Both the position numbers and the translations under genes were made by a program. From an uncultured Opitutaceae bacterium (GTDB taxonomy: Bacteria > Verrucomicrobiota > Verrucomicrobiia > Opitutales > Opitutaceae): a stretch of 56,001 bases of DNA. The DNA is taken from the NCBI GenBank assembly GCA_937889545.1, contig CALAOT010000073.1, forward strand, positions 1 to 56,001. The letters are read 5' to 3'. Shown piece by piece: positions 1-56,001 of this stretch; the first letter of the stretch is position 1, and each line of letters begins with the position of its first letter. The notes under the pieces were generated by a model, which saw only the letters and a list, made by a program, of their open reading frames with translations, was not told the DNA's origin and searched no databases.

Positions 1-54
1 GTTTGCCGTCTTCCTGCCGGGATGCTCCGATTCGCCTGCGGGATCGCACCGCCG

Positions 55-71
55 GAAGGCGAAACGCCTTC
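55..71. other. Short hairpin before the first gene
   Basis: A perfect 7-bp stem (GAAGGCG / CGCCTTC) with an AAA loop lies about 50 bases upstream of the GH31 gene. No T-run follows on either strand, so it is not a clear intrinsic terminator. Bases 1-118 hold no other feature I can support; a short open frame ending at a TGA overlapping the stem could be the tail of an upstream gene. Confidence 0.35.
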
Positions 72-118
72 GTGATTCCGTTCGGCCGGCGCGCGATCCT
101 CGGCCCCCAATCCTGAAT

Positions 119-3007
119 ATGAAGACCGTCGCCGCCCACCGTCTGCTGATGCTCGGGTTGCAGTTCGCCGTCCTCGCCAGCCTTTCGCCGAGGCGGGCGG
201 AGGCTGGCACGCCGGAGGGTCCGGCCGCGGCGCCGTCCCCGGCCGCGCCAGGGGGCGGCGCCCGCGTCCGGCCCATCACCAATGGGGCCGAGGTGCTCAC
301 GGGCGCCCAAAGGGTGCGCGTGCAGTTTGAATCGCCGGTCACCGTGCATGTGACCAAGTGTATGGCGGGCGAGCAGCCGGCCGGCAGAAGCCTGATCGTG
401 CTGCCGCACGCGGCGGCCCGGCTGGACATCGCCTATGCCGAGGAGCCCGGGCGGGTCACGGTGCGGTCGGGCCGCCTGTGCGTGGCGGTGTCAAGGTCCA
501 GCGGCGCGGTCTCATACTGCGACGCGTTGGGCGACCCGCTGCTTGGGGAGGAGGGGGCCGCATCGATCACGCCGGAGGCGGTCGCGGGCGAGGCGAAGGC
601 GTACTCGATCCAGACAAACTTCAGGCTCAGCCCCGGCGAGGGCATATACGGGCTCGGGCAGCACCAGTCCGGCCTGATGAACTATCGCGGCCATTCGGTG
701 ACGCTTGTCCAGGCCAACACGCAGTCATCGAACCCCTTCCTGGTGTCGACCAGGGGCTACGGCATACTGTGGGACAACTACTCAAAGACGATCTTCTCGG
801 ACAACGAGGACGGCTGCTCCGTCTGGTCCGACGTGGCGGACAATATCGACTACTACTTCGTCTACGGGGGGAGCATGGACGGCGCGATAGCGGGCTACCG
901 CGACCTGACGGGCGCGGCGCCGCTCTACGGCAGGTGGGCGTATGGCTACTGGCAGAGCAAGGAACACTACGAGAACCGGGACGAGGTGCTTAAGGTGGCG
1001 GCCGAGTACCGGGCGCGCGCCATACCGATCGACAGCATCGTGCAGGACTGGGACTACTGGGACGGCCGGGACAACTGGAACCAGCTATTCTTCGACCCCA
1101 AGCTCTTTCCGCGGCCCGCGGAGATGATCGACATCCTGCACCGGGAGAACTTCCACTTCATGATATCCATCTGGTGCGGCTTCGGGCCGGCGACGCCGGT
1201 CTACCGGGAGATGGAGCAGCGGGGATTCCTCTATCCGACGGTCGGATGGGCGGGCTTCAGGTTCTTCGACGCCTACAACCCGGAGGCGACGGACCTTTAT
1301 TGGAAGTATGTCAGGGACGGGCTCTTCAGCCGCGGCGTGGACGCCTGGTGGATGGACTCCACCGAGCCCGACATCGTCAATGCCCTTACGAAGGACGCCG
1401 AGGAGTACGAGATGAAGAGGGTGGGCTCAAACCACCTCGGGACCTTCGCGCGCTACCTGAACACCTATCCGCTGATGGCCACGGAGGCGGTCTACAGGAA
1501 CCAGCGCGGGGAGACGGACCGCAAGCGCGTCTTCATCCTCACCCGGTCCACCTTCGCGGGGCAGCAGCGGGCCGCAGCCACGACGTGGTCCGGCGACATC
1601 GGGGCGAGCTGGGGGGTCTACCGCAACCAGATCGCCGCCGGCCTCAACCACAGCATGTCCGGCATACCCTACTGGACGTTCGACATCGGTGCTTTCGTGA
1701 TCGGCAGCTACGGCGGGTATTTCTGGGACGGCGGAAAGGATCCCGCATACCAGGAGCTGTACACCCGCATGTTCCAGTTCGGCTCCTTCAGCCCGATATT
1801 CCGGGCGCACGGCTCCGAGACACCCCGGGAGATATGGGAGTTCGGCAAGTTCACCGACGTGCTCGTCGACTTTGACAGGCTGCGCTACCGGCTGATGCCC
1901 TACATCTATTCGAACGCGTGGAGGGTCACGAGCGAGGGGTACACCCCCATGCGCGGGCTCCCGATGGATTTTCCCGGCGACCACGCCACCTACGCCATCG
2001 CGGACCAATACATGTTCGGGCCGTCGCTCATGGTGTGCCCGGTCACCGAATACATGCTGCACCGTCCGCCGGGCAAGAGCGTGCCCATATCCTCCGCTCA
2101 CTTCCGGACGCGCGACGGGAGGCCCGGACTCGACGCCACCTACTACGGCGACGACCACTTCGGCGCCGTGGTCCACACGGGCACCGAACCGAGCGTCAAC
2201 CTCGACTGGTACACCGGATGGCCGGCCTATGTGAAGAAGGAGACCTTCTCGATGCGCTGGGAGGGCCAGCTGATCCCGACCGAGACGGGGGTGCACCGGT
2301 TTCATGTGAAGACGTTCGGCCCGAGGCTCCTCGACCTGGACGGAAAGGCGCTGAAGTTCACCTACACCTCGGTCGAGGGGGTGACGGAGCCCGTGCGGCT
2401 GGAGGCCGGCAGGCCGTACCGCTTCTCCTTCGCCACCTCGAACTCGGTGCTCGGGGCCTTCCGGGCGCAGCTCTTCTGGAAGACCCCATCCATCTTCGAG
2501 GAGGATTCCACGCACGAGGCCCGCCCGCAGACCCGGACGGTCTACCTTCCGGCGGGCCGCGCCTGGTTTGATTTCTGGACCGGCCGCACCACTGGAGGCG
2601 GGCAGAGCGTCGACGCCGCGGCCCCGATCGAGCGGATCCCGCTGCTCGTGCCCTCGGGCTCCATCATCCCCATGGGGCCCCCGGTGCAGTACGCCTCCGA
2701 GAAGCCCGACGCCCCCATGGAGCTCCGGGTGTATCCCGGATCGAACGCCTCCTTCACTCTATACGAGGACGAGAACGACACCTATGACTACGAAAAGGGG
2801 GTCTACTCGACGATCCGCATCGACTGGGATGACGCGGCGCGGCGGCTGACAATCGGGGCCCGGAGGGGAAGCTATCCCGGCATGCCCGTGAAGCGCTCAT
2901 TCCAGGTGGTCGTCGTCGGGCCGGGGCACGGGGCGGGCCCGGGCGTCACCGACCCGGCCGACCGGGTGGTCGCGTACTCGGGCGACGCCCTGGCGGTGCA
3001 GTTCTGA
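119..3007 (+). CDS. Secreted GH31 alpha-glycosidase with PA14 domain (alpha-xylosidase/alpha-glucosidase type)
   Basis: Family 31 glycoside hydrolase of 962 residues, predicted to release alpha-linked xylose or glucose outside the cytoplasm. Residues 1-29 are a signal peptide ending in RAEA. The (beta/alpha)8 barrel carries the nucleophile in WWMDSTEP (Asp413) and the acid/base in TTWSGDIG (Asp493). A PA14 carbohydrate-binding domain (about residues 670-800, starting near LDATYYGDDHFG) interrupts the proximal C-terminal beta-sandwich, which resumes with RTVYLPAGRAWFDFWTG. PA14 insertions are known in bacterial GH31 alpha-xylosidases acting on xyloglucan, so that activity is favoured, but sequence alone does not fix the substrate. 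The start is the ATG that opens the signal peptide; no convincing ribosome binding site is seen. The next gene is convergent, so it is probably transcribed alone. Confidence 0.92.
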   Translation: MKTVAAHRLLMLGLQFAVLASLSPRRAEAGTPEGPAAAPSPAAPGGGARVRPITNGAEVLTGAQRVRVQFESPVTVHVTKCMAGEQPAGRSLIVLPHAAARLDIAYAEEPGRVTVRSGRLCVAVSRSSGAVSYCDALGDPLLGEEGAASITPEAVAGEAKAYSIQTNFRLSPGEGIYGLGQHQSGLMNYRGHSVTLVQANTQSSNPFLVSTRGYGILWDNYSKTIFSDNEDGCSVWSDVADNIDYYFVYGGSMDGAIAGYRDLTGAAPLYGRWAYGYWQSKEHYENRDEVLKVAAEYRARAIPIDSIVQDWDYWDGRDNWNQLFFDPKLFPRPAEMIDILHRENFHFMISIWCGFGPATPVYREMEQRGFLYPTVGWAGFRFFDAYNPEATDLYWKYVRDGLFSRGVDAWWMDSTEPDIVNALTKDAEEYEMKRVGSNHLGTFARYLNTYPLMATEAVYRNQRGETDRKRVFILTRSTFAGQQRAAATTWSGDIGASWGVYRNQIAAGLNHSMSGIPYWTFDIGAFVIGSYGGYFWDGGKDPAYQELYTRMFQFGSFSPIFRAHGSETPREIWEFGKFTDVLVDFDRLRYRLMPYIYSNAWRVTSEGYTPMRGLPMDFPGDHATYAIADQYMFGPSLMVCPVTEYMLHRPPGKSVPISSAHFRTRDGRPGLDATYYGDDHFGAVVHTGTEPSVNLDWYTGWPAYVKKETFSMRWEGQLIPTETGVHRFHVKTFGPRLLDLDGKALKFTYTSVEGVTEPVRLEAGRPYRFSFATSNSVLGAFRAQLFWKTPSIFEEDSTHEARPQTRTVYLPAGRAWFDFWTGRTTGGGQSVDAAAPIERIPLLVPSGSIIPMGPPVQYASEKPDAPMELRVYPGSNASFTLYEDENDTYDYEKGVYSTIRIDWDDAARRLTIGARRGSYPGMPVKRSFQVVVVGPGHGAGPGVTDPADRVVAYSGDALAVQF

Positions 3008-3011
3008 ATCG

Positions 3012-3054
3012 AGGGGGCTCCCCGCGGCCCATTGTTCCGGAGGGGCCGCCCCCC
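3012..3054. terminator. Probable bidirectional terminator between convergent genes
   Basis: The 47-base gap between the GH31 stop and the stop of the convergent TPR gene holds a G/C-rich dyad: GCGGCC at 3024-3029 pairs with GGCCGC at 3044-3049, extended outward by GGGGG and CCCCC runs. T-tracts are poor, so it is a terminator by position more than by textbook sequence. Confidence 0.5.
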
Positions 3055-5088
3055 TTACCTCGGAGACTGGATCAACTGCAGCATCCTGCGCGCGGACGGG
3101 TCGTCCGGCTGAAGCTTCAGGACCTTCTCGAACTCGGCGATCGCCTCGTCCCTGCGGCCCATCTGGAGCAGGGCCATTCCGCGGGAGAAGTGCGCCTGGG
3201 CGAAGCCCGGCTGCGCCCGGAGCGCCGCCTCTATCCGCTGGATCCCCTCCTCGGTCCGCCCGGTCCGGCAGAGAAGAACGCCCAGGTTGTTGCTCGCCTC
3301 GGCGAGGTCCGGCTGGATCCGGAGAGCCTCCTTGAAATGCACGATGGCCTCCGGAATCCGCCCCGTCTGAACCAGCGCATTGCCCAGGTCAAAATGCGCC
3401 CGCGCGTGGCCCGGCTCGAGCCTCAGGGCCGCTCCAAACTGCTCGATCGCCTCCGCTGTCCGCCCGCTCCGCAGCAGAGCCTCGCCCAGTTCATCGTGCC
3501 CGTCGGCGTGGTGGGGCTCGATTCGCAGCGCCTCCCCGAGCTGCCGGATCGCCTCCGGCGTCCGGCCGCTCCGACCAAGGGCCTTGGCGAGGTTGTAATG
3601 CGCCGCCGCGAATCCGGGCTCCAGGGCCAGGGCGGCCTCGTAGCACCCGATCGCCTCCGGGGTCCTGCCGGACCGGTCGAGGGCATTGCCGAGGTTATTG
3701 AGGACCCCCGGAAACGCCGGCTGTATCTCCAGCGCGGCCCTGTACTGCCCGATCGCCTCGGGAATCCGCCCGGCCTTGGCGAGTGCCAGGCCCAGGTAAT
3801 TGCGGGCGTTCGCGTTGTCCGGCCGCTTGGCGACCGTGTCGGTCCACAGGCTGAGCTCGCTTGCGTAGACCTCGTTTCGCCTTGCGGTGAGGAACCCGAG
3901 CAGGAGGGCCAGAAGGCCCAGCACCAGCCAGCTTCGGCGCCCGGCAAGGACATAGGCTCCCGCGGCCGCGGTCGCGGCCACCGCCGCAAGCGGAAGGTAC
4001 ATCCGGTGCTCGGCCATCGTCTGCGTCGCGACGGGCACCACGCTGCTCGGGGCGAGAATGACGAGGAACCAGGCTCCGAGGAACCCGAGCACCGGCCGCC
4101 GCCGGAGCGCAAACAGGGTGGCGGCGGCCAGCACAACAGCGACAAGGGCGTACGGGACGACCTCGGCGAGAGTGTGGACCCGGAACGGTCCGTACTCGAA
4201 AACAAGCCGCCGCGGCCAGACCGACAGCCCCGCATAGCGCGCGACTGCCTCAAGCTGCGCCAGCCAGTATCCCCAGGGCGAGACGCCCGCGCTGAATCCG
4301 GCCGAGCCCCCTCGGCTCCAGCCGGTGCTCGATACCCAAGCGGCCAGCGGCAGCCACGTCGCCGCAAACGCGAGGTACAGTCCGCGGCGCTCGCGCCAAG
4401 CCCTGCGAAACGTGCCGGCCACGAACGTGCGGTCGTAGAGCAGTACGAGAATGGGTGCCGTCGCCATCACCTCCTTCGTGGCCATGCCCAGCAGGCAGGC
4501 CGCAACCGCGCAGGCCCGCCAGGGCGCCGGCCGCCGGGACTCGACCGACCGGATGAAGCAATAGAGCGTCAGCAGGTAGAACAACCCCATCAGCGACTCG
4601 ACACGCTGGGCGACGTAGGTCACGGACTCGGTCTGCAGGGGATGCAGGGACCAAAGCAGCACAACCGCCAGGGACAGCGGCACGGCATCCCGTCCGAAGC
4701 GCCCGCTCAGGACCGGTCCCGATAGCGTCCTGCGCACGATACTGAACAACGTTAGGGCGCCAAGAATGTGAATGAGGACATTGAGCGCGTGGTAGCTCCA
4801 GACTTCGGTCCCGCTCAGCGCGTAGTTGACGGCCAGCGTGAGATTGGCGACCGGGCGGCCGCCGACCGTGGTGCCTGCGGGCGCCTGCAGAAGCGCGTTC
4901 CACGCCGGCCAGATGTGCCGGATGGAGGCGTTCTCCTGGATCGCAAACTGGTCGTCGAAGACAAAAGGGGCCCGGAAGCAGTTGTGGTATGCGGCGAAGG
5001 TTGCCAGGGCGATCGCCGCTACGGCCGCAAATGCCTGCAATCGGCCCGGCGCCCGTAACGAAACCGTCGTGGCGGCCGGTGTGCTCAT
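3055..5088 (-). CDS. Multi-pass membrane protein with C-terminal TPR repeats, TMTC-like glycosyltransferase family
   Basis: 677 residues. The N-terminal ~400 residues are about ten hydrophobic segments. After the first comes a periplasmic loop with an acidic FVFDD pair and the GGRPVANLTLAVNYALSG signature of bacterial relatives of eukaryotic TMTC O-mannosyltransferases. The C-terminal ~250 residues are seven or so regular 34-residue TPR repeats (G-R-x-P-E-A-I pattern). Family knowledge suggests a lipid-linked sugar donor and a protein acceptor bound by the TPR domain; neither is known here. It lies alone on the minus strand and converges with the GH31 gene. Function is inferred from topology and the acidic motif only. 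Confidence 0.75.
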   Translation of the reverse strand: MSTPAATTVSLRAPGRLQAFAAVAAIALATFAAYHNCFRAPFVFDDQFAIQENASIRHIWPAWNALLQAPAGTTVGGRPVANLTLAVNYALSGTEVWSYHALNVLIHILGALTLFSIVRRTLSGPVLSGRFGRDAVPLSLAVVLLWSLHPLQTESVTYVAQRVESLMGLFYLLTLYCFIRSVESRRPAPWRACAVAACLLGMATKEVMATAPILVLLYDRTFVAGTFRRAWRERRGLYLAFAATWLPLAAWVSSTGWSRGGSAGFSAGVSPWGYWLAQLEAVARYAGLSVWPRRLVFEYGPFRVHTLAEVVPYALVAVVLAAATLFALRRRPVLGFLGAWFLVILAPSSVVPVATQTMAEHRMYLPLAAVAATAAAGAYVLAGRRSWLVLGLLALLLGFLTARRNEVYASELSLWTDTVAKRPDNANARNYLGLALAKAGRIPEAIGQYRAALEIQPAFPGVLNNLGNALDRSGRTPEAIGCYEAALALEPGFAAAHYNLAKALGRSGRTPEAIRQLGEALRIEPHHADGHDELGEALLRSGRTAEAIEQFGAALRLEPGHARAHFDLGNALVQTGRIPEAIVHFKEALRIQPDLAEASNNLGVLLCRTGRTEEGIQRIEAALRAQPGFAQAHFSRGMALLQMGRRDEAIAEFEKVLKLQPDDPSARRMLQLIQSPR

Positions 5089-5342
5089 CCGGGCATGGCT
5101 CTCGCATTACTCCGTCCGCAATGGTTCCGGTTCATGCGCGCAGTCATCGGTCGGGGTCGTCTCGGACCCTGTCTGACGTTCAGCTCCGGGGCAATCAACA
5201 CCATTGAATTGCGCGCGTTGCCGGCGCGTGCCCGCGAAGGCAGGTGCGGGTCTCCCGGGCAGCGACCCGACGCCTGACAACGGCCGATGGCCCTGCGGAC
5301 CTCACAAGATCCCGGGCGCAGGCGATTGTCTTATCGGGCGCG

Positions 5343-5363
5343 GAGGCGTCCTCGAGACGCCTC
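5343..5363. other. Hairpin downstream of the histidine kinase operon
   Basis: Perfect 8-bp stem (GAGGCGTC / GACGCCTC, 5-base loop) in the 294-base gap 5089-5382, 20 bases past the kinase stop. It could end the minus-strand transcript, but the T-tract is missing. I see nothing else in this gap. Confidence 0.4.
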
Positions 5364-5382
5364 GGGAACAAGGATCCCCTCA

Positions 5383-6744
5383 CTAGGCCTTGTGGGGGAG
5401 CGTGACCCTGAACGAGGTGCCATCGGGACCTGTCGACAGCAGGACCATTTCCGCGCCGATCTGGCGCGCCAACAGCTGGCAGATGGCCAGTCCCAACCCT
5501 GAACCGCCAGGCCGCCCGCTGCGGCCGGGCTTAAAAAGGTGCTTCTGCACGGACCGGGAGATTCCGGAACCCTCATCCGCCACAGTCATAACGAATCCCC
5601 AGCCCGCATCGACAAGCGATACGGAAACTCTCTTGCCCGGGTCGGTAGCGAATATCGCATTCTGCACAAGATTGCTGGCGATCAGGCAAAGCAGGCTGCC
5701 GCGGTGGCTGTCGGTGGGCGCCGCAAACCCTTCGCTGACCTCCAACAAGACGCCCTTTTCAGCCGCCTGGGCCTCGTTCTTCTTGTGAATCATGGCAGCG
5801 AGCTCGCGGCCGGTTAGCTCGTAGGTGGCGTCGGCGCTCGCATCGCCGAGCAATGCGACAGTTTCACGGATCATGGATTGCAACCGCTCGGTGTAGTCTG
5901 CCGCCGACTCCCACGCCGGGTTGGACGGATCCGACTTGGGGCCCGCAACAACGGCGCGCAATCCGTCAACCGACCCCTGAAGGCCGTGGATCAGGTGCGA
6001 TGTGATCTGCCCAACCGCAGACGCCTTTGACACAAGCGTGAGCTCGAAGTTGGCGCGGGTAAGTCTCTCGTTGCGCTCGGCAACGGTCCGCTGTGCCCGA
6101 TGGACGCTGAAAGTGGCACCGGCCATGACCGCGGCGATCAGCACGGCTCCGACCAGCAGTGTGACCGCGGTTTGCCGGTCGATCCGGGCATCGATGAGGG
6201 CAAGCTCGCTCGAAAGCGGCCGGGCGTCTATGTAGTAACGCACGAATCCTTGCACCGCAGCCGAGCCGGGGCGATGCAGCGGCAGCAGGACCTCGAGCAC
6301 CGGGGTTTCCCGTTGGTCCGCCGAAACCCCAGCGAAATATTGGTCGAGTGGAAAGGCCGGATGGTACCGGCTGACGGGCGCGCCACCCTGAAGCTTCAGG
6401 TAGTCGTCGGTGGGCAGCTCCACAAAGAGCTGGTTGGCCGGCACGAATTCGACGGTGTTGCCGTCGCGGTCGAAGACCGCGACGGCCAGCATCCCCTTCT
6501 GGCGGGCGCTTGTCAGGAGCGCGGCAAGCGCCCTGGACGGATTCGACGGTTCGTTCACGGAGCTGTCGGCCAGCTGCTGGAGCGCCATGGGATAAAGAAC
6601 GGCGGCGTCCCGCTCGATGATCTTCAGATGAATCTCACTGCGAAGGTCCGACCGGAACCAGACGACCAGCCCCGAGAATATGACGACAAGCAGGGCGCCC
6701 GTGCAAAGTGCGGCGACCGAGTTTCTTAAGGTTTGACGAGGCAT
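5383..6744 (-). CDS. Membrane sensor histidine kinase
   Basis: About 453 residues from the ATG at 6744 (MPRQTLRN); longer in-frame extensions run into the upstream gene and look non-coding. Order: TM1 (about 10-30), periplasmic sensor region of ~150 residues, TM2 (TLLVGAVLIAAVMAGATF), dimerisation helix with the candidate phospho-acceptor in GQITSHLIHGLQ, then a HATPase_c domain with N-box (NLVQNAIFA), G1 (DEGSGI) and G2 (GRPGGSGLGLAI). The H-box is not canonical HE-x-N, so the exact histidine is an inference. It starts 26 bases after the preceding gene in an operon with an NtrC-type response regulator, its likely partner. The ligand is unknown. Confidence 0.85.
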   Translation of the reverse strand: MPRQTLRNSVAALCTGALLVVIFSGLVVWFRSDLRSEIHLKIIERDAAVLYPMALQQLADSSVNEPSNPSRALAALLTSARQKGMLAVAVFDRDGNTVEFVPANQLFVELPTDDYLKLQGGAPVSRYHPAFPLDQYFAGVSADQRETPVLEVLLPLHRPGSAAVQGFVRYYIDARPLSSELALIDARIDRQTAVTLLVGAVLIAAVMAGATFSVHRAQRTVAERNERLTRANFELTLVSKASAVGQITSHLIHGLQGSVDGLRAVVAGPKSDPSNPAWESAADYTERLQSMIRETVALLGDASADATYELTGRELAAMIHKKNEAQAAEKGVLLEVSEGFAAPTDSHRGSLLCLIASNLVQNAIFATDPGKRVSVSLVDAGWGFVMTVADEGSGISRSVQKHLFKPGRSGRPGGSGLGLAICQLLARQIGAEMVLLSTGPDGTSFRVTLPHKA

Positions 6745-6770
6745 CGATGGCAGGCGGCGAGCTCCCGCTG

Positions 6771-8459
6771 TCAGTTGGCCCTCTTTCCGGCCGGCAGCGG
6801 CAGCGCCAGCCGCTCGACGGCGGAGTCGAAAATCAAGCGACGTTGTCCGGCTGACAGACCTGGCAGCAGCACCGCTGTCTGGTAGTCCCGGTACCGCTCC
6901 CAAATCTCCTTCCGTTCGCGCCCGTCCTCAAAGTCTCTTAGCAGGTCGTTGACGGATTTCCGATCCAGGGGTCCGTTGGCGGACCGAACGTAGGCGGCAA
7001 GACTCTCCCGAATGCCCGCTTCCTCGATGTTCAGCGCCGTAATGAGTTCATTCTGGCGATGGTCGAACTCCGCGACGGAGACTCGCAGGTCGGCGGGTTG
7101 TATTTCAGTCGTGCTCGTGCCGTCGTGCATCCAAGCCAGGGTGCCCGAACCTGCGTCCACCGGTCTCGCCTTCTGCGGCGCGTGGCCGGTGTCGGCGGTT
7201 GGGAAACGGGCATCCAGCATGGCGCGCAGCGTCTTGAGCAGCTCGAGCTTGTGCCTGCGGTAATCGGAAATACGCGCGGTGAGATCCGGCGGCAGCGACG
7301 GCGGGGCGGGCGGACCCGGCGGGTTTGGCAGGGCGGCCAAGCCGCCGCGGATTTCCTCCGCCAAGGCCTCAAAACGAGCGATACGGGGCGCATGGGCAAA
7401 GGCCAGCTTCACCATGGCCTCCCTGCGCGCATCGCCGCTGGCATCGTCGACGCCTTGGAGCGCGTCACGGAGCTCGGCCTTCAGAGCATTCTTAGAGGAG
7501 ACGTACTCGTTGACCTTGTTCGCCAGCGGGGCCGGCAAATCCTCTGGAATGGGGATTCGAGATCCTTCGGGAGAGAAATAAAGCAATCGCTTTCCGGGCG
7601 CGACCCGGTTTGCGGCGGCCGTCGGATTGACCATGCCATCGAGTTCGATTGCCGCCTCGAGAAGCAGGCTCCGTTGCCCTAGGGAGAGGCCCTCCTGGTA
7701 AAAGGCGGCGCCCCGTATCGCCTCGGCTTGCCGCGCGAGGGCTGCGGGGTCGGATGGAGTGTCGCGCACAGCACGCACGCGCCGGGCGAGGCTTTCGCTC
7801 ATGTCGGTGCTGTCAACCGGGATCCCAAAGGCTCGCGCCGGGCGCAAATCCACGCGGAGTTTCTCGGCCATCGCCTCCAGCTCGGAGATCCGCGGCGCCT
7901 GCAGGGCTGCAAAATCCACCAGCTGCCTCCTGCGCGACTCGGGATCGACATCCTTTAGCACCAGGACCCGTGAACGCAGTTCGTCCTGAAGCCCGACTTT
8001 TGCGTAGCGGTAGGCCACAATCTGGGCCCGCAACGGCCTCGGCAGATCGCCTGAGGCAAGTCGAGCTCCGAGCAGCGGATAAAAAATGTCGCCCACAAAT
8101 GCCGCAAGCTCCTCGGGTGCGGGCGGGCCGGAATCGAATGGCGCCAACATGGGAATCTCGGATTCCAACGGCGGGGCAACCGGGGGGAAGAAAGCGAATT
8201 GAGTTTCGGCAGGGAGGTCCCGGTGGAGAATGATGTGCGTCGAAAACGCGTTCATGAACCGGACGGGGTCGAATTTGCCGTGGGCCTGCGATGGAAGCTC
8301 GACGTTCCCCTCGTTCCAGGCCCCGTTCGTGCCAGCGGGCTGGTTCGAGGCCGCGGTTTGCGCCTGCGCCACCGGGGCTAGCGCGAGGGCGGCAAGCAAT
8401 GCCAGAACCAGCATCTGGCGGGCCTGAGGAAAGAGATTCGTGCCGCGTGCGAATATCAT
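6771..8459 (-). CDS. Secreted hypothetical protein between response regulator and kinase
   Basis: About 562 residues from ATG 8459, whose start gives a good signal peptide (LVLALLAALALAPVAQAQ). The rest is helical, rich in Arg/Glu/Ala, and appears to hold two similar ~130-residue sections, each with an internal SRVLVLKDVDPESRRRQL- or ELRDALQGVDDASGDARREA-like stretch followed by ALQAPRI / AFAHAPRIA. I do not recognise the family. A strong AGGAGG lies 7-8 bases before another in-frame ATG at 8597; that start would put the signal peptide about 45 residues inside the protein, so the start is uncertain. Its place inside a two-component operon suggests a periplasmic partner or modulator of the kinase (inference). 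Confidence 0.65.
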   Translation of the reverse strand: MIFARGTNLFPQARQMLVLALLAALALAPVAQAQTAASNQPAGTNGAWNEGNVELPSQAHGKFDPVRFMNAFSTHIILHRDLPAETQFAFFPPVAPPLESEIPMLAPFDSGPPAPEELAAFVGDIFYPLLGARLASGDLPRPLRAQIVAYRYAKVGLQDELRSRVLVLKDVDPESRRRQLVDFAALQAPRISELEAMAEKLRVDLRPARAFGIPVDSTDMSESLARRVRAVRDTPSDPAALARQAEAIRGAAFYQEGLSLGQRSLLLEAAIELDGMVNPTAAANRVAPGKRLLYFSPEGSRIPIPEDLPAPLANKVNEYVSSKNALKAELRDALQGVDDASGDARREAMVKLAFAHAPRIARFEALAEEIRGGLAALPNPPGPPAPPSLPPDLTARISDYRRHKLELLKTLRAMLDARFPTADTGHAPQKARPVDAGSGTLAWMHDGTSTTEIQPADLRVSVAEFDHRQNELITALNIEEAGIRESLAAYVRSANGPLDRKSVNDLLRDFEDGRERKEIWERYRDYQTAVLLPGLSAGQRRLIFDSAVERLALPLPAGKRAN

Positions 8460-8717
8460 GGGGGAATCTGGGGCGCCGGGGACGGAACGGAACCAACCGC
8501 GGGATTCCTGCATTGCATCCGGGGTGCCAACTCGATCCGGATGTACACAAGTTATTCGTAAATAACTGTTTAACGAAGTATGTCCGTTGTCGCTCATCGG
8601 CATCCCTCCTGGAAATGATTGAAGGGGCACGGGTTCAACGGGCGCGGGCGTGAGGCACTGGCCGTTTCCCAATCTCGAATCTCGGGTGGGGAACCTCACG
8701 AAACACGGGTTTATCGC

Positions 8718-10115
8718 CTATTCTCGCGGTTTTTGGGGAGCCAGGCGGTAGCGCAGGAATTCCCGGGTGACCCCCAATCGCCGGGCCGTGGCGGAGATAT
8801 TATGACCCGTCTCCCGGAGCACCTCATCGATAAGATCCGTGATGACGGAATCGATCGAGAATCCCTCTTCTGGAACGCGCCAGATCGGATTTCGCCAGCC
8901 TATCGCTGGGTTGGGAGGCAGCGCTCCGAGGCTCTCGAAGTCCAGCACGCGTCCCCGGGCGAAGATGATCTCACGCTCGATGACATGGGCGAGTTCCCGG
9001 GCATTCCCCGGCCAGCTATGTGCCAGAAGGCGCGATTCGCCTGCGGACGAGATGGATATGTCCTTCAATCGGTGGCGCCGGCCGATGCGCTCCAAAAGAT
9101 GCCTGCCGAGCTCAAGCATATCCAACCCGCGCTTCCGCAGGGGCGGCAGCGTTATGTGAAGAAGGTGGAGGCGATGGTACAGGTCCTCTCGGAACGCCCC
9201 GTTATCGACGAGGTCCGACAAGGGCGCGTTCGACGCGGCGATCAACCGCACGTCCACGCGAATCTCCTTGGTCGCTCCAAGCCGCCTTATGGCATGATCC
9301 TCGACAACCGTTAGCACCTTGGCCTGTGTCGCTGCGGCAACGGTTCCAATGTCATCAAGGAGCAGGGTCCCTCCGTTGGCGGCCTCAAAAAGCCCGATTC
9401 GCGCAGTTCTGGCGTCCGTAAACGCTCCGCGCTCGTGGCCGAACAGCTCGGATTCGACAAGCGTCTCGGGCAGAGCCGCGCAATTCACCTTGATGAACGG
9501 CTGGGAACCCCGCGGGCCGCGCCGGTGCAACCATCCGGCAAGCAGGCTCTTCCCGGTCCCGGTTTCGCCTTCAATCAAGATTGGGGGAAGGCCCTTCCCG
9601 AGCCTTTGGTCGGATGCGAGTATCATGTCGAGCGTGTTGCGGACCCCGGCAAGGCTCTGTCCGAAGAAAAAGTCGTCAGCCTCCCTGGGCGAGTGTTCAC
9701 CGACGCGGAACTCGTCGCGCCGCGCTACGCCTCGCTTTTCGCGGCAGCGCATGAACGCTATCGGCATTTCATCCGGCTCAAACGGCTTGGAGAGGTAATC
9801 ACCCGCGCCATGGCGCATTGCCTCCACGGCATCCTTGATTCCTCCATATGCCGTCATCACGACCACGCCGGTGTTTTCCGAAAACGCTCTCTCCCGGAGC
9901 AAATCTAGCGCCTCTCCGTCCGGCAGATGAAGGTCGACCAGAGCGAAGTCGAAGCGCAATGCGGACAGTGCCGAGCGCGCCATCTCAATCGTTGAGACCT
10001 CGGTCACCTCGGCTCCGAGACTGCGAAGATGCGCGGCAAGGCGCCTTCGAAGTATAGAATCATCCTCCAGCATGAGAACTTCGCACCCGGCAGGAGGCTC
10101 GGTGTCGAGGGCCAT
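8718..10115 (-). CDS. NtrC-family sigma-54-dependent response regulator (GAFTDA variant)
   Basis: About 465 residues from ATG 10115 (MALDTEPPAG); ATG 10142 is an alternative. Receiver (1-125, phospho-Asp in LVDLHLP), AAA+ domain (Walker A GETGTGKS, Walker B GGTLLLDDIG) and a Fis-type HTH at the C-terminus (NISATARRLGVTREFLRYRL). The sigma-54-contacting loop reads GAFTDA where GAFTGA is the consensus, a change in a residue that matters for polymerase contact. It is first in a minus-strand operon with the secreted hypothetical and the histidine kinase. A near-consensus -24/-12 promoter lies on the other strand about 225 bases upstream, ahead of the TonB operon, the most obvious target. Confidence 0.88.
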   Translation of the reverse strand: MALDTEPPAGCEVLMLEDDSILRRRLAAHLRSLGAEVTEVSTIEMARSALSALRFDFALVDLHLPDGEALDLLRERAFSENTGVVVMTAYGGIKDAVEAMRHGAGDYLSKPFEPDEMPIAFMRCREKRGVARRDEFRVGEHSPREADDFFFGQSLAGVRNTLDMILASDQRLGKGLPPILIEGETGTGKSLLAGWLHRRGPRGSQPFIKVNCAALPETLVESELFGHERGAFTDARTARIGLFEAANGGTLLLDDIGTVAAATQAKVLTVVEDHAIRRLGATKEIRVDVRLIAASNAPLSDLVDNGAFREDLYHRLHLLHITLPPLRKRGLDMLELGRHLLERIGRRHRLKDISISSAGESRLLAHSWPGNARELAHVIEREIIFARGRVLDFESLGALPPNPAIGWRNPIWRVPEEGFSIDSVITDLIDEVLRETGHNISATARRLGVTREFLRYRLAPQKPRE

Positions 10116-10194
10116 GGACCCAGCAATGCGAGCAGTGCACATGAAGGCATCAACACTATTCGCGAACGCCAGGCCGGCGGGCTCGAATCCGTCA

Positions 10195-10255
10195 TTGGTT
10201 GCCTACGTCAAATCAATGGTCGCAACGATCGCTGCACGTGGGCGCATGCAACCAA
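10195..10255. promoter_or_regulatory. Possible enhancer (UAS) dyad for the sigma-54 activator
   Basis: TTGGTTGC at 10195-10202 and GCAACCAA at 10248-10255 form an 8-bp inverted repeat 85-145 bases upstream of the sigma-54 element, the distance range used by NtrC-type activators. The halves are far apart, so this is a weak call. The rest of 10116-10675 shows no coding potential I trust. Confidence 0.25.
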
Positions 10256-10339
10256 CCAGCGAGGCTCTGGGAAGGTCGGCAAGGGCGGCTGATTTGCTAG
10301 CTCCTCCGCTCAAGCACCTTAGCATTACCCAGCGCTGCA

Positions 10340-10355
10340 TGGCACGGTGCGTGCA
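10340..10355 (+). promoter_or_regulatory. Sigma-54 (-24/-12) promoter of the TonB operon
   Basis: TGGCACGGTGCGTGCA matches the RpoN consensus TGGCACG-N4-TTGCW except for one T-to-G change in the -12 box. The GG and GC dinucleotides have the required 10-base gap. Transcription would start near 10366, about 310 bases before the first gene. An NtrC-type regulator gene lies divergently next to it. Confidence 0.7.
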
Positions 10356-10675
10356 GTGGCAATCGTAGCTACTCCAGATGCCGTCCGATAAAATCTTGCC
10401 TGACCCGCGAATGTTCAAGAGCGGGAGTCCTCCGGTAGGTTCTCCAATGTGCGAATGACAATTGAACCTTCTTGCTTGGCTCGATCCCATCCGCGCATCC
10501 AAGGCGAATCGGCTGCCTTTCGGTCTTGCAGGTGCAGGCACACGAGTGCTGGATTTTTCGCGCACGGCCCATCCGACGCTCCGCAGGATGATTGCCTTGG
10601 GTACTATGCCTTTATTGCCCATGGTCATTCACTCCGTGGGTCGACCTCCGCGGTGTTGGGTTCCAACCCCAAAAC

Positions 10676-11473
10676 ATGAACATGTCTCCACTGCACGCTA
10701 TCCGGCTGCTTCTGCTGCCATCCGTCTTGCTAGCGGCCGCCCTTGGCGCCGAGCCCGATGCCGATCCGCTCGGGCCGGGCGGAAAGGCGGCGAGCGACTG
10801 GATCAAGACCCGCTTGGAGACTGCGCGCATCGAGAGCGCCTGGACTTCGGAGCAGCCGCTCCTTGGGTCGACGGTCAATGGGCTGATTGAACGCGCCCAG
10901 ACACTTGAGGGAAAGCGCGACCTTCTGAAGGCCACGACTGCCCGGGACCGCGAAGAGATCGAAATGCTGGAGGCCAAGAACAAGACCGCGGCGGACGACC
11001 TGCATGCTGCCGAGGCCAGACTGCAGGCGCTGATTGGGAAGCTGATCGACCTGCGCCCATCGCTGCCGCCCCGACTTTCGGAAGCACTAGACCTTTCGTA
11101 CCGAAGCCTCGGGAACTCAAGGCTGGGCATCGGCGAGCGCATGCAACTGGCAATGACGATACTAAACCGTTGCTCGCTCTTCAACCGCTCGGTCACATGC
11201 GGGGACGAGGTCCTGACGATCGATGGGGAGCAGGGCGCGAAGTCGCTCGAGGTAATCTACTGGGGGCTCAGCCACGGCTACGCGCTGGACCGAGCGGCGA
11301 AAAGGGCTTGGTACGGAGCGCCGGGACCCCGAGGCTGGCAGTGGGAGCCGAGTCCCGATGCGGTGCGCCCAGTTGAGAAGCTGATCGCGGTTTACAACGA
11401 CAAGGCCGATCCGGATTTTGTCCACGTGCCGGCCGTGTTGGGCCAACCCCAGGCGGAAACCCCCAAGAATTGA
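10676..11473 (+). CDS. DUF3450 family periplasmic protein, first gene of the TonB operon
   Basis: 265 residues from ATG 10676 (MNMSPLHAIR); the ATG at 10682 is equally possible, and an upstream in-frame extension lacks coding character. Signal peptide (1-23), then a long coiled coil (about 55-110: TLEGKRDLLKATTARDREEIEMLEAKNK) and the C-terminal DUF3450 region with YWGLSHGYALD. Genes of this family usually precede a TtpC/ExbB/ExbD/TonB set, as here. It probably forms a periplasmic complex with the long ExbB-like protein that follows six bases later; its exact role is not established. Confidence 0.85.
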   Translation: MNMSPLHAIRLLLLPSVLLAAALGAEPDADPLGPGGKAASDWIKTRLETARIESAWTSEQPLLGSTVNGLIERAQTLEGKRDLLKATTARDREEIEMLEAKNKTAADDLHAAEARLQALIGKLIDLRPSLPPRLSEALDLSYRSLGNSRLGIGERMQLAMTILNRCSLFNRSVTCGDEVLTIDGEQGAKSLEVIYWGLSHGYALDRAAKRAWYGAPGPRGWQWEPSPDAVRPVEKLIAVYNDKADPDFVHVPAVLGQPQAETPKN

Positions 11474-11479
11474 GCCCAG

Positions 11480-12901
11480 ATGAAGACCCGATTCATAACG
11501 GCACTCGCGTCAATCATCCTGCTGGCGGCAACCGTCCGTGGAGAGGAGACGTTCGACGAGGCGATGAAGCGCGCGGCGGCAGATTACGGCGAACGACTTC
11601 GGAAGGCTGCCGACGAGTTGAACAGCGCCCGCAAGCGCATCGCTGATGAAAAGGCTCCGTTTCTGAAGGAGATTCGCTCGGCTGAAGACCGAATTGTCAC
11701 GGCGCAGAGCGAGATTGAGCGCCTGGAGGCCGGCCAGCAGGATGTGTCTGAGCAGCGCCGGAAGCTGCTGATGGAACTGGACGCCGCGCGGAAGAACTCC
11801 GCCTACCTCGGCACGCTCGCCCACGACGGGCTGACGGCGTTCGGCGAAAGCTTTGCGCCGGGCGAGGGCCAGCTGCTTTCCGGCCGTGTGCAGGCGCTTG
11901 AGCAGAAACTCGACGACAGCTCCACGGGTGCGCCCGCCCAGTCTGCCGTCGATATTGCGGTGTTTCTCCAGGAGCGCACGAAGCGTGCGCTGGGCGGGTA
12001 CGCGGCGGCCGGCAGCTCGCTTACCGAAGGGAACAGCCAGGTGATCCCCGGAACGTTTGCATTCTTGGGCCCCGAGACCTACTTCCTGCCGGACGGCGGG
12101 GGCGCCGCCGGCACGGCGAGGCCGCGCGCGGGTTCGGTTTATCCCGTCACCTTCAAGCTGTCCGACTGGACGCCTCAGGACGCCTCGGCGTTTTTCCAGG
12201 GCAAGCAGGCCACGATTCTCGCCGATGCTTCCGGCGGGAAGGCGCTGCGCCTGAAGGAAACGAGGGGAACCGTCTTGGAACACATCCAAAAGGGAGGGTT
12301 TGTCGCCTATGCGATCATTGCGGTGGGCTTTCTGTCGCTGGCGATGATCGGGCAGAAGATCGGCGACCTTTTCCAGTTGTCTGTGGACTCGCCCCAGGCG
12401 GTGCGTGCATTCCTGGCGAAAATGTCCGCCGGCGGACGGTCCCAAGCGGAAGAAGCCTTGAAGGCGCTCAGCGCGCCGGTGCGCGAGCTCTTCCTTGTCG
12501 GAGCGCGATATGCCGAGAGCCCCAAGGAGATTTTGGAAGAGCATCTCCAATCCGTGCTCCTCCGTCAGAGGCTTCATTACGAGCGCCGGCTTCCCTTGCT
12601 TGCGGTGATTGCGACCGCGGCGCCGCTCATGGGCCTGCTAGGCACCGTGGTCGGCATGGTCAGGACGTTTGCGCTGATCACGGTATTTGGAACCGGCAAC
12701 GCGGGCAAGCTCGCCAGCGGAATTTCCGAGGTGCTCGTTGCCACCGAACTGGGCCTGATCGTTGCCATACCGACCCTGATAGCTCACGGGTTCCTTGCCC
12801 ACCGCATCCAGAGGAACCTTTCGCTGCTCGAGCGCTACGCCCTCGAGTTCATCACCGCCACCGAAACCGCGAAGACCGGCGGGAGACCGATGCCCATATG
12901 A
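11480..12901 (+). CDS. TtpC-like long MotA/TolQ/ExbB proton channel protein
   Basis: 473 residues: signal peptide (1-21), periplasmic coiled coil (about 22-110, DELNSARKRIADEKAPFLKE), globular periplasmic region, then a MotA/TolQ/ExbB channel domain with TM helices near 275-295, 370-395 and 415-440. The channel signature is LLAVIATAAPLMGLLGTVVGM, followed by GISEVLVATELGLIVAIP. In TonB2-type systems, a long ExbB-like protein of this layout (TtpC) works with ExbB2/ExbD2 and is thought to pass energy across the periplasm. The stop overlaps the next start as ATGA. Confidence 0.9.
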   Translation: MKTRFITALASIILLAATVRGEETFDEAMKRAAADYGERLRKAADELNSARKRIADEKAPFLKEIRSAEDRIVTAQSEIERLEAGQQDVSEQRRKLLMELDAARKNSAYLGTLAHDGLTAFGESFAPGEGQLLSGRVQALEQKLDDSSTGAPAQSAVDIAVFLQERTKRALGGYAAAGSSLTEGNSQVIPGTFAFLGPETYFLPDGGGAAGTARPRAGSVYPVTFKLSDWTPQDASAFFQGKQATILADASGGKALRLKETRGTVLEHIQKGGFVAYAIIAVGFLSLAMIGQKIGDLFQLSVDSPQAVRAFLAKMSAGGRSQAEEALKALSAPVRELFLVGARYAESPKEILEEHLQSVLLRQRLHYERRLPLLAVIATAAPLMGLLGTVVGMVRTFALITVFGTGNAGKLASGISEVLVATELGLIVAIPTLIAHGFLAHRIQRNLSLLERYALEFITATETAKTGGRPMPI

Positions 12902-13395
12902 AGCCTCTCGTGGAACTCGTGCAAAGGGGCGGGCCCGTCATGATAGCGATCTTGGGCTTGTCCGTCATCCTGTATTCGCGGTGCTTTAGGCTGTTGCTTT
13001 CGCTTTGGCGGTCTAGCCGCGAGCTGGACAGCCGCGGATCGGCGCAGGAAAGGCGACTGCCCCAGTTGCGGCGGGAGCGAGAAGAGGTGCAGGAGTCATT
13101 CCGGCAGCAGCGTATCGCGCTGGGCGCGATGATAGCGGCGGCACCTCTGCTCGGCCTGCTCGGCACGGTGAGCGGGATGGTGACGACTTTTGAAAGCCTT
13201 TCGGGGCACTCGATGGAAAAGACCATGGAGGGCCTGGCGCGGGGCATCTCGGAGGTGCTTGTGGCCACGGAGTCGGGCTTGGTGGTGGCAATCCCGGCAC
13301 TCATGGTCGTCCACATCGCCAACGGCAGCGTTCGAAGGTACATGCAGAAGCTGAACAGAATTGAACGGAGCGTCTTGCCGGATGCGTCGCCATGA
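12898..13395 (+). CDS. exbB: ExbB-like proton channel subunit
   Basis: 165 residues, three membrane helices in ExbB order. The channel helix reads IALGAMIAAAPLLGLLGTVSGM and is followed by LARGISEVLVATESGLVVAIPALM, which aligns with the same stretch in the upstream long paralogue. It overlaps both neighbours by four bases, so the three channel genes are translationally coupled. It would form the inner-membrane proton channel that energises TonB. Confidence 0.92.
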   Translation: MKPLVELVQRGGPVMIAILGLSVILYSRCFRLLLSLWRSSRELDSRGSAQERRLPQLRREREEVQESFRQQRIALGAMIAAAPLLGLLGTVSGMVTTFESLSGHSMEKTMEGLARGISEVLVATESGLVVAIPALMVVHIANGSVRRYMQKLNRIERSVLPDASP

Positions 13396-13805
13396 TCGGG
13401 AAGAACATTGGACGCAGCCGGTTTGAGGCCACGCACATCGACATGGTCCCGATGGTCGACTGCGTCATGGTGCTTGTGATATTCCTGATGATCAGCAGCG
13501 CGTTCATCAACGACCCCGGTGTCGAAGTGCAGAAGCCTGACGTGAGCGGCTCGCTGAGCGGCGACCAGAACGCGCTCCTGATAGCGATCACGGCGGACAA
13601 TCGCATCTATTTTGACGGCCAGGAGATCCGCACCGACCAGGTCGCTGCGGTTGTGAAGCAGGCCGCCATCGGGCGGTTTCCGTCGCTCATCATCCGCGGG
13701 GACCGTTCGTCCAACCTCGGGGTATTTGCCGCCGTGTATTCGGAGGCAAAGCGCTCAGGGATTCAACATGTGGAGTTCGCCACGACCCGGGCGGATGGAC
13801 CCTGA
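13392..13805 (+). CDS. exbD: ExbD-like biopolymer transport protein
   Basis: 137 residues: short cytoplasmic N-terminus, one TM helix (MVPMVDCVMVLVIFLMISSAF) bearing the protonatable Asp (MVDCV), and a periplasmic ExbD/TolR domain ending in GDRSSNLGVFAAVYSEAKRSG. It pairs with ExbB in the proton channel. The start overlaps exbB as ATGA. Confidence 0.92.
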   Translation: MIGKNIGRSRFEATHIDMVPMVDCVMVLVIFLMISSAFINDPGVEVQKPDVSGSLSGDQNALLIAITADNRIYFDGQEIRTDQVAAVVKQAAIGRFPSLIIRGDRSSNLGVFAAVYSEAKRSGIQHVEFATTRADGP

Positions 13806-14550
13806 TTTCCCACCAATGGCCGAAGCCGCATCCATCCCCCGCTTTAGGAGCCGCGCCGAGCACCTTGCCGACGAGGCGCTTTGCCTTTCTCTCGGCGCCG
13901 GCCTCACCTTCGTCCTCTTCATGGGAATCGCGCACTTCGAGATGGTTAAGGCGGTCGCGCCGCCGCCTGAAATCGAGGACCTTCGGGCAGTATCCGCCAT
14001 TTTCGAGCCTCCGCCGCCAAAGGTGGAGGACCATCCCGAGCCGCTGGACATCTCCATGCCACTGACGGGCATCGATATCGAAGCTTCCGACAGCCCCGTG
14101 AAGCTGGCCGTGGTCCCCCCGGATCTCGACAAGCTTGTGCCGCCGGCGGACCTGCCGCCCCTCGCCACGATCCAGTTCGGCCAGCTCCTGACCGACCTCA
14201 AGCCGAGGGCCAGCACCTCGGGCGACTTCCAGCACATTTACCAGCAGAGCGAGGTGGATCAGCCCCCATTGGCGCTCGTCAAGACCATCGCGAGGGTCCC
14301 GAGCCGGGTCCGCGAGGACGCGCAGTCCCTGCGCGTGACGCTGCTGCTGGTGGTCGATGCGGAGGGTGGGGTGACGGGCATCAGGGTGCTGAAGCCGTCG
14401 GGCAACGCCAAGTTTGACTCCATCGTGCTCGAGAGCGTCCGGGACGAATGGGAGTTCAGCCCCGCGATAAGGAAGGGGAGGAAGGTGAGGTGCATGGTGC
14501 AGCAGCTCGTGTGGTACAAATGGACGGAAGGTTCGCCGTTCACAATCTAG
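13795..14550 (+). CDS. tonB: TonB family energy transducer
   Basis: About 251 residues from ATG 13795, overlapping exbD by 11 bases (ATG 13816 is an alternative). One N-terminal TM anchor (LSLGAGLTFVLFMGIAHFEMV), a proline-rich linker (FEPPPPKVEDHPEP) and a C-terminal TonB domain (LRVTLLLVVDAEGGVTGIRVLKPSG ending in VWYKWTEG). It carries proton-motive energy to outer-membrane receptors; no TonB-dependent receptor gene lies in this window, so the transported substrate cannot be inferred. Confidence 0.9.
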   Translation: MDPDFPPMAEAASIPRFRSRAEHLADEALCLSLGAGLTFVLFMGIAHFEMVKAVAPPPEIEDLRAVSAIFEPPPPKVEDHPEPLDISMPLTGIDIEASDSPVKLAVVPPDLDKLVPPADLPPLATIQFGQLLTDLKPRASTSGDFQHIYQQSEVDQPPLALVKTIARVPSRVREDAQSLRVTLLLVVDAEGGVTGIRVLKPSGNAKFDSIVLESVRDEWEFSPAIRKGRKVRCMVQQLVWYKWTEGSPFTI

Positions 14551-14553
14551 GCC

Positions 14554-15888
14554 ATGAGAACCGTTAAGATCCTTCTATTGGCTTCGCTCGCGGTCGCAGT
14601 CCGCGGGCACGCCCTGGCATCCGAGCCCAAGCTCGACCTGAAGCGCATCGTAAACGAGTCGAGCTCGTTCCTGAAGGAGCGCGAACCGGAAATGACGGAA
14701 GAGGAGTATGCCCTTTACAAGAAGGTAGTGACGATGCTGGCGTCCAATCCAGCCTTCGCGGTGAAGCTGCTCGAGGCGATGAACTCGGACAAGGAGCAGC
14801 CAAGTCCTGCGTTTCAGTTCATTCTCGGCAACGCCTATTACGCCGCCGGCGAGAACGACAAGGCGGAGGCCAACTACCGGAGCTCGGTGAGCCGCTACCC
14901 GACATTCCTGCGCGCGTGGGTAAACCTTGGCATTCTCTACTATTCGACCGGGCGGTATGGCGACGCGGTTCCCTGCTTCTCGAAGGCCGTCGTGCTTGGC
15001 GACCGCGATTCCGCGACCTTCGGGCTCCTCGGTTACTGTCTCCAGAAGAAGGGGGATCTCGTTTCCGCCGAGATGGCCTACATGCAGGCGCTAAGCGGCG
15101 ACCCGGCCAACGTGGACTGGAAGGAGGGGCTTCTTGGCATCTGCATCGATGGGAAGCAGTTTACCCGCGCCGAGTCCCTGGTGAAGAACCTCATCAAGGA
15201 GCGCCCGAGCGACACCCGATACTGGCTCGCGTATGCGAACATTTTGCTCTCGGAGAACCGCAAGGTGGAGGCGACGGTGCTTCTTGAGACCGCCGTGGGA
15301 ACCGGGGTTGCCGGCGTGCCGGAGCTCACCCTGCTGGGGGACCTCTATGCGGAGCAGAGACTGGTCCCGGAGGCGACGGAGACATATTACAAGGTGCTTG
15401 TCGCCTCGCCCGAGGTTGGGGAGCAGAAGCTGCTCCATTACGCCCAGGTTTTGATTTCTGGAGGAAGGCTGCAGGAGGCCGAGGGGGTGTTGGCCAGGTT
15501 CACGTCACAAGGAGCCGATGTTGGCGGCGTCGAGTTGCTCCAGACCAGGGCGGACCTTCTTGCCGCGCAACGGAAATGGCCGGAGGAGCGCCGGGAGCTC
15601 GACGAGGTATTGAAGCTCGATCCCCTAAACGGCCGGGCCCTCATCAGCCTCGGCAGGGCCTACGCCTCTGAGGACAACATCCCCCGCGCCACCCTCGCTT
15701 TCGAAGCGGCGTACCACGTCGCGAGCAGCACTTATGTGGCGAGCCTGGAGCTGGCCAATATCGAGCTCAAAAACCGGCATTATGCCAAGACCGTGGAATA
15801 CCTCCAAAAAGCACTCAGCATCGAAAAAACGGACGCGGTCGAGGACTTCCTGGTCCGCGTCAAGACTATGGTCGTCAAAGACGGCTAA
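14554..15888 (+). CDS. Secreted TPR protein of the TonB operon
   Basis: 444 residues: signal peptide (1-22) and roughly ten TPR-type helical repeats (e.g. FILGNAYYAAGENDKAEANYRSS, VNLGILYYSTGRYGDAVPCF). It starts three bases after the tonB stop. A periplasmic TPR protein is a regular companion of DUF3450/TtpC-type TonB systems, where it is thought to stabilise the complex; here that is inference from position. Confidence 0.85.
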   Translation: MRTVKILLLASLAVAVRGHALASEPKLDLKRIVNESSSFLKEREPEMTEEEYALYKKVVTMLASNPAFAVKLLEAMNSDKEQPSPAFQFILGNAYYAAGENDKAEANYRSSVSRYPTFLRAWVNLGILYYSTGRYGDAVPCFSKAVVLGDRDSATFGLLGYCLQKKGDLVSAEMAYMQALSGDPANVDWKEGLLGICIDGKQFTRAESLVKNLIKERPSDTRYWLAYANILLSENRKVEATVLLETAVGTGVAGVPELTLLGDLYAEQRLVPEATETYYKVLVASPEVGEQKLLHYAQVLISGGRLQEAEGVLARFTSQGADVGGVELLQTRADLLAAQRKWPEERRELDEVLKLDPLNGRALISLGRAYASEDNIPRATLAFEAAYHVASSTYVASLELANIELKNRHYAKTVEYLQKALSIEKTDAVEDFLVRVKTMVVKDG

Positions 15889-15896
15889 CAAGAACT

Positions 15897-17159
15897 ATGA
15901 GAACACACGGAAAAGCCCCCTCGAAATCGAACATCGCGCGATTTCTTTTTCCCGCCCTGGTCATTTGCAGCGCGTTGATTCCGGCGACGGCCGGCGCGCA
16001 GGACGCCGCGAAGACGCACACTCTCTTCATGGGCGCTGACGTCTCCGTCGGACTGGACAAGCAGCTCTATGCCGTCAGGGACGTCTCCGGCAGCTCCTGG
16101 GTAATCGATGTGGACGGCAAGGCAAAGGTCGTTTCCGCAAGAAGCGGGCCGATCGAACTGAAGGTCACTCCGTCGCTTAAGCTCACGGAAATCTCCGCCA
16201 CGGTCGCCGACCTGAAAGCAATGCCCGCGTTCTCTCTCAAGAACGACCCGTCCACGAGGCTGACACAGGCGCTGGACAATGCGGCTGAGCTCAATGCCGG
16301 GTACCAAGCCGCCGTGAACGAGGCGCAGGCCGCATTGGTCCATGCGCAGGATCTAGCCGGCTACTCAATCGGCGAAAGTAGCGCGGGGGCGCTTGCGCAT
16401 CCCGAGCCTGGCGCAGGTGTCCAGTCCCCCGCCGGCGGAGCGCTAAACGCTAACGCCGCGACTGCGCGCCTGACGACGGCACTCGCACAAACGTCAGTCA
16501 GCGCCGGCTCGGACCTCGAAATGATCGGGGACCGCGGCTCATCCCTGGGGTATGAGGCGATGGACGTGGCGTTTGAGGTTTCCTCCCAGCACAGGCTTGA
16601 GAACCCGTTCGTGGTGACAATCACCCGGTTCCACCCGAGGGGTACCAGCCCGGGAACGATCCAAAGGCTGGTTTATGCAAAAGCGCTTGGCCCGATAGGC
16701 GACCACCCGGTTGCCGTTCACTTCTACGAGGAAGGGTTTCCGCCGGCGTTCGAGCTGCAGGGCTTCGATGTTCACCTGTACAACCGGGGGGAAGAGGTCG
16801 CGACCAACGTCTCGCCCAAGCGTGTGGAGCTCACGCGCGACGAGGCATTTGAGTACATCAAGATGGAATATATCAGCGCCCACAAGGGCGACACGCTGGC
16901 CGCCGTGCCCGTTATGGGCAAGCTGCCGGCCGACCTGCCCGCCCGCCTGGCGGAGGGAAAATACGGCGACACGTTCTATGTTAAAGTTTCGAAGGACGGC
17001 CTGGCGGACGAGCCTTTCCTCGACGCGGCGTGCACCAAGAAGGTCGGGGATCCCTACCTGGAGTCGGTCGTAAGAAACATCCGCTTCAAGCCCGCGCTCG
17101 AAAGGGGAAAGCCTGTGGACGGCGTTGCGCCACTCAAGCTTTCCCAACTGGCGATCTAA
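15897..17159 (+). CDS. Secreted protein with TonB_C-like tail, paralogue 1
   Basis: 420 residues with a signal peptide (1-35, ending AGAQ). The N-terminal domain opens with KTHTLFMGADVSV and has SSWVIDVDGK; a low-complexity middle (about 120-200) is followed by a conserved C-terminal domain with FELQGFDVHLYNRGEEVAT, VELTRDEAFEYIKMEY and VRNIRFKPALERGKPVDG. The last stretch resembles the end of TonB_C domains. It aligns along most of its length with the next gene. It lies nine bases after the TPR gene, so it belongs to the same operon. I do not know the family by name. Confidence 0.75.
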   Translation: MRTHGKAPSKSNIARFLFPALVICSALIPATAGAQDAAKTHTLFMGADVSVGLDKQLYAVRDVSGSSWVIDVDGKAKVVSARSGPIELKVTPSLKLTEISATVADLKAMPAFSLKNDPSTRLTQALDNAAELNAGYQAAVNEAQAALVHAQDLAGYSIGESSAGALAHPEPGAGVQSPAGGALNANAATARLTTALAQTSVSAGSDLEMIGDRGSSLGYEAMDVAFEVSSQHRLENPFVVTITRFHPRGTSPGTIQRLVYAKALGPIGDHPVAVHFYEEGFPPAFELQGFDVHLYNRGEEVATNVSPKRVELTRDEAFEYIKMEYISAHKGDTLAAVPVMGKLPADLPARLAEGKYGDTFYVKVSKDGLADEPFLDAACTKKVGDPYLESVVRNIRFKPALERGKPVDGVAPLKLSQLAI

Positions 17160-17193
17160 CCGGGGCGCGGGCGCAGGCAGGCAGCAAAAACCA

Positions 17194-18531
17194 ATGAAAC
17201 CCTCGCCATGGTGGGCTCTGATACCGGCAGTTTCCATCATGGCCGCTGCGTTTCCACAATCCGCCGGCGTGCGGGACGACAAGCCAGTCGTAATGGACAA
17301 AGTCGTCGTCAAGGAAACGAAGACGCACACGCTCTTCATGGGCGCCGACATCGCGGTAACCGTCGGCAAGGATCTATATCCCGTGCGGGGTGTCGTCGGA
17401 TCCTCCTGGGTGATCGATGTGAACGGCGAGGAGAGGTTTGTCCCCACAAAGCAGGCTGCGCTTAGTCTGAGGATCACGCCGGACCTGAAAATGACGGATG
17501 TCGCGGCCACAATCGTGGGCTACAAGAAGGAACGGGCGTACTCGTTTGACAACGATCCCAGCGTCAGGCTGACGAGGGGGCTGGACCAAGCGGCGTCGAC
17601 GAACGCTGACCTTCTGGCTATCGCAAACGAATCCCAAAACATAGCCGACACTGTGGGCAACAGAGCCTTGGGGCCCGCAGCCATTTTCGCCGAGTCCGAC
17701 AACTATTTGGGGGCCACCGCCATGCTCAACGTCGCAAGATTCAATTATTCGGATCTTCACTCAGACCCGGCCAACCCCACGGGACAAGGCTTGACCGCAC
17801 CATCGACGTTAACGGGCTTTGGAACAGGCGTTGCCCGCGTGATCGACCAGCAAAGCGCGGCCGCCGCCGCGGACCAGGCGGAGAACGGCAATGAGCCGGG
17901 CGGGAGGCTCGCAAAGACAGGGCTCGATGCGATCGACGTGGAATTCGATATCTCGTCGGAGAGGCCGCTGCAGAAGCCGTATGTCGTCACGATGGCGCGG
18001 TTTCGCTTGAAGAACGGCGAGCCGGGCATGGTTCAAAACCTAGTGTATGCAAAGGAGCTCCACCCGGTAGACAAGCACCCGGCCAACGTCCACTTCGTCG
18101 AGGGCGGGTTTCCGTACGACTTTGAGCTGATCGATTTTCAGCTCCACATCTACAATAGGGGAGAAGAGGTCGCGACCACTGTTTCGTCCAAGCGGGTGGA
18201 GCTGACGCGCGATGAGGCCTTCGAATATATCAAGATGTTGTATGTCGGCGCCCACAAGGACGACACGCTGCCGGCGGTGCCCGCGATGGGCAAACTTCCC
18301 GCTGATCTGCCCAGGCGCCTAGCGGAGGGAGAGTACCAGGAGACGTTCTTCGTCAAGGTCTCGAGGGACGGCTTGGCCAACGGGGCATTTGTTGATGCTG
18401 CGTGCTCAAGGGCGATTGAGGATCCCTATCTCGAGGCGATTGTAAGAAGCCTCCGCTTCAAGCCCGCGCTCGCACATGGAAGGCCGGCGGAAGGCGTCGT
18501 GGAGTTGAACCTTGGGAAACTGAAGATCTAG
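17194..18531 (+). CDS. Secreted protein with TonB_C-like tail, paralogue 2
   Basis: 445 residues from ATG 17194; signal peptide about 1-25. Paralogue of the preceding gene: shared KTHTLFMGAD, SSWVIDVNGE, NRGEEVATTVSSKRVELTRD, MGKLPADLP and LRFKPALAHGRPAEGV. Conservation is strong at both ends, while the middle (about 150-240) has diverged. It ends the operon. Retention of two diverged copies beside a TonB system suggests related but distinct partners, perhaps periplasmic adaptors (inference). Confidence 0.75.
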   Translation: MKPSPWWALIPAVSIMAAAFPQSAGVRDDKPVVMDKVVVKETKTHTLFMGADIAVTVGKDLYPVRGVVGSSWVIDVNGEERFVPTKQAALSLRITPDLKMTDVAATIVGYKKERAYSFDNDPSVRLTRGLDQAASTNADLLAIANESQNIADTVGNRALGPAAIFAESDNYLGATAMLNVARFNYSDLHSDPANPTGQGLTAPSTLTGFGTGVARVIDQQSAAAAADQAENGNEPGGRLAKTGLDAIDVEFDISSERPLQKPYVVTMARFRLKNGEPGMVQNLVYAKELHPVDKHPANVHFVEGGFPYDFELIDFQLHIYNRGEEVATTVSSKRVELTRDEAFEYIKMLYVGAHKDDTLPAVPAMGKLPADLPRRLAEGEYQETFFVKVSRDGLANGAFVDAACSRAIEDPYLEAIVRSLRFKPALAHGRPAEGVVELNLGKLKI

Positions 18532-18922
18532 GCCCGTGCCTCGAAATGAGGCTCAATCGGCGCTGAGTCAGCAGCCGGGCCAGACCGGCAACGGCTTGTG
18601 GGCCCCGAAAGGAACGGCGGAGTGAAAACAAGCGTTCTCCCGGAAGGATCAGGCTCGCCGCAAATCCCGCCGGATGGAATGAGGCTCGGATCGGCAAAGG
18701 CCCGTTGGGGGCAACCCACCGCGAGGATACAGCCACCCACCTGAAGGCGACCCGGTGAGTCGATGGCAGCGCAACCGAGATCTCTTGGCGGCCCCACCTG
18801 CATGCCAGCGTGGACCTCCGCGAACTGAAGGCGTGCTGGCACTGGTGAGCGCCGGCCGAAGGCTGTGCACGGCATTCGAGAATCGCGGCGGTTGGCTATT
18901 CCCTGATTCTTGGGAGGCCACG
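18532..18922. other. Non-coding gap after the TonB operon
   Basis: 391 bases without a gene. A small hairpin (GCCTC / GAGGC, 18537-18551) sits just after the operon stop without a T-run. A GGGAGG ribosome binding site at 18912-18917 decides the start of the next gene. I see no other clear signal. Confidence 0.4.
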
Positions 18923-21007
18923 ATGAGGCAGGGCGCCTTCTTCATGGAGCGACGTGGCGCCGCCTCACCCCTGGTGTTGCGCGCCCTGCGTTTTTGCGCT
19001 GCCATGGGGCCTCCACCCGAAGTGCAAATTGCTGACACGTATCCGCCGAAGAAGCCAACGTGGGCCCTTGTGGGCCTGTTGCTGGCGCTCCACATGTTGC
19101 TGGCCCTGTCTGCGATAAGCCGCAGAGGGTTTTGTATCGATGAGGTCGACCACCTGACCATGGGGTACAGCGAGTGGGTCACCCACGATTACCGGGTGGA
19201 TGCCGCCAACGGCGATTTGGTCAAGCGGTGGGCGTCGCTGCCCCTGCTCGTGAGCAGGCCCCGTTTCCCGGGGGGGGCCGACGACGCATTCTGGCGGGAC
19301 GCGAATTATTTCAAGCTGGGGGAAGAGTTCTTCTTCCGGTCGGGGAACAATCCGGATCATATGCTGCTCGCCGGGCGCGCGATGGCCGTCCTGCTGTCCG
19401 CCGCCCTGGGGCTCCTGGTCTTCGTCGCCTCCCGGCAGCTGTTCGGGACGCTGGGCGGCCTTCTCTCGCTCATCCTGTACTCGCTGTGCCCCGTGATGCT
19501 GGCTCATGCAGCCATGGTCACCTCGGACCTGTCCCTGGCCCTGACACTCTCGGCGGCCACGTTCCTGGTCTGGAGACTGCTTCACCGGATCACGTGGGGC
19601 GCGCTGGCCATGAGCGGAGCGGCGACGGGATTGCTCTTCCTCGCCAAACTCACCGCGGTCCTCATCATACCCATCACCGGTGCCCTTCTGATCCTGCGCT
19701 TTGCCCGGAACGAGCCCTGGCGCATAGAGCTTGGGGGCCGGATCAGGATCTGGCCCCGGCGCACGAGGCAACTGCTGCTGGTCGTTGCGCTGTGCGCCTT
19801 TCACATCGCGGCTGCCGCCTCGATCATCTGGGCCAACTACGAGTTCCGATTTGCAGGCAGTTCCATGCCGGGTGATCCTCGGCTGGCTTGGACGGAACAG
19901 CTCGCCGACCCGCATCCGGTTTCTCCGGCAATACGGTCATCGCTGGACTATCTCCTAGGCCACCGCCTGCTTCCGGAGGGGTTTGTCAGGGGTGTCAGCG
20001 CGACGCTTCTCCGCAATCAAAAGCGCCTGTCATTCATGCACGGGCATTGGAGCTATGGAGGGTGGCGAACATTCTTTCTTTACGCCTTTGCGATCAAGAC
20101 CCCCCTGTTCCTTTTCGCGATCCTCGGGCTCGGGGCCTGGTCCTGGTATCTTTGCCCAGGCAAACGGGACCTGCTCTATCGTTCCTCGCCGTGGTGGGTG
20201 TTGGTGAGCGCCGTCATGCTCGCGGCCTCGCTGGAGCATATAGACATAGGCCACCGGCATATTCTCGCGGTCTATCCCGCCCTTTACGTGCTGGCAGGCG
20301 CGGCCGTGCTCCTGGTCGCCGTGAAGCCGTGGTGGCGTCATCTGCTGGGAGCGGGGATACTGGGGTTTTCCGCCACGTCCTTCTATGCGCGGCCGGATTA
20401 CCTGGCCTACGTGAACGTGCTGGGAGGCGGCATGAGCAACGGCTACCGTGATCTCACGGATGGCTCGGAGGACTGGGGCCTGGGGCTGCCCCAGCTGAAG
20501 CAATGGCTGGATGTACACAATCCCGGGAACACGGTGCCCTTCTTCCTGGGTTACAGGGGGATGGACAGCCCCGAGTACCGGGGCATACAAAGCCGGAATC
20601 TTTATACAGCTGTTGACCGGCACGCCAAGGTGGTTCCGCTTCTGCCGGGGTACTATGGTGTCAGCGCATCCTTGCTGGAGGGCATCTCTGTCGCTCCAGG
20701 CCCCTGGAACAGCGCCTATGAGGCGAATTACAGGAAGGTGTGCGCGATGATGGATCACGCTTCAACCCTGCCTGACGCCGAGCGCGAGGAGGCTTATTCG
20801 CAGTGGTTCGCTCCTTTCGTTGCCTTGCGGACGGCGCGCATTTGCGCCTGGCTTCGCGGGCCGCAATCCCGGCGCCCGGAGGCCTTTGTGGGGCATTCCA
20901 TCCTGGTGTGGAAACTGACGGAGAAGGACATTGATGACGCGCTGACGGGTCCGGTGCCCACGGACGAAGCGGAGTGGGAATCATTCCAGCAGTCCAAGCG
21001 TGACTGA
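18923..21007 (+). CDS. GT39/ArnT-like membrane glycosyltransferase
   Basis: 694 residues from ATG 18923, chosen because GGGAGG ends five bases upstream; longer frames lack coding character. About ten TM segments start near residue 45 (WALVGLLLALHMLLALSA). The first periplasmic loop has the acidic motif IDEVDHLTMGY, as in Dol-P-Man mannosyltransferases (PMT/GT39) and ArnT, where the acidic residue acts in catalysis with a polyprenyl-phosphate sugar donor. The C-terminal ~200 residues (from YVNVLGGGMSNGYRDLTDGSEDWGLGL) are soluble and probably periplasmic. Acceptor unknown. Confidence 0.8.
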   Translation: MRQGAFFMERRGAASPLVLRALRFCAAMGPPPEVQIADTYPPKKPTWALVGLLLALHMLLALSAISRRGFCIDEVDHLTMGYSEWVTHDYRVDAANGDLVKRWASLPLLVSRPRFPGGADDAFWRDANYFKLGEEFFFRSGNNPDHMLLAGRAMAVLLSAALGLLVFVASRQLFGTLGGLLSLILYSLCPVMLAHAAMVTSDLSLALTLSAATFLVWRLLHRITWGALAMSGAATGLLFLAKLTAVLIIPITGALLILRFARNEPWRIELGGRIRIWPRRTRQLLLVVALCAFHIAAAASIIWANYEFRFAGSSMPGDPRLAWTEQLADPHPVSPAIRSSLDYLLGHRLLPEGFVRGVSATLLRNQKRLSFMHGHWSYGGWRTFFLYAFAIKTPLFLFAILGLGAWSWYLCPGKRDLLYRSSPWWVLVSAVMLAASLEHIDIGHRHILAVYPALYVLAGAAVLLVAVKPWWRHLLGAGILGFSATSFYARPDYLAYVNVLGGGMSNGYRDLTDGSEDWGLGLPQLKQWLDVHNPGNTVPFFLGYRGMDSPEYRGIQSRNLYTAVDRHAKVVPLLPGYYGVSASLLEGISVAPGPWNSAYEANYRKVCAMMDHASTLPDAEREEAYSQWFAPFVALRTARICAWLRGPQSRRPEAFVGHSILVWKLTEKDIDDALTGPVPTDEAEWESFQQSKRD

Positions 21008-21120
21008 CCCTCGGGGGGATGGCCGCGGCGGCGCGATCCTCGACGGCGGCCTATGTGACTCGAACTCGCGCGACCCCATGACCGCGGATCGACGCCCGGG
21101 TGGTATTCGCCAGCCTGAAA

Positions 21121-21152
21121 GCCGACGCCCTGCAAAGGCGGCGGTCATTTTT
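21121..21152 (+). terminator. Intrinsic terminator of the glycosyltransferase gene
   Basis: GCCGACGCC pairs with GGCGGCGGT (eight of nine positions, one a G-T wobble) around a 7-base loop and is followed by CATTTTTT. This is the clearest rho-independent terminator in the window. Confidence 0.75.
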
Positions 21153-21263
21153 TGAGAAACACTTGCGCTGTTCGTTTCCCGGCTGAATTCCTGATTCCTT
21201 CTCAGGCTCATAGAGCCAAGGGGCTCAAACCCCTGGTGCCAGATGCAGGCTTTGGCGGCCGCC

Positions 21264-22652
21264 TCAGGCTGCCGCCCGCTTGGATTCCACTTCCGCTATG
21301 TAGCGCCGGGTCGCGGGCGGAAGCTCGAGCCAGATTTTGACCGCGATCGCCAGGCCAATGATCGCAAACGGAGAAAGAAAGAGGGGCCACCATTGCCAAT
21401 TCTGAGTGGCGATGTACCCGATGCTGAAGGATTGGATCGAGCTGCCCAGATAGGCAAACCCGTCCACGATCCCGGCGCAGGTGGCGGTCGCCTTGCGGCC
21501 GCCAAAATCGGTTGCCGCCGTGCCGGACATGAGCGAGGTGATCCCGACCGAACACATCACGATGGCTACCCCTGAGGCGCCCACGAGCACCGGAGAGGAA
21601 CGCAGGGACGCCGCCATGACAAGAGACAGGATCAGGACCAGCCCGCAAAGCATTGCCGCGGGCGGGCCACGGCGAGACTGAAAGCATTTGTCCGACACGA
21701 ATCCGGCGGCGAAGCCGCCGATGATTCCAAAAATGCAGAGGAGCCAGCCCCAATGGGCCAGAAAGAATCCGGCGCCGGGCTGCTTAATCTCGTTCGCAAA
21801 CACGAAGTACCATTGCGAGATACCATTGCGGAAGATCCCCGAGGTGAGCTCGATCGCGGCGATCATCAGCATCAGCGGGCTGGTGAAGACTTTCTTGAGC
21901 AGGTCCAGGTACGTTAGGTGCACGTGCATTTGGCCGGATGAGGCGTCGTGCGTGTCGAAGGCGGGAAGCCCGACGTCCTCCGGAGTGTCGGCGACCGCCC
22001 AGAGATCCACCACCGCCCAGCAGGCGATTATCGCAGCCGGAACGAAGAACACGGCCGGGATGCTCCCGGTGAAATTGACGATTCCCTGCCCCCAATCGAA
22101 GGCGAAATAGACCCCGATCGAGATCAGGGTTCCGAAGATCGCCCCGAACACACCCCGTTCCCGCACATGGAACCAATAGGCCTTGACCTTGATGATGGAG
22201 ACGGCGCCGTAGCTTTGGAAATACATGTTCAGACCGTAAAGCGCGGTGTAGGACGCCACGAGATGGGTACGAAGATGGCCCGCCAGCACCACCATCGTCA
22301 GCACCCCGAGCAGGGCATTGGCCGCCGCCGAGCCGAACCCGGCGATCAGGATGCCCATCCTGCCCCCTATCCTGTCCACAAAGGGCCCGTTGACCAGGAA
22401 CGACACGGCGTAGACGAGGGTCCCGAGGCCGAAGATGAGCCCGAACTCCTCCTTTGACATGAGCAAGCCCAGCGCATTCTTCGAGACATTCAGGTTGTAC
22501 CGGCCCATGTACAAGAAGGAGTAGGTCATCCCGAGCGGAAACCAGTTCAGGAACCGCCGAAGGATGAACCGCCGGCTATGCCCGAGCGGATTATTGAGGA
22601 AATAACCTAAGATGACCGCGGCCAAGAAGGCAGCGACAACGGCGAGGTACAT
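21264..22652 (-). CDS. MFS transporter of the organophosphate:phosphate antiporter (OPA) family
   Basis: 462 residues with twelve predicted TM helices. The GlpT/UhpT-family signature appears early (YMGRYNLNVSKNALG), followed by FGLIFGLGTLVYAVSFLVNGPFVDRIGGR. OPA carriers exchange sugar phosphates or glycerol-3-phosphate for phosphate at the inner membrane; the substrate is not evident. The upstream gene on the same strand starts about 1.3 kb away, leaving a 130-base gap between them, so co-transcription is possible. Confidence 0.88.
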   Translation of the reverse strand: MYLAVVAAFLAAVILGYFLNNPLGHSRRFILRRFLNWFPLGMTYSFLYMGRYNLNVSKNALGLLMSKEEFGLIFGLGTLVYAVSFLVNGPFVDRIGGRMGILIAGFGSAAANALLGVLTMVVLAGHLRTHLVASYTALYGLNMYFQSYGAVSIIKVKAYWFHVRERGVFGAIFGTLISIGVYFAFDWGQGIVNFTGSIPAVFFVPAAIIACWAVVDLWAVADTPEDVGLPAFDTHDASSGQMHVHLTYLDLLKKVFTSPLMLMIAAIELTSGIFRNGISQWYFVFANEIKQPGAGFFLAHWGWLLCIFGIIGGFAAGFVSDKCFQSRRGPPAAMLCGLVLILSLVMAASLRSSPVLVGASGVAIVMCSVGITSLMSGTAATDFGGRKATATCAGIVDGFAYLGSSIQSFSIGYIATQNWQWWPLFLSPFAIIGLAIAVKIWLELPPATRRYIAEVESKRAAA

Positions 22653-22782
22653 GGGACGGGTCGAAGGTGCCCGTGATTACGAGCGGCTCAATCCCTTTCC
22701 GGGCAGGATCCTCATCTTTCTGGCGATTCACGCACTGCCGCCAGCCGGATCCGCCGAAGCCCGGCATCATGGCTTCCCAAGC

Positions 22783-23985
22783 TTAATTCTCTCCGGACGG
22801 GTTCATTGCCTCAAGGACCTTGCCGAGGAATGGGTCGATGGACTTTCCCTGAATCCAGCGCGCGACGACGACAAGGTCGTTGTCCCAATCCACATAGATG
22901 ATGTTGGATCCGTTGCCGCGGAAGACAACGCTGTCGGATGGCGTCGAGGGAAGCTCCTTCCTCCCGGGGTTAAGGTACCAGTTGGCGAATCCGTAGGCGG
23001 GATTGGCCTCGCCGGGAGTCCTCGCCATGGAGATCCACTTCTCCGACACAATCTCTCTCCCGGCCCATCGGCCGTGCTCGAGGAAGAGGTAGCCGAAACG
23101 GGCCATGTCCCAGGCGTCAATGAACATGCCGCCGCCATAGTGACCGCCGCCCGTCACGGACTGCATGCGCCGTCCGTCAATCTCCACCCATGAATTGCCA
23201 TAACCTTCCCAGTGCCACGTGTCCGAAGCGCCGATGGGGTCCATGATCTGCTCGCGGAGCACCTCCGGCAGCGGTCGCTTCCAGACCTGGAGGGCGGCCA
23301 GAGCGAGGAGATTGACGCGGACGTCATTGTATTTGAAATGCGTGCCCGGCTCATGCAACGGACGGTGGGCATGATCGGCGGGTGTTGCGCCCTCCGGGCG
23401 GTCCGCCCAGTCGGGAATCCCCCAGAGCTTTCCCGACCAGTCGCTCGTCTGGCGAAGCATGTGATCCCAGGTGATCTTCGCGTTGTGCTCCGAATCAAAA
23501 AATTCGGAAGAAGGAAGATAACTCTTAACGCGATCGGAGAGATCGTGGATAAGGCCCCGTTGCCATGCAAGCCCGACCACCGTCGTGAGGAATGTCTTGG
23601 TGACGCTGTGCGTCATGTCGACCCGCGCGGGATCGCCCCATTCGGCGACGACGTAGCCGCGACGGATGATGAGGCCTGTCATCCCACCCCGAGGCTGGGT
23701 CGGGCCGAGCAGCCTCCAAAGCGGCTCATGGGCGCCGAAGGACTGCTGAAGGTCGAGCGCGACATCCGCCGGCCCTGTGCTTTCGTGGGCCTTAGAGTAG
23801 TCAATAGCCTGCTGGATCCGGGCGGAATCCATGCCGGACCGCTCCGGCACGCGATGCTCCCAGCCGCCGCGCGGCGGGAAATAAACCGCTTCCTGCCCGG
23901 ACAAGCCAGCCGGCGCGAGGCGGAATGCCAGGGCGATGCCAAGCATCGGTGCTCGACAGACGATGCGCCAGAGGATGGACGCCAT
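22783..23985 (-). CDS. Secreted serine hydrolase, class C beta-lactamase family
   Basis: About 400 residues from ATG 23985 (MASILWRIVC). Signal peptide, then a beta-lactamase/DD-peptidase fold. The SxxK motif reads HSVTKTF and the second motif is KYND. Further family hallmarks are GLIHDLSDRVKSYLP, GGHYGGGMFIDAWDMARFGYLFL and near the end FRGNGSNIIYVDWDNDLVVV. The family includes esterases, amidases and peptidases as well as beta-lactamases, so resistance should not be assumed. It may be co-transcribed with the OPA transporter downstream. Confidence 0.88.
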   Translation of the reverse strand: MASILWRIVCRAPMLGIALAFRLAPAGLSGQEAVYFPPRGGWEHRVPERSGMDSARIQQAIDYSKAHESTGPADVALDLQQSFGAHEPLWRLLGPTQPRGGMTGLIIRRGYVVAEWGDPARVDMTHSVTKTFLTTVVGLAWQRGLIHDLSDRVKSYLPSSEFFDSEHNAKITWDHMLRQTSDWSGKLWGIPDWADRPEGATPADHAHRPLHEPGTHFKYNDVRVNLLALAALQVWKRPLPEVLREQIMDPIGASDTWHWEGYGNSWVEIDGRRMQSVTGGGHYGGGMFIDAWDMARFGYLFLEHGRWAGREIVSEKWISMARTPGEANPAYGFANWYLNPGRKELPSTPSDSVVFRGNGSNIIYVDWDNDLVVVARWIQGKSIDPFLGKVLEAMNPSGEN

Positions 23986-24293
23986 GCCCCATACATGGGT
24001 CGTCGAGAGGGGTTGGCAATTGAGAAACCTCCCCGCGGCCAATCGCGCCGGGCGATGGAACACGAGTCAGACCGGAACCGGACCCCGGCCTCCACGGCCC
24101 ATCGCCCGCGAGGCCAGGGCGGCGGCCCCGGCGCGAAGGCGGGGTGCAAGGCGCAGAATCCCTGATCCCTGAAACCTGCGGGCGTTCTTGCGTGGGTCGC
24201 GAGATCCCTTGCAGGAATGGCGCGGCTGGGCATGAGCGCCGTCATGCGCAGACAGTCCGGCCTCTCGCGCCGCCACCATCCGCCTCATGTCAT
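23986..24293. other. Gap between serine hydrolase and GPH symporter
   Basis: 308 bases with no convincing gene. The open frames here are GC-biased and lack coding character. I see no clear promoter or terminator. Confidence 0.4.
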
Positions 24294-25763
24294 CTAGGCC
24301 GGGATTGTCGACCCAACGCCGTCCGCAGCGCGGCGCTTCTTAAGCTCGACCTCTATCTCGGCCATCTTCCCCTCGTGCAGCGGGTAGAACATCAGGATGA
24401 CCATCGAGGCGATACCGATGGCTGCGGGCAGGATGCTCATGAGCAACACCAACCCGTGGAGGGACTCGGGTGTCTGGGCGGTGTTGGCGACGAAGCCCAC
24501 GCTGTTCATCAGGGCCAGGGCCACCCAGGCGCCGATCGCCCATCCCTGCTTCTGTGAGAAGATGGAGGCCGAGAAGATGAGCCCGGTGGCGCGGCGCTGC
24601 TTCCTCCATTCGCCATAGTCGGCCGTATCGGCATACATGGTCATCAGGAGCGCGATTATCGGGCCACCCGTGATCGACGCCAGGAGGTTGATGCCAAACA
24701 TCAGGGGGACCTGGTCGGGCTTAAGCACAAAGAAGGATCCCGTGGAACAGATCGCTATGGTCATGAGCACCATGAACGCCACTTTCCGGCCGGCAATCCG
24801 GGCCGCGAACGGCATGAGGATAACGCCCACCAGGGAAGCCACCTGGGTGCACGTGTTGTACACGGAGACGAGGGTTTCCCAACCCCAGGTCTGCGTGCCC
24901 GCGATCGATTTCGGGAGGAATGACGGGAGCGTCAGCGTCCGTGAGCCCACATAGTACTTGAAGTAATGGGCCGTCACGCTGGTGCGCAGCGCGATGTAGA
25001 GGATGAACGCGATGGTGGCGGCGACGAGGATCAGCCAGGGCCCGTTCGTCAGCAGGTCCCCAAGGTCCCGCACCACCGAGGTCTCCTGCGTCCTGGGAGG
25101 GACCACGCGCTCGCGCGTGGTGAAGAACATGGTGATGAAGCAGAGGCAGGCCGCGATCCCGTAGATGACGAAGCAAAGCTGCCAGCCCCGCTCGACCGAC
25201 TGGGCGCCCAGCCAGCCCCCGACTTTCGCCATGGGGAGCAGCGTCGCGGCGATGATCATGCCGCCGGTGAACGCGCCGACGTACTTGATCGAGGATAGGG
25301 CGGTCCGCTCGAGGGGGTTCGTCGTGATGACGCCCATAAGCGCCGTGTACGGGATGTTGATCGCGGTGTAGACCAGCATCAGGGCGTTGTACGTCACGTA
25401 GGCCCAGACGAGCTTTGCGTTGCCCGCCAAGTGCGGCACCGTGAAGGTCAACACGCCCAGGACGGCCATCGGCACGCACATCCAGATGAAGAAGGGCCGG
25501 AACTTGCCCCAGCGGGTCCGGGTGCGGTCCGCTAGCATGCCCATCACGGGGTCGAAGAATGCGTCCGATGCGCGGCTTATCCCGATCATCGTGCCGGCCG
25601 CGAGGGCGCCGATCCCGAAAACGTCGGTGTAGAAGAACGTCAGGTAGACCATGAACGTCTGCCAGTAAAGGCACGACGCGAGGTCCCCCAGGCCGTAGGA
25701 AAGCTTTTCCGTTAGTCCTAGGTGTTCGGATGCGGGCTGTGGGGAGGGGGATTTTTGGGTCAC
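24294..25763 (-). CDS. GPH-family sugar:cation symporter (melibiose carrier type)
   Basis: 489 residues with twelve TM helices. Family signatures: SYGLGDLASCLYWQTFMVYLTFFYTDVFG at the start, SRASDAFFDPVMGMLADRTRTRWGKFRPF in loop 2-3, and GGPIIALLMTMYADTADYGEW in the second half. GPH carriers take up mono- and disaccharides or glycosides with Na+ or H+. With the GH31 enzyme and OPA carrier nearby it fits a saccharide-using lifestyle. Its start lies 30 bases left of the island edge. Confidence 0.9.
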   Translation of the reverse strand: MTQKSPSPQPASEHLGLTEKLSYGLGDLASCLYWQTFMVYLTFFYTDVFGIGALAAGTMIGISRASDAFFDPVMGMLADRTRTRWGKFRPFFIWMCVPMAVLGVLTFTVPHLAGNAKLVWAYVTYNALMLVYTAINIPYTALMGVITTNPLERTALSSIKYVGAFTGGMIIAATLLPMAKVGGWLGAQSVERGWQLCFVIYGIAACLCFITMFFTTRERVVPPRTQETSVVRDLGDLLTNGPWLILVAATIAFILYIALRTSVTAHYFKYYVGSRTLTLPSFLPKSIAGTQTWGWETLVSVYNTCTQVASLVGVILMPFAARIAGRKVAFMVLMTIAICSTGSFFVLKPDQVPLMFGINLLASITGGPIIALLMTMYADTADYGEWRKQRRATGLIFSASIFSQKQGWAIGAWVALALMNSVGFVANTAQTPESLHGLVLLMSILPAAIGIASMVILMFYPLHEGKMAEIEVELKKRRAADGVGSTIPA

Positions 25764-25792
25764 GGTCGTTTGTTGGGTGCTTGGCTATAAAA

Positions 25793-25843
25793 TGGGGCGG
25801 CCAACGGGACTCGAACCCGCGACTCCAAGATCCACAAGTTGTG
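25793..25843 (-). repeat. tRNA-His 3' fragment A (outer island edge)
   Basis: Copy of the tRNA-His 3' half from the anticodon loop to CCA, with a change in the variable loop (GACTCC where the parent has GACCCC). It is preceded by the conserved TATAAAA and lies 30 bases from the GPH symporter start. As the outermost copy it marks the oldest surviving junction. No arm-repeat pair is seen at +120; a possible +59 block (GTCAAGCTAACTGCG) is present. Confidence 0.9.
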
Positions 25844-25888
25844 TCAATACCGTCAAGCTAACTGCGTGTTTAATCGATGATTGCTGCG

Positions 25889-25937
25889 CTGTTTGGCGAC
25901 AGAGTTGAACACTGATGTTCGGACACGTGCCAAACAG
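25889..25937. repeat. Inverted repeat at the distal end of cassette A-B
   Basis: CTGTTTGGC (25889-25897) and GCCAAACAG (25929-25937) are perfect 9-bp inverted halves 31 bases apart, where other cassettes carry a direct-repeat pair. It may be a different arm-site arrangement or a hairpin. Confidence 0.5.
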
Positions 25938-25940
25938 TAA

Positions 25941-26220
25941 TGGGCTCAGTTGAGGTCACATCCGACCATCGTGAAACGACGTGTGGACGAATGTCCCACG
26001 ACTACCCGTCGTTGGTAGTCACGCAGTCATCGATCACGGTGGACTGGCGACTCCGACGAAACTGCACCGTGACGGGTATATACCGAAACCTGAGGTGCAA
26101 ACCTCGACATCACGGGGACGGGTGAGAGGCCGGGTCGGCGACTCGTCGATCTCCTATTCAAGAGGATGCGAACCAACTCGGAGGACATTGATTCTGGTGA
26201 CGTCCACAAAAAAGTGCTAT
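25941..26220. other. Non-coding region dense in stems; candidate structured RNA
   Basis: No credible reading frame. Several short perfect stems follow one another on the plus strand: GACTACC/GGTAGTC, TCACGGTG/CACCGTGA, GAGGT-GCAA-ACCTC (a GNRA tetraloop), CGGGTC/GACTCG with a 3-base loop, and GAGA/TCTC enclosing the last. It could be a small RNA carried by cassette A-B, or DNA hairpins used in recombination. No known RNA family is recognised. Confidence 0.4.
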
Positions 26221-26232
26221 TAGTCGCATGCT

Positions 26233-26439
26233 ATGAAAATCGGGATTGGAAATACAAAGCTCTCCGTCGCCCTCACTACGACAAATCTGGTTTTATGGGT
26301 GTGGGCTGTTAGCAGAATAAAGCATTATGGTGACTCGCTGACCGGACCGTATCTCATCTCACTGATCGCGTTGATGCTCGCTGCACTGATTCAATATCGT
26401 TCCGTCTTGGATGCCCGGCAGTGTCACGAAACTCATTGA
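26233..26439 (+). CDS. Possible small membrane protein
   Basis: 68 residues from ATG 26233, with two hydrophobic segments (VALTTTNLVLWVWAV and YLISLIALMLAALI) and a polar C-terminal tail. It follows the stem-rich region directly, and its 3' end overlaps the open frame of the integrase stump on the other strand. No family recognised; it may be a chance frame, though two well-formed TM segments in a short frame are notable. Confidence 0.35.
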   Translation: MKIGIGNTKLSVALTTTNLVLWVWAVSRIKHYGDSLTGPYLISLIALMLAALIQYRSVLDARQCHETH

Positions 26440-26758
26440 CGAGAAGTTCAAGTAAGTGGGATCTCACCCAAGCACCGTCTTCACCGTAGAGGGAAACCAT
26501 ACGGTCTTTCCCGTCCTCGTAAGTCACCACGTCTGTCAGGGACGTTTTCACGGGGCGGAGTTGTTCAAGGTTGTAGAGGATTTCCGTCCTCCGGTCCCAC
26601 AGTTTCCCGATGGGTAGTGGGGTCTTGTTCCGTTCCTCCAAGAACCTCTCACCATCTCTCAGGTCACGGAAGAACCGTCGTCGTCTCCGACGTTCTCCAT
26701 CGACTCCGAGATAGACGGAGTATCCGGCGGCCTGTCCGTTTCGTTTCTGAGGAGAGAT
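26354..26758 (-). pseudogene. Tyrosine integrase, N-terminal stump (cassette A-B)
   Basis: The minus-strand frame downstream of tRNA fragment B has the N-terminal layout of tRNA-targeting tyrosine recombinases: GYSVYLGVDGERRRRRRFF (arm-binding beta-strands), RDLRDGERFLEERNKT, then EILYNLEQLRPVKTSLTDVVTY as in the start of the core-binding domain. The frame has no ATG upstream, and the catalytic domain with its R-H-R-Y residues is absent. The similarity fades beyond about 26448. It starts within about 90 bases of the tRNA fragment and reads away from it, as integrase genes usually do. Confidence 0.65.
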
Positions 26759-26815
26759 TGAACCAACAGGAACTGGACCAGATTTCCCTGTCGGGGAATC
26801 AAGAACCCTAATCCC

Positions 26816-26833
26816 CTAAGGACCGTTCCTTAG
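26816..26833. other. Hairpin on the int side of junction B
   Basis: Perfect 7-bp stem CTAAGGA/TCCTTAG with loop CCGT, ending 11 bases from the tRNA fragment. It belongs to a set of unrelated-sequence hairpins at the same place in most junctions. Confidence 0.6.
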
Positions 26834-26844
26834 AAGGATTCAAG

Positions 26845-26897
26845 TGGGGCGGCCAACGGGACTCGAACCCGCAACCCCAAGATCCACAATTTTGTGC
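26845..26897 (-). repeat. tRNA-His 3' fragment B
   Basis: tRNA 3' half from the anticodon stem to CCA, one change in the T-arm. The flanking base run differs (CAAG instead of AAAA). Confidence 0.92.
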
Positions 26898-26963
26898 GCC
26901 TTTGCGAATGAGGTAGTTGCAAAGGCCAAAAACGGCCATTTCCAGGTTTCGCTCGGGGAAATC

Positions 26964-26983
26964 GTTCCACTGTTGTTCCACTG
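26964..26983 (+). repeat. Arm-type direct repeat pair, junction B
   Basis: GTTCCACTG at 26964 and again at 26975 (period 11), starting 119 bases from the tRNA CCA end. A block AATGAGGTAGTTGC lies at +61 to +63. Confidence 0.75.
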
Positions 26984-27058
26984 CTCAACCGATACGAATC
27001 TCGGTCGGGCCCAGTCGAGACTGAGAAACAAAGAACCGCTTTTTCGTTCTCAAGGGGG

Positions 27059-27493
27059 CTAGGGCTGAACGGCCACCGGGCTGAGGCCGAGCGCGACGGC
27101 CGCACGCGTCTGATGTGGGTCGTAAGTGTAGATCTCGGCGAAGTTGTGATGCAACGCCGTGATCAGATGGAGGCAGTCGCTGGCGCGGAGATACACAATA
27201 TTCGAGAGCGTAGTGTACGTCTTGGCCGCGGACTCGATGATCGCGTTTTCAAGGGGCAGCCAGTTCCAAAAGCCGCCATTTTCGTCGGTCGTAAACTGGT
27301 GAACGGCAGTTTGAAATTGGGGTCCCGTCCAAAGCTTCTCCCTTAGCATGCGGTGGAATACGCTCATCAACTCGACACGGGTAAGCGCAGAAGCAAAGAC
27401 CTGATCCTCGTTCTCGAGAAGCGCCCGAACTGCCCGCGATTCGTTTTCGGAAACGTACAACTTAGCGGCGGCCGACGTATCGCAAATAATCAT
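27059..27493 (-). CDS. vapC: PIN-domain toxin (VapC-type ribonuclease)
   Basis: 144 residues, the usual VapC length. Conserved acidic residues of the PIN active site are in place: MIICDTSAAAKLY (first Asp), LTRVELM (Glu), LRASDCLHLITAL (Asp) and YTYDPHQ (last Asp). VapC toxins cut tRNA or rRNA, often in the tRNA anticodon loop. It follows its Phd/YefM-type antitoxin by two bases. Sole operon of cassette B-C. Confidence 0.9.
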   Translation of the reverse strand: MIICDTSAAAKLYVSENESRAVRALLENEDQVFASALTRVELMSVFHRMLREKLWTGPQFQTAVHQFTTDENGGFWNWLPLENAIIESAAKTYTTLSNIVYLRASDCLHLITALHHNFAEIYTYDPHQTRAAVALGLSPVAVQP

Positions 27494-27495
27494 TA

Positions 27496-27744
27496 TCAGC
27501 GATCGCCGCGGATCTCGTCGAGCGCAGCTTGAATGTTGTTCCCGGGCCGCTCACTCATCATGGTTTCGTATCCGGGCACGATAGTTCGCTTACGCCTTCG
27601 GGGTTTAAGTAACGATGGGTTGGCAAGGACGGCGACAGGTAGGCCGCGATCGGTGATGACGACTGCGGAGCGTGAGGTGCCGGCTCGCCGGACATGATCG
27701 CCGGTCGTGGAATGAAGCTCTTTGATGGTGATTCTCGCGAGCAT
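27496..27744 (-). CDS. Phd/YefM-type antitoxin
   Basis: 82 residues. The N-terminal DNA-binding fold has ARITIKELHSTTGDHVRRAG and VVITDRGLPVAVLANP, typical of Phd/YefM; the basic PRRRKR and the C-terminal tail would wrap the VapC partner. First gene of the operon. Paired repeats just upstream suggest autoregulation. Confidence 0.88.
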   Translation of the reverse strand: MLARITIKELHSTTGDHVRRAGTSRSAVVITDRGLPVAVLANPSLLKPRRRKRTIVPGYETMMSERPGNNIQAALDEIRGDR

Positions 27745-27745
27745 T

Positions 27746-27794
27746 GTGTAACGGTGTCACTACGCCCTACCTAAGTCAAGTGTAATTGTGTCAC
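27746..27794 (-). promoter_or_regulatory. Candidate operator/promoter of the Phd-VapC operon
   Basis: A 15-base motif occurs twice: GTGTAACGGTGTCAC (27746-27760) and GTGTAATTGTGTCAC (27780-27794), 13 of 15 identical, start to start 34 bases. On the minus strand a TTGACT -35-like hexamer lies between them. Placement two bases upstream of the antitoxin start fits autorepression by the antitoxin complex. Confidence 0.5.
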
Positions 27795-27856
27795 AACCCA
27801 TTCCGAGACCGACCCGAACCACATTCTTCGTCACGGTGCTGGTCGCGATGGTTGCC

Positions 27857-27869
27857 GGCTTCGGAAGCC
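27857..27869. other. Hairpin on the int side of junction C
   Basis: GGCTT/AAGCC stem with a CGG loop, 8 bases from fragment C; the weakest of this set. Confidence 0.4.
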
Positions 27870-27877
27870 TCAGGAAA

Positions 27878-27928
27878 TGGGACGGCCGACGGGACTCGAA
27901 CCCGCGACCCCAAGATCCACAAAATTGC
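27878..27928 (-). repeat. tRNA-His 3' fragment C
   Basis: tRNA 3' half with two base changes in the acceptor region (GGACGGCCGAC for GGGCGGCCAAC), so a mature acceptor stem from this copy would differ. Flank is GGAAA rather than TAAAA. Confidence 0.9.
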
Positions 27929-27999
27929 ATCCATTTTGAAGATAAGCGGCTTACGAAAGCCAAACTCTTGTTCGACTACTCTGACAGAGCGAAAGCCAC

Positions 28000-28016
28000 G
28001 TGGCACAATGTGGCAC
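28000..28016 (+). repeat. Arm-type direct repeat pair, junction C
   Basis: GTGGCAC at 28000 and 28010 (period 10), 122 bases from the CCA end. Block GATAAGCGGCTTACG at +63. The stretch between core and arms resembles junctions E and F2. Confidence 0.8.
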
Positions 28017-28117
28017 GTTAGGAGGCGCCGAGAGTAGGACTAGATTCCCGCGAACGGTCCTGATGCTTCGTTCATTGCGGCTCCGAATTCGAGAGTTTTT
28101 GCGTGCAATGGGATAAA

Positions 28118-28130
28118 GGTTGAATCAACC
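28118..28130 (+). promoter_or_regulatory. Candidate operator of nucleotidyltransferase pair 1
   Basis: Perfect dyad GGTTGA-A-TCAACC ending eight bases before the ATG of the first gene, a natural place for autorepression. Confidence 0.45.
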
Positions 28131-28137
28131 TAATAAT

Positions 28138-28539
28138 ATGCCCAACCAACTAGCTCCAGACAAACGCAGACAAAGCCTCGCCGAGCATTCGGCGGTGCTG
28201 GCTGTGCTTGCCAAAATAGCCCGCGACGAAAACGTCCCGGTTATGGCTCTCTTGCGTCAGGCATCCCGAGATCTCATCAGGAACCGCGCCACAGCATTTC
28301 CTGCGAAGGCCCAGGAGTTGCGAGCGACTGCTTGGAAAGAGATGCCACGCATGCCCCGTCAGTTTAAGACGGCTGCTAAGGTAGCGAGATTCAAACGCGC
28401 GCAGCGTGAATTCGATCGCGTGATCTTAGAACTGGGCCTCGTCAGTCCTGCCGCTATTCAGGAGCGCAACTCCGTCGTTTCGTCTTCCGAGGCCGTAAAG
28501 CTCATCGACTTTGATCGTAGTCATGCCGATTCCATCTGA
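28138..28539 (+). CDS. Small partner protein of the nucleotidyltransferase, pair 1
   Basis: 133 residues from ATG 28138. Helical and basic, with no recognised domain. Its C-terminal part (KRAQREFDRVILELGLVSPAAIQERNSVV) aligns with the partner in cassette F-G (REWDAARIKFRLATAEQVQRENSAV), so the two belong to one family defined by R-E-[FW]-D and Q-x-x-N-S-x-V. It overlaps the nucleotidyltransferase start by 17 bases, exactly as in the second pair. Operon order suggests an antitoxin or specificity subunit (inference). Confidence 0.7.
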   Translation: MPNQLAPDKRRQSLAEHSAVLAVLAKIARDENVPVMALLRQASRDLIRNRATAFPAKAQELRATAWKEMPRMPRQFKTAAKVARFKRAQREFDRVILELGLVSPAAIQERNSVVSSSEAVKLIDFDRSHADSI

Positions 28540-29263
28540 AGTAAAGCCACGCCCGCCTGCAGATTTCGCCTCGGCCCTAGCGACGGCTGAACCCATATTG
28601 TTGGTCGGCGGCCAAGCCGTTAACCTTTGGGCACTCCACTACAGCGATCGATCCATGGGACTTGCTCCCTTTGTTTCCCGGGACGCGGACATTTTGGGTG
28701 ACCGCGCAACGCTTGAGGCTCTCGGCAAAGTGTCTGGGGTGAAGCCGCAATTTTTTCCGCTGCGACCGCCTACCAACGAAGTAGGTGTGGTGATCGCGAA
28801 GGACGCTAGCGGACAACCCTTGCTTATCGAAGTCCTTCGAAATGTTAATGGGGTTAAGAATGAAGAGCTTCGCGAACCCTCGTACACCCTCGCGATAGGC
28901 GTACGTCAGATTCATGTCCTAGTCCCCGGCCCGATCGCGTTGCTGAAGGCGAAACTTGCCAACGTGGTCGAACTAAAACAGGAGGGGCGCCAAGACACCA
29001 AGCATGTGCATGTGCTTGAGCGAATCATTCCAGCGTACTTGGAAGATCTTGGCAAAGCGGCCGCTGGCGGACGTTTGGATGAACGAAAGCTAATCGAATT
29101 CCTTGAGAAATTGTTGGCTGTTTTGACAAAAACCCCCAACCGACTTACTCTGAGCCAACTTGGTGTTAATTCCCGGGCGCTATTCGATACCCTGGATGAC
29201 CAAGGACTGCCTAAGGTTCAGGCATTCCTTGAGAAACGTCTGCCGCGATCGCTGGCAGATTAA
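28523..29263 (+). CDS. MNT/AbiEii-like nucleotidyltransferase, pair 1
   Basis: About 246 residues from ATG 28523. The nucleotidyltransferase motif is clear: GG at 29-30 (LLVGGQAVNLW) followed by Asp54-x-Asp56 (SRDADILGD). A further conserved block is PIALLKAKLANV...RQDTKHVHVL. The superfamily includes AbiEii and MNT toxins that modify tRNA or partner proteins with nucleotides. The stop falls three bases before fragment D, inside the junction flank, so the gene fills the cassette completely. Substrate unknown. Confidence 0.75.
   Translation: MPIPSEVKPRPPADFASALATAEPILLVGGQAVNLWALHYSDRSMGLAPFVSRDADILGDRATLEALGKVSGVKPQFFPLRPPTNEVGVVIAKDASGQPLLIEVLRNVNGVKNEELREPSYTLAIGVRQIHVLVPGPIALLKAKLANVVELKQEGRQDTKHVHVLERIIPAYLEDLGKAAAGGRLDERKLIEFLEKLLAVLTKTPNRLTLSQLGVNSRALFDTLDDQGLPKVQAFLEKRLPRSLAD
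29239..29259. other. Hairpin on the int side of junction D
   Basis: TCTGCC/GGCAGA stem around a 9-base loop, inside the last codons of the nucleotidyltransferase gene and 6 bases from fragment D. Confidence 0.5.
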
Positions 29264-29265
29264 AA

Positions 29266-29315
29266 TGGGGCGGCCAACGGGACTCGAACCCGCGACCCTA
29301 AGATTTAAAATGTTG
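29266..29315 (-). repeat. tRNA-His 3' fragment D
   Basis: Fragment identical to the parent through the T-arm, then eroded in the anticodon arm. No arm-repeat pair at the expected position; the flank beyond is taken up by a coding remnant. Confidence 0.9.
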
Positions 29316-29340
29316 TATCACATTTTATAGAAACTACTTA

Positions 29341-29529
29341 CTAGCAGACAACCGGCTTTTCCCGGTTTTCCTCGCGGAGATTGAAATTCCGCTGTCCCCG
29401 ACCAAGGCCGGCTTGGCTCCATTTGTGGAAAAGCTGGTGGCGCCGCTGTTCGCGGTATTCGGCGCAAGCATTTCCTCCGGCGTGATTCAACAAATCGCCA
29501 ATGGTATCCTGAAACACGACACGATGTAA
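29341..29529 (+). pseudogene. Coding remnant at the distal end of cassette D-E
   Basis: An open frame without a start codon runs out of tRNA fragment D and ends at TAA 29527-29529. It reads ADNRLFPVFLAEIEIPLSP then KLVAPLFAVFGASISSGVI, with normal composition for a protein and a hydrophobic stretch. It looks like the last 60 or so residues of a gene cut at the junction. Family not recognised. Confidence 0.4.
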
Positions 29530-29654
29530 CTGAATTGGGCAGGCACGTGCCTGTGTCCGCTTGAAAACCGCGCTCCTGCAAATCCCAACCCAGGCATCTG
29601 AAACTGTCGCATGACCGACTTGATGCAATATCGCGGATTTCTCCGAGCAAAGCA

Positions 29655-32600
29655 TCAATGCTCCCGGCAGGGAGGCGCGCCGTGCAGGGTGATTGAAACA
29701 GGATGACGCGGCGATTCGTACCATACGGCAACCGTCATTAGAATCCGCTCCATCCACGCTCTCTCTGCAATGTCCAGGATCCGACGTTCGCAGCTGGCGA
29801 ATACATGCCACTCCCCGCACTCGGTTTCGAGGGAGAAGCCTTCAAAATCGCCGAAGCGGTCATAGATTATTCCTCCTACCTTGCCTGTGATTCGGATCGT
29901 TCCATCGCGGTCATCGCCGTGGCCGTGATGGGGTCCTTCCGGATGAGGATGATGGGGAGGAGTCCATTCGCCCGTGGGTGAGGGCCCGATTTCCCCGGGG
30001 TTGCCGCCCAGTCCCTTCACGCGGTCGGCGATCTGCAGCACGTAACGCTGGAAAACGGGGTACCAGCGGTTTGAATGGGGAATCGATTTCTCTATCCACC
30101 TAAGGACCGAAAGCAGCCGTTCCTCGGGCCCGAGCATGACGGCCTTGGTCTTGACGGGGATCACGACCTGGAACGCCCCCATCATCCGTCTCCAGGCGAT
30201 CTGCTGGTCGTTTACCGCCCTGTCGGTGTTGGAGGCGACGTTGATCTTGGGCGGCGGGGGTGGGGGCGGCGTTGATTTGCCAAAGGCATTGGTGAACTGC
30301 CGGACGACAACCGTGTAGGCCTGGCCCTTCTTGACCGTGTCCGGCAGGCTGACCGAGAGAAGCCCCGCGAAATTCGCGGGGCCGGCACCTGCCGGAATGG
30401 GCAGGTACGTGACGCCACTGGCGGGACACTCGATCGTGTGGGCGTCCTGCTTCGTCAGGCGGTGCGTCGTGTAGAGGGAGGCCGCCTGCCTCAGGATGTC
30501 GTCTGCGTTGGAAGCGGGCAGGTAGATGGCGGCCGTGCTGCCAGCCGGCGTGTTGCCCCAGTCGATCATCATCTCGTCCGGCGGCGCCCCCGCTAACGAC
30601 GCGGCCGCCGTCGGTCGGACCTCGAAGGGCTGCGGGACCCGGCGGGAGAGTTCCAGTCCGGGGTTGGGCGCGTCGACAAAGGCGATGTTGCGCTGGGCGA
30701 GCTGGCTTGAGGCGGACGGGTCGGCGTTCTGGGGGATCGGAACGTCGTCAAAGGCAACCTCGGCGACCAGGCACTGGTGCAGGCTGCGGATAAAGACCTC
30801 CTGCAGGGAAAGCATCGGTTGGCCTCCATAGGGGCCGTCCACGTTGGTCGCCGGCGGGCTGAACGGGACGATCTGGCGGGTCTGGTTGAAATCGAGCCAG
30901 CAGCCGAAAAACGTGTCGACCTCCGCCCCGCTTGGATTGGGGGCGATGTCCCGGACGTTCGGGGGGTCGGTCTGGGTGGTCATGTTGGTGGCCGCGCTCG
31001 TGTTCGCCACCCGGGCGGTCGCGAAGCAGGGGATCGTCACGAACTCCCCTCCCTGGGTGCCGAAGAGCGGGATCTTCCGGCCGTAGGCCGCGCCGTCGGA
31101 CCATTTGCGGTAGGGGCCGTCGCCGGGCGCAGCGCCCGGGTCCACGTAGGAGACGGCCGTCGTCTGCGCCTGGAAGAGCCGGAAGAAGACGCGGGTTGCC
31201 TTGGCCGTGAGCGAGAGCCCCTGCAGCCTGACGCGGGCGACCGCGAAATTGAAGACCAGGTTGTGGTTCGAGTCCGTGGGGAAGAGATAGAGCGACTCGG
31301 TCGCCTCGGCCGCCCCCGGGTCCGTGACCACCTTGCTCTGGTCGCCCAGGTTGTCGAACTTGTCGCCGTTCACGTTCCCCTGGTTGCTCGTGAGGTTCTT
31401 GACCGCGCTCGCGATGAAGGCCGGGGCGGCGTCGGCGCTGCCACCCATCGTGGCGCCGAAGCGGCTCTCGTTCGCCTGGACCGTGAAGACGCGTAGGTCC
31501 GTGCTGAGCCAGGCGGTGATGCCATTCAGGACGTAGGGGTTGGCCTTCTTGACTAGGTGGAACTGGCCGGTGCCGTTCAGCGGGTCGCCGGTCTTGCTCG
31601 TCAGCGAGGCCTCCAGCGTGATTGCCTGCGAGGCCGAGACAAAGCCGCTGTCGTCGGTGAAAATGACGTCGAAGGGGAAGGCAAAGCGCTGCGCCTGGTT
31701 GGGCAGGCTCGGGTCCTCCGGCAGCACCGGCCCGGCGAACTTGACGGACAGGCCAGAGAAGGCGGGGTCGAGCGTCACCTTAGGGATGATGGGCGGGTTG
31801 GCGAGGTCACCGGAGGAGCTGATCCCGAGCTGGGCCGGCGTCAGGCCCTCGACCCACACCCAGAAGGCCGGGAACAGGGCGGGGCTGGCCTGCTTCAGCA
31901 TGGCATCCACCTCGTCGCTGCCGAACGTGTCCTTCTGGACTGCGAAGACGCATTTCTTCGCGTAGAGCTGCTGGAGGCGGGTCAGGAGCTGGGTCCCGTC
32001 AATGCTGCCCCAGCCGGTGCAGGGGTCCCAGCCGGCACCGGCGGTGTAGCCCGGCGAGGTGCCTGTGGTCCCGTCGGACTTGGTGAAAGTCGCGGAGTTG
32101 TTGCCACCGTCCGCGACGTCCCGGAAGATCTTCTGCCCGGCCTCCTGGGCGAGCGCGTATAGGGTCGGGTTGAGGAACCCGACATTCTCGCCGAGGGTTG
32201 AGTTGACGATCGCGACGAGCCCGGCGTAGAGGGGGGCGACGGCGCTGGTGCCGCCGACCGACCCGAAGTTGCTCCCCTTGTCGGAGCCCTTCGTGACTTT
32301 CAGGGAGGTCGTCTGGGAGCCGTACAGGAATAGCGTGTAGCCGCTGAACGGGCTCGCGTTGCCTGAAACGTCGGGGAGGCCCCGGCCCTTGGTCTTGTCG
32401 TCGTTGACCGATGGGGGGACGTTCGCGCCGTCCTGGTAGGCCTGGGTGCCATACTTGACGCTCACGCCGCCGCACGAGGCCCCTGCGTCGTTCCAGGTCC
32501 CCTCGGTGAAGGTTGAGCCGGAGACGTTGGCAATGTAGGTGCCGCCGCAGGCAAGCGCCCACGGGTCGGAGGAGGGGTACTGGACGTGGGCGCTGCCGTC

Positions 32601-33707
32601 GTTCACGCCCTGGTTCGTTCCGTTGTCGCCGGTCGCGATGAGCACGGTGACGCCGAGGAGGGCCGCGTCCTTCAGGGCATCCTGGAAGGAACTGCGGTCG
32701 CCGTCCGGCCAGCCGGACTCGTCGCCGCCCCAGCTGATCGAGATGACGGTCGGCTTGTTGGTGGTGTCGTGGATCGCGGTGGTCACCGCGTCCATCCACT
32801 TGTCGGTCTGGTTGGGCGCAAAATACACGGCGAGCGCGGCGCCGGGGGCCACGGATCCGGCCACGTCGATGTCCAGGGCCACCTCGACGTCGGGATCCTG
32901 GTCCCAGACGTTGGTCGCGCTGCCTGCCGGGGAATTCGTGGCGCTGTCGACCGAGACGGCTGTCAGCTTCGGGGTGGTGAGTCCGAGCCCGCTGAAGAAG
33001 GAATCGATGTCAGTCGGAGCCTTCGTCGTCGCATTGACGACATAGCCCCCGCCGAACTCGATGATGCCGATTGTCTGGCCGCTGCCGGTGCCCGGCGGGA
33101 AATTGTAGAGCTTGGCGACCTGGGGCGGGGTCATGAGGTTCGTGCCGCCCGGCGCAGGGTTGCCGGAAGGGCGGTTCCGGGGATGTCGGCGGGCACTCAC
33201 GGTCCGGGTATCGAGCCCGTGCACGCTCATGACGATCCCAACCAGTTCGGCGGGCACGTGCACGAACCCCTCGCGGCCGCGGAAGGTCTCCGCTGTCGAC
33301 TCGTATTTTCCCAGGTCGACCGAAAAGGCCTCTTTCATCTGGGCGACGGTCCCGGAGGCGGTGACGACCCGGCGGCCGGTGTGCGTCTCCCGGATCGTGA
33401 AGCCGTGGCTGCGCAGAAATGCCGCCACCTTTTCCAGGTCGGCGGGGAGGGCGCCATAGGTGGCGGCAAGCTGCTCCCGTGAAATGTGCTTGGGCCTCGC
33501 CCCAAAGGGCTTGGCCCAGTCCGCGAGGTCAGGGACCTTCGGAGCATCCGGGCGCCGACGCACGTACACGCTGATCGTCCCGATTTCGCCGTCATCGGCC
33601 GGGCCCGTGCGCCGGGCCACACTGGGCGGCCTTCGTTCGCTGCCCTCCACTCGGGCGTAGTTGGGGGGAAGATTGGGGTCTTGGGGCTTTCTTGCGGACG
33701 TGGGCAT
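29655..33707 (-). CDS. Sedolisin (S53) peptidase with long C-terminal extension
   Basis: 1350 residues, no clear signal peptide. The N-terminal ~185 residues are an activation prodomain (S53 pro-kumamolisin type: HISREQLAATYGALPADLEKV). The catalytic domain (about 200-580) has the S53 triad: Glu275 and Asp279 in DPDVEVALDIDVAG and Ser488 in GGTSAVAPLYAGL, with SISWGG for the oxyanion region. S53 enzymes are acid-active secreted endopeptidases. The ~750 residues beyond have no family I recognise; the last ~80 (GKVGGIIYDRFGDFEGF) look like a separate small domain after a His-rich linker. It is far larger and more GC-rich than other cargo in the array, perhaps from another source. Confidence 0.88.
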   Translation of the reverse strand: MPTSARKPQDPNLPPNYARVEGSERRPPSVARRTGPADDGEIGTISVYVRRRPDAPKVPDLADWAKPFGARPKHISREQLAATYGALPADLEKVAAFLRSHGFTIRETHTGRRVVTASGTVAQMKEAFSVDLGKYESTAETFRGREGFVHVPAELVGIVMSVHGLDTRTVSARRHPRNRPSGNPAPGGTNLMTPPQVAKLYNFPPGTGSGQTIGIIEFGGGYVVNATTKAPTDIDSFFSGLGLTTPKLTAVSVDSATNSPAGSATNVWDQDPDVEVALDIDVAGSVAPGAALAVYFAPNQTDKWMDAVTTAIHDTTNKPTVISISWGGDESGWPDGDRSSFQDALKDAALLGVTVLIATGDNGTNQGVNDGSAHVQYPSSDPWALACGGTYIANVSGSTFTEGTWNDAGASCGGVSVKYGTQAYQDGANVPPSVNDDKTKGRGLPDVSGNASPFSGYTLFLYGSQTTSLKVTKGSDKGSNFGSVGGTSAVAPLYAGLVAIVNSTLGENVGFLNPTLYALAQEAGQKIFRDVADGGNNSATFTKSDGTTGTSPGYTAGAGWDPCTGWGSIDGTQLLTRLQQLYAKKCVFAVQKDTFGSDEVDAMLKQASPALFPAFWVWVEGLTPAQLGISSSGDLANPPIIPKVTLDPAFSGLSVKFAGPVLPEDPSLPNQAQRFAFPFDVIFTDDSGFVSASQAITLEASLTSKTGDPLNGTGQFHLVKKANPYVLNGITAWLSTDLRVFTVQANESRFGATMGGSADAAPAFIASAVKNLTSNQGNVNGDKFDNLGDQSKVVTDPGAAEATESLYLFPTDSNHNLVFNFAVARVRLQGLSLTAKATRVFFRLFQAQTTAVSYVDPGAAPGDGPYRKWSDGAAYGRKIPLFGTQGGEFVTIPCFATARVANTSAATNMTTQTDPPNVRDIAPNPSGAEVDTFFGCWLDFNQTRQIVPFSPPATNVDGPYGGQPMLSLQEVFIRSLHQCLVAEVAFDDVPIPQNADPSASSQLAQRNIAFVDAPNPGLELSRRVPQPFEVRPTAAASLAGAPPDEMMIDWGNTPAGSTAAIYLPASNADDILRQAASLYTTHRLTKQDAHTIECPASGVTYLPIPAGAGPANFAGLLSVSLPDTVKKGQAYTVVVRQFTNAFGKSTPPPPPPPKINVASNTDRAVNDQQIAWRRMMGAFQVVIPVKTKAVMLGPEERLLSVLRWIEKSIPHSNRWYPVFQRYVLQIADRVKGLGGNPGEIGPSPTGEWTPPHHPHPEGPHHGHGDDRDGTIRITGKVGGIIYDRFGDFEGFSLETECGEWHVFASCERRILDIAERAWMERILMTVAVWYESPRHPVSITLHGAPPCREH

Positions 33708-33737
33708 GCGGGTGTTCTCCGGTTGGGGCTGGCGTCC

Positions 33738-34055
33738 CTAAGGTGCGTCGCCCCCGTGCGGCTTCTTGTGTAGGAGGTGGAAGTTGGTTACCTCAGCGAG
33801 CGTGGCCGGCAGCTTAGCCTCCCGAAGCTTGCGCCGGGCCGAGAGCACGTCGGCCCGGTCCTCGTCCGTCATAAAGCCCGAGCGGCCGTAGTCGGCGTAG
33901 ATGCGCGCCAACTCGGCCTGCTTCCTTTCGGCATGTTTGCGGGAGGGGAACGTGTAGCGCTTACGGGGCTTCGCGTTCCCGGTGCCGGTGTCGACGCGCC
34001 AGCGGGGGCCTTCCTGCGTATTAACTTGGTACAACCAGGGCCAATTCACGGCCAG
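33738..34055 (-). pseudogene. Tyrosine integrase, N-terminal stump (cassette D-E)
   Basis: About 105 codons, open through from tRNA fragment E, with the N-terminal integrase pattern: RWRVDTGTGNAKPRKRYTF (beta-hairpin arm-binding domain), PSRKHAERKQAELARIYADYG, then ADVLSARRKLREAKLPATLAEVTNFHLLH as at the start of the core-binding domain. It stops at TAA/TAG-type termination near 33738 before any catalytic residue and is followed at once by the sedolisin gene. Position and direction match the other stump: directly 3' of a tRNA fragment, reading away. Confidence 0.75.
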
Positions 34056-34102
34056 ACGACGGCGCGGTCTTCTCAGGAAGGCAAGCCTGTTCGGACGCCA
34101 AG

Positions 34103-34126
34103 AACCCCCTCGCCTCCGAGGGGGTT
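34103..34126. other. Hairpin on the int side of junction E
   Basis: Perfect 10-bp stem AACCCCCTCG/CGAGGGGGTT with a 4-base loop, 7 bases from fragment E. Only a short T-run follows on the plus strand. It is the strongest of the junction hairpins. Confidence 0.65.
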
Positions 34127-34133
34127 TCAAGGA

Positions 34134-34185
34134 TGGGCGGCCAACGGGAATCGAACCCGCGACCCCAAGATCCACAAAACTGTGC
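34134..34185 (-). repeat. tRNA-His 3' fragment E
   Basis: tRNA 3' half with one G missing next to CCA and one change in the T-loop region (GGGAATCGAACC). Confidence 0.9.
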
Positions 34186-34254
34186 CCATATTGACGATAA
34201 GCGGCTTAGGAAAGTCCAACTCTTGTTCGTCTACTCTGACAGAGCGAAGGCAAT

Positions 34255-34272
34255 GTGGCACGTTTGTGGCAA
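34255..34272 (+). repeat. Arm-type direct repeat pair, junction E
   Basis: GTGGCAC at 34255 and GTGGCAA at 34266 (period 11), starting 121 bases from the CCA end; block GATAAGCGGCTTAGG at +62. It matches the second and third repeats of junction J. Confidence 0.8.
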
Positions 34273-34287
34273 CAAATGGGGTTTCAA

Positions 34288-34710
34288 TCAGAGGATGCCG
34301 AGATTCCTCTGAGCCAACAAAAACTTGCCGGGCGTTGAGATCGCCATCCCGTAAATCTGGTGACCGAGATTTCCTTGGAAATCCTTCTCATCGAGCGTCA
34401 ACAACCATTCGCACTGCGCGGCAAGCGCCGAGATCACGACCGGTCGATCTTTCGCTTTTGGAACAACTAAGGGCTTGTCGAGCGCCACGCGCGTGGCGGT
34501 AAACTCGACGGCGGGCGAGACGATTGAACTCCAGGCTTCTGCGGCTGAATGTCCAATCTTTGCCAAATTCCGCCGTGCTTCCTCGGCGCAGTAATCAGTA
34601 GAAACCAATACCCAATTCAGCGCGTTGGCTCGGCGAATCAAGAACCGCGAAGCTCCTTGCCCAGTTCCCGATGCAGCCAGGAGAACGCTGGTATCAAGGA
34701 AAAGCCTCAC
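34288..34710 (-). CDS. PIN-domain toxin, AbrB-PIN module 1 (intact copy)
   Basis: 140 residues. Acidic PIN residues: MRLFLDTSVLLAASG (first Asp), CAEEARRNLAK (Glu), KDRPVVISALAAQ and LLTLDEKDF (later Asps). The start overlaps the AbrB antitoxin stop as ATGA. It is the intact counterpart of the frameshifted gene in cassette J-K, with high protein identity. Predicted ribonuclease toxin. Confidence 0.85.
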   Translation of the reverse strand: MRLFLDTSVLLAASGTGQGASRFLIRRANALNWVLVSTDYCAEEARRNLAKIGHSAAEAWSSIVSPAVEFTATRVALDKPLVVPKAKDRPVVISALAAQCEWLLTLDEKDFQGNLGHQIYGMAISTPGKFLLAQRNLGIL

Positions 34711-34958
34711 CGCTTAACTTTGCGGGGAGTAGCTCGAAAGGTAGCCATGTCCGCTTCGTCGCGGGCGATCCATCGGTCGATTATAGCCTTGGGAATGTCT
34801 CGCATGGGCATCGCGACGGCCGGCTGTAAGAAAAGACCTCCCTCGCATTCTTCAACAAGAACCATGGGGTTGCTAAGCTTATCGAAACCCAATTTGCGAC
34901 GGAGGGCAGGAGGCAATGTTAGAGAGCCACGTTTGCTCAGAGGAACGGTGGTTGCCAT
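34707..34958 (-). CDS. AbrB/MazE-type antitoxin, AbrB-PIN module 1
   Basis: 83 residues. SpoVT/AbrB swapped-hairpin fold at the N-terminus (TTVPLSKRGSLTLPPALRRKLG), C-terminal toxin-binding tail ending TFRATPRKVKR. On its promoter side a TTGAGT and CAGTAT pair with 17-base spacing could be a sigma-70 promoter. Nearly identical to the antitoxin in cassette J-K. Confidence 0.88.
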   Translation of the reverse strand: MATTVPLSKRGSLTLPPALRRKLGFDKLSNPMVLVEECEGGLFLQPAVAMPMRDIPKAIIDRWIARDEADMATFRATPRKVKR

Positions 34959-35226
34959 GCAGCAATACTGCAGCGTGGCAATGCGGTACTCAAGTGCAAA
35001 TTGAGGAATTCTGCTCTGGTCAGTCGGCGGAGGTGTTGGGATGCCGGACTACCTGCGTCCGACTGCATTCCGCGCCGCCTTCATTGCCGCTTCACGGCTC
35101 AATCGCCCGACCTTGCCATCGGGAAGCTCAATTTCTGCGAAACGTGGCACGAAGGTGCACACGCAGTTTCTGGGGAACATGCTTTTCAAGAAATAGAGTC
35201 CCCCCTTCGCAGAGGAGGATCTAAAA

Positions 35227-35279
35227 TGGGGCGGCCAACGGGACTCGAACCCGCGACCCCAAGATTCACAATTCTGTGC
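35227..35279 (-). repeat. tRNA-His 3' fragment F
   Basis: tRNA 3' half, one change in the anticodon stem (GATTCACA). Flanked by CTAAAA. It heads a composite junction with two arm pairs. Confidence 0.93.
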
Positions 35280-35346
35280 GCCTCTGCAAATGAACACCTT
35301 GCGCGGCGTCAAAATGGCGCTTTCAGGCCTTTGCCCGGGGAAAAGT

Positions 35347-35365
35347 GTTCCACTCCGGTTCCACT
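35347..35365 (+). repeat. Arm-type direct repeat pair, junction F (first)
   Basis: GTTCCACT at 35347 and 35358 (period 11), 120 bases from the CCA end; block AAATGAACACCTTGC at +61. Same class as junction B. Confidence 0.75.
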
Positions 35366-35465
35366 GGAGAAGCCCATCTCCCCGACGAAATTATGTCCAT
35401 ATTGACGGCAATCGGCTTAGGAAAGTCCAACTATTGTTCGCCTACTTTGATAGAGCGAAAACAGT

Positions 35466-35482
35466 GTGGTACGATGTGGCAC
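35466..35482 (+). repeat. Arm-type direct repeat pair, junction F (second)
   Basis: GTGGTAC at 35466 and GTGGCAC at 35476 (period 10). The bases before it (TATTGACGGCAATCGGCTTAGG) match the core-to-arm stretch of junctions C and E, but its own tRNA core is gone. This is a second cassette end fused behind the first. Confidence 0.75.
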
Positions 35483-35604
35483 GTACAGAAGCACCAAGAG
35501 CAGGTTTGGACTCCCGCAAACGTCCAAATGCGGAAGCAAATGCGGATTGGCCTGACGGGGATCCAGATCAGCTGCTTGAATTGACACCGGCTACTCGATG
35601 GCCG

Positions 35605-35856
35605 ATGGTCGCTGTTAAGAGCATCGACGTTACCTCAATGAAGACACCCGACACATTGCCGCCGGCGCCGGTGTTTCCGCAAATTATTACTGCCGAAAGC
35701 ATCGCCGAATACAAGGCACTCTGCCGCGAATGGGACGCTGCCAGAATCAAGTTTCGATTGGCGACGGCCGAGCAGGTGCAACGAGAGAATTCCGCAGTGG
35801 GGACTGCAGTTAATTCTCGCATTGTACATTTCGGCCAACATGCCCGATCAGCATGA
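35605..35856 (+). CDS. Small partner protein of the nucleotidyltransferase, pair 2
   Basis: 83 residues from ATG 35605 (ATG 35638 also possible); the open frame extends further upstream through the fused junction, which is probably not coding. The C-terminal half (AEYKALCREWDAARIKFRLATAEQVQRENSAV) matches the partner in cassette C-D. It overlaps the nucleotidyltransferase by 17 bases, as in pair 1. Shorter than its counterpart (133 residues), so the N-terminus may have been lost when the junction fused. Confidence 0.6.
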   Translation: MVAVKSIDVTSMKTPDTLPPAPVFPQIITAESIAEYKALCREWDAARIKFRLATAEQVQRENSAVGTAVNSRIVHFGQHARSA

Positions 35857-36733
35857 ACTTTCGGCCTTCGCCGAAGTCCTCAATTCTCCGGAGAAGCCTA
35901 TACTCGTAGGTGGACAGGCTGTAAATCTTTGGGCGGAGCATTACGCGTCTGCGGTGCCTGGGCTTGATCCGTTGCGTCCGTTTATGAGCAAGGACGCAGA
36001 CATATTCGGCGACCGGGCGATGGCGGAGCGAATTGCTGCAACCACAAGCTGGAAGCTCACTTGTTATAACGAGCCACGAACAATCGCCATCGCGATGCTT
36101 ACTAAGGAGCTCCCCAACAAGGAGCGGCTGCTTGTCGAAGTCATCAATAGTGTAAACGGTCTTATGCCAAGGGACCTTTCCGATCCTGATCTATTGGAGC
36201 TTCGCCCTGGGCACGTTTACCGAGTCCTGTCTCCAATAGTACTTTTGAAGGCGAAGCTCGCGAACGTTGCTCAAATTGACCAGGCTCGGCGCCAGGATGT
36301 CCGTCATGTTCAAATGTTGGTCCCATGTGTTCGCGAATATCTTCGCGAGGCGCACAACAGGGCCATACTGGGAGAGATCACCGAACGCGCATACGTAGAC
36401 CTGCTTGAAAATGCTCGGGACCTATGGGTGAATCCTCAAAACCTCGTGCTCGCGAAAAAGCACGGTTTTAATCTCACAAACCTGTTTCCACCGGAGCTAA
36501 CTCAATCGAAATTGCAGAAAGTCGCTCGATTTGTTCAATTTCGATTACCAAGCATTGCTCCTTTATCGGATCTGGAGGCGCGTCAGAATCCGCCATTTGA
36601 GCTGAGACCGCTTCCTGGCGTTAGCCGGCCCGACTCTATAGGCAAAGAGAACAAATCGCGCTCAGAATGGTCACTTGACGATTTCCTGCCAGATAAAGGA
36701 GAAAAGGCAAAGGATCGGGAGCCTGAGCTTTGA
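35840..36733 (+). CDS. MNT/AbiEii-like nucleotidyltransferase, pair 2
   Basis: About 297 residues from ATG 35840. Nucleotidyltransferase motif: GG at 24-25 (ILVGGQAVNLW) and Asp52-x-Asp54 (SKDADIFGD); conserved PIVLLKAKLANV...RQDVRHVQML. It shares the core with pair 1 but has a ~50-residue acidic/basic C-terminal tail (SDLEARQNPPFELRPL to DREPEL). The pair recurs with the same gene order and overlap in two cassettes, so the two proteins act together, probably as a toxin-antitoxin or abortive-infection system (inference). Confidence 0.75.
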   Translation: MPDQHELSAFAEVLNSPEKPILVGGQAVNLWAEHYASAVPGLDPLRPFMSKDADIFGDRAMAERIAATTSWKLTCYNEPRTIAIAMLTKELPNKERLLVEVINSVNGLMPRDLSDPDLLELRPGHVYRVLSPIVLLKAKLANVAQIDQARRQDVRHVQMLVPCVREYLREAHNRAILGEITERAYVDLLENARDLWVNPQNLVLAKKHGFNLTNLFPPELTQSKLQKVARFVQFRLPSIAPLSDLEARQNPPFELRPLPGVSRPDSIGKENKSRSEWSLDDFLPDKGEKAKDREPEL

Positions 36734-36767
36734 GCAGATCTGCACCTGTTATCGAACTGGACTAAAA

Positions 36768-36822
36768 TGGGGCGCCCAACGGGACTCGAACCCGCGACCT
36801 CAAGATTCACAATTTTGTGCTC
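36768..36822 (-). repeat. tRNA-His 3' fragment G
   Basis: tRNA 3' half extending to GTGCTC in the D-arm side; base changes GGGCGCCC and GACCTC. Flank CTAAAA. Confidence 0.92.
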
Positions 36823-36886
36823 GGGCGTCTATCAACGGTTTAGCCTGTGCAAAATAGGCTCAAAGCGGCTTTAGCTCGGGATTTTC

Positions 36887-36903
36887 ATGGCACTTTATGG
36901 CAC
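36887..36903 (+). repeat. Arm-type direct repeat pair, junction G
   Basis: ATGGCAC at 36887 and 36897 (period 10), 119 bases from the CCA end; block TATCAACGGTTTAGC at +63. Confidence 0.78.
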
Positions 36904-37048
36904 GGGCGTTGTGAGGATTTCCACTCGTTCCTCTGCGAGGTCGCCCGGTGGCCCGATACATGGACCGAAACAGATAGCATCCATTCGCTGATTGCTTGGT
37001 GGACCGAGCCGCAAGAAAGATTTTCGCAGCTCCCATATGAATCGTCAT

Positions 37049-37066
37049 TGCAACACAGTGCAACAC
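37049..37066 (+). promoter_or_regulatory. Candidate operator of the RHH-MazF operon
   Basis: TGCAACAC at 37049 and 37059, tandem with a 10-base period, 17 bases before the antitoxin start. Ribbon-helix-helix repressors typically bind such tandem half-sites. Its distance from the tRNA core (281) sets it apart from the arm pairs. Confidence 0.5.
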
Positions 37067-37082
37067 ACATCAAGATTCTTGT

Positions 37083-37331
37083 GTGCAAAAGTCCATCACC
37101 ACAAGCGTCCGCCTTCCGCGAGATCTGAAGAGAAGGATAGATCGAAAGGCAGTTTCGGCAGGTAGTGGCCGGAACAGAGTTATTATTGACGCCCTTGAGT
37201 TATACCTGAGGGAGGACGATCAAGCTGTTTACGAAACAGAGGCCCGGCGCCAGTCGCAGTTGGCAGCGAAGCTTGATCGCCCGGATTCTGCCTGGGACGA
37301 GATGATTGAGAGAGATCTTCCCGGTCGATGA
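37083..37331 (+). CDS. Ribbon-helix-helix antitoxin
   Basis: 82 residues from a GTG start. N-terminal RHH fold (KSITTSVRLPRDLKRRIDRKAVSAGSGRNRVIIDAL) and a charged C-terminal toxin-binding region (RQSQLAAKLDRPDSAWDEM). The stop overlaps the MazF-like start as ATGA. It would neutralise the toxin and repress the operon. Confidence 0.85.
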   Translation: MQKSITTSVRLPRDLKRRIDRKAVSAGSGRNRVIIDALELYLREDDQAVYETEARRQSQLAAKLDRPDSAWDEMIERDLPGR

Positions 37332-37660
37332 CATTGGCGCGAGGGGATGTCGTTGCAGCTATCGTTCCGGGTGACTTCGGAAAGCCGCGCCCTGTCGTGA
37401 TCGTACAGGCGGGACCCTATCTCGAATCCCACGCGTCCGTCACAGTTTGTCCGCTGACAACGCACCTGACAGGCCTTCGCATGTTTCGTATCATGATTGC
37501 CCCAGATAAAAACAATGGCCTAAACGAGCCCTCTGAAGTCATGGTGGATAAGGTGAGCTCCTTGCGCCGGGAACGGATTGCTCAGTCGATCGGTAGGTTG
37601 TCGACATCCGACATGCGAGCAATTGACGTTTCGCTGCGAGGGTGGTTCGCTTTGGGCTAG
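37328..37660 (+). CDS. MazF/PemK-type endoribonuclease toxin
   Basis: 110 residues, the usual MazF length. Hallmarks: LARGDVVAAIVPGDFGKPRPVVIVQ at the start, VTVCPLTTHLTG, and the conserved SEVMVDKVSSLRRERI strand-helix. It cuts mRNA or tRNA/rRNA at short motifs. Only operon of cassette G-H. Confidence 0.9.
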   Translation: MTLARGDVVAAIVPGDFGKPRPVVIVQAGPYLESHASVTVCPLTTHLTGLRMFRIMIAPDKNNGLNEPSEVMVDKVSSLRRERIAQSIGRLSTSDMRAIDVSLRGWFALG

Positions 37661-37805
37661 CTCACACTGTGCTCAGAAGTACGTTGCCCGTCAAATCGGT
37701 GCACCGTCAGACTCACTGCTAGTTTGGGCGGCCTGCCGGTGCGACGCAGGCAATCAAGTCATAGCATTTTTCAGCCTCCGGATTGAGCCCCTGTCCTGCG
37801 GATTC

Positions 37806-37824
37806 CTTCGAATTTCATTCGAAG
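37806..37824. other. Hairpin on the int side of junction H (shared with L)
   Basis: CTTCGA/TCGAAG stem with a 7-base loop, 24 bases from fragment H. The same stem with a different loop sits at the same distance from the intact tRNA gene, in an otherwise similar flank of about 85 bases. Confidence 0.65.
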
Positions 37825-37848
37825 TCGCTGACGTTGTTCGCTATAAAA

Positions 37849-37873
37849 TGGGGCGGCCAACGGGACTCGAACC
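37849..37873 (-). repeat. tRNA-His 3' fragment H (truncated)
   Basis: Only about 25 bases of the acceptor and T-arm remain, then the match ends at CGAACC. The flank keeps CTATAAAA. The arm pair beyond is still present. Confidence 0.88.
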
Positions 37874-37991
37874 GCCGGAACTTACCGAAGCCAAGTCGTT
37901 AGAGAACGCGCACTTGGTTGAATGTTAATTTCTTTGAACCGGGAACAGTAAGCAGCAAGGAGCAAGTAGGGGAATGAAAAGTGGGGGATTG

Positions 37992-38010
37992 GGCAACCTC
38001 TTGGCAACCT
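37992..38010 (+). repeat. Arm-type direct repeat pair, junction H
   Basis: GGCAACCT at 37992 and 38003 (period 11), 143 and 154 bases from the CCA end, two helical turns further than in the other junctions. J has a related third repeat at +143. Confidence 0.7.
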
Positions 38011-38021
38011 AACTAGCCGCA

Positions 38022-39973
38022 CTACCGAATCCGCGGGGCGTCGTTCGTATTCCGCTCCCGCAGCATTCGAGTTAGGGTTTCGCGGCCGGTCCGGTATTCA
38101 GCTTCGCAGCCAAGCCTCGCGATTAGCTGGCGAAAGCGCGGGTCGTCGCGCACGCCGTCCCAGATTGGGAGGTAGTAGAATCGGGAAAACATAGAGGGCG
38201 GCGTCCGCTCGAGGAATGGCAGCGCCTCGTCGAAAAGGCCCAGTGCCCGGAGCATCGGCCCATGCAAGGCACTGTCGACCTCCAACTTCTTGCCCCATTT
38301 CTCGCACAGTTTGGCCGCCTCGCTTTCTGAACCCGTCTGCGCAAGGACATACAGTGCTTCTTCGCTGGCCCACCATCGCATCCACCAAAGCTCCTCTCTT
38401 TCTACAACGCGGGCCGCAGCCACTGCCTCCTCTTTCCGCCCTAGGCCGAGGAACGCGGCCGCCCGGGCACCATAAAGCGGGGCAATGACCGTGCTTTGAA
38501 GCGCCAGCGCCCGGTCGGTGACGAGAATGACATCGTCATACCGTCGCGCAAAGTTCAGCTGGCTCGCATAGATGACGAGGGTGACAAATGAAAGAGGATC
38601 TAGCGCGATGGACTTCTCAAGCTCGGCAAGCGCCTCGTCGAGGCGGCCCTGTGCAGCCAGTAGATGGGAATGCCAGTGGTAGGCGACCGCGTAGTTTGAA
38701 TTGAGCTGGAATGCCCGCTGGAACTGACTCTCCGCATCAGCCCATCGATGTTCGATATAGGACACGACGGCCATGGCGGCGTGTGCCCCGGCAAGCGACG
38801 GGTCAATGTCGAGAGCGACCTTGGCTTCGACTGTCGCATGCCTGAGTTGCCCCCTGATGCTGAAGGACCCACCCAATGATCCATACCATGCGCGCACCGC
38901 CGAGACATCGGCCAATCCGGCGTGTGCCGGCGCAAACTGCGGATCGATTTTCAATGCCCGCTCAAAGGCCTCGTTCGCGCGCGTGAAGCCAGCTTCTGTC
39001 CGCAGCGTCCAGAAGTGGCGTCCTTCGAGGACAAGTCCGTGGGCCTCCGGATTCACTGGCATTGCTGGGCGCGCTGATTCGCCGAGCCTAAGCTGCAGGT
39101 TTTGCGCTATCAGCCCAGCGATCTCGTCCTGCACGGCGAATATGTCTCTTAGCTCGCGGGTAAACGTGTCCGACCACACATGAAAGCCGTCCGCGGCATT
39201 GATGAGCTGGGCCGTGATCCTCACCTGGCTCCCCGACTTGCGCACGCTGCCCTCGACCACGAAGGCGACACCCAGCTGCCTTGCGATCTCGGGAATGGGC
39301 GTGTCCTTGCCCTTGAAGTGAAACGCTGAGGTCCGCGCCGACACCTTCAGCCCCGGTATCTTGGCCAGCACGTGAGCAGCTCCTCGCTGATGCCGTCGCT
39401 GAAGTATTCATTCTCCGGATCGCGGCTGAGATTCGCGAACGCAAGCACGGCGATCGATTTAGCACCGACCTTGGGGACGAGCGCAGATTCTTGTTTCGGG
39501 GCCAATCCGGCACGCTGGCGCGATCCGCCGAGCAGTCGTCTTACCTGCTCGACAAACTGCGGTGTCGGCAGCCCGCTGGGAAGCCGGGTCCATTGCGCGC
39601 GAAGGAACTCGTCGGGCACAGATGCACGCTGCTCTGTGGTGTTGTCGATTGAGACCGGAAATAGGAAGGCCATTCCCGCAGCCATGTCGTGCGTGCGCTC
39701 GGCTCCCAGCTTCCATTCCCGCCGGAAGTAGCCCTCGCCGCGTTCCTGGGTTTGCGCGGATATCAGCGGTACAAACAGGGCGCACTCCTTGATTTGGCGC
39801 CGGATTTTCTGATCCCAGGCGTCGCCACCTCGGAGCTCACTCTGGTCGAACCAGACCTCAATGTCATGGCTTCGGAGTGCCTCTGAAATCCGCTGCGCTG
39901 CCGAGGTGTCCTCGCGGGCGTAGCTCAGAAAGACCGCCCCTTTGGATACGATGGATGCGGAACTGTTTGTCAT
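38022..39973 (-). pseudogene. TIR-TolB-TPR protein, split by a frameshift
   Basis: From ATG 39973 (MTNSSASIVSKG) the first frame encodes a TIR domain (AVFLSYAREDTSAAQRI; VWFDQSELRGGDAWDQKI; candidate catalytic Glu in GYFRREWKL), a linker, and the start of a TolB/FlgO-like domain (IAVLAFANLSRDPENEYFSDGISEELL). Near 39370 the frame is lost: one base is missing between CTC and GTG. A second frame carries on at once with VLAKIPGLKVSARTSAF, GSVRKSGSQVRITAQLI and then about nine TPR units. The full protein would have about 650 residues. It may be a true inactivation, a sequencing error, or a programmed shift. TIR domains of this kind often cleave NAD in defence. Confidence 0.8.
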
Positions 39974-40091
39974 GAAGCGCGGACCAGGAGTGAAAGTGAG
40001 GAGCCAAGTCGTCGCTGGCCAGACCAAAGCCGGGGCTGCAAGACACGCCACACGCCTGTGATGGATCGCAGTCTGGCGACCTTGCCGTCAT

Positions 40092-40125
40092 GGCTGGCGA
40101 CGGGTGATCCGCCCGCTTGCCAGCC
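40092..40125. other. Hairpin on the int side of junction I
   Basis: GGCTGGC/GCCAGCC outer stem with GGG/CCC inside, 16 bases from fragment I. Confidence 0.55.
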
Positions 40126-40141
40126 CCGAGCTTTCCTAAAA

Positions 40142-40197
40142 TGGGGCGGCCAACGGGACTCGAACCCGCGACCCCAAGATCCACAATTTTGTGCTCT
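40142..40197 (-). repeat. tRNA-His 3' fragment I
   Basis: Near-perfect copy from GTGCTCT in the D-arm side to CCA, flank CTAAAA. Confidence 0.95.
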
Positions 40198-40263
40198 CGT
40201 TGGAAATAAACGCTTTGTGAAACAGCCTCTCGGCTCCATCCCCTCCCAGCCTAGGGATGGCAT

Positions 40264-40280
40264 GTGGCACGATGTGGCAC
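40264..40280 (+). repeat. Arm-type direct repeat pair, junction I
   Basis: GTGGCAC at 40264 and 40274 (period 10), 122 bases from the CCA end; block AAATAAACGCTTTGTG at +63. The IS element starts ten bases further on. Confidence 0.82.
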
Positions 40281-40290
40281 GTTTCTATGG

Positions 40291-41151
40291 CTAGGCCGTG
40301 TTTGCAAAATCAATAAATGAGCCAATCAACAACCGCCGCGAGCTGAACGAAGGCGAGAAACGTGATGGCAAGTTTCTCGTAACGGGTGCTAAGGCGCCGG
40401 TAGCGTTTGAGACGGCAGAAGAAGTCTTCGACTTTATGGCGCATCCGGTAGTAGCCGCGGTGAAAGGCCACTGGCCAACGGCGAGAGCGCTTCGCAGGGA
40501 TACAGACCCGCGTACGCTGTCTGCACAGGCGCGCCCGAAACGTGTCGGCATCGAAACCTTTATCGGCGACTTCACGGCGGTGGCGCAAGCATCGCAAGAG
40601 CGGATCGACCGCGTAAAGATCGTGACGTTGGCCCTCGGCTAAGCCGAGCGCCACGGCTCGCCCACCTCCCTCAACGATCGCGGCAAGCTTCGTATTGATT
40701 CCACCTTTAGTGCGATCGATCGCTTGGGCAGCTTGGCCGCCGCACGGGTTCGCACCGTCCTGATGCAATTTGATGTGCGAGCAATCGATATGCCGCAGTT
40801 GACCTGTGGCTCTCGCTGCGACTATCGCAAGCATCCGGGCGAAGAGCCCGTCAGCACACCATCGACGAAACCGCGAGTAGACCGAGCTCCACGGGCCAAA
40901 CTGCTCCGGCAGGTCGCGCCACGGTATACCCGTTCGCAGGACGTAGAATATCGCGGTGAGCATGAGCCGGTCATCTTTCGGCGGTCGCCCGCGCAGAGGC
41001 CACCTGCGGGTTTTATCACGCGAGCGGTTAATTTTCTTAGCCTTCGCCACAATGGCTCGGGCAGCTCTCTGCGCAGGATCAGTTTCATGCGCCAAGTGGG
41101 ATTAATCCGCTCAGTTTTTGTTCCCACCATTTTGCGAACAACCGATTCTAG
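40291..41151 (-). mobile_element. IS5-family insertion sequence
   Basis: About 860 bases including a CTAG at each end (40291-40294, 41148-41151), consistent with the 4-bp YTAR target duplication of the IS5 group. Imperfect terminal inverted repeats: GTGTTTGCAAAAT inside the left end and GTTGTTCGCAAAAT (reverse strand) inside the right end, three bases further in. One transposase gene. It sits just past the arm pair of junction I. Confidence 0.75.
40310..41095 (-). CDS. IS5-family DDE transposase
   Basis: 261 residues in a single intact frame. N-terminal DUF4096-type region (DDRLMLTAIFYVLRTGIPWRDLPEQFGPWSSVYSRFRRW), catalytic Asp in HIDCSHIKLHQDGANP, second Asp in VADKGFDADTF, and the Y-x2-R-x3-E-x6-K-like signature YYRMRHKVEDFFCRLKRYRRL. 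It appears complete and potentially active. Confidence 0.92.
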   Translation of the reverse strand: MAHETDPAQRAARAIVAKAKKINRSRDKTRRWPLRGRPPKDDRLMLTAIFYVLRTGIPWRDLPEQFGPWSSVYSRFRRWCADGLFARMLAIVAARATGQLRHIDCSHIKLHQDGANPCGGQAAQAIDRTKGGINTKLAAIVEGGGRAVALGLAEGQRHDLYAVDPLLRCLRHRREVADKGFDADTFRARLCRQRTRVCIPAKRSRRWPVAFHRGYYRMRHKVEDFFCRLKRYRRLSTRYEKLAITFLAFVQLAAVVDWLIY

Positions 41152-41155
41152 GCCG

Positions 41156-41230
41156 CCTGAACAGTGGGAGACGACCCATCGGCTGGAATCTAGAACTGCA
41201 GCCTCACACACTGCGCGGTCGCTGCTAGCC
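41156..41230. repeat. 75-bp direct repeat, left copy
   Basis: Starts CCTGAACAGTGGGAGACGA and ends CGGTCGCTGCTAGCC, five bases from the IS end. It matches 41956-42031 at about 80 per cent with one indel; the pair brackets the DUF1801 gene. Confidence 0.75.
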
Positions 41231-41300
41231 GAAAACAAGTTGTGCGGAGGGCTCCGTTGGTTGCTCAACGATCGATTAAAACAGGTCTAATTGAACGGCG

Positions 41301-41702
41301 TTAATCAGCCTTCTCCCTCATCGATTTCAGACTCGCCCTCACAAGTTTCTTTACCAGAGCCTTTGGAATCGTCTTCCCGGCGGAAAAACTGACTACCGCT
41401 TTTGTCGTGAGGTATCCTTTAAGTTCCTTTTTGTGATCTACGAGCGCCTGCGGGCGAACGTGCAGACGCACAAAGGGTGCCTTAAAGCTAAACCAGGCAA
41501 ACATGCCGTTATAGTCGTAGCCCTCGTATGAATATCCCGGCATATCGAAATAGCTGACAGTCTCGATGGCATCCGGAGCCACTGCCTGTATTGTGGCCCT
41601 CATGATCGCCAATTTGCCTTGTACCTGTCCCGGGCAATCGGCGATGTATTCATCAATTCCTCCAGGTTTGATGGAGGCAGATTTCTTTTTGGCTTTTTTC
41701 AT
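41301..41702 (-). CDS. DUF1801 / YdhG-like small protein
   Basis: 133 residues from ATG 41702 (MKKAKKKSASIKPG); a longer frame to 41822 looks non-coding. Family pattern: GGIDEYIADCPGQVQGKLAIMRATIQAVAPDAIETVSYFDMPGYSYEG, then FVRLHVRPQALVDHKKELKGY and a basic C-terminal helix. The fold is frataxin-like; some members were proposed as iron chaperones but the function is unsettled. The gene sits between two 75-bp direct repeats, like a small unit of its own. Confidence 0.85.
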   Translation of the reverse strand: MKKAKKKSASIKPGGIDEYIADCPGQVQGKLAIMRATIQAVAPDAIETVSYFDMPGYSYEGYDYNGMFAWFSFKAPFVRLHVRPQALVDHKKELKGYLTTKAVVSFSAGKTIPKALVKKLVRASLKSMREKAD

Positions 41703-41955
41703 AATGCTTTTGGCTTGTGCTCTTGGTTCGCTGAGGCCGCAAAAGGCAAAAAGGGAAGCCCAATTCCTCGGGAGGAACGGTTGGAAACATATTCCGATGA
41801 TCTTCAGGATGAGAAGACACAACCGATCAGCTAGCTTTCTCAGGGGAATTTAGGCTCGAGCGGGCTTGTCGGGCGTCTGTTATTCGGGTCTTATAGCACT
41901 CGCCGGAATCGGTGTCCCATGAAGACCTCCTATTCGATCAACTGATGCTTGTTCA

Positions 41956-42031
41956 CCTGAACATTGGGACACGATCCATCCGCTGGAATTTGGAATTGCT
42001 GCTTCACTACCCTGCACGGTCGCTGCTATCC
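41956..42031. repeat. 75-bp direct repeat, right copy
   Basis: Starts CCTGAACATTGGGACACGA and ends CGGTCGCTGCTATCC; about 80 per cent identical to 41156-41230, same orientation. Confidence 0.75.
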
Positions 42032-42077
42032 CAAGCGGCGAAGGTCACTAATGCTGCGAGTATGACCAATGGTGTGA

Positions 42078-42530
42078 TCACAGTTTGACTCGGGCCGCGA
42101 GCATGGGGCGGTAGACGCGGCGGTAAGCCAAGGCCAAATAGACATTAATGGCCAAGACGACGACTGCCACCACAAGACCAGATGGCGCTAGAAAAACATG
42201 GAAGGCGACGATGTTGACTACGACCGGCGCGATGAACGCCAAGGCTAGCGGAACGAATAGGTTCGTCAAAAGGAGGGCTCCGCAGATGACCTCCGTCCAC
42301 GCGGTCAATTGGAAAAGGTAGCCACTCTTGATCAGCGCGCCCGCGAAAGCGGTGGCACCGTCGGGCAGCGGCTTTGGAGGTTGGGGGAGAAAACTCAAAA
42401 GCATGTTGAGTCCGAAAACGAGGAAGATAAGCCCCATTAGGACTCGTGCGGCGATTGGCCCATTCCGAGCAAACCAGCCCGCATTTCGGGCATTAGCTTC
42501 GCGCCCTTGAATATTTGCATCCGTGATCAT
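42078..42530 (-). CDS. DoxX-family membrane protein
   Basis: 150 residues, four predicted TM helices (AARVLMGLIFLVFGLNMLL; LTAWTEVICGALLLTNLF; LAFIAPVVVNIVAFHVFLA; VVAVVVLAINVYLALAY). DoxX-like proteins are small inner-membrane proteins linked to thiol/redox stress. Third gene of a TetR-controlled operon, 15 bases after the AHSA1 gene. Confidence 0.82.
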   Translation of the reverse strand: MITDANIQGREANARNAGWFARNGPIAARVLMGLIFLVFGLNMLLSFLPQPPKPLPDGATAFAGALIKSGYLFQLTAWTEVICGALLLTNLFVPLALAFIAPVVVNIVAFHVFLAPSGLVVAVVVLAINVYLALAYRRVYRPMLAARVKL

Positions 42531-42545
42531 GGCATCCTCCTAATT

Positions 42546-43028
42546 TCAACCGCTCGTAACCAAAGCCGCCAATTGTTCAGTGCAAATCGCCCATCCTTTG
42601 TGGAAGCCCATTTTCTCGTGTGCCTCGCGATCCTCAACTGTCCAGTGTCTCACCAGCGCCGTATATTTGGTGCTGCGACCTTTGTCCTCGAAGGTGAGGA
42701 TCACTGTCATGAACGGCTTATCCGAGGGCTCCCAGGCCCTAGTGTAGGCATTCGTGAAGACTAGCCGCTCGTTCTCGACGACCTCAAGGTAGACGCCGCG
42801 GTTCGGAAACTCGCTGCCGTCGGGGCCGCGCATCACGATCAAACTTGAACCGCCAGGTCGAACATCTGTCTCAACGACAGGCGTTGTCAAAGGGGCCGGC
42901 GCAAACCACTTCTTTAACATTTCGGGATCAGTCCACGCCTTGAATATTCTCGCTCGCGGCGCATCAATGATGCGTGTCAGAACGAGATCGCGACCTTCAG
43001 TTGATGTGGTGACTTTGGATGTGTCCAT
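42546..43028 (-). CDS. AHSA1/SRPBCC family protein
   Basis: 160 residues with the START-like AHSA1 fold: LVLTRIIDAPRARIFKAWTDPEMLKKWFAP at the start, VRPGGSSLIVMRGPDG, and the C-terminal helix HEKMGFHKGWAICTEQLAALV. These proteins bind hydrophobic ligands; AHSA1-DoxX-regulator operons are common and thought to be stress-related. Start 10 bases after the TetR stop. Confidence 0.88.
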   Translation of the reverse strand: MDTSKVTTSTEGRDLVLTRIIDAPRARIFKAWTDPEMLKKWFAPAPLTTPVVETDVRPGGSSLIVMRGPDGSEFPNRGVYLEVVENERLVFTNAYTRAWEPSDKPFMTVILTFEDKGRSTKYTALVRHWTVEDREAHEKMGFHKGWAICTEQLAALVTSG

Positions 43029-43038
43029 GTTTGTGTCA

Positions 43039-43689
43039 CTAAGGGTTGTTTAGTCTTGTTTGTCCGAAGAGGAGGCCGAAATAACGCCGAAGGTGTGCAA
43101 TGTTTTCGCGTGCGACGTCAGGGCTTTGCTTGGCCTTCGCGAAGATGAAGGAGCCCTGAAGTACGGATTGGATGAAATATCCAACGCTCTCCGCACTCCA
43201 CGGCGCCGTCGGAGCGTAGAGTTGTTTGGCGCCTTCGATGTCTCCTGTCAGCGCGGCGATATGCGAGGACATGCCGCGATCGCAGGCAGATCGGATTTCC
43301 GGATGTGTTTCGTAGGTTTCCTGAACCAGCGTTCCAAGTAGACAGGTGTATTCAGGAATCTCGCCGCAAAGGATTTCTCCCCGAAAATCCAGATACCCGA
43401 AGAGGCGGTCCAATGGATCCTTCGCTTTGCGGTAGGGCGCTTCAGCGAAAAAACTTTCAGTTAACGATGTCCAATATGCGGCAGCGGCGAGTGCGAGTTC
43501 GTCCTTGCTCTTGAAGTGATGAAAGAAACTGCCCTTGGTAATTCCCGCCCTATGGCAGATGTCATCGACTGTCGTGCTCGCGTAGCCTTTGGCCCGAATG
43601 ACATCCAGGGCCGAGTTCAGGAGCCTGATCTTTGACTCGTGCGGTGCCTCGACCGAAAATTCTGGTGGTTTCATTTCGGCAAACGACAT
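43039..43689 (-). CDS. TetR-family repressor
   Basis: 216 residues. N-terminal HTH (VIRAKGYASTTVDDICHRAGITKGSFFHHFKSKDELALAA) is a clear TetR signature; the rest is the ligand-binding helical domain. First gene of the operon with AHSA1 and DoxX. A strong palindrome covers its start codon, so it most likely represses itself and the operon. Confidence 0.92.
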   Translation of the reverse strand: MSFAEMKPPEFSVEAPHESKIRLLNSALDVIRAKGYASTTVDDICHRAGITKGSFFHHFKSKDELALAAAAYWTSLTESFFAEAPYRKAKDPLDRLFGYLDFRGEILCGEIPEYTCLLGTLVQETYETHPEIRSACDRGMSSHIAALTGDIEGAKQLYAPTAPWSAESVGYFIQSVLQGSFIFAKAKQSPDVARENIAHLRRYFGLLFGQTRLNNP

Positions 43690-43706
43690 ACCAACTAGTC
43701 GGTATG
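43687..43706. promoter_or_regulatory. TetR operator over the tetR start codon
   Basis: CATACC (43687-43692) and GGTATG (43701-43706) are perfect inverted halves around a central ACTAGT palindrome, with only one mismatched position on each side of it. The first three bases are the complement of the ATG. Confidence 0.72.
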
Positions 43707-43797
43707 GTGGAAGCTAAAATAACATTGTCTGCATATATGTTCCGTATATCATTACTCCATAATTCTTTAGGATTGTTTTATACGGGGGAAAGTAGGT

Positions 43798-44019
43798 TCA
43801 ACTCTGAGAATCATCTCCAAATTCTTGAACTCGGCTATGACCTTTTCCTCCTTCGTAAACGGCGCCACTAACACGCCACGCCTGCAAAACAGTCTCCGCG
43901 ACGAGACGTGGTTCGTCAGTCGCGGCGCGGAGCACCCCGAGTGAGGTCAGGAGGATAATCGCCAAGATCAACAGGCGTCGCGGCCCGTAGCGTAGAACTC
44001 CATTTCCGTTTCGTGGCAT
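43798..44019 (-). CDS. Possible small membrane-anchored protein
   Basis: 73 residues: basic N-terminus followed by one hydrophobic segment (RLLILAIILLTSLGVLRAA) and a polar tail, resembling a signal anchor. Family not recognised. The 569-base stretch 43690-44258 otherwise shows only the TetR operator and, near 44200 and 44213, two GTTGCCAGT direct repeats whose complement (TGGCAAC) resembles an arm repeat. Confidence 0.3.
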   Translation of the reverse strand: MPRNGNGVLRYGPRRLLILAIILLTSLGVLRAATDEPRLVAETVLQAWRVSGAVYEGGKGHSRVQEFGDDSQS

Positions 44020-44258
44020 TTTATCTTCACCGAAACTGAGATTGCGGAGGCGGAGGCAATTCTAACGGACTCCCTCGTGGCTAATCTCGGGCGCTCCAGT
44101 TCGCGCCGATGCTTGCTCGTGCATGACCGGAAGGGAACAACCTCACGTGTCGGCTCAGGTCGCGCACATCAGCGAACATCTGCGCATTTCAGCGGCCGTG
44201 TTGCCAGTAAGCGTTGCCAGTTGCGCCCTGGTTTCCCGTAACTTCCTCGCTATCAAAA

Positions 44259-44314
44259 TGGGGCGGCCAACGGGACTCGAACCCGCGACCCCAAGATCCA
44301 CAAAATTGTGCTCT
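44259..44314 (-). repeat. tRNA-His 3' fragment J
   Basis: Near-perfect copy from CTCT to CCA with an altered anticodon-loop side (CACAAAATTGTG). Flank CTATCAAAA. Confidence 0.95.
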
Positions 44315-44380
44315 CGCGTTGAATCAAGGACTTAGGTGATGGCCACTTATCCCCGCCCAGAGAGCGCAGAGGGACGGCAT

Positions 44381-44408
44381 GTGGCACGATGTGGCACGTT
44401 TGCGGCAA
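44381..44408 (+). repeat. Arm-type direct repeats (three), junction J
   Basis: GTGGCAC at 44381 and 44391, GCGGCAA at 44402: starts at +122, +132 and +143 from the CCA end. Block AATCAAGGACTTAGG at +63. The third copy occupies the position used by junction H. Confidence 0.82.
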
Positions 44409-44423
44409 CAAATGGGGCTTTAG

Positions 44424-44845
44424 TCAGAGGACTCCGAGGTTCCTCTGAGCCAACAAAAACTTGCCGGGCGTTGAGATCGCCATCCCGTAAATTTGGTGGC
44501 CGAGATTCCCTTGAAAATCCGTCTCATCGAGCGTCAACAACCATTCGCATTGCGCAGCGAGCGCCGAGATCACGACCGGCCGATCTTTCGCCTTTGGAAA
44601 AACCAAGGTCCTGTCGAGCGCGACGCGCACTGCGGCAAACTCGACGGAGGGCGAGACGATTGAACTCCAGGCTTCCGCGGCCGAATGTCCGACCTTTGCC
44701 AGATTCCGCCGTGCTTCCTCGGCGCAGTAATCAGCAGAAACCAATACCCATTCTGAGATTTTGCCTGGCGAATCAAAAACCGCGAAGCTCCTTGCCCAGT
44801 TCCCGATGCAGCCAGGAGAACGCTGGTATCAAGAAATAGCCTCAC
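44424..44845 (-). pseudogene. PIN-domain toxin, AbrB-PIN module 2 (frameshifted)
   Basis: Near-duplicate of the toxin at 34288-34710. It begins MRLFLDTSVLLAASGTGQGASRFLIRQAKSQNG, then one base is missing (GAATGGG for GAATTGGG, near 44751) and the remaining PIN sequence continues in another frame as SADYCAEEARRNLAK to AQRNLGVL. The second half keeps normal codon structure, so the loss is recent or an assembly error. The antitoxin beside it is intact, as expected if the toxin was lost first. Confidence 0.85.
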
Positions 44846-45093
44846 CGCTTAACTTTGCGTGGAGTAGCTCGAAAGGTAGCCATGTCCGCTTCGTCGCGGG
44901 CGATCCATCGGTCAATCGTTGCCTTGGGAATGTCTCGCATGGGCATCGCGACTGCCGGCTGCAAGAAAAGGCCTCCCTCGCATTCTTCAACAAGAACCAT
45001 GGGATTGCTCAGCTTGTCGAAGCCCAGTTTGCGACGGAGGGCAGGAGGCAGTGTAAGTGAACCGCGTTTACTCAGAGGGATGGTGGTTGCCAT
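44842..45093 (-). CDS. AbrB/MazE-type antitoxin, AbrB-PIN module 2
   Basis: 83 residues, differing from the module 1 antitoxin at only two positions that I can see (TTIPLS for TTVPLS, KATIDR for KAIIDR). The open frame extends further upstream but the family start is ATG 45093. Upstream, an ATGCTGC/GCAGCAT-type dyad is a possible operator. The 332 bases from 45094 to 45425 carry no other gene; the first part still aligns with the flank of module 1. Confidence 0.88.
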   Translation of the reverse strand: MATTIPLSKRGSLTLPPALRRKLGFDKLSNPMVLVEECEGGLFLQPAVAMPMRDIPKATIDRWIARDEADMATFRATPRKVKR

Positions 45094-45384
45094 GCAGCCA
45101 TGCTGCAACGCAGCAATGCGGTACTCAAGTATAAATTGAAGAATAGGCTCTGGTCGCTCGGCGGAGGGGTAGGAAACCCGGACTGCCTGCTTCCGAATGT
45201 ATTCCGCAACACCGTCATTACCGCCAGACCCGTTTCGTTGGAGCAAAATCTGGGGAAAGTCTATTGGGGAGCCTCGGCTGGAAATGGAGGGACGAGCGAC
45301 TGAGAGGTTGCTCTTTGAGCTTTGGCAATCGATTCCGCTGGCAACACAATGGCGAGGGCGCCCACGTCTAGCCGGTTCATTGGT

Positions 45385-45407
45385 AAGGGCCGCATCGGCC
45401 GGCCTTT
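45385..45407. other. Hairpin on the int side of junction K
   Basis: AAGGGCCG pairs imperfectly with CGGCCGGCCTT; it ends about 19 bases from fragment K. Confidence 0.5.
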
Positions 45408-45425
45408 CGTTATCAATTGCTAAAA

Positions 45426-45478
45426 TGGGGCGGCCAACGGGACTCGAACCCGCGACCCCAAGATTCACAATTTTGTGC
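45426..45478 (-). repeat. tRNA-His 3' fragment K
   Basis: tRNA 3' half with the anticodon-stem change GATTCACA also seen in F and G. Flank CTAAAA. Distal end of the youngest cassette. Confidence 0.95.
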
Positions 45479-45546
45479 CCCTGCATGGGACAAGGACTTA
45501 CGTAGCTGGAAAATGGCCTCTTCGGCCCTTCACTCGGGCTAAATCG

Positions 45547-45564
45547 CGCCAGCATTACGGCAGC
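45547..45564 (+). repeat. Arm-type direct repeat pair, junction K
   Basis: CGCCAGC at 45547 and CGGCAGC at 45558 (period 11), starting 121 bases from the CCA end. I found it by looking at the position predicted from the other junctions; the sequence is unlike theirs. Block GACAAGGACTTACG at +63. Confidence 0.6.
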
Positions 45565-45634
45565 GCTTTTATGCGGTTTTTTTAAAATGCGGGGCACGCT
45601 ACCGACATAAGTGCAGTTCTTGTCGGCGTGCTCG

Positions 45635-47539
45635 TCAGTTCCGCGAAGCGGGCTGCGAAACGGTGGCCGTGTTACCTTTGGGAGCTTGAGGAGACCTATT
45701 GGGGTCGGCTTCGGCGCGGGCGAGAAGGGCTTTGAAACGCGAAGTGTTTCGTAATGGGTCGTAAAAGGGATTGAGGCGCAATTCCGCGGCGGTGCGAGGC
45801 CGCCTCGATTCCAAAATATCCATGGCCGCGTCGAGCTGGCCTTCGGCGATTCTAAGGTCAAAAAGGTACGGTTGCCTTCCCGAAAACTCCGCAGACAGGT
45901 TCAGGGCTTTCTCGGACTCGGCATAGTCCCCTAGATATGCGAGCAACTTACCTTTCAAATATAGCAAATCCGCATCTGAGGGTTGATCCGCAAGGCGGTG
46001 CTCGACCAGCTTCAGGGCCGTCTGCCATTCAATGCGCGCGGCTTCGTTCCGCCCCGCCATCTGGTGAGCTATGCCATTGTAGGCTGCAATCGGTCCAAAA
46101 ACACTGCCGTTTGATTGAACCCAATCGCGCCCGAGACTGTTGCTGAACCGGAGCCAATCGTCGGGCTTCCTTTGCCAAGTAAATACGGCATTCGCAATCG
46201 TCACACCGATATCCGTCTGCAAAACCGTTGCCGGAAGCTCGTCCATGGCGGCCTTAGCGGAGGCGATATCCCCACGCCAAAGCAGGGAGATAAACACTTT
46301 CAGGAATAGATTTCCCCAAAATGGCTGAATGGCGAGCGAACGCGCGAGTGGCATTTCAACTGCGGACCATGAGCCGGTTTGGTATTCTATCCATGCAAGC
46401 TCGCTCCAAGCCGTTGCAGAAAATTGCGGATTGTTGGCGAGCCGAGAGAATTCGGCCCGGGCCTGGTCTACGTGGCCAAGATTTCGCTCCAGAATCCCCA
46501 AGGCGAACAATGCTCGCGGCTCGTCCGGCTTCTCTCCAAGCAACTGATGAAGCAGCCTATTCGCCTCCGGGGCGAATGTCGAAACCTCCCCTTGCCCCGT
46601 TCCTGCCGTCGCACCGCGGACCAGATAGCAGGCTTGCGCAAGGCGCGCCTCGTACGAGGAAGGCGCCAGCTTGAGTGCGCGGGCCGCGCATGAGCGGGCC
46701 GCATCCCGGCGCCCAATGCTGGTGTCAAAACTGTGATAGATATACCACGAGTCGACTTGCGACCACGCAGCCCAGGCCTCGGCGTTTGCCGGTTCGAGTT
46801 CGGCGGCTCTTTTGCAGAACCCATCCGCAATTCCGAGTTCCTCCGGGCCCAACTCGGTCTTGTTAAGTTGTTCCCAGACCTTTGCGACAAGCTGCCGCGC
46901 CTCTGAAACCGACGAGGCAACTTGAACCGCTTGGGTCGATTTCTCTCCCTTGCGCCACGGCTGCCAGATGACCAGGGCGAGACAAGTGATCACCCCAGCG
47001 ACTGCCGGAAATATCCACGTGCGGGATGCTCTCGCAGGGCGCGGCCAGGAAGGGTTTGCCATTGCCGGGGCTTGTCGGCCGGCCTCGCTTGGTGGTCCGG
47101 CCAAGAGCTTCTTAACACGCTCGCAAAAAGCCGGCGGAGTCTCACCTCCGGGCAACTTGGTCCATTGAACAGCGAGGAAGGCATCAGGCACGAGGGCCCC
47201 CTGGTCATCGGTCCTATCCACGTTTACCGGCACAATAAAGGGCCGGCCCTTGGCGATCAGGAGCGAACGCTGCTCCGCGAGATGCCATTCAAGGCGGAAA
47301 TAGCCTTCAGCCCTTTCCTGGGTGTGCGCCGAAATGATCGGCATGAACAGGGCGCATTCCTTGATCTGTCTTCGGATGCTCTGGTCCCAGGCGTCCCCTC
47401 CGCGAATTTCGCTCTGGTCGAACCAGACCTCGACCCTGGCAGCGCGAAGGGCCTCACAGATGCGCCTAGCGGCTTCAGCATCCTGTGAGGCATAGCTTAG
47501 GAAGACCGCACCTTTTGGGGTTGATAAGGTATCGGGCAT
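45635..47539 (-). CDS. TIR domain protein with TM segment and TPR repeats
   Basis: 634 residues from ATG 47539 (MPDTLSTPKG). TIR domain about 8-150 (GAVFLSYASQDAEAARRI; VWFDQSEIRGGDAWDQSI; candidate catalytic Glu in GYFRLEWHL). One TM helix near 180-200 (WIFPAVAGVITCLALVIW), then about ten TPR-like units to the C-terminus. The TIR domain is closely related to that of the frameshifted gene in cassette H-I, but that protein has a TolB-like domain in place of the TM helix. Predicted NAD-cleaving or signalling TIR with an external sensing domain; a defence role is inferred from family and context. Confidence 0.85.
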   Translation of the reverse strand: MPDTLSTPKGAVFLSYASQDAEAARRICEALRAARVEVWFDQSEIRGGDAWDQSIRRQIKECALFMPIISAHTQERAEGYFRLEWHLAEQRSLLIAKGRPFIVPVNVDRTDDQGALVPDAFLAVQWTKLPGGETPPAFCERVKKLLAGPPSEAGRQAPAMANPSWPRPARASRTWIFPAVAGVITCLALVIWQPWRKGEKSTQAVQVASSVSEARQLVAKVWEQLNKTELGPEELGIADGFCKRAAELEPANAEAWAAWSQVDSWYIYHSFDTSIGRRDAARSCAARALKLAPSSYEARLAQACYLVRGATAGTGQGEVSTFAPEANRLLHQLLGEKPDEPRALFALGILERNLGHVDQARAEFSRLANNPQFSATAWSELAWIEYQTGSWSAVEMPLARSLAIQPFWGNLFLKVFISLLWRGDIASAKAAMDELPATVLQTDIGVTIANAVFTWQRKPDDWLRFSNSLGRDWVQSNGSVFGPIAAYNGIAHQMAGRNEAARIEWQTALKLVEHRLADQPSDADLLYLKGKLLAYLGDYAESEKALNLSAEFSGRQPYLFDLRIAEGQLDAAMDILESRRPRTAAELRLNPFYDPLRNTSRFKALLARAEADPNRSPQAPKGNTATVSQPASRN

Positions 47540-47676
47540 CAAGTGGGGAGCAGGGGGTAAGCTGGGGACGCTCAAATCCAAAAACAAGCCCTCACCGCTG
47601 GCTGGTAGGGCCTATTGCGGCGCCGAAAATCATTGCACTTTCCCGGCCTCAGATTTGACCGCAGTCAATCGGATCC

Positions 47677-47695
47677 CTTCGAATAACAGTCGAAG
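47677..47695. other. Hairpin 3' of the intact tRNA-His gene
   Basis: CTTCGA/TCGAAG stem with a 7-base loop, 24 bases from CCA. Same stem and distance as at junction H, different loop. No T-run follows on the tRNA strand, so it is not a standard terminator. Confidence 0.65.
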
Positions 47696-47719
47696 TCGCT
47701 GAGGTTCTTCGCTATAAAA

Positions 47720-47797
47720 TGGGGCGGCCAACGGGACTCGAACCCGCGACCCCAAGATCCACAATCTTGTGCTCTAACCAACTGAGCTATGACCGCC
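47720..47797 (-). tRNA. tRNA-His (anticodon GUG), intact
   Basis: 78 bases with encoded CCA. The acceptor stem pairs fully once the first G is read as G-1 opposite discriminator C73, the hallmark of histidine tRNA. D-stem GCTC/GAGC, anticodon stem CAAGA/TCTTG with loop TTGTGGA (anticodon GTG), T-stem GCGGG/CCCGT with TTCGAGT. It is the only complete copy here and so probably the functional attB of the array; each integration must rebuild its 3' half. Confidence 0.97.
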
Positions 47798-47899
47798 GTA
47801 AATCTAAGGAACGGGGACTTTCCCGGCCGCTGAAAGTGCTGTCAACCCGTTTCCCGGTTGTCTCCGGGCGGCACGCGGCAAAGACTGTTCCCCGTGTCA

Positions 47900-48673
47900 A
47901 TGCAGCGCCTGCGCCTCGTAACGTTCAATATCGCGCACGGGCGGGGGCTAACCCCGATCCAGGGGCTCACCTCGCCGCGCAAGCTTCGCGTAAATCTGAG
48001 GCGGATCGCGGACCTCCTCGGCAAGCTCGGCGCCAACCTGGTCGCGCTCCAGGAGATCGACGAATGCTCGGTGTGGTCCGGAAGCTTCGATCACCTGGAC
48101 TACCTCCGGACGCACGCCGGTTTTCCCCACGCGGCCTTTGGGATCAACAACAGGCGCGCCGGGCTGGTGAACCTGAGTTATGGCAACGCGATCCTTTCGC
48201 GGTTCCCGATCAACGAGACGGAGACGATCGCGTTCGGGAAGCGCAAGCTGGGCGAAAAGGGGTTCCTGTTCGTGGAAATCAACGTCGGCGGGCGGATCGT
48301 GCCCCTGGTCAACCTCCACCTGCACTTCGGCTCCAGGCGCCGGAGGCTTGTCCAGCTCGACCACCTTGTGACCTGGCTGAAGGGAAAGGAGCGGGAGCGC
48401 GGGCGCGCCTGGTCCGTTCCGCCGATCGTGTGCGGCGACCTCAACAACCCCGACACGCGCGACGATGCGACCGCGGCGCTCCTGAGCCACCTGACCGACT
48501 ACGGCGACTATACCCTGCACCCGCAGACGGGCCGCACATTCCCATCTCCTCTTCCTAGGCGCGCCCTCGACTTTGTCTTCATCCCGCCCGGCTGCAGGAT
48601 GGTGCACAGCGAGGTCGTGCGCTCGTTCCTGTCGGACCACAGGCCGGTCATGGTGGAGTTTTCGGTGGCGTGA
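47900..48673 (+). CDS. Endonuclease/exonuclease/phosphatase family protein
   Basis: 257 residues from ATG 47900 (MQRLRLVTFNIAHGRG). EEP fold motifs in order: TFNIAHG, ALQEIDE (metal-binding Glu), YGNAILSRFPI, VNLHLHFGS, VCGDLNNPD (Asp-x-Asn) and LSDHRPVMVEF (catalytic His near the end). Members hydrolyse phosphodiesters in DNA, RNA, lipids or inositol phosphates; the substrate here is unknown. First gene of a plus-strand run ending at miaA. Confidence 0.9.
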   Translation: MQRLRLVTFNIAHGRGLTPIQGLTSPRKLRVNLRRIADLLGKLGANLVALQEIDECSVWSGSFDHLDYLRTHAGFPHAAFGINNRRAGLVNLSYGNAILSRFPINETETIAFGKRKLGEKGFLFVEINVGGRIVPLVNLHLHFGSRRRRLVQLDHLVTWLKGKERERGRAWSVPPIVCGDLNNPDTRDDATAALLSHLTDYGDYTLHPQTGRTFPSPLPRRALDFVFIPPGCRMVHSEVVRSFLSDHRPVMVEFSVA

Positions 48674-48704
48674 ACGGGCGAATTGCTCTTGAAACCACGT
48701 TCCG

Positions 48705-49508
48705 ATGTCACGAATCAAAGATGCCTTCGCCCGCGCCCGCGCCGAGAACCGGGCGGCGTTCGTCGCGTACCTTTGCGCGGGCGACCCGGATTTTGATGCG
48801 TCGCTTTCCGCATGCCGCGCCGTGATCGCGGCAGGGGCCGACATACTCGAGCTGGGCGTCCCGTTCTCGGATCCGCTGGCCGACGGGCTCACAAACCAGC
48901 TCGCGGCGCAGCGGGCGCTCGAGTCGGGGATGACGTTGGCGAGGGTGTTCGAGCTGGCCGGGCGGGTCCGCGAGTCGAGCGCTGTCCCGGTCGTCTTCTA
49001 CACCTATTACAACCTCGTGTTTTCGAACGGCGTCGAGAGTTTCGTCAGGGCGGCGCGGGCGGCGGGTGTCGACGGCATGCTCACCCTTGACCTTCCCCCG
49101 GAGGAGGCCCGGGAGGTGGCCGCCGCCTCGGCGGTGCACGGGCTCGACACGGTCTGCATCGTGGCGCCTACGACCCCAGACGAGAGGCTCCCCAGGATCG
49201 CGGCAGCCGCGACCGGCTTCATCTATTACGTTTCGCGCGAGGGCGTGACCGGCGTCAGGGACCAGCTGGCGGGGGGAATCCCCGAGGCGGTTGCGCGGAT
49301 CCGGCTGCACTCGGCGCTGCCGGTCGCGGTCGGGTTTGGCATCTCGACGCGGGCGCAGGTAGCGCAGGCCGCCGCCCACGCCGACGGCGTCGTCGTCGGC
49401 AGCGCCCTGGTCAACGTGATCCGCGACGGCCTCGGGGACCGCGCCGGCATCGGGGCGGCGCTGTCCCGGAAGGTGGCCGACCTCGCGGCAGGGACGGCAA
49501 GAAAATGA
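48705..49508 (+). CDS. trpA: Tryptophan synthase alpha subunit
   Basis: 267 residues, usual length. Catalytic Glu and Asp are in ILELGVPFSDPLADG; other hallmarks are PVVFYTYYNLVFSNG, GMLTLDLPPEEA, FIYYVSREGVTGVRD and VAVGFGIST near the end. It cleaves indole-3-glycerol phosphate to indole and glyceraldehyde-3-phosphate. trpB is not adjacent, so the trp genes are at least partly dispersed. The stop overlaps the next start as ATGA. Confidence 0.97.
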   Translation: MSRIKDAFARARAENRAAFVAYLCAGDPDFDASLSACRAVIAAGADILELGVPFSDPLADGLTNQLAAQRALESGMTLARVFELAGRVRESSAVPVVFYTYYNLVFSNGVESFVRAARAAGVDGMLTLDLPPEEAREVAAASAVHGLDTVCIVAPTTPDERLPRIAAAATGFIYYVSREGVTGVRDQLAGGIPEAVARIRLHSALPVAVGFGISTRAQVAQAAAHADGVVVGSALVNVIRDGLGDRAGIGAALSRKVADLAAGTARK

Positions 49509-50416
49509 TCAAGGTGCTGGTCATCGACGACGACCGGCTGCAGTTCCGGCTGGTCCAGGCCCATTTCAAGAACTTCCGGAAGGGGGCCTACGAGCTCGAT
49601 TGGTCCGAGACCTACGAGCACGGCCTGGCCCGCCTCCTGACCGGCGGTTACGCGGTGTGCCTGCTCGACTATCGGCTGGGCGAACGGGACGGCCTCCAGC
49701 TGATCCGCGAGGCCGCCGAGAATGGATGCCGGACCCCCATCGTCTTTCTCACGGCCGAGTCGTCCGAGAGCGTCGACATCCAGGCGATGGAGGCGGGAGC
49801 TCTCGATTACCTGGTCAAGGGTGAGATCACCCCTCGCATGCTGGAGAGGTCCCTTCGCTACGCGCTCAAGCTCGGCGACACGCTTGAGGCCCTCCGCAGG
49901 CTCGCGACGAGGGACGAGCTCACGGGTCTCCTCAACCGGCGCGAATTCGACCGGATGCTCGCCGACGAGGAGGATCGCGCCCGGCGCTTCGGGCACCCGC
50001 TGGGCCTTGTGATCATCGACATCGACCGGTTCAAGGCCGTCAACGACGTCCACGGGCATCCGGCCGGTGATGCGGTGCTCAGGGAGGTGGCGCACCGGAT
50101 CGCGGGTGCCATTCGCACCGTCGACCGCGTCGCGCGGATCGGGGGCGAGGAATTCGCGCTGATCCTCGTCCAGACCGACGGGCCGTCGGCTCTCGAGGTT
50201 GCCCAGCGGGCCATTGGCGCGGTGGCGCAGAATCCAGCCCCCCTGGGGAACGGGCTGTCCCTCTCCGTGACGGCGAGCGCAGGCGTGGCCACGCTTCCTG
50301 CGGACGCGAAGACGGCCGCTGAGCTGATCGCCGTGGCCGACAAGGCTCTCTATGCGGCCAAGGAGCGCGGGCGGCACAGGGCGGTTCCCGCATGGGAGAC
50401 GCGGGACCGGTCGTGA
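49505..50416 (+). CDS. Receiver-GGDEF diguanylate cyclase
   Basis: 303 residues. Receiver (1-125: VLVIDDDRLQ, phospho-Asp in VCLLDYRLGE, LVKGEI) followed by a GGDEF domain (about 135-300) with active motif GGEEF (RIGGEEFALI). An RxxD inhibitory site (RTVD) lies five residues before it, so product feedback by c-di-GMP is expected. It overlaps trpA by 4 bases and miaA by 25. Confidence 0.95.
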   Translation: MIKVLVIDDDRLQFRLVQAHFKNFRKGAYELDWSETYEHGLARLLTGGYAVCLLDYRLGERDGLQLIREAAENGCRTPIVFLTAESSESVDIQAMEAGALDYLVKGEITPRMLERSLRYALKLGDTLEALRRLATRDELTGLLNRREFDRMLADEEDRARRFGHPLGLVIIDIDRFKAVNDVHGHPAGDAVLREVAHRIAGAIRTVDRVARIGGEEFALILVQTDGPSALEVAQRAIGAVAQNPAPLGNGLSLSVTASAGVATLPADAKTAAELIAVADKALYAAKERGRHRAVPAWETRDRS

Positions 50417-51348
50417 GCTTGCGGCGCGAGGCCGGCCGGACGCTTCACGTCCTCACGGGATGCACGGCGGTTGGCAAGAGCGAGTGGGCCGTCCGGTGGG
50501 CGGAGGCCAATTCGGCCGAGATCATCTCGTGCGACTCGCTTCTCTTCTACCGCGGGATGGACATAGGGACGGCGAAGCCCACGCGCGAGGAGCGTGGCCG
50601 CGTGCCCCATCACCTCATCGACATCCGGGACGTCGCCGAGCCGATGAACGCCGCCCTCTATGCCTCAATGGCGTTCAACGCCGCGGAAGAGATAGCGGCG
50701 CGCGGGCGCCCGATCCTCGTGGTCGGGGGCAGCGGATTCTACCTCAGGTCGTTCTTCGCCCCCATCGCCGACGGTCTTCATGTGCCGCCCGAGACGCGCG
50801 CCCGTGTAGCCGCCATGCTGGAGTCGGGAGGTTTGCCCGCACTGGTCGGGGAGCTTGGCCGGCTCAATCCCGGAGGCTTGGGCGGGCTCGACACGTCCAA
50901 TCCCCGGCGCGTGGCAAGCGCGCTCGGCCGCTGCCTCGCATCGGGGAGGACACTGGCCGAGCTCTCGCTGGAATTCGCGCGTGCGCCTTTCCTATTCGCC
51001 GGCTGGGAGGTGAGGCTCGCGCGCCTTGATCGCAAGGGGCCCGAACTCGATGCGAGGATCGCCAGCCGTGTCGAAGCGATGCTGAACGCCGGCCTCGTGG
51101 GCGAGGTGACGCGGTTGCTGGGGACGGGATTACGCTCAAATCCAAGCGCGGCGTGCGCGATAGGCTATCGCGAGACAATCGATGTCCTGGAAGGGCGCGC
51201 AGCCATGGACGGCCTGACCGGGGCAATAGCGAGGGACACGCGCGCTCTCGTGAAGAAGCAGCGGACCTGGTTCCGCACCCAGCTGCCCCCGCATCCCGTC
51301 CTGGACGCGGCCGAGCTCGGGGACGCGGCGCGCCTATTCCTTCGGTGA
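50392..51348 (+). CDS. miaA: tRNA dimethylallyltransferase
   Basis: 318 residues. P-loop GCTAVGKS (the second position is usually P), DSLLFYRGMDIGTAKP, HHLIDI, GGSGFYLRS and near the end AIGYRETIDVLEG and KKQRTWFRTQLPP. It adds a dimethylallyl group to A37 of tRNAs reading UNN codons. The start is inside the diguanylate cyclase gene, the stop overlaps the convergent gene by 15 bases. An alternative later start would lose little before the P-loop. Confidence 0.95.
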   Translation: MGDAGPVVSLRREAGRTLHVLTGCTAVGKSEWAVRWAEANSAEIISCDSLLFYRGMDIGTAKPTREERGRVPHHLIDIRDVAEPMNAALYASMAFNAAEEIAARGRPILVVGGSGFYLRSFFAPIADGLHVPPETRARVAAMLESGGLPALVGELGRLNPGGLGGLDTSNPRRVASALGRCLASGRTLAELSLEFARAPFLFAGWEVRLARLDRKGPELDARIASRVEAMLNAGLVGEVTRLLGTGLRSNPSAACAIGYRETIDVLEGRAAMDGLTGAIARDTRALVKKQRTWFRTQLPPHPVLDAAELGDAARLFLR

Positions 51349-52098
51349 CGGGCGCCTCTTGGTATAGACGTCCTTGTAATAGACGAGGGTATCGCCGACC
51401 AGGTCGACGACGCCGCTGTCAGGGGTGGAAAGGCAGAGCATCCCGTCGTGGCGGCCGACCCGGTAGGTGTCCTTAGAGTCGTTTATGGGACCCTTGGCAC
51501 CGATCTCGTAGAATCGCACGTCCCCGCCCGCCCCGACCTCGATGATCCGGTCGCCCGTCCTGTTGCCCGTCGCGAAGGTCCCGGCCAGGGTCGCCTGCCT
51601 TGCCTTCACCTCGCCTGCGTCGGTGACGAGCTTGACGTCCGGCTTCTTGTTGACGCTCTCGACATAGAAAACGGAGTAGAGGATGTAGCCGTTCAGCGCT
51701 AGGCCGACGACCAGCATGGCGAACGCGATGCCGCGATGGGGCGCGGTCGGGGGGGGCTGCCCGGCCTCGTCCTGGGGCAGGGGCGAGACGCTCTCGGAGG
51801 CCTGGTCTAGGCGCTCCACGATGCCGGCCGCGGTCATTTCAACCGCGGGGGCCGCGTGGTCCCTGCCGTCGTAGACCTGCAGCCGGTCGCGGCTCGTCCG
51901 GATGATCAGCTTCGTGCTGCGGCCCGTCACGAGGATGTGGGGGTCGAGGTCCTCATTGTCGACGGGATCGATCTCCGTGAACGCGTCCAGGAGAACCACG
52001 AGCTCCTCGGCGCTGAGCTCGCCGCGGTCAGAGCTCTCGCTGCTCGCGCTCGCTCGTCGCCCGTCGGGGCCCAGGTGGAAGGTGGTGACTTGGTACAT
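51334..52098 (-). CDS. Hypothetical protein with one TM segment
   Basis: 254 residues. N-terminal cytoplasmic part (about 1-125) rich in acidic residues with HILVTGRSTKLIIRTSRDRLQVYDG; one TM helix (GIAFAMLVVGLALNGYILYSVF); C-terminal periplasmic domain with KARQATLAGTFATGNRTGDR and VDLVGDTLVYYKDVY. Family not recognised. It starts directly after the prepilin stop and is last in a three-gene minus-strand set. Confidence 0.7.
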   Translation of the reverse strand: MYQVTTFHLGPDGRRASASSESSDRGELSAEELVVLLDAFTEIDPVDNEDLDPHILVTGRSTKLIIRTSRDRLQVYDGRDHAAPAVEMTAAGIVERLDQASESVSPLPQDEAGQPPPTAPHRGIAFAMLVVGLALNGYILYSVFYVESVNKKPDVKLVTDAGEVKARQATLAGTFATGNRTGDRIIEVGAGGDVRFYEIGAKGPINDSKDTYRVGRHDGMLCLSTPDSGVVDLVGDTLVYYKDVYTKRRPSPKE

Positions 52099-52707
52099 CT
52101 AGTGCTCCAGCACAAAGACCGGGTAGTTGCGGAATCCCAGGAAGAAATTGCCCGTGGTGAGATTGCCGTCATCCAGCTTGCGGTCGATGTCGGAGAGCTG
52201 GATGAAGTCCGATGAGACCTGGTTGCCTCCGGAGGAGGCTATGACGATGACCGCTGCATAGCGGCCCCCCCCCTGCGGGCTCTGGGTCGTGAACTGGTAG
52301 TAGCCCCCGATCGGGGTTGGCCGCCCCCAATTCGTCTGGTTCAGGTAGCCCTCCATGCCCGGGGGGAATGCGCCGGGCGCCCCTCCGCCGGGCGGCCAGT
52401 CGCCGTGCTCCTGGGCGTACGCCTGGAACGCCCCCGCATAGACGCGCAGGTCATTCATCACCGCGCTCGAACGGGCGTTGAGCGTGTTCCTCATGAGCGC
52501 CGGCACCGACGCGGCGGCCAGGATCCCGATTATCAGGACGACGACCGCCAGCTCGACGAGGCTGAATCCCGCTTCACCGTCGGCCTTGTCATTCCGGGAG
52601 GCTGATGCGGTAAAGCTGCAACGAACTGCCCTCCAGGAAACGCAGGTCTGCGATTGCCGAGAGTAGATTGACCTTCGCTTGCAACTCGCTGACTCGGGCG
52701 GTTTCAA
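52099..52707 (-). CDS. Type IV prepilin-like / pseudopilin protein (start uncertain)
   Basis: Prepilin N-terminal motif GFSLVELAVVVLIIGILAA with Glu5, followed by a small globular pilin-like domain (about 150 residues). The frame has no ATG or GTG before this motif; the only candidate start is TTG 52707, giving a leader of 47 residues and a 119-base overlap with the TolC gene, unusually long for a class III leader. A start in the overlap or a sequence error is possible. Presumed substrate of the PilD peptidase. Confidence 0.7.
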   Translation of the reverse strand: MKPPESASCKRRSIYSRQSQTCVSWRAVRCSFTASASRNDKADGEAGFSLVELAVVVLIIGILAAASVPALMRNTLNARSSAVMNDLRVYAGAFQAYAQEHGDWPPGGGAPGAFPPGMEGYLNQTNWGRPTPIGGYYQFTTQSPQGGGRYAAVIVIASSGGNQVSSDFIQLSDIDRKLDDGNLTTGNFFLGFRNYPVFVLEH

Positions 52708-54103
52708 GAGTGTTCTGAGCTTGGAGCACTAGGTAGCTGGTTGCAAGACCGGCGTCGAATTCGGCCTTCTGCAGTTCGTACGCCTTCGCTGCAAACTTCG
52801 TGTTCTCCGCGGAGGAGCGGACGCTGGCGACGCTGGTCTGGACTCCGCGGATCGCCGCCCTGACCTGGACCACCAGGGTCTGGTCGGCCTGGTCGAAGGC
52901 GACCTCCTGGCTGCGCACGCCCGCCACGGCCTGGCGGTAGATAGCCCTGTTGGCGCGCATTTCCCATGGGATGCTCAAGGTCACGCCCGCGTTCCAGTTG
53001 TATCCCGGCCAGCTCCCTGTGACCGACTGGCCGGCGGTCGCGGCATACGAATTGTACGCGAGGCCGCCGTTGACGTTGAGCTCGGGGAGGGTGTTGCGCT
53101 TGGCCTTGAGCGCTGCGAGCTTGTACTGGTCTATGGTCGCCTGCGCCACCGCCAGATTCGGCCCGTTGTCACGGGCGAGCTTGTATGAGCGCTCGAACGA
53201 AACCTCGGGTTCGCCGATGATTGGGAAATCAACCATGCCGACCGCCGACTTGAACTGGCGGTCGCCGAGCAGCTGGAGCAGGGCGTCCTCGCTGTTATGG
53301 ACGGCCTGCTCGTCGAGGATAAGCTGGTTCTGCGCAGAGGCGACCCCGGCCCGGGCCTGCATCACATCGAGGTCGGTGAGGACCCCCGTCTGGCGCTTGA
53401 TGGTGTTCTCGTCGAGCAGCTGCTGGGCCTGCCTGAGCTCCTCCTCCTGAACCTTGTACTGCCCGCGCTGGTAGAGCAGGTTGTAGTAGGTGGTCTCGAC
53501 GTTGTAGACGATGGTGAGCACCGTGCTCTTGAAGTTCAGGTTGGATATCCTCACGCCGAGCCTAGCGCTTTCGATCGCGGCGCGGTTGTAGTCGGTCCCG
53601 GCCCCCTGGAGGAGCGGCTGCGCCACGGATATGGAGACTGTGCTCGCAAACGCGGGGTTGGGCAGGAAGAATGCCGGGCTGTAGTCGGAGCGGAGCAGCT
53701 GGTAGTTGGCCGTGAGCGTTCCGCCCGTGATCACGGTGTCGCTCACGGAAAGGGAGCCCGTGTCGATCGTGGTCTTGGGCGCCAAGCCCAGCGCCTCCTC
53801 GTTCACCGCTGTCACGGCGACCTGCCGGCCGGCGGTGAACCCGAACGTCGGCTCAAAGACCGCCTGCTGGATCACCACGTTGTCCGCGGCCTGGATCACG
53901 CTGAACTGCTGAATCCTGACCGTGAAATTCCGGCCGAGCGCCTGGGCGACGCAGTTCTGGAGCGTCACCTGGCCGGACAGGTCAACCGGGATCGAGGCGT
54001 CGCCGAACGCGGGGAGCGGGGGATATCTGTCCGCGGCGCGGATGCGGGAAACCGAACATAGGCAGAGCAGGCCGAGGCTTAAGCGGGCGATGGATCGGGG
54101 CAT
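52589..54103 (-). CDS. TolC-family outer membrane protein
   Basis: 504 residues: signal peptide (1-23, ending IRAA), then two repeated alpha/beta units of the TolC fold. Features: VSVAQPLLQGAGTDYNRAAIESARLGVRI near 160-190, the long coiled helices with QEEELRQAQQLLDENTIKRQTGVLTDLDVMQAR, and FDAGLATSYLVLQAQNTLETAR near the C-terminus. It would form the outer-membrane duct of an efflux or secretion complex; no inner-membrane pump gene is visible here. Confidence 0.92.
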   Translation of the reverse strand: MPRSIARLSLGLLCLCSVSRIRAADRYPPLPAFGDASIPVDLSGQVTLQNCVAQALGRNFTVRIQQFSVIQAADNVVIQQAVFEPTFGFTAGRQVAVTAVNEEALGLAPKTTIDTGSLSVSDTVITGGTLTANYQLLRSDYSPAFFLPNPAFASTVSISVAQPLLQGAGTDYNRAAIESARLGVRISNLNFKSTVLTIVYNVETTYYNLLYQRGQYKVQEEELRQAQQLLDENTIKRQTGVLTDLDVMQARAGVASAQNQLILDEQAVHNSEDALLQLLGDRQFKSAVGMVDFPIIGEPEVSFERSYKLARDNGPNLAVAQATIDQYKLAALKAKRNTLPELNVNGGLAYNSYAATAGQSVTGSWPGYNWNAGVTLSIPWEMRANRAIYRQAVAGVRSQEVAFDQADQTLVVQVRAAIRGVQTSVASVRSSAENTKFAAKAYELQKAEFDAGLATSYLVLQAQNTLETARVSELQAKVNLLSAIADLRFLEGSSLQLYRISLPE

Positions 54104-54225
54104 TGGATAGAATGAATGTGACCGTCACGCACGATTCAACACCGATGAGGGCCTGAAAGTTGCTCTTTTTCTTCGTGCGGCGCGCCGGGCGGCCGGGGCG
54201 GTCGAAACCCGCGGTTGAACGGCAC

Positions 54226-55890
54226 CTACGGAAGTTCCTTCTTAAGGGACGGGTCCGTCCGTTTCAGCTCCCTGTCCACGAGCTCCTCGAGGACCGCAAA
54301 CGACTCGCCCCGTGCAAAGGAGATGGCGAGCTGAGCCCTGACTTGGACGAAGCGGGCATTGGACTCGGTAAGGGGGGGGAGATTCTTGTCGGCGGCGTAC
54401 ACGAGAAACCCCTTGTCTGCCGTGATCGCCATGTCGGACACGCCGCCCTTGTCGAGGCGGTCCAGAGCGCCGACCACGGCCTGGTCGATGTCGCGGGGCT
54501 GGTCGCGATACGTGAACGGGGGGTAGGCCTTCACGGCGAGCTTCACGGCGCCGCCGGCCTCCTCCGCCGCCTTCTCGAAGGATTCCCCGGCCTTGACCCT
54601 CCGTTCGGTGGCCGCCTTGAGCGTCCGGCCGAACTCGATGAAGCGCTTGCGCTTCATGTCATCGATCACATCCGCGCGAACCTTGTCACGCACGTCGGCG
54701 AGCCGGGGCTCGTGGGCGGGGAGCGATTCCCTCCAGATCAGCACCACCGCGCCGTTTGGGCTTGGAATCCCCTCGGAATAGAACCGGTCTGCGTTGAGCG
54801 CAAAGGCGGCGTTCGCAATATCCCGCGATCCGCCGAACTCCGCCGGGCCCGAATCACGCGTGAACGGCGCGAGGCTTGCCGGCTTGGCCTTGTGCGCGGC
54901 GAGGAATGAGTCGAGAGCGGTGCCGCGGGTGACCTTGCCTTCGTACAGCGCATAGGCGAAGTCGGAGGCTGCCGTCACGGCATGGCGCTTGGTCTTCTCG
55001 AACTGGAGCGCGGCGCGCACCTGCGGCTCGACCGCCTTGAAGTCGGCCGCGGGGTCGGGCTTGACCGCGGGCACCTTGGCGGAAGTGGCCTTCGGGAAGC
55101 GTTCCGGATGGGCGTCGTAGTATTCCCTGACCTCGGCATCCGTCGGCGGATTCTGCAACGCGAAGGCCGCTGCGGGGAAGTCGACGTAATCCGCCGAGAT
55201 GCGCGGGGGCACGGTGTATCGGAATGAGTTGCCGGAGAAGAACTTTGAAATCTCCTCATTCGTGGGGCTTATTCCTGGGTCATACGCTCCATAGTCAACG
55301 GTTGCGGTTGAGATCGTCCAGCTCGTGTCCGCCTTCACGATCACGTTCCTCACTTCGCCCGATAGGACGTAGCCGGGGCCGGTCAGGAGCTGGAAGATCT
55401 TCGCCGTCCTCGCATCTTCCGCAAGGACGCGGGCAATTTCCGCCTCGGATAGGAAGCCATTGGATTTCAGTCCGTTCCGAAACTTATCATAGCGCGAAAC
55501 GTCGAAATGGCCGTCGGCCCCGCCGAAAATGGGCAAGCCCTTTATGTAATCCGTGACCTCGGCGGTGTTGGGAATGGGAATGTGCATCTCGTCCGCAAAA
55601 TGCAGGGCGGCGGCCCTCTGGAAGGCGAGATTCTGGACCTGGTCGGCTCCGATGTCGGATCCGTACTGGAGATAGGAGCTCAGGTGCGCGTCCTCGATCA
55701 TGCGCTGGACCTCCTCCCGGGAAGCCAGGTTGTGGCCGAAATAGTCCCGGGTCATCTCGCGGCGGTCAGCCCGCCCGATGCCGGGAGTCGAGCCGATCGT
55801 GAAGATGAACGATATGATGGTGACGGCGAGAAGGACCCCGAAGATGATCCGGAAGTGCCGCTGGAAGTACCGCTGAATCCACGAAATCAT
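54226..55890 (-). CDS. PpiD/SurA-like membrane-anchored periplasmic chaperone
   Basis: 554 residues. N-terminal anchor helix (FRIIFGVLLAVTIISFIF), a SurA_N-type chaperone region (about 40-200, EEVQRMIEDAHLSSYL and AEIARVLAEDARTAK), a second part with NEEISKFFSGNSFRYTVPPRISADYV and VREYYDAHPERFP, and a C-terminal region with PNGAVVLIWRESLPAHEPRL. The parvulin catalytic domain is not clearly conserved, so prolyl isomerase activity is doubtful. It probably helps fold outer-membrane or periplasmic proteins. The 122-base gap to the TolC gene shows nothing clear. Confidence 0.82.
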   Translation of the reverse strand: MISWIQRYFQRHFRIIFGVLLAVTIISFIFTIGSTPGIGRADRREMTRDYFGHNLASREEVQRMIEDAHLSSYLQYGSDIGADQVQNLAFQRAAALHFADEMHIPIPNTAEVTDYIKGLPIFGGADGHFDVSRYDKFRNGLKSNGFLSEAEIARVLAEDARTAKIFQLLTGPGYVLSGEVRNVIVKADTSWTISTATVDYGAYDPGISPTNEEISKFFSGNSFRYTVPPRISADYVDFPAAAFALQNPPTDAEVREYYDAHPERFPKATSAKVPAVKPDPAADFKAVEPQVRAALQFEKTKRHAVTAASDFAYALYEGKVTRGTALDSFLAAHKAKPASLAPFTRDSGPAEFGGSRDIANAAFALNADRFYSEGIPSPNGAVVLIWRESLPAHEPRLADVRDKVRADVIDDMKRKRFIEFGRTLKAATERRVKAGESFEKAAEEAGGAVKLAVKAYPPFTYRDQPRDIDQAVVGALDRLDKGGVSDMAITADKGFLVYAADKNLPPLTESNARFVQVRAQLAISFARGESFAVLEELVDRELKRTDPSLKKELP

Positions 55891-55940
55891 GAGTGTAAAA
55901 GGGACCGGAGGCTAGGGCGCCCCCCGGCACTGGCAACGCT

Positions 55941-56001
55941 TTATTTGGCCGCCGGCGCCTCCGAGATGAGCTCCTCGACCGACTTGCGGAAGAACGCCTG
56001 C
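55941..56001 (-). CDS. C-terminal end of a gene cut by the window edge
   Basis: The last 19 codons of a minus-strand gene, reading QAFFRKSVEELISEAPAAK and a TAA stop at 55941-55943. Too short to identify. It lies 50 bases upstream of the PpiD-like gene in the same direction, so the two may share an operon. Confidence 0.5.
   Translation of the reverse strand, partial: QAFFRKSVEELISEAPAAK

Follow-up and report, generated by a model that had tools for sequence, protein, structure and literature searches.

Organization of the tRNA-His locus

The window, by which we mean the whole 56,001-nucleotide stretch of DNA analysed here, contains a single tRNA gene, a tRNA-His at 47720-47796 on the minus strand (ARAGORN), which is the one histidine tRNA in the set of 41 tRNAs detected in the assembly (termed G000; 4.33 Mb, 128 contigs, 92% complete). 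Both strands of the window were scanned with the 3′ 55 nt of this gene at a threshold of at least 36 matches in 55. The scan located 12 places, on one strand throughout and including the intact gene, which bears out the original prediction of eleven same-strand partial copies. These places begin at 25791, 26843, 27876, 29264, 34131, 35225, 36766, 37847, 40140, 44257, 45424 and 47718, and the best place after them on either strand reaches 31/55. The spacings given earlier proved correct on recount (1052, 1033, 1388, 4867, 1094, 1541, 1081, 2293, 4117, 1167 and 2294). The copies split the 22 kb on the 3′ side of the gene, giving eleven modules (M1 to M11) with lengths of 1.03-4.87 kb. The copies, located by the 55-nt scan except where noted, are as follows.

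25793-25845, minus strand: copy 1, leftmost, class I
26845-26897, minus strand: copy 2, class I
27878-27930, minus strand: copy 3, class I
29266-29318, minus strand: copy 4, class I, diverged
34133-34185, minus strand: copy 5, class I
35227-35279, minus strand: copy 6, class I, A allele
36768-36820, minus strand: copy 7, class I, A allele
37849-37873, minus strand: copy 8, class II, T-loop crossover (aligned with eight other class II sites)
40142-40194, minus strand: copy 9, class I
44259-44311, minus strand: copy 10, class I
45426-45478, minus strand: copy 11, class I, A allele
47720-47796, minus strand: intact tRNA-His(gtg), presumed attB, right end of the array

Two crossover classes are represented: ten copies extend to the anticodon loop (class I) and one to the T-loop (class II). 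The latter, at 37847 in the scan, was considered as a damaged long copy and rejected as such, since it belongs to a separate class that is common to other genomes. A 32-nt core, with up to three mismatches allowed, occurs 10 times in the assembly, every time within the array (reversed-pattern control, 0); the copies at 29264 and 37847 miss this threshold. The anticodon is followed on its 3′ side by a G in the intact gene and by an A in the copies at 35227, 36768 and 45426 and in the diverged copy at 29266. The A allele is also present in the tRNA-His of four other genomes (G240, G188, G038 and G176). The modules have GC contents of 0.53-0.65, compared with 0.642 for the flanks.

Cargo of the modules

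Nine of the 11 modules measure 1.0-2.3 kb, and most carry one gene or operon. Cargo lies on both strands (plus in M3, M6 and M7, minus in the others).

M1, 25793-26844 (1052 bp): integrase N-terminal remnant, 26767-26519, minus strand
M2, 26845-27877 (1033 bp): PIN toxin, 27059-27493, minus strand (PF01850, 1.3e-14)
M2: Phd/YefM-like antitoxin, 27496-27744, minus strand (PF02604, 2.9e-4, below its cut-off)
M3, 27878-29265 (1388 bp): small ORF, 28120-28539, plus strand
M3: predicted nucleotidyltransferase, 28511-29263, plus strand (fold search)
M4, 29266-34132 (4867 bp): pro-kumamolisin/subtilase-type peptidase, 29655-33707, minus strand (PF09286, PF00082)
M4: second ORF, 33738-34175, minus strand, overlapping the next core
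M5, 34133-35226 (1094 bp): PIN_3-like toxin, 34288-34710, minus strand (PF13470, 2.1e-5, just below cut-off)
M5: AbrB/MazE-like antitoxin, 34707-34958, minus strand (names of homologues)
M6, 35227-36767 (1541 bp): distant paralogue of the M3 nucleotidyltransferase, 35822-36733, plus strand
M7, 36768-37848 (1081 bp): RHH antitoxin, 37083-37331, and PemK/MazF toxin, 37328-37660, plus strand (PF01402, PF02452)
M8, 37849-40141 (2293 bp): TIR-TPR gene as two overlapping ORFs, 39347-40051 and 38022-39371, minus strand (PF13676, TPR families)
M9, 40142-44258 (4117 bp): IS4/5-family transposase, DUF1801, DoxX, AHSA1/SRPBCC and TetR, all minus strand (Pfam)
M10, 44259-45425 (1167 bp): twin of M5, toxin reading frame broken
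M11, 45426-47719 (2294 bp): TIR-TPR protein, 45635-47587, minus strand (PF13676, 7.6e-20)

The toxin-antitoxin and TIR genes recognised here agree with the stockpile of toxin-antitoxin and defence genes that had been proposed. Apart from its integrase remnant, no cargo was recognised in M1. The M3 protein gave no Pfam, PADLOC or NCBIfam match; nucleotidyltransferases were the top matches of its fold search (best E 1.2e-3, weak TM-scores), and its M6 counterpart is 38% identical (E 2e-34). The second ORF of M4 has no family match, and a reading by eye of 33738-34130 as an integrase N-terminus was rejected as unsupported by Pfam or PHROGs. Homologues of the M5 antitoxin carry Verrucomicrobiota and Opitutaceae names. 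At the nucleotide level, M5 and M10 (89% over 838 bp) and M8 and M11 (72% over 233 bp) are the only module pairs related over their cargo. The cargo of M8 and M10 is broken, so that parts of the array are decaying.

Arm-like repeats at a set distance from the core

In eight of the 11 modules, a phased direct-repeat pair resembling integrase arm sites stands at a set distance from the core, and the order is core, arm-like pair, cargo, next core. The pairs start at +119 to +122 in seven of the ten class I copies and at +143 in the class II copy.

26964-26983, plus strand: M2, GTTCCACT n3 GTTCCACTG, +119 from core
28000-28016, plus strand: M3, GTGGCAC n3 GTGGCAC, +122
34254-34271, plus strand: M5, TGTGGCAC n3 TGTGGCA, +121
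35347-35365, plus strand: M6, GTTCCACT n3 GTTCCACT, +120
36887-36903, plus strand: M7, ATGGCAC n3 ATGGCAC, +119
37992-38010, plus strand: M8, class II, GGCAACCT n3 GGCAACCT, +143
40262-40281, plus strand: M9, ATGTGGCACG ATGTGGCACG, +120
44379-44398, plus strand: M10, ATGTGGCACG ATGTGGCACG, +120

Arms are not clear in M1, M4 and M11; the aligned region of M11 is similar to that of a related genome, G072. M6 has a second class I arm region, lacking a core, at about 35344-35485.

When a pair was defined as an exact direct-repeat run of at least 7 at a period of 9-13, 14 of 30 copies had one on the att side and two of 30 on the other side. Among 20,000 random segments, 8.25% contain such a pair (binomial p = 2.7e-8, related copies being not fully independent). 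The motif TGGCACNNTNTGGCACG occurs exactly four times in G000, always in the array, and as seven single matches in the other 199 genomes of the family, with no tRNA at those loci; the reversed motif gave six matches in 200 genomes, so the single matches elsewhere represent background. A search for class I helpers by the core-plus-arm pattern returned two matches in genome_contigs and one in viral_contigs, and none of the three loci includes a tRNA. The idea of a hairpin by the tRNA 3′ end as a module-borne terminator was dropped. Several modules show a hairpin, and the mean fold energy of the 50 nt behind each of the 12 cores is -11.8 kcal/mol, against -12.1 kcal/mol for 3,000 random segments.

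Integrases within and outside the array

All 12 PF00589 and 15 phrog_1 matches in the genome lie outside the array, in keeping with the original observation that none of the modules has a complete recombinase. A tblastn search of the array with 17 integrase queries gave one trace, the 83-aa N-terminus in M1, which is 73% identical over 83 aa to an integrase beside the tRNA-His of G107; the other ten modules gave none. No transfer gene was present among the Pfam matches of the array ORFs scanned. At the tRNA-His of related genomes, integrases are complete in G164 and G162, both matching the phrog_1 integrase family, and partial in G199 (at least the N-terminal half) and G107 (N-terminal part). 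A further candidate N-terminus, noted by eye in G072 (L052, 9667-9939), found no Pfam or PHROGs support and was rejected.

Fragments were also sought behind all 41 tRNAs, in 528 kb of 3′ flank, with a partial match set at 22/26 or better. This gave 31 same-strand matches and none on the opposite strand; one of the 31, a neighbouring tRNA-Arg gene, was removed, leaving 30 fragments at 12 tRNAs. An integrase is present in six of the 30 modules so bounded. Modules 1 and 2 at tRNA-Ser(gga) differ in this respect, the former encoding a 406-aa integrase and the latter having no integrase match. Over 167 bp, the att regions of the two share 82% identity. Judged by this identity, one attachment site type is common to an integrase-bearing and an integrase-less module. 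M8 has this type too, as do sites next to six tRNA-His-type fragments of five other genomes; in G094 and at the Ser sites, the second of its repeats is degenerate. In G162 and G199, homologues of the tRNA-Ser(gga) integrase begin roughly 60 bp behind tRNA-His.

Variation of the locus among relatives

The array was compared between species (G131, G240, G188 and G072 against G000). The congener G131 has the right flank and, on the left, the beta-lactamase-like gene, with the tRNA core in one copy only and no tRNA-His fragment at the locus. G240 and G188 have some, not all, of the array modules in common with G000. On contig 78 of G240, an M3 orthologue (79%) lies between copies 5824 and 4474, the last ones before the chromosomal flank; vertical inheritance may account for this M3 and that of G000 instead of separate insertion. 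Both G240 (82%) and G188 (76%) carry a counterpart of the M11 TIR-TPR gene, placed in G188 at the end far from the tRNA, and the G072 locus carries a different toxin-antitoxin module. Thus, the array is not the fixed block that had been named as evidence against cassette capture. Whole cassettes differ between relatives at one locus, as in additive flexible islands.

Among 30 fetched loci with M3-type nucleotidyltransferases, eight lie no more than about 1.5 kb from a tRNA end, against 0 in the reversed control. Two of the eight are those of G000 and G240 and three involve intact tRNAs, a category in which we estimate that chance alone would give about one. These loci lend weak support to the view that cargo may pass between tRNAs.

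Relation to known systems

The regenerated tRNA and displaced same-strand 3′ fragments are those of tyrosine-integrase elements. The original prediction cited no described system with this many gene-sized, tRNA-delimited modules. Comparable cases have been published: fragments of tRNA or tmRNA delimit cassettes or islands, and some of these have no genes for integration (PMC10872708, PMC7771536, PMC3146451). The nearest known kinds are CIME accretion, additive genomic islands and the Dehalococcoides ssrA islands.

CIMEs are bounded by attL and attR, have no recombination or transfer genes, stack at one target gene, and are described as decayed ICEs or IMEs (PMC5704250). Here, core copies flank all eleven modules, arm-like pairs are present in eight, neither PF00589 nor phrog_1 finds a complete integrase (the M1 remnant aside), and the Pfam matches of the ORFs scanned include no transfer gene. 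The array differs in having eleven units, nine of them 1.0-2.3 kb and eight with a core and arm-like pair, and one detected integrase relic. CIMEs are mobilised in cis along with a neighbouring ICE or IME; the present array contains no integrase-bearing element. In the additive islands fGI-2 of 'Ca. Methylopumilus' (PMC10872708) and fGI1 of Actinomarinales (PMC7771536), genes are likewise added at tRNAs between repeats of tRNA parts and vary among relatives; the smallest fGI-2 islands measure 330 bp and the largest 42 kb (1 to 63 CDS), with 20-bp repeats (PMC10872708). As described there, these islands come with no core-plus-arm analysis, no att type common to modules with and without an integrase, and no array in which toxin-antitoxin and TIR genes predominate. 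The Dehalococcoides islands are tandem and bounded by ssrA 3′ fragments, 16 with and 15 without an integration module, but use the serine recombinase DsiB, a 20-bp repeat and reductive dehalogenase cargo (PMC3146451), whereas the target here is tRNA-His and the complete integrases of G162 and G164 match phrog_1. Tycheposons are tRNA-bounded elements of 4-200 kb with a tyrosine recombinase and cargo, as given in PMC10872708; the array modules are 1.0-4.9 kb (nine of 11 under 2.3 kb) with no complete recombinase.

The original prediction likened the array to an integron. Stacking on a tRNA core, gene-sized modules and retained att sites uphold that likeness, and the array would be integron-like in function; by structure it is not an integron. 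Chromosomal integrons hold gene-sized, toxin-antitoxin-rich cassettes that have no recombinase of their own. An integron has an IntI beside an attI; here PF00589 and phrog_1 find no complete tyrosine recombinase in the array, no integrase stands beside it, the boundaries are tRNA-His 3′ parts and not attC sites (judged by structure), and cargo on both strands departs from a single orientation behind one promoter. The site consists of a tRNA 3′ part and arm-like repeats, and its classes differ within one array.

A model for the array

We consider it probable that the array is a serial stack of eleven modules without a complete integrase, inserted by tyrosine integrases acting in trans. A module circle would recombine its own core with the tRNA or with a resident copy; insertion would restore the 3′ part of the tRNA, and the displaced 3′ part would stay as the next boundary. 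Other elements would supply the integrases, those for class II (M8) being presumably relatives of the enzyme now at tRNA-Ser(gga). We propose that recombination between the ~53-bp repeats would come at a cost when it removes toxin-antitoxin cargo, which would help the stack to persist.

The main alternative, which we regard as possible but rather unlikely, is that complete integrase-bearing elements arrived and lost their integrases later, leaving CIMEs without any mobilisation in trans. Textbook accounts derive CIMEs in this way (PMC5704250), and the M1 remnant, the integrases at the tRNA-His of relatives and the broken cargo of M8 and M10 are consistent with it; the arms still present may have been left behind by complete elements that decayed not long ago. 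Against it, ten modules gave no integrase trace with the 17 queries, M5 and M10 are integrase-less twins at two places, M3 lacks an integrase at nearly equal size in two species, and arms are kept at a fixed distance despite loss of the enzyme.

It is very improbable that the repeats represent pseudogene or regulatory copies of the tRNA without a role in recombination, with cargo arriving by homologous recombination between strains. Recombination between the repeats is feasible, and M5 is chimeric (core-arm segment 86% identical to that of M3, cargo 89% identical to that of M10). Nevertheless, all eleven copies end in a known tRNA crossover zone, the anticodon or T-arm (PMC4383910), the arm-like pairs are one-sided, and integrases accompany some fragment-bounded modules of the genome. 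Tandem duplication and divergence of one ancestral island, the other outcome named against cassette capture, is scarcely credible: it would explain the pairs M5/M10 and M8/M11, but these are not adjacent, the lack of common cargo among the remaining modules at the nucleotide level refutes it for the whole array, and one array holds two att classes and two tRNA alleles.

Returning to insertion in trans, a wider reading is quite conceivable, though we hold it tentatively. tRNA genes may act as integron-like platforms, with tyrosine integrases resident at several tRNAs moving a pool of tiny cassettes of core, arms and one operon in trans, much as MITEs are moved by autonomous transposons; toxin-antitoxin addiction would keep the cassettes, and cargo could pass between tRNA targets as the core is exchanged. 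Islander checks every island for an integrase, and its 3,919 islands include only four tandems with at least three members (PMC4383910). Because surveys of this type require an integrase, arrays without one would be missed. The fixed core-to-arm distance offers a simple search rule for them, and the tRNA-Ser(gga) module pair a direct test case. If the modules do move in trans, tRNA genes would provide some bacteria with a second integron-like route to single toxin-antitoxin and defence operons.

The tRNA-His array and its cargo

The sole tRNA gene in the window encodes tRNA-His, and its 3′ part recurs in 11 further copies, all on the same strand, between positions 25791 and 45478. Our scan of the window thereby bore out the original prediction that eleven partial copies, together with the intact gene, delimit eleven modules over 22 kb; the next best tRNA-His match in the window is 31/55. 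Across the 4.33-Mb assembly (92% complete), the 32-nt tRNA-His core, with up to three mismatches allowed, is confined to the array.

Features of the tRNA-His array (cargo from family searches and names of homologues)
47720–47796, minus strand: tRNA-His
M1, 1052 bp: integrase trace at 26767–26519
M2, 1033 bp: PIN and Phd/YefM-like
M3, 1388 bp: two-gene system at 28120–29263
M4, 4867 bp: pro-kumamolisin-type peptidase
M5, 1094 bp: PIN_3-like and AbrB-like
M6, 1541 bp: protein akin to that of M3
M7, 1081 bp: RHH and PemK/MazF
M8, 2293 bp: TIR-TPR
M9, 4117 bp: IS4/5-family transposase with DUF1801, DoxX, AHSA1 and TetR genes
M10, 1167 bp: PIN_3-like and AbrB-like, from identity to M5
M11, 2294 bp: TIR-TPR

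Toxin–antitoxin and defence genes had been expected as cargo, and toxin–antitoxin or possible toxin–antitoxin pairs do occur in six of the 11 modules and TIR genes in two, the family scores for M2 and M5 lying in part under curated cut-offs. Reading frames are broken in M8 and M10. Kinship of cargo within the array is limited to M5/M10 (89%, 838 bp) and M8/M11 (72%, 233 bp). The related proteins of M3 and M6 had no match in family searches. The model of the M3 protein (pLDDT 89), compared with PDB folds, bears a weak resemblance to nucleotidyltransferases: its top ten matches are all nucleotidyltransferases or polyadenylate synthases, the best at E 1.2e-3, with query TM-scores of 0.26–0.38. 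The M3 two-gene system, with its predicted nucleotidyltransferase, has no Pfam, PADLOC or NCBIfam match. Relatives, distant ones counted, occur in 63 of the 252 family genomes, and the system may be an undescribed toxin–antitoxin or defence pair.

Geometry of the attachment sites

The eleven partial copies fall into two classes: ten run as far as the anticodon loop (class I), and that of M8 runs to the T-loop (class II). Islander tabulates both crossover zones (PMC4383910). The core is followed on its right by a pair of direct repeats whose period is close to one helical turn. Class I pairs are of a TGGCAC type in M3, M5, M7, M9 and M10 and of a TTCCAC type in M2 and M6, and begin at +119 to +122 in seven of the 10 class I copies. 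The class II pair of M8, GGCAACCT, lies at +143. We searched every one of the genome's 30 tRNA fragments for a run of at least 7 at period 9–13. The att side was positive in 14/30 and the opposite side in 2/30, against a rate of 8.25% in random segments (binomial p = 2.7e-8 for the att side; kinship among some copies means that they are not fully independent). By analogy with known tyrosine-integrase biology, we read these pairs as putative integrase arm sites.

M6 contains a further class I arm region (35344–35485) that lacks a tRNA core and was probably left behind by an element that was either fused into the array or deleted from it. M5 is chimeric (34133–34270): from core to arm it matches M3 at 86% identity, and in its cargo it matches M10 at 89%, the switch falling at the arm repeat.

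Integrases

The genome has 12 matches to PF00589 and 15 to phrog_1, none of them inside the array. The absence of a complete recombinase from the modules, as originally predicted, is therefore upheld by these profile searches, and M1 keeps the sole integrase trace that tblastn with 17 integrase queries found in the array (73% identity over 83 aa to an integrase adjoining tRNA-His in G107, another Opitutaceae genome). The main rival explanation is that the modules are decayed remains of once complete elements; M1 fits this account, which could hold for other modules too.

Integrases at tRNA-Ser(gga), tRNA-Ser(gct) and tRNA-Glu(ttc) of the same genome and a tRNA-His integrase in G162 share 48–59% mutual identity, and a relative, at least its N-terminal half, lies 3′ of tRNA-His in G199. 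An integrase of the Ser(gga) family is immediately 3′ of tRNA-Glu(ttc) (L110, C3:48062–68000), where no fragment copy was found in 20 kb. Core-plus-arm scans of genome_contigs and viral_contigs found no class I helper integrase.

Partial copies at other tRNAs

We surveyed the 3′ flanks of 41 tRNAs in the genome, up to 22 kb each and many shorter at contig ends. They hold 31 raw matches on the strand of the tRNA and none on the opposite strand; with a neighbouring tRNA-Arg gene dropped, 30 partial copies remain, distributed over 12 tRNAs. The same count gave six fragments for 32 tRNAs (of 34 found) in the congener G131 and four for 42 tRNAs in G164, again none on the opposite strand. A few tRNA fragments per genome are thus common, and the tRNA-His stack stands out as extreme. 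By manual assignment from coordinates, six of the 30 modules carry an integrase: module 1 at each of Pro(ggg), Pro(cgg), Ser(gga) and Ser(gct), and modules 1 and 2 at Cys.

At Ser(gga) the integrase (406 aa) is in module 1; module 2 had no integrase match in the phrog_1 search or in tblastn with the 17 queries, and the att regions of the two modules are 82% identical over 167 bp. This att type recurs at M8 and, in other genomes, beside six tRNA-His-type fragments: two in G188 and one each in G107, G114, G059 and G094. The Ser sites and G094 have a degenerate second repeat. G164 carries a near-identical element at tRNA-Ser gga and gct (97.9% over 16.4 kb; L200, C1:1511051–1531000, and L210, C1:1250600–1270531), a single element with two tRNA targets. 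Its toxin–antitoxin pair is 47–49% identical to that of M5/M10.

Module sets and tRNA alleles in relatives

The tRNA-His 3′ end was matched with at most one mismatch in 191 of 252 family genomes. Six have three or more matches when the intact gene is counted and contigs are pooled: the present genome (10), G240 (5), and G188, G107, G186 and G208 (3 each). Related species carry different module sets, which argues against a fixed block. G131 matches the present genome in the right flank and in the beta-lactamase-like gene on the left. It has no counterpart of the MFS gene next to the array, and its one tRNA-His is unaccompanied by partial copies. The array of G240 is split over three contigs, so that order is known within contigs; an M3 orthologue (79%) lies between the last two copies before the chromosomal flank, a TIR-TPR gene shares 82% identity with its M11 counterpart, and a class I site that matches the M9 site at 83% adjoins what looks by eye like a toxin–antitoxin pair. 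In G188 there is at least one class II module, and the TIR-TPR gene (76%) lies far from the tRNA; G072 has a different toxin–antitoxin module and, by eye, an FG-GAP-like gene. One G188 locus (L134, C37:1–16000) has tRNA-His-like 3′ fragments at 7433–7466, followed by an M5/M10-like toxin–antitoxin pair, and at 14157–14183; no tRNA was found in its 16 kb.

The copies are also a mixture of alleles. Those at 35227, 36768 and 45426, like the diverged one at 29266, have A instead of G as the base 3′ of the anticodon, and A is likewise found in tRNA-His of G240, G188, G038 and G176. If the crossover took place 5′ of this position, A-allele hosts would be the source of M5, M6 and M10.

A proposed model for module capture

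We propose that each module would be a non-autonomous element, circularised by a tyrosine integrase encoded elsewhere and then inserted into either the tRNA or one of its resident copies. The repeats and the modules without a complete integrase stand as first described, and the integrase acting in trans is one that we infer. The array shares its principle with CIME accretion (PMC5704250), with additive islands carrying tRNA-end repeats (PMC10872708, PMC7771536; a cassette model is also in PMC5217437) and with Dehalococcoides ssrA islands (PMC3146451). Among the papers listed in searches of a mostly non-subscription literature, we recognised none on an array with this many integrase-less single-operon modules that keep core and arms. 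We therefore class the tRNA-His array as a variation on known systems.
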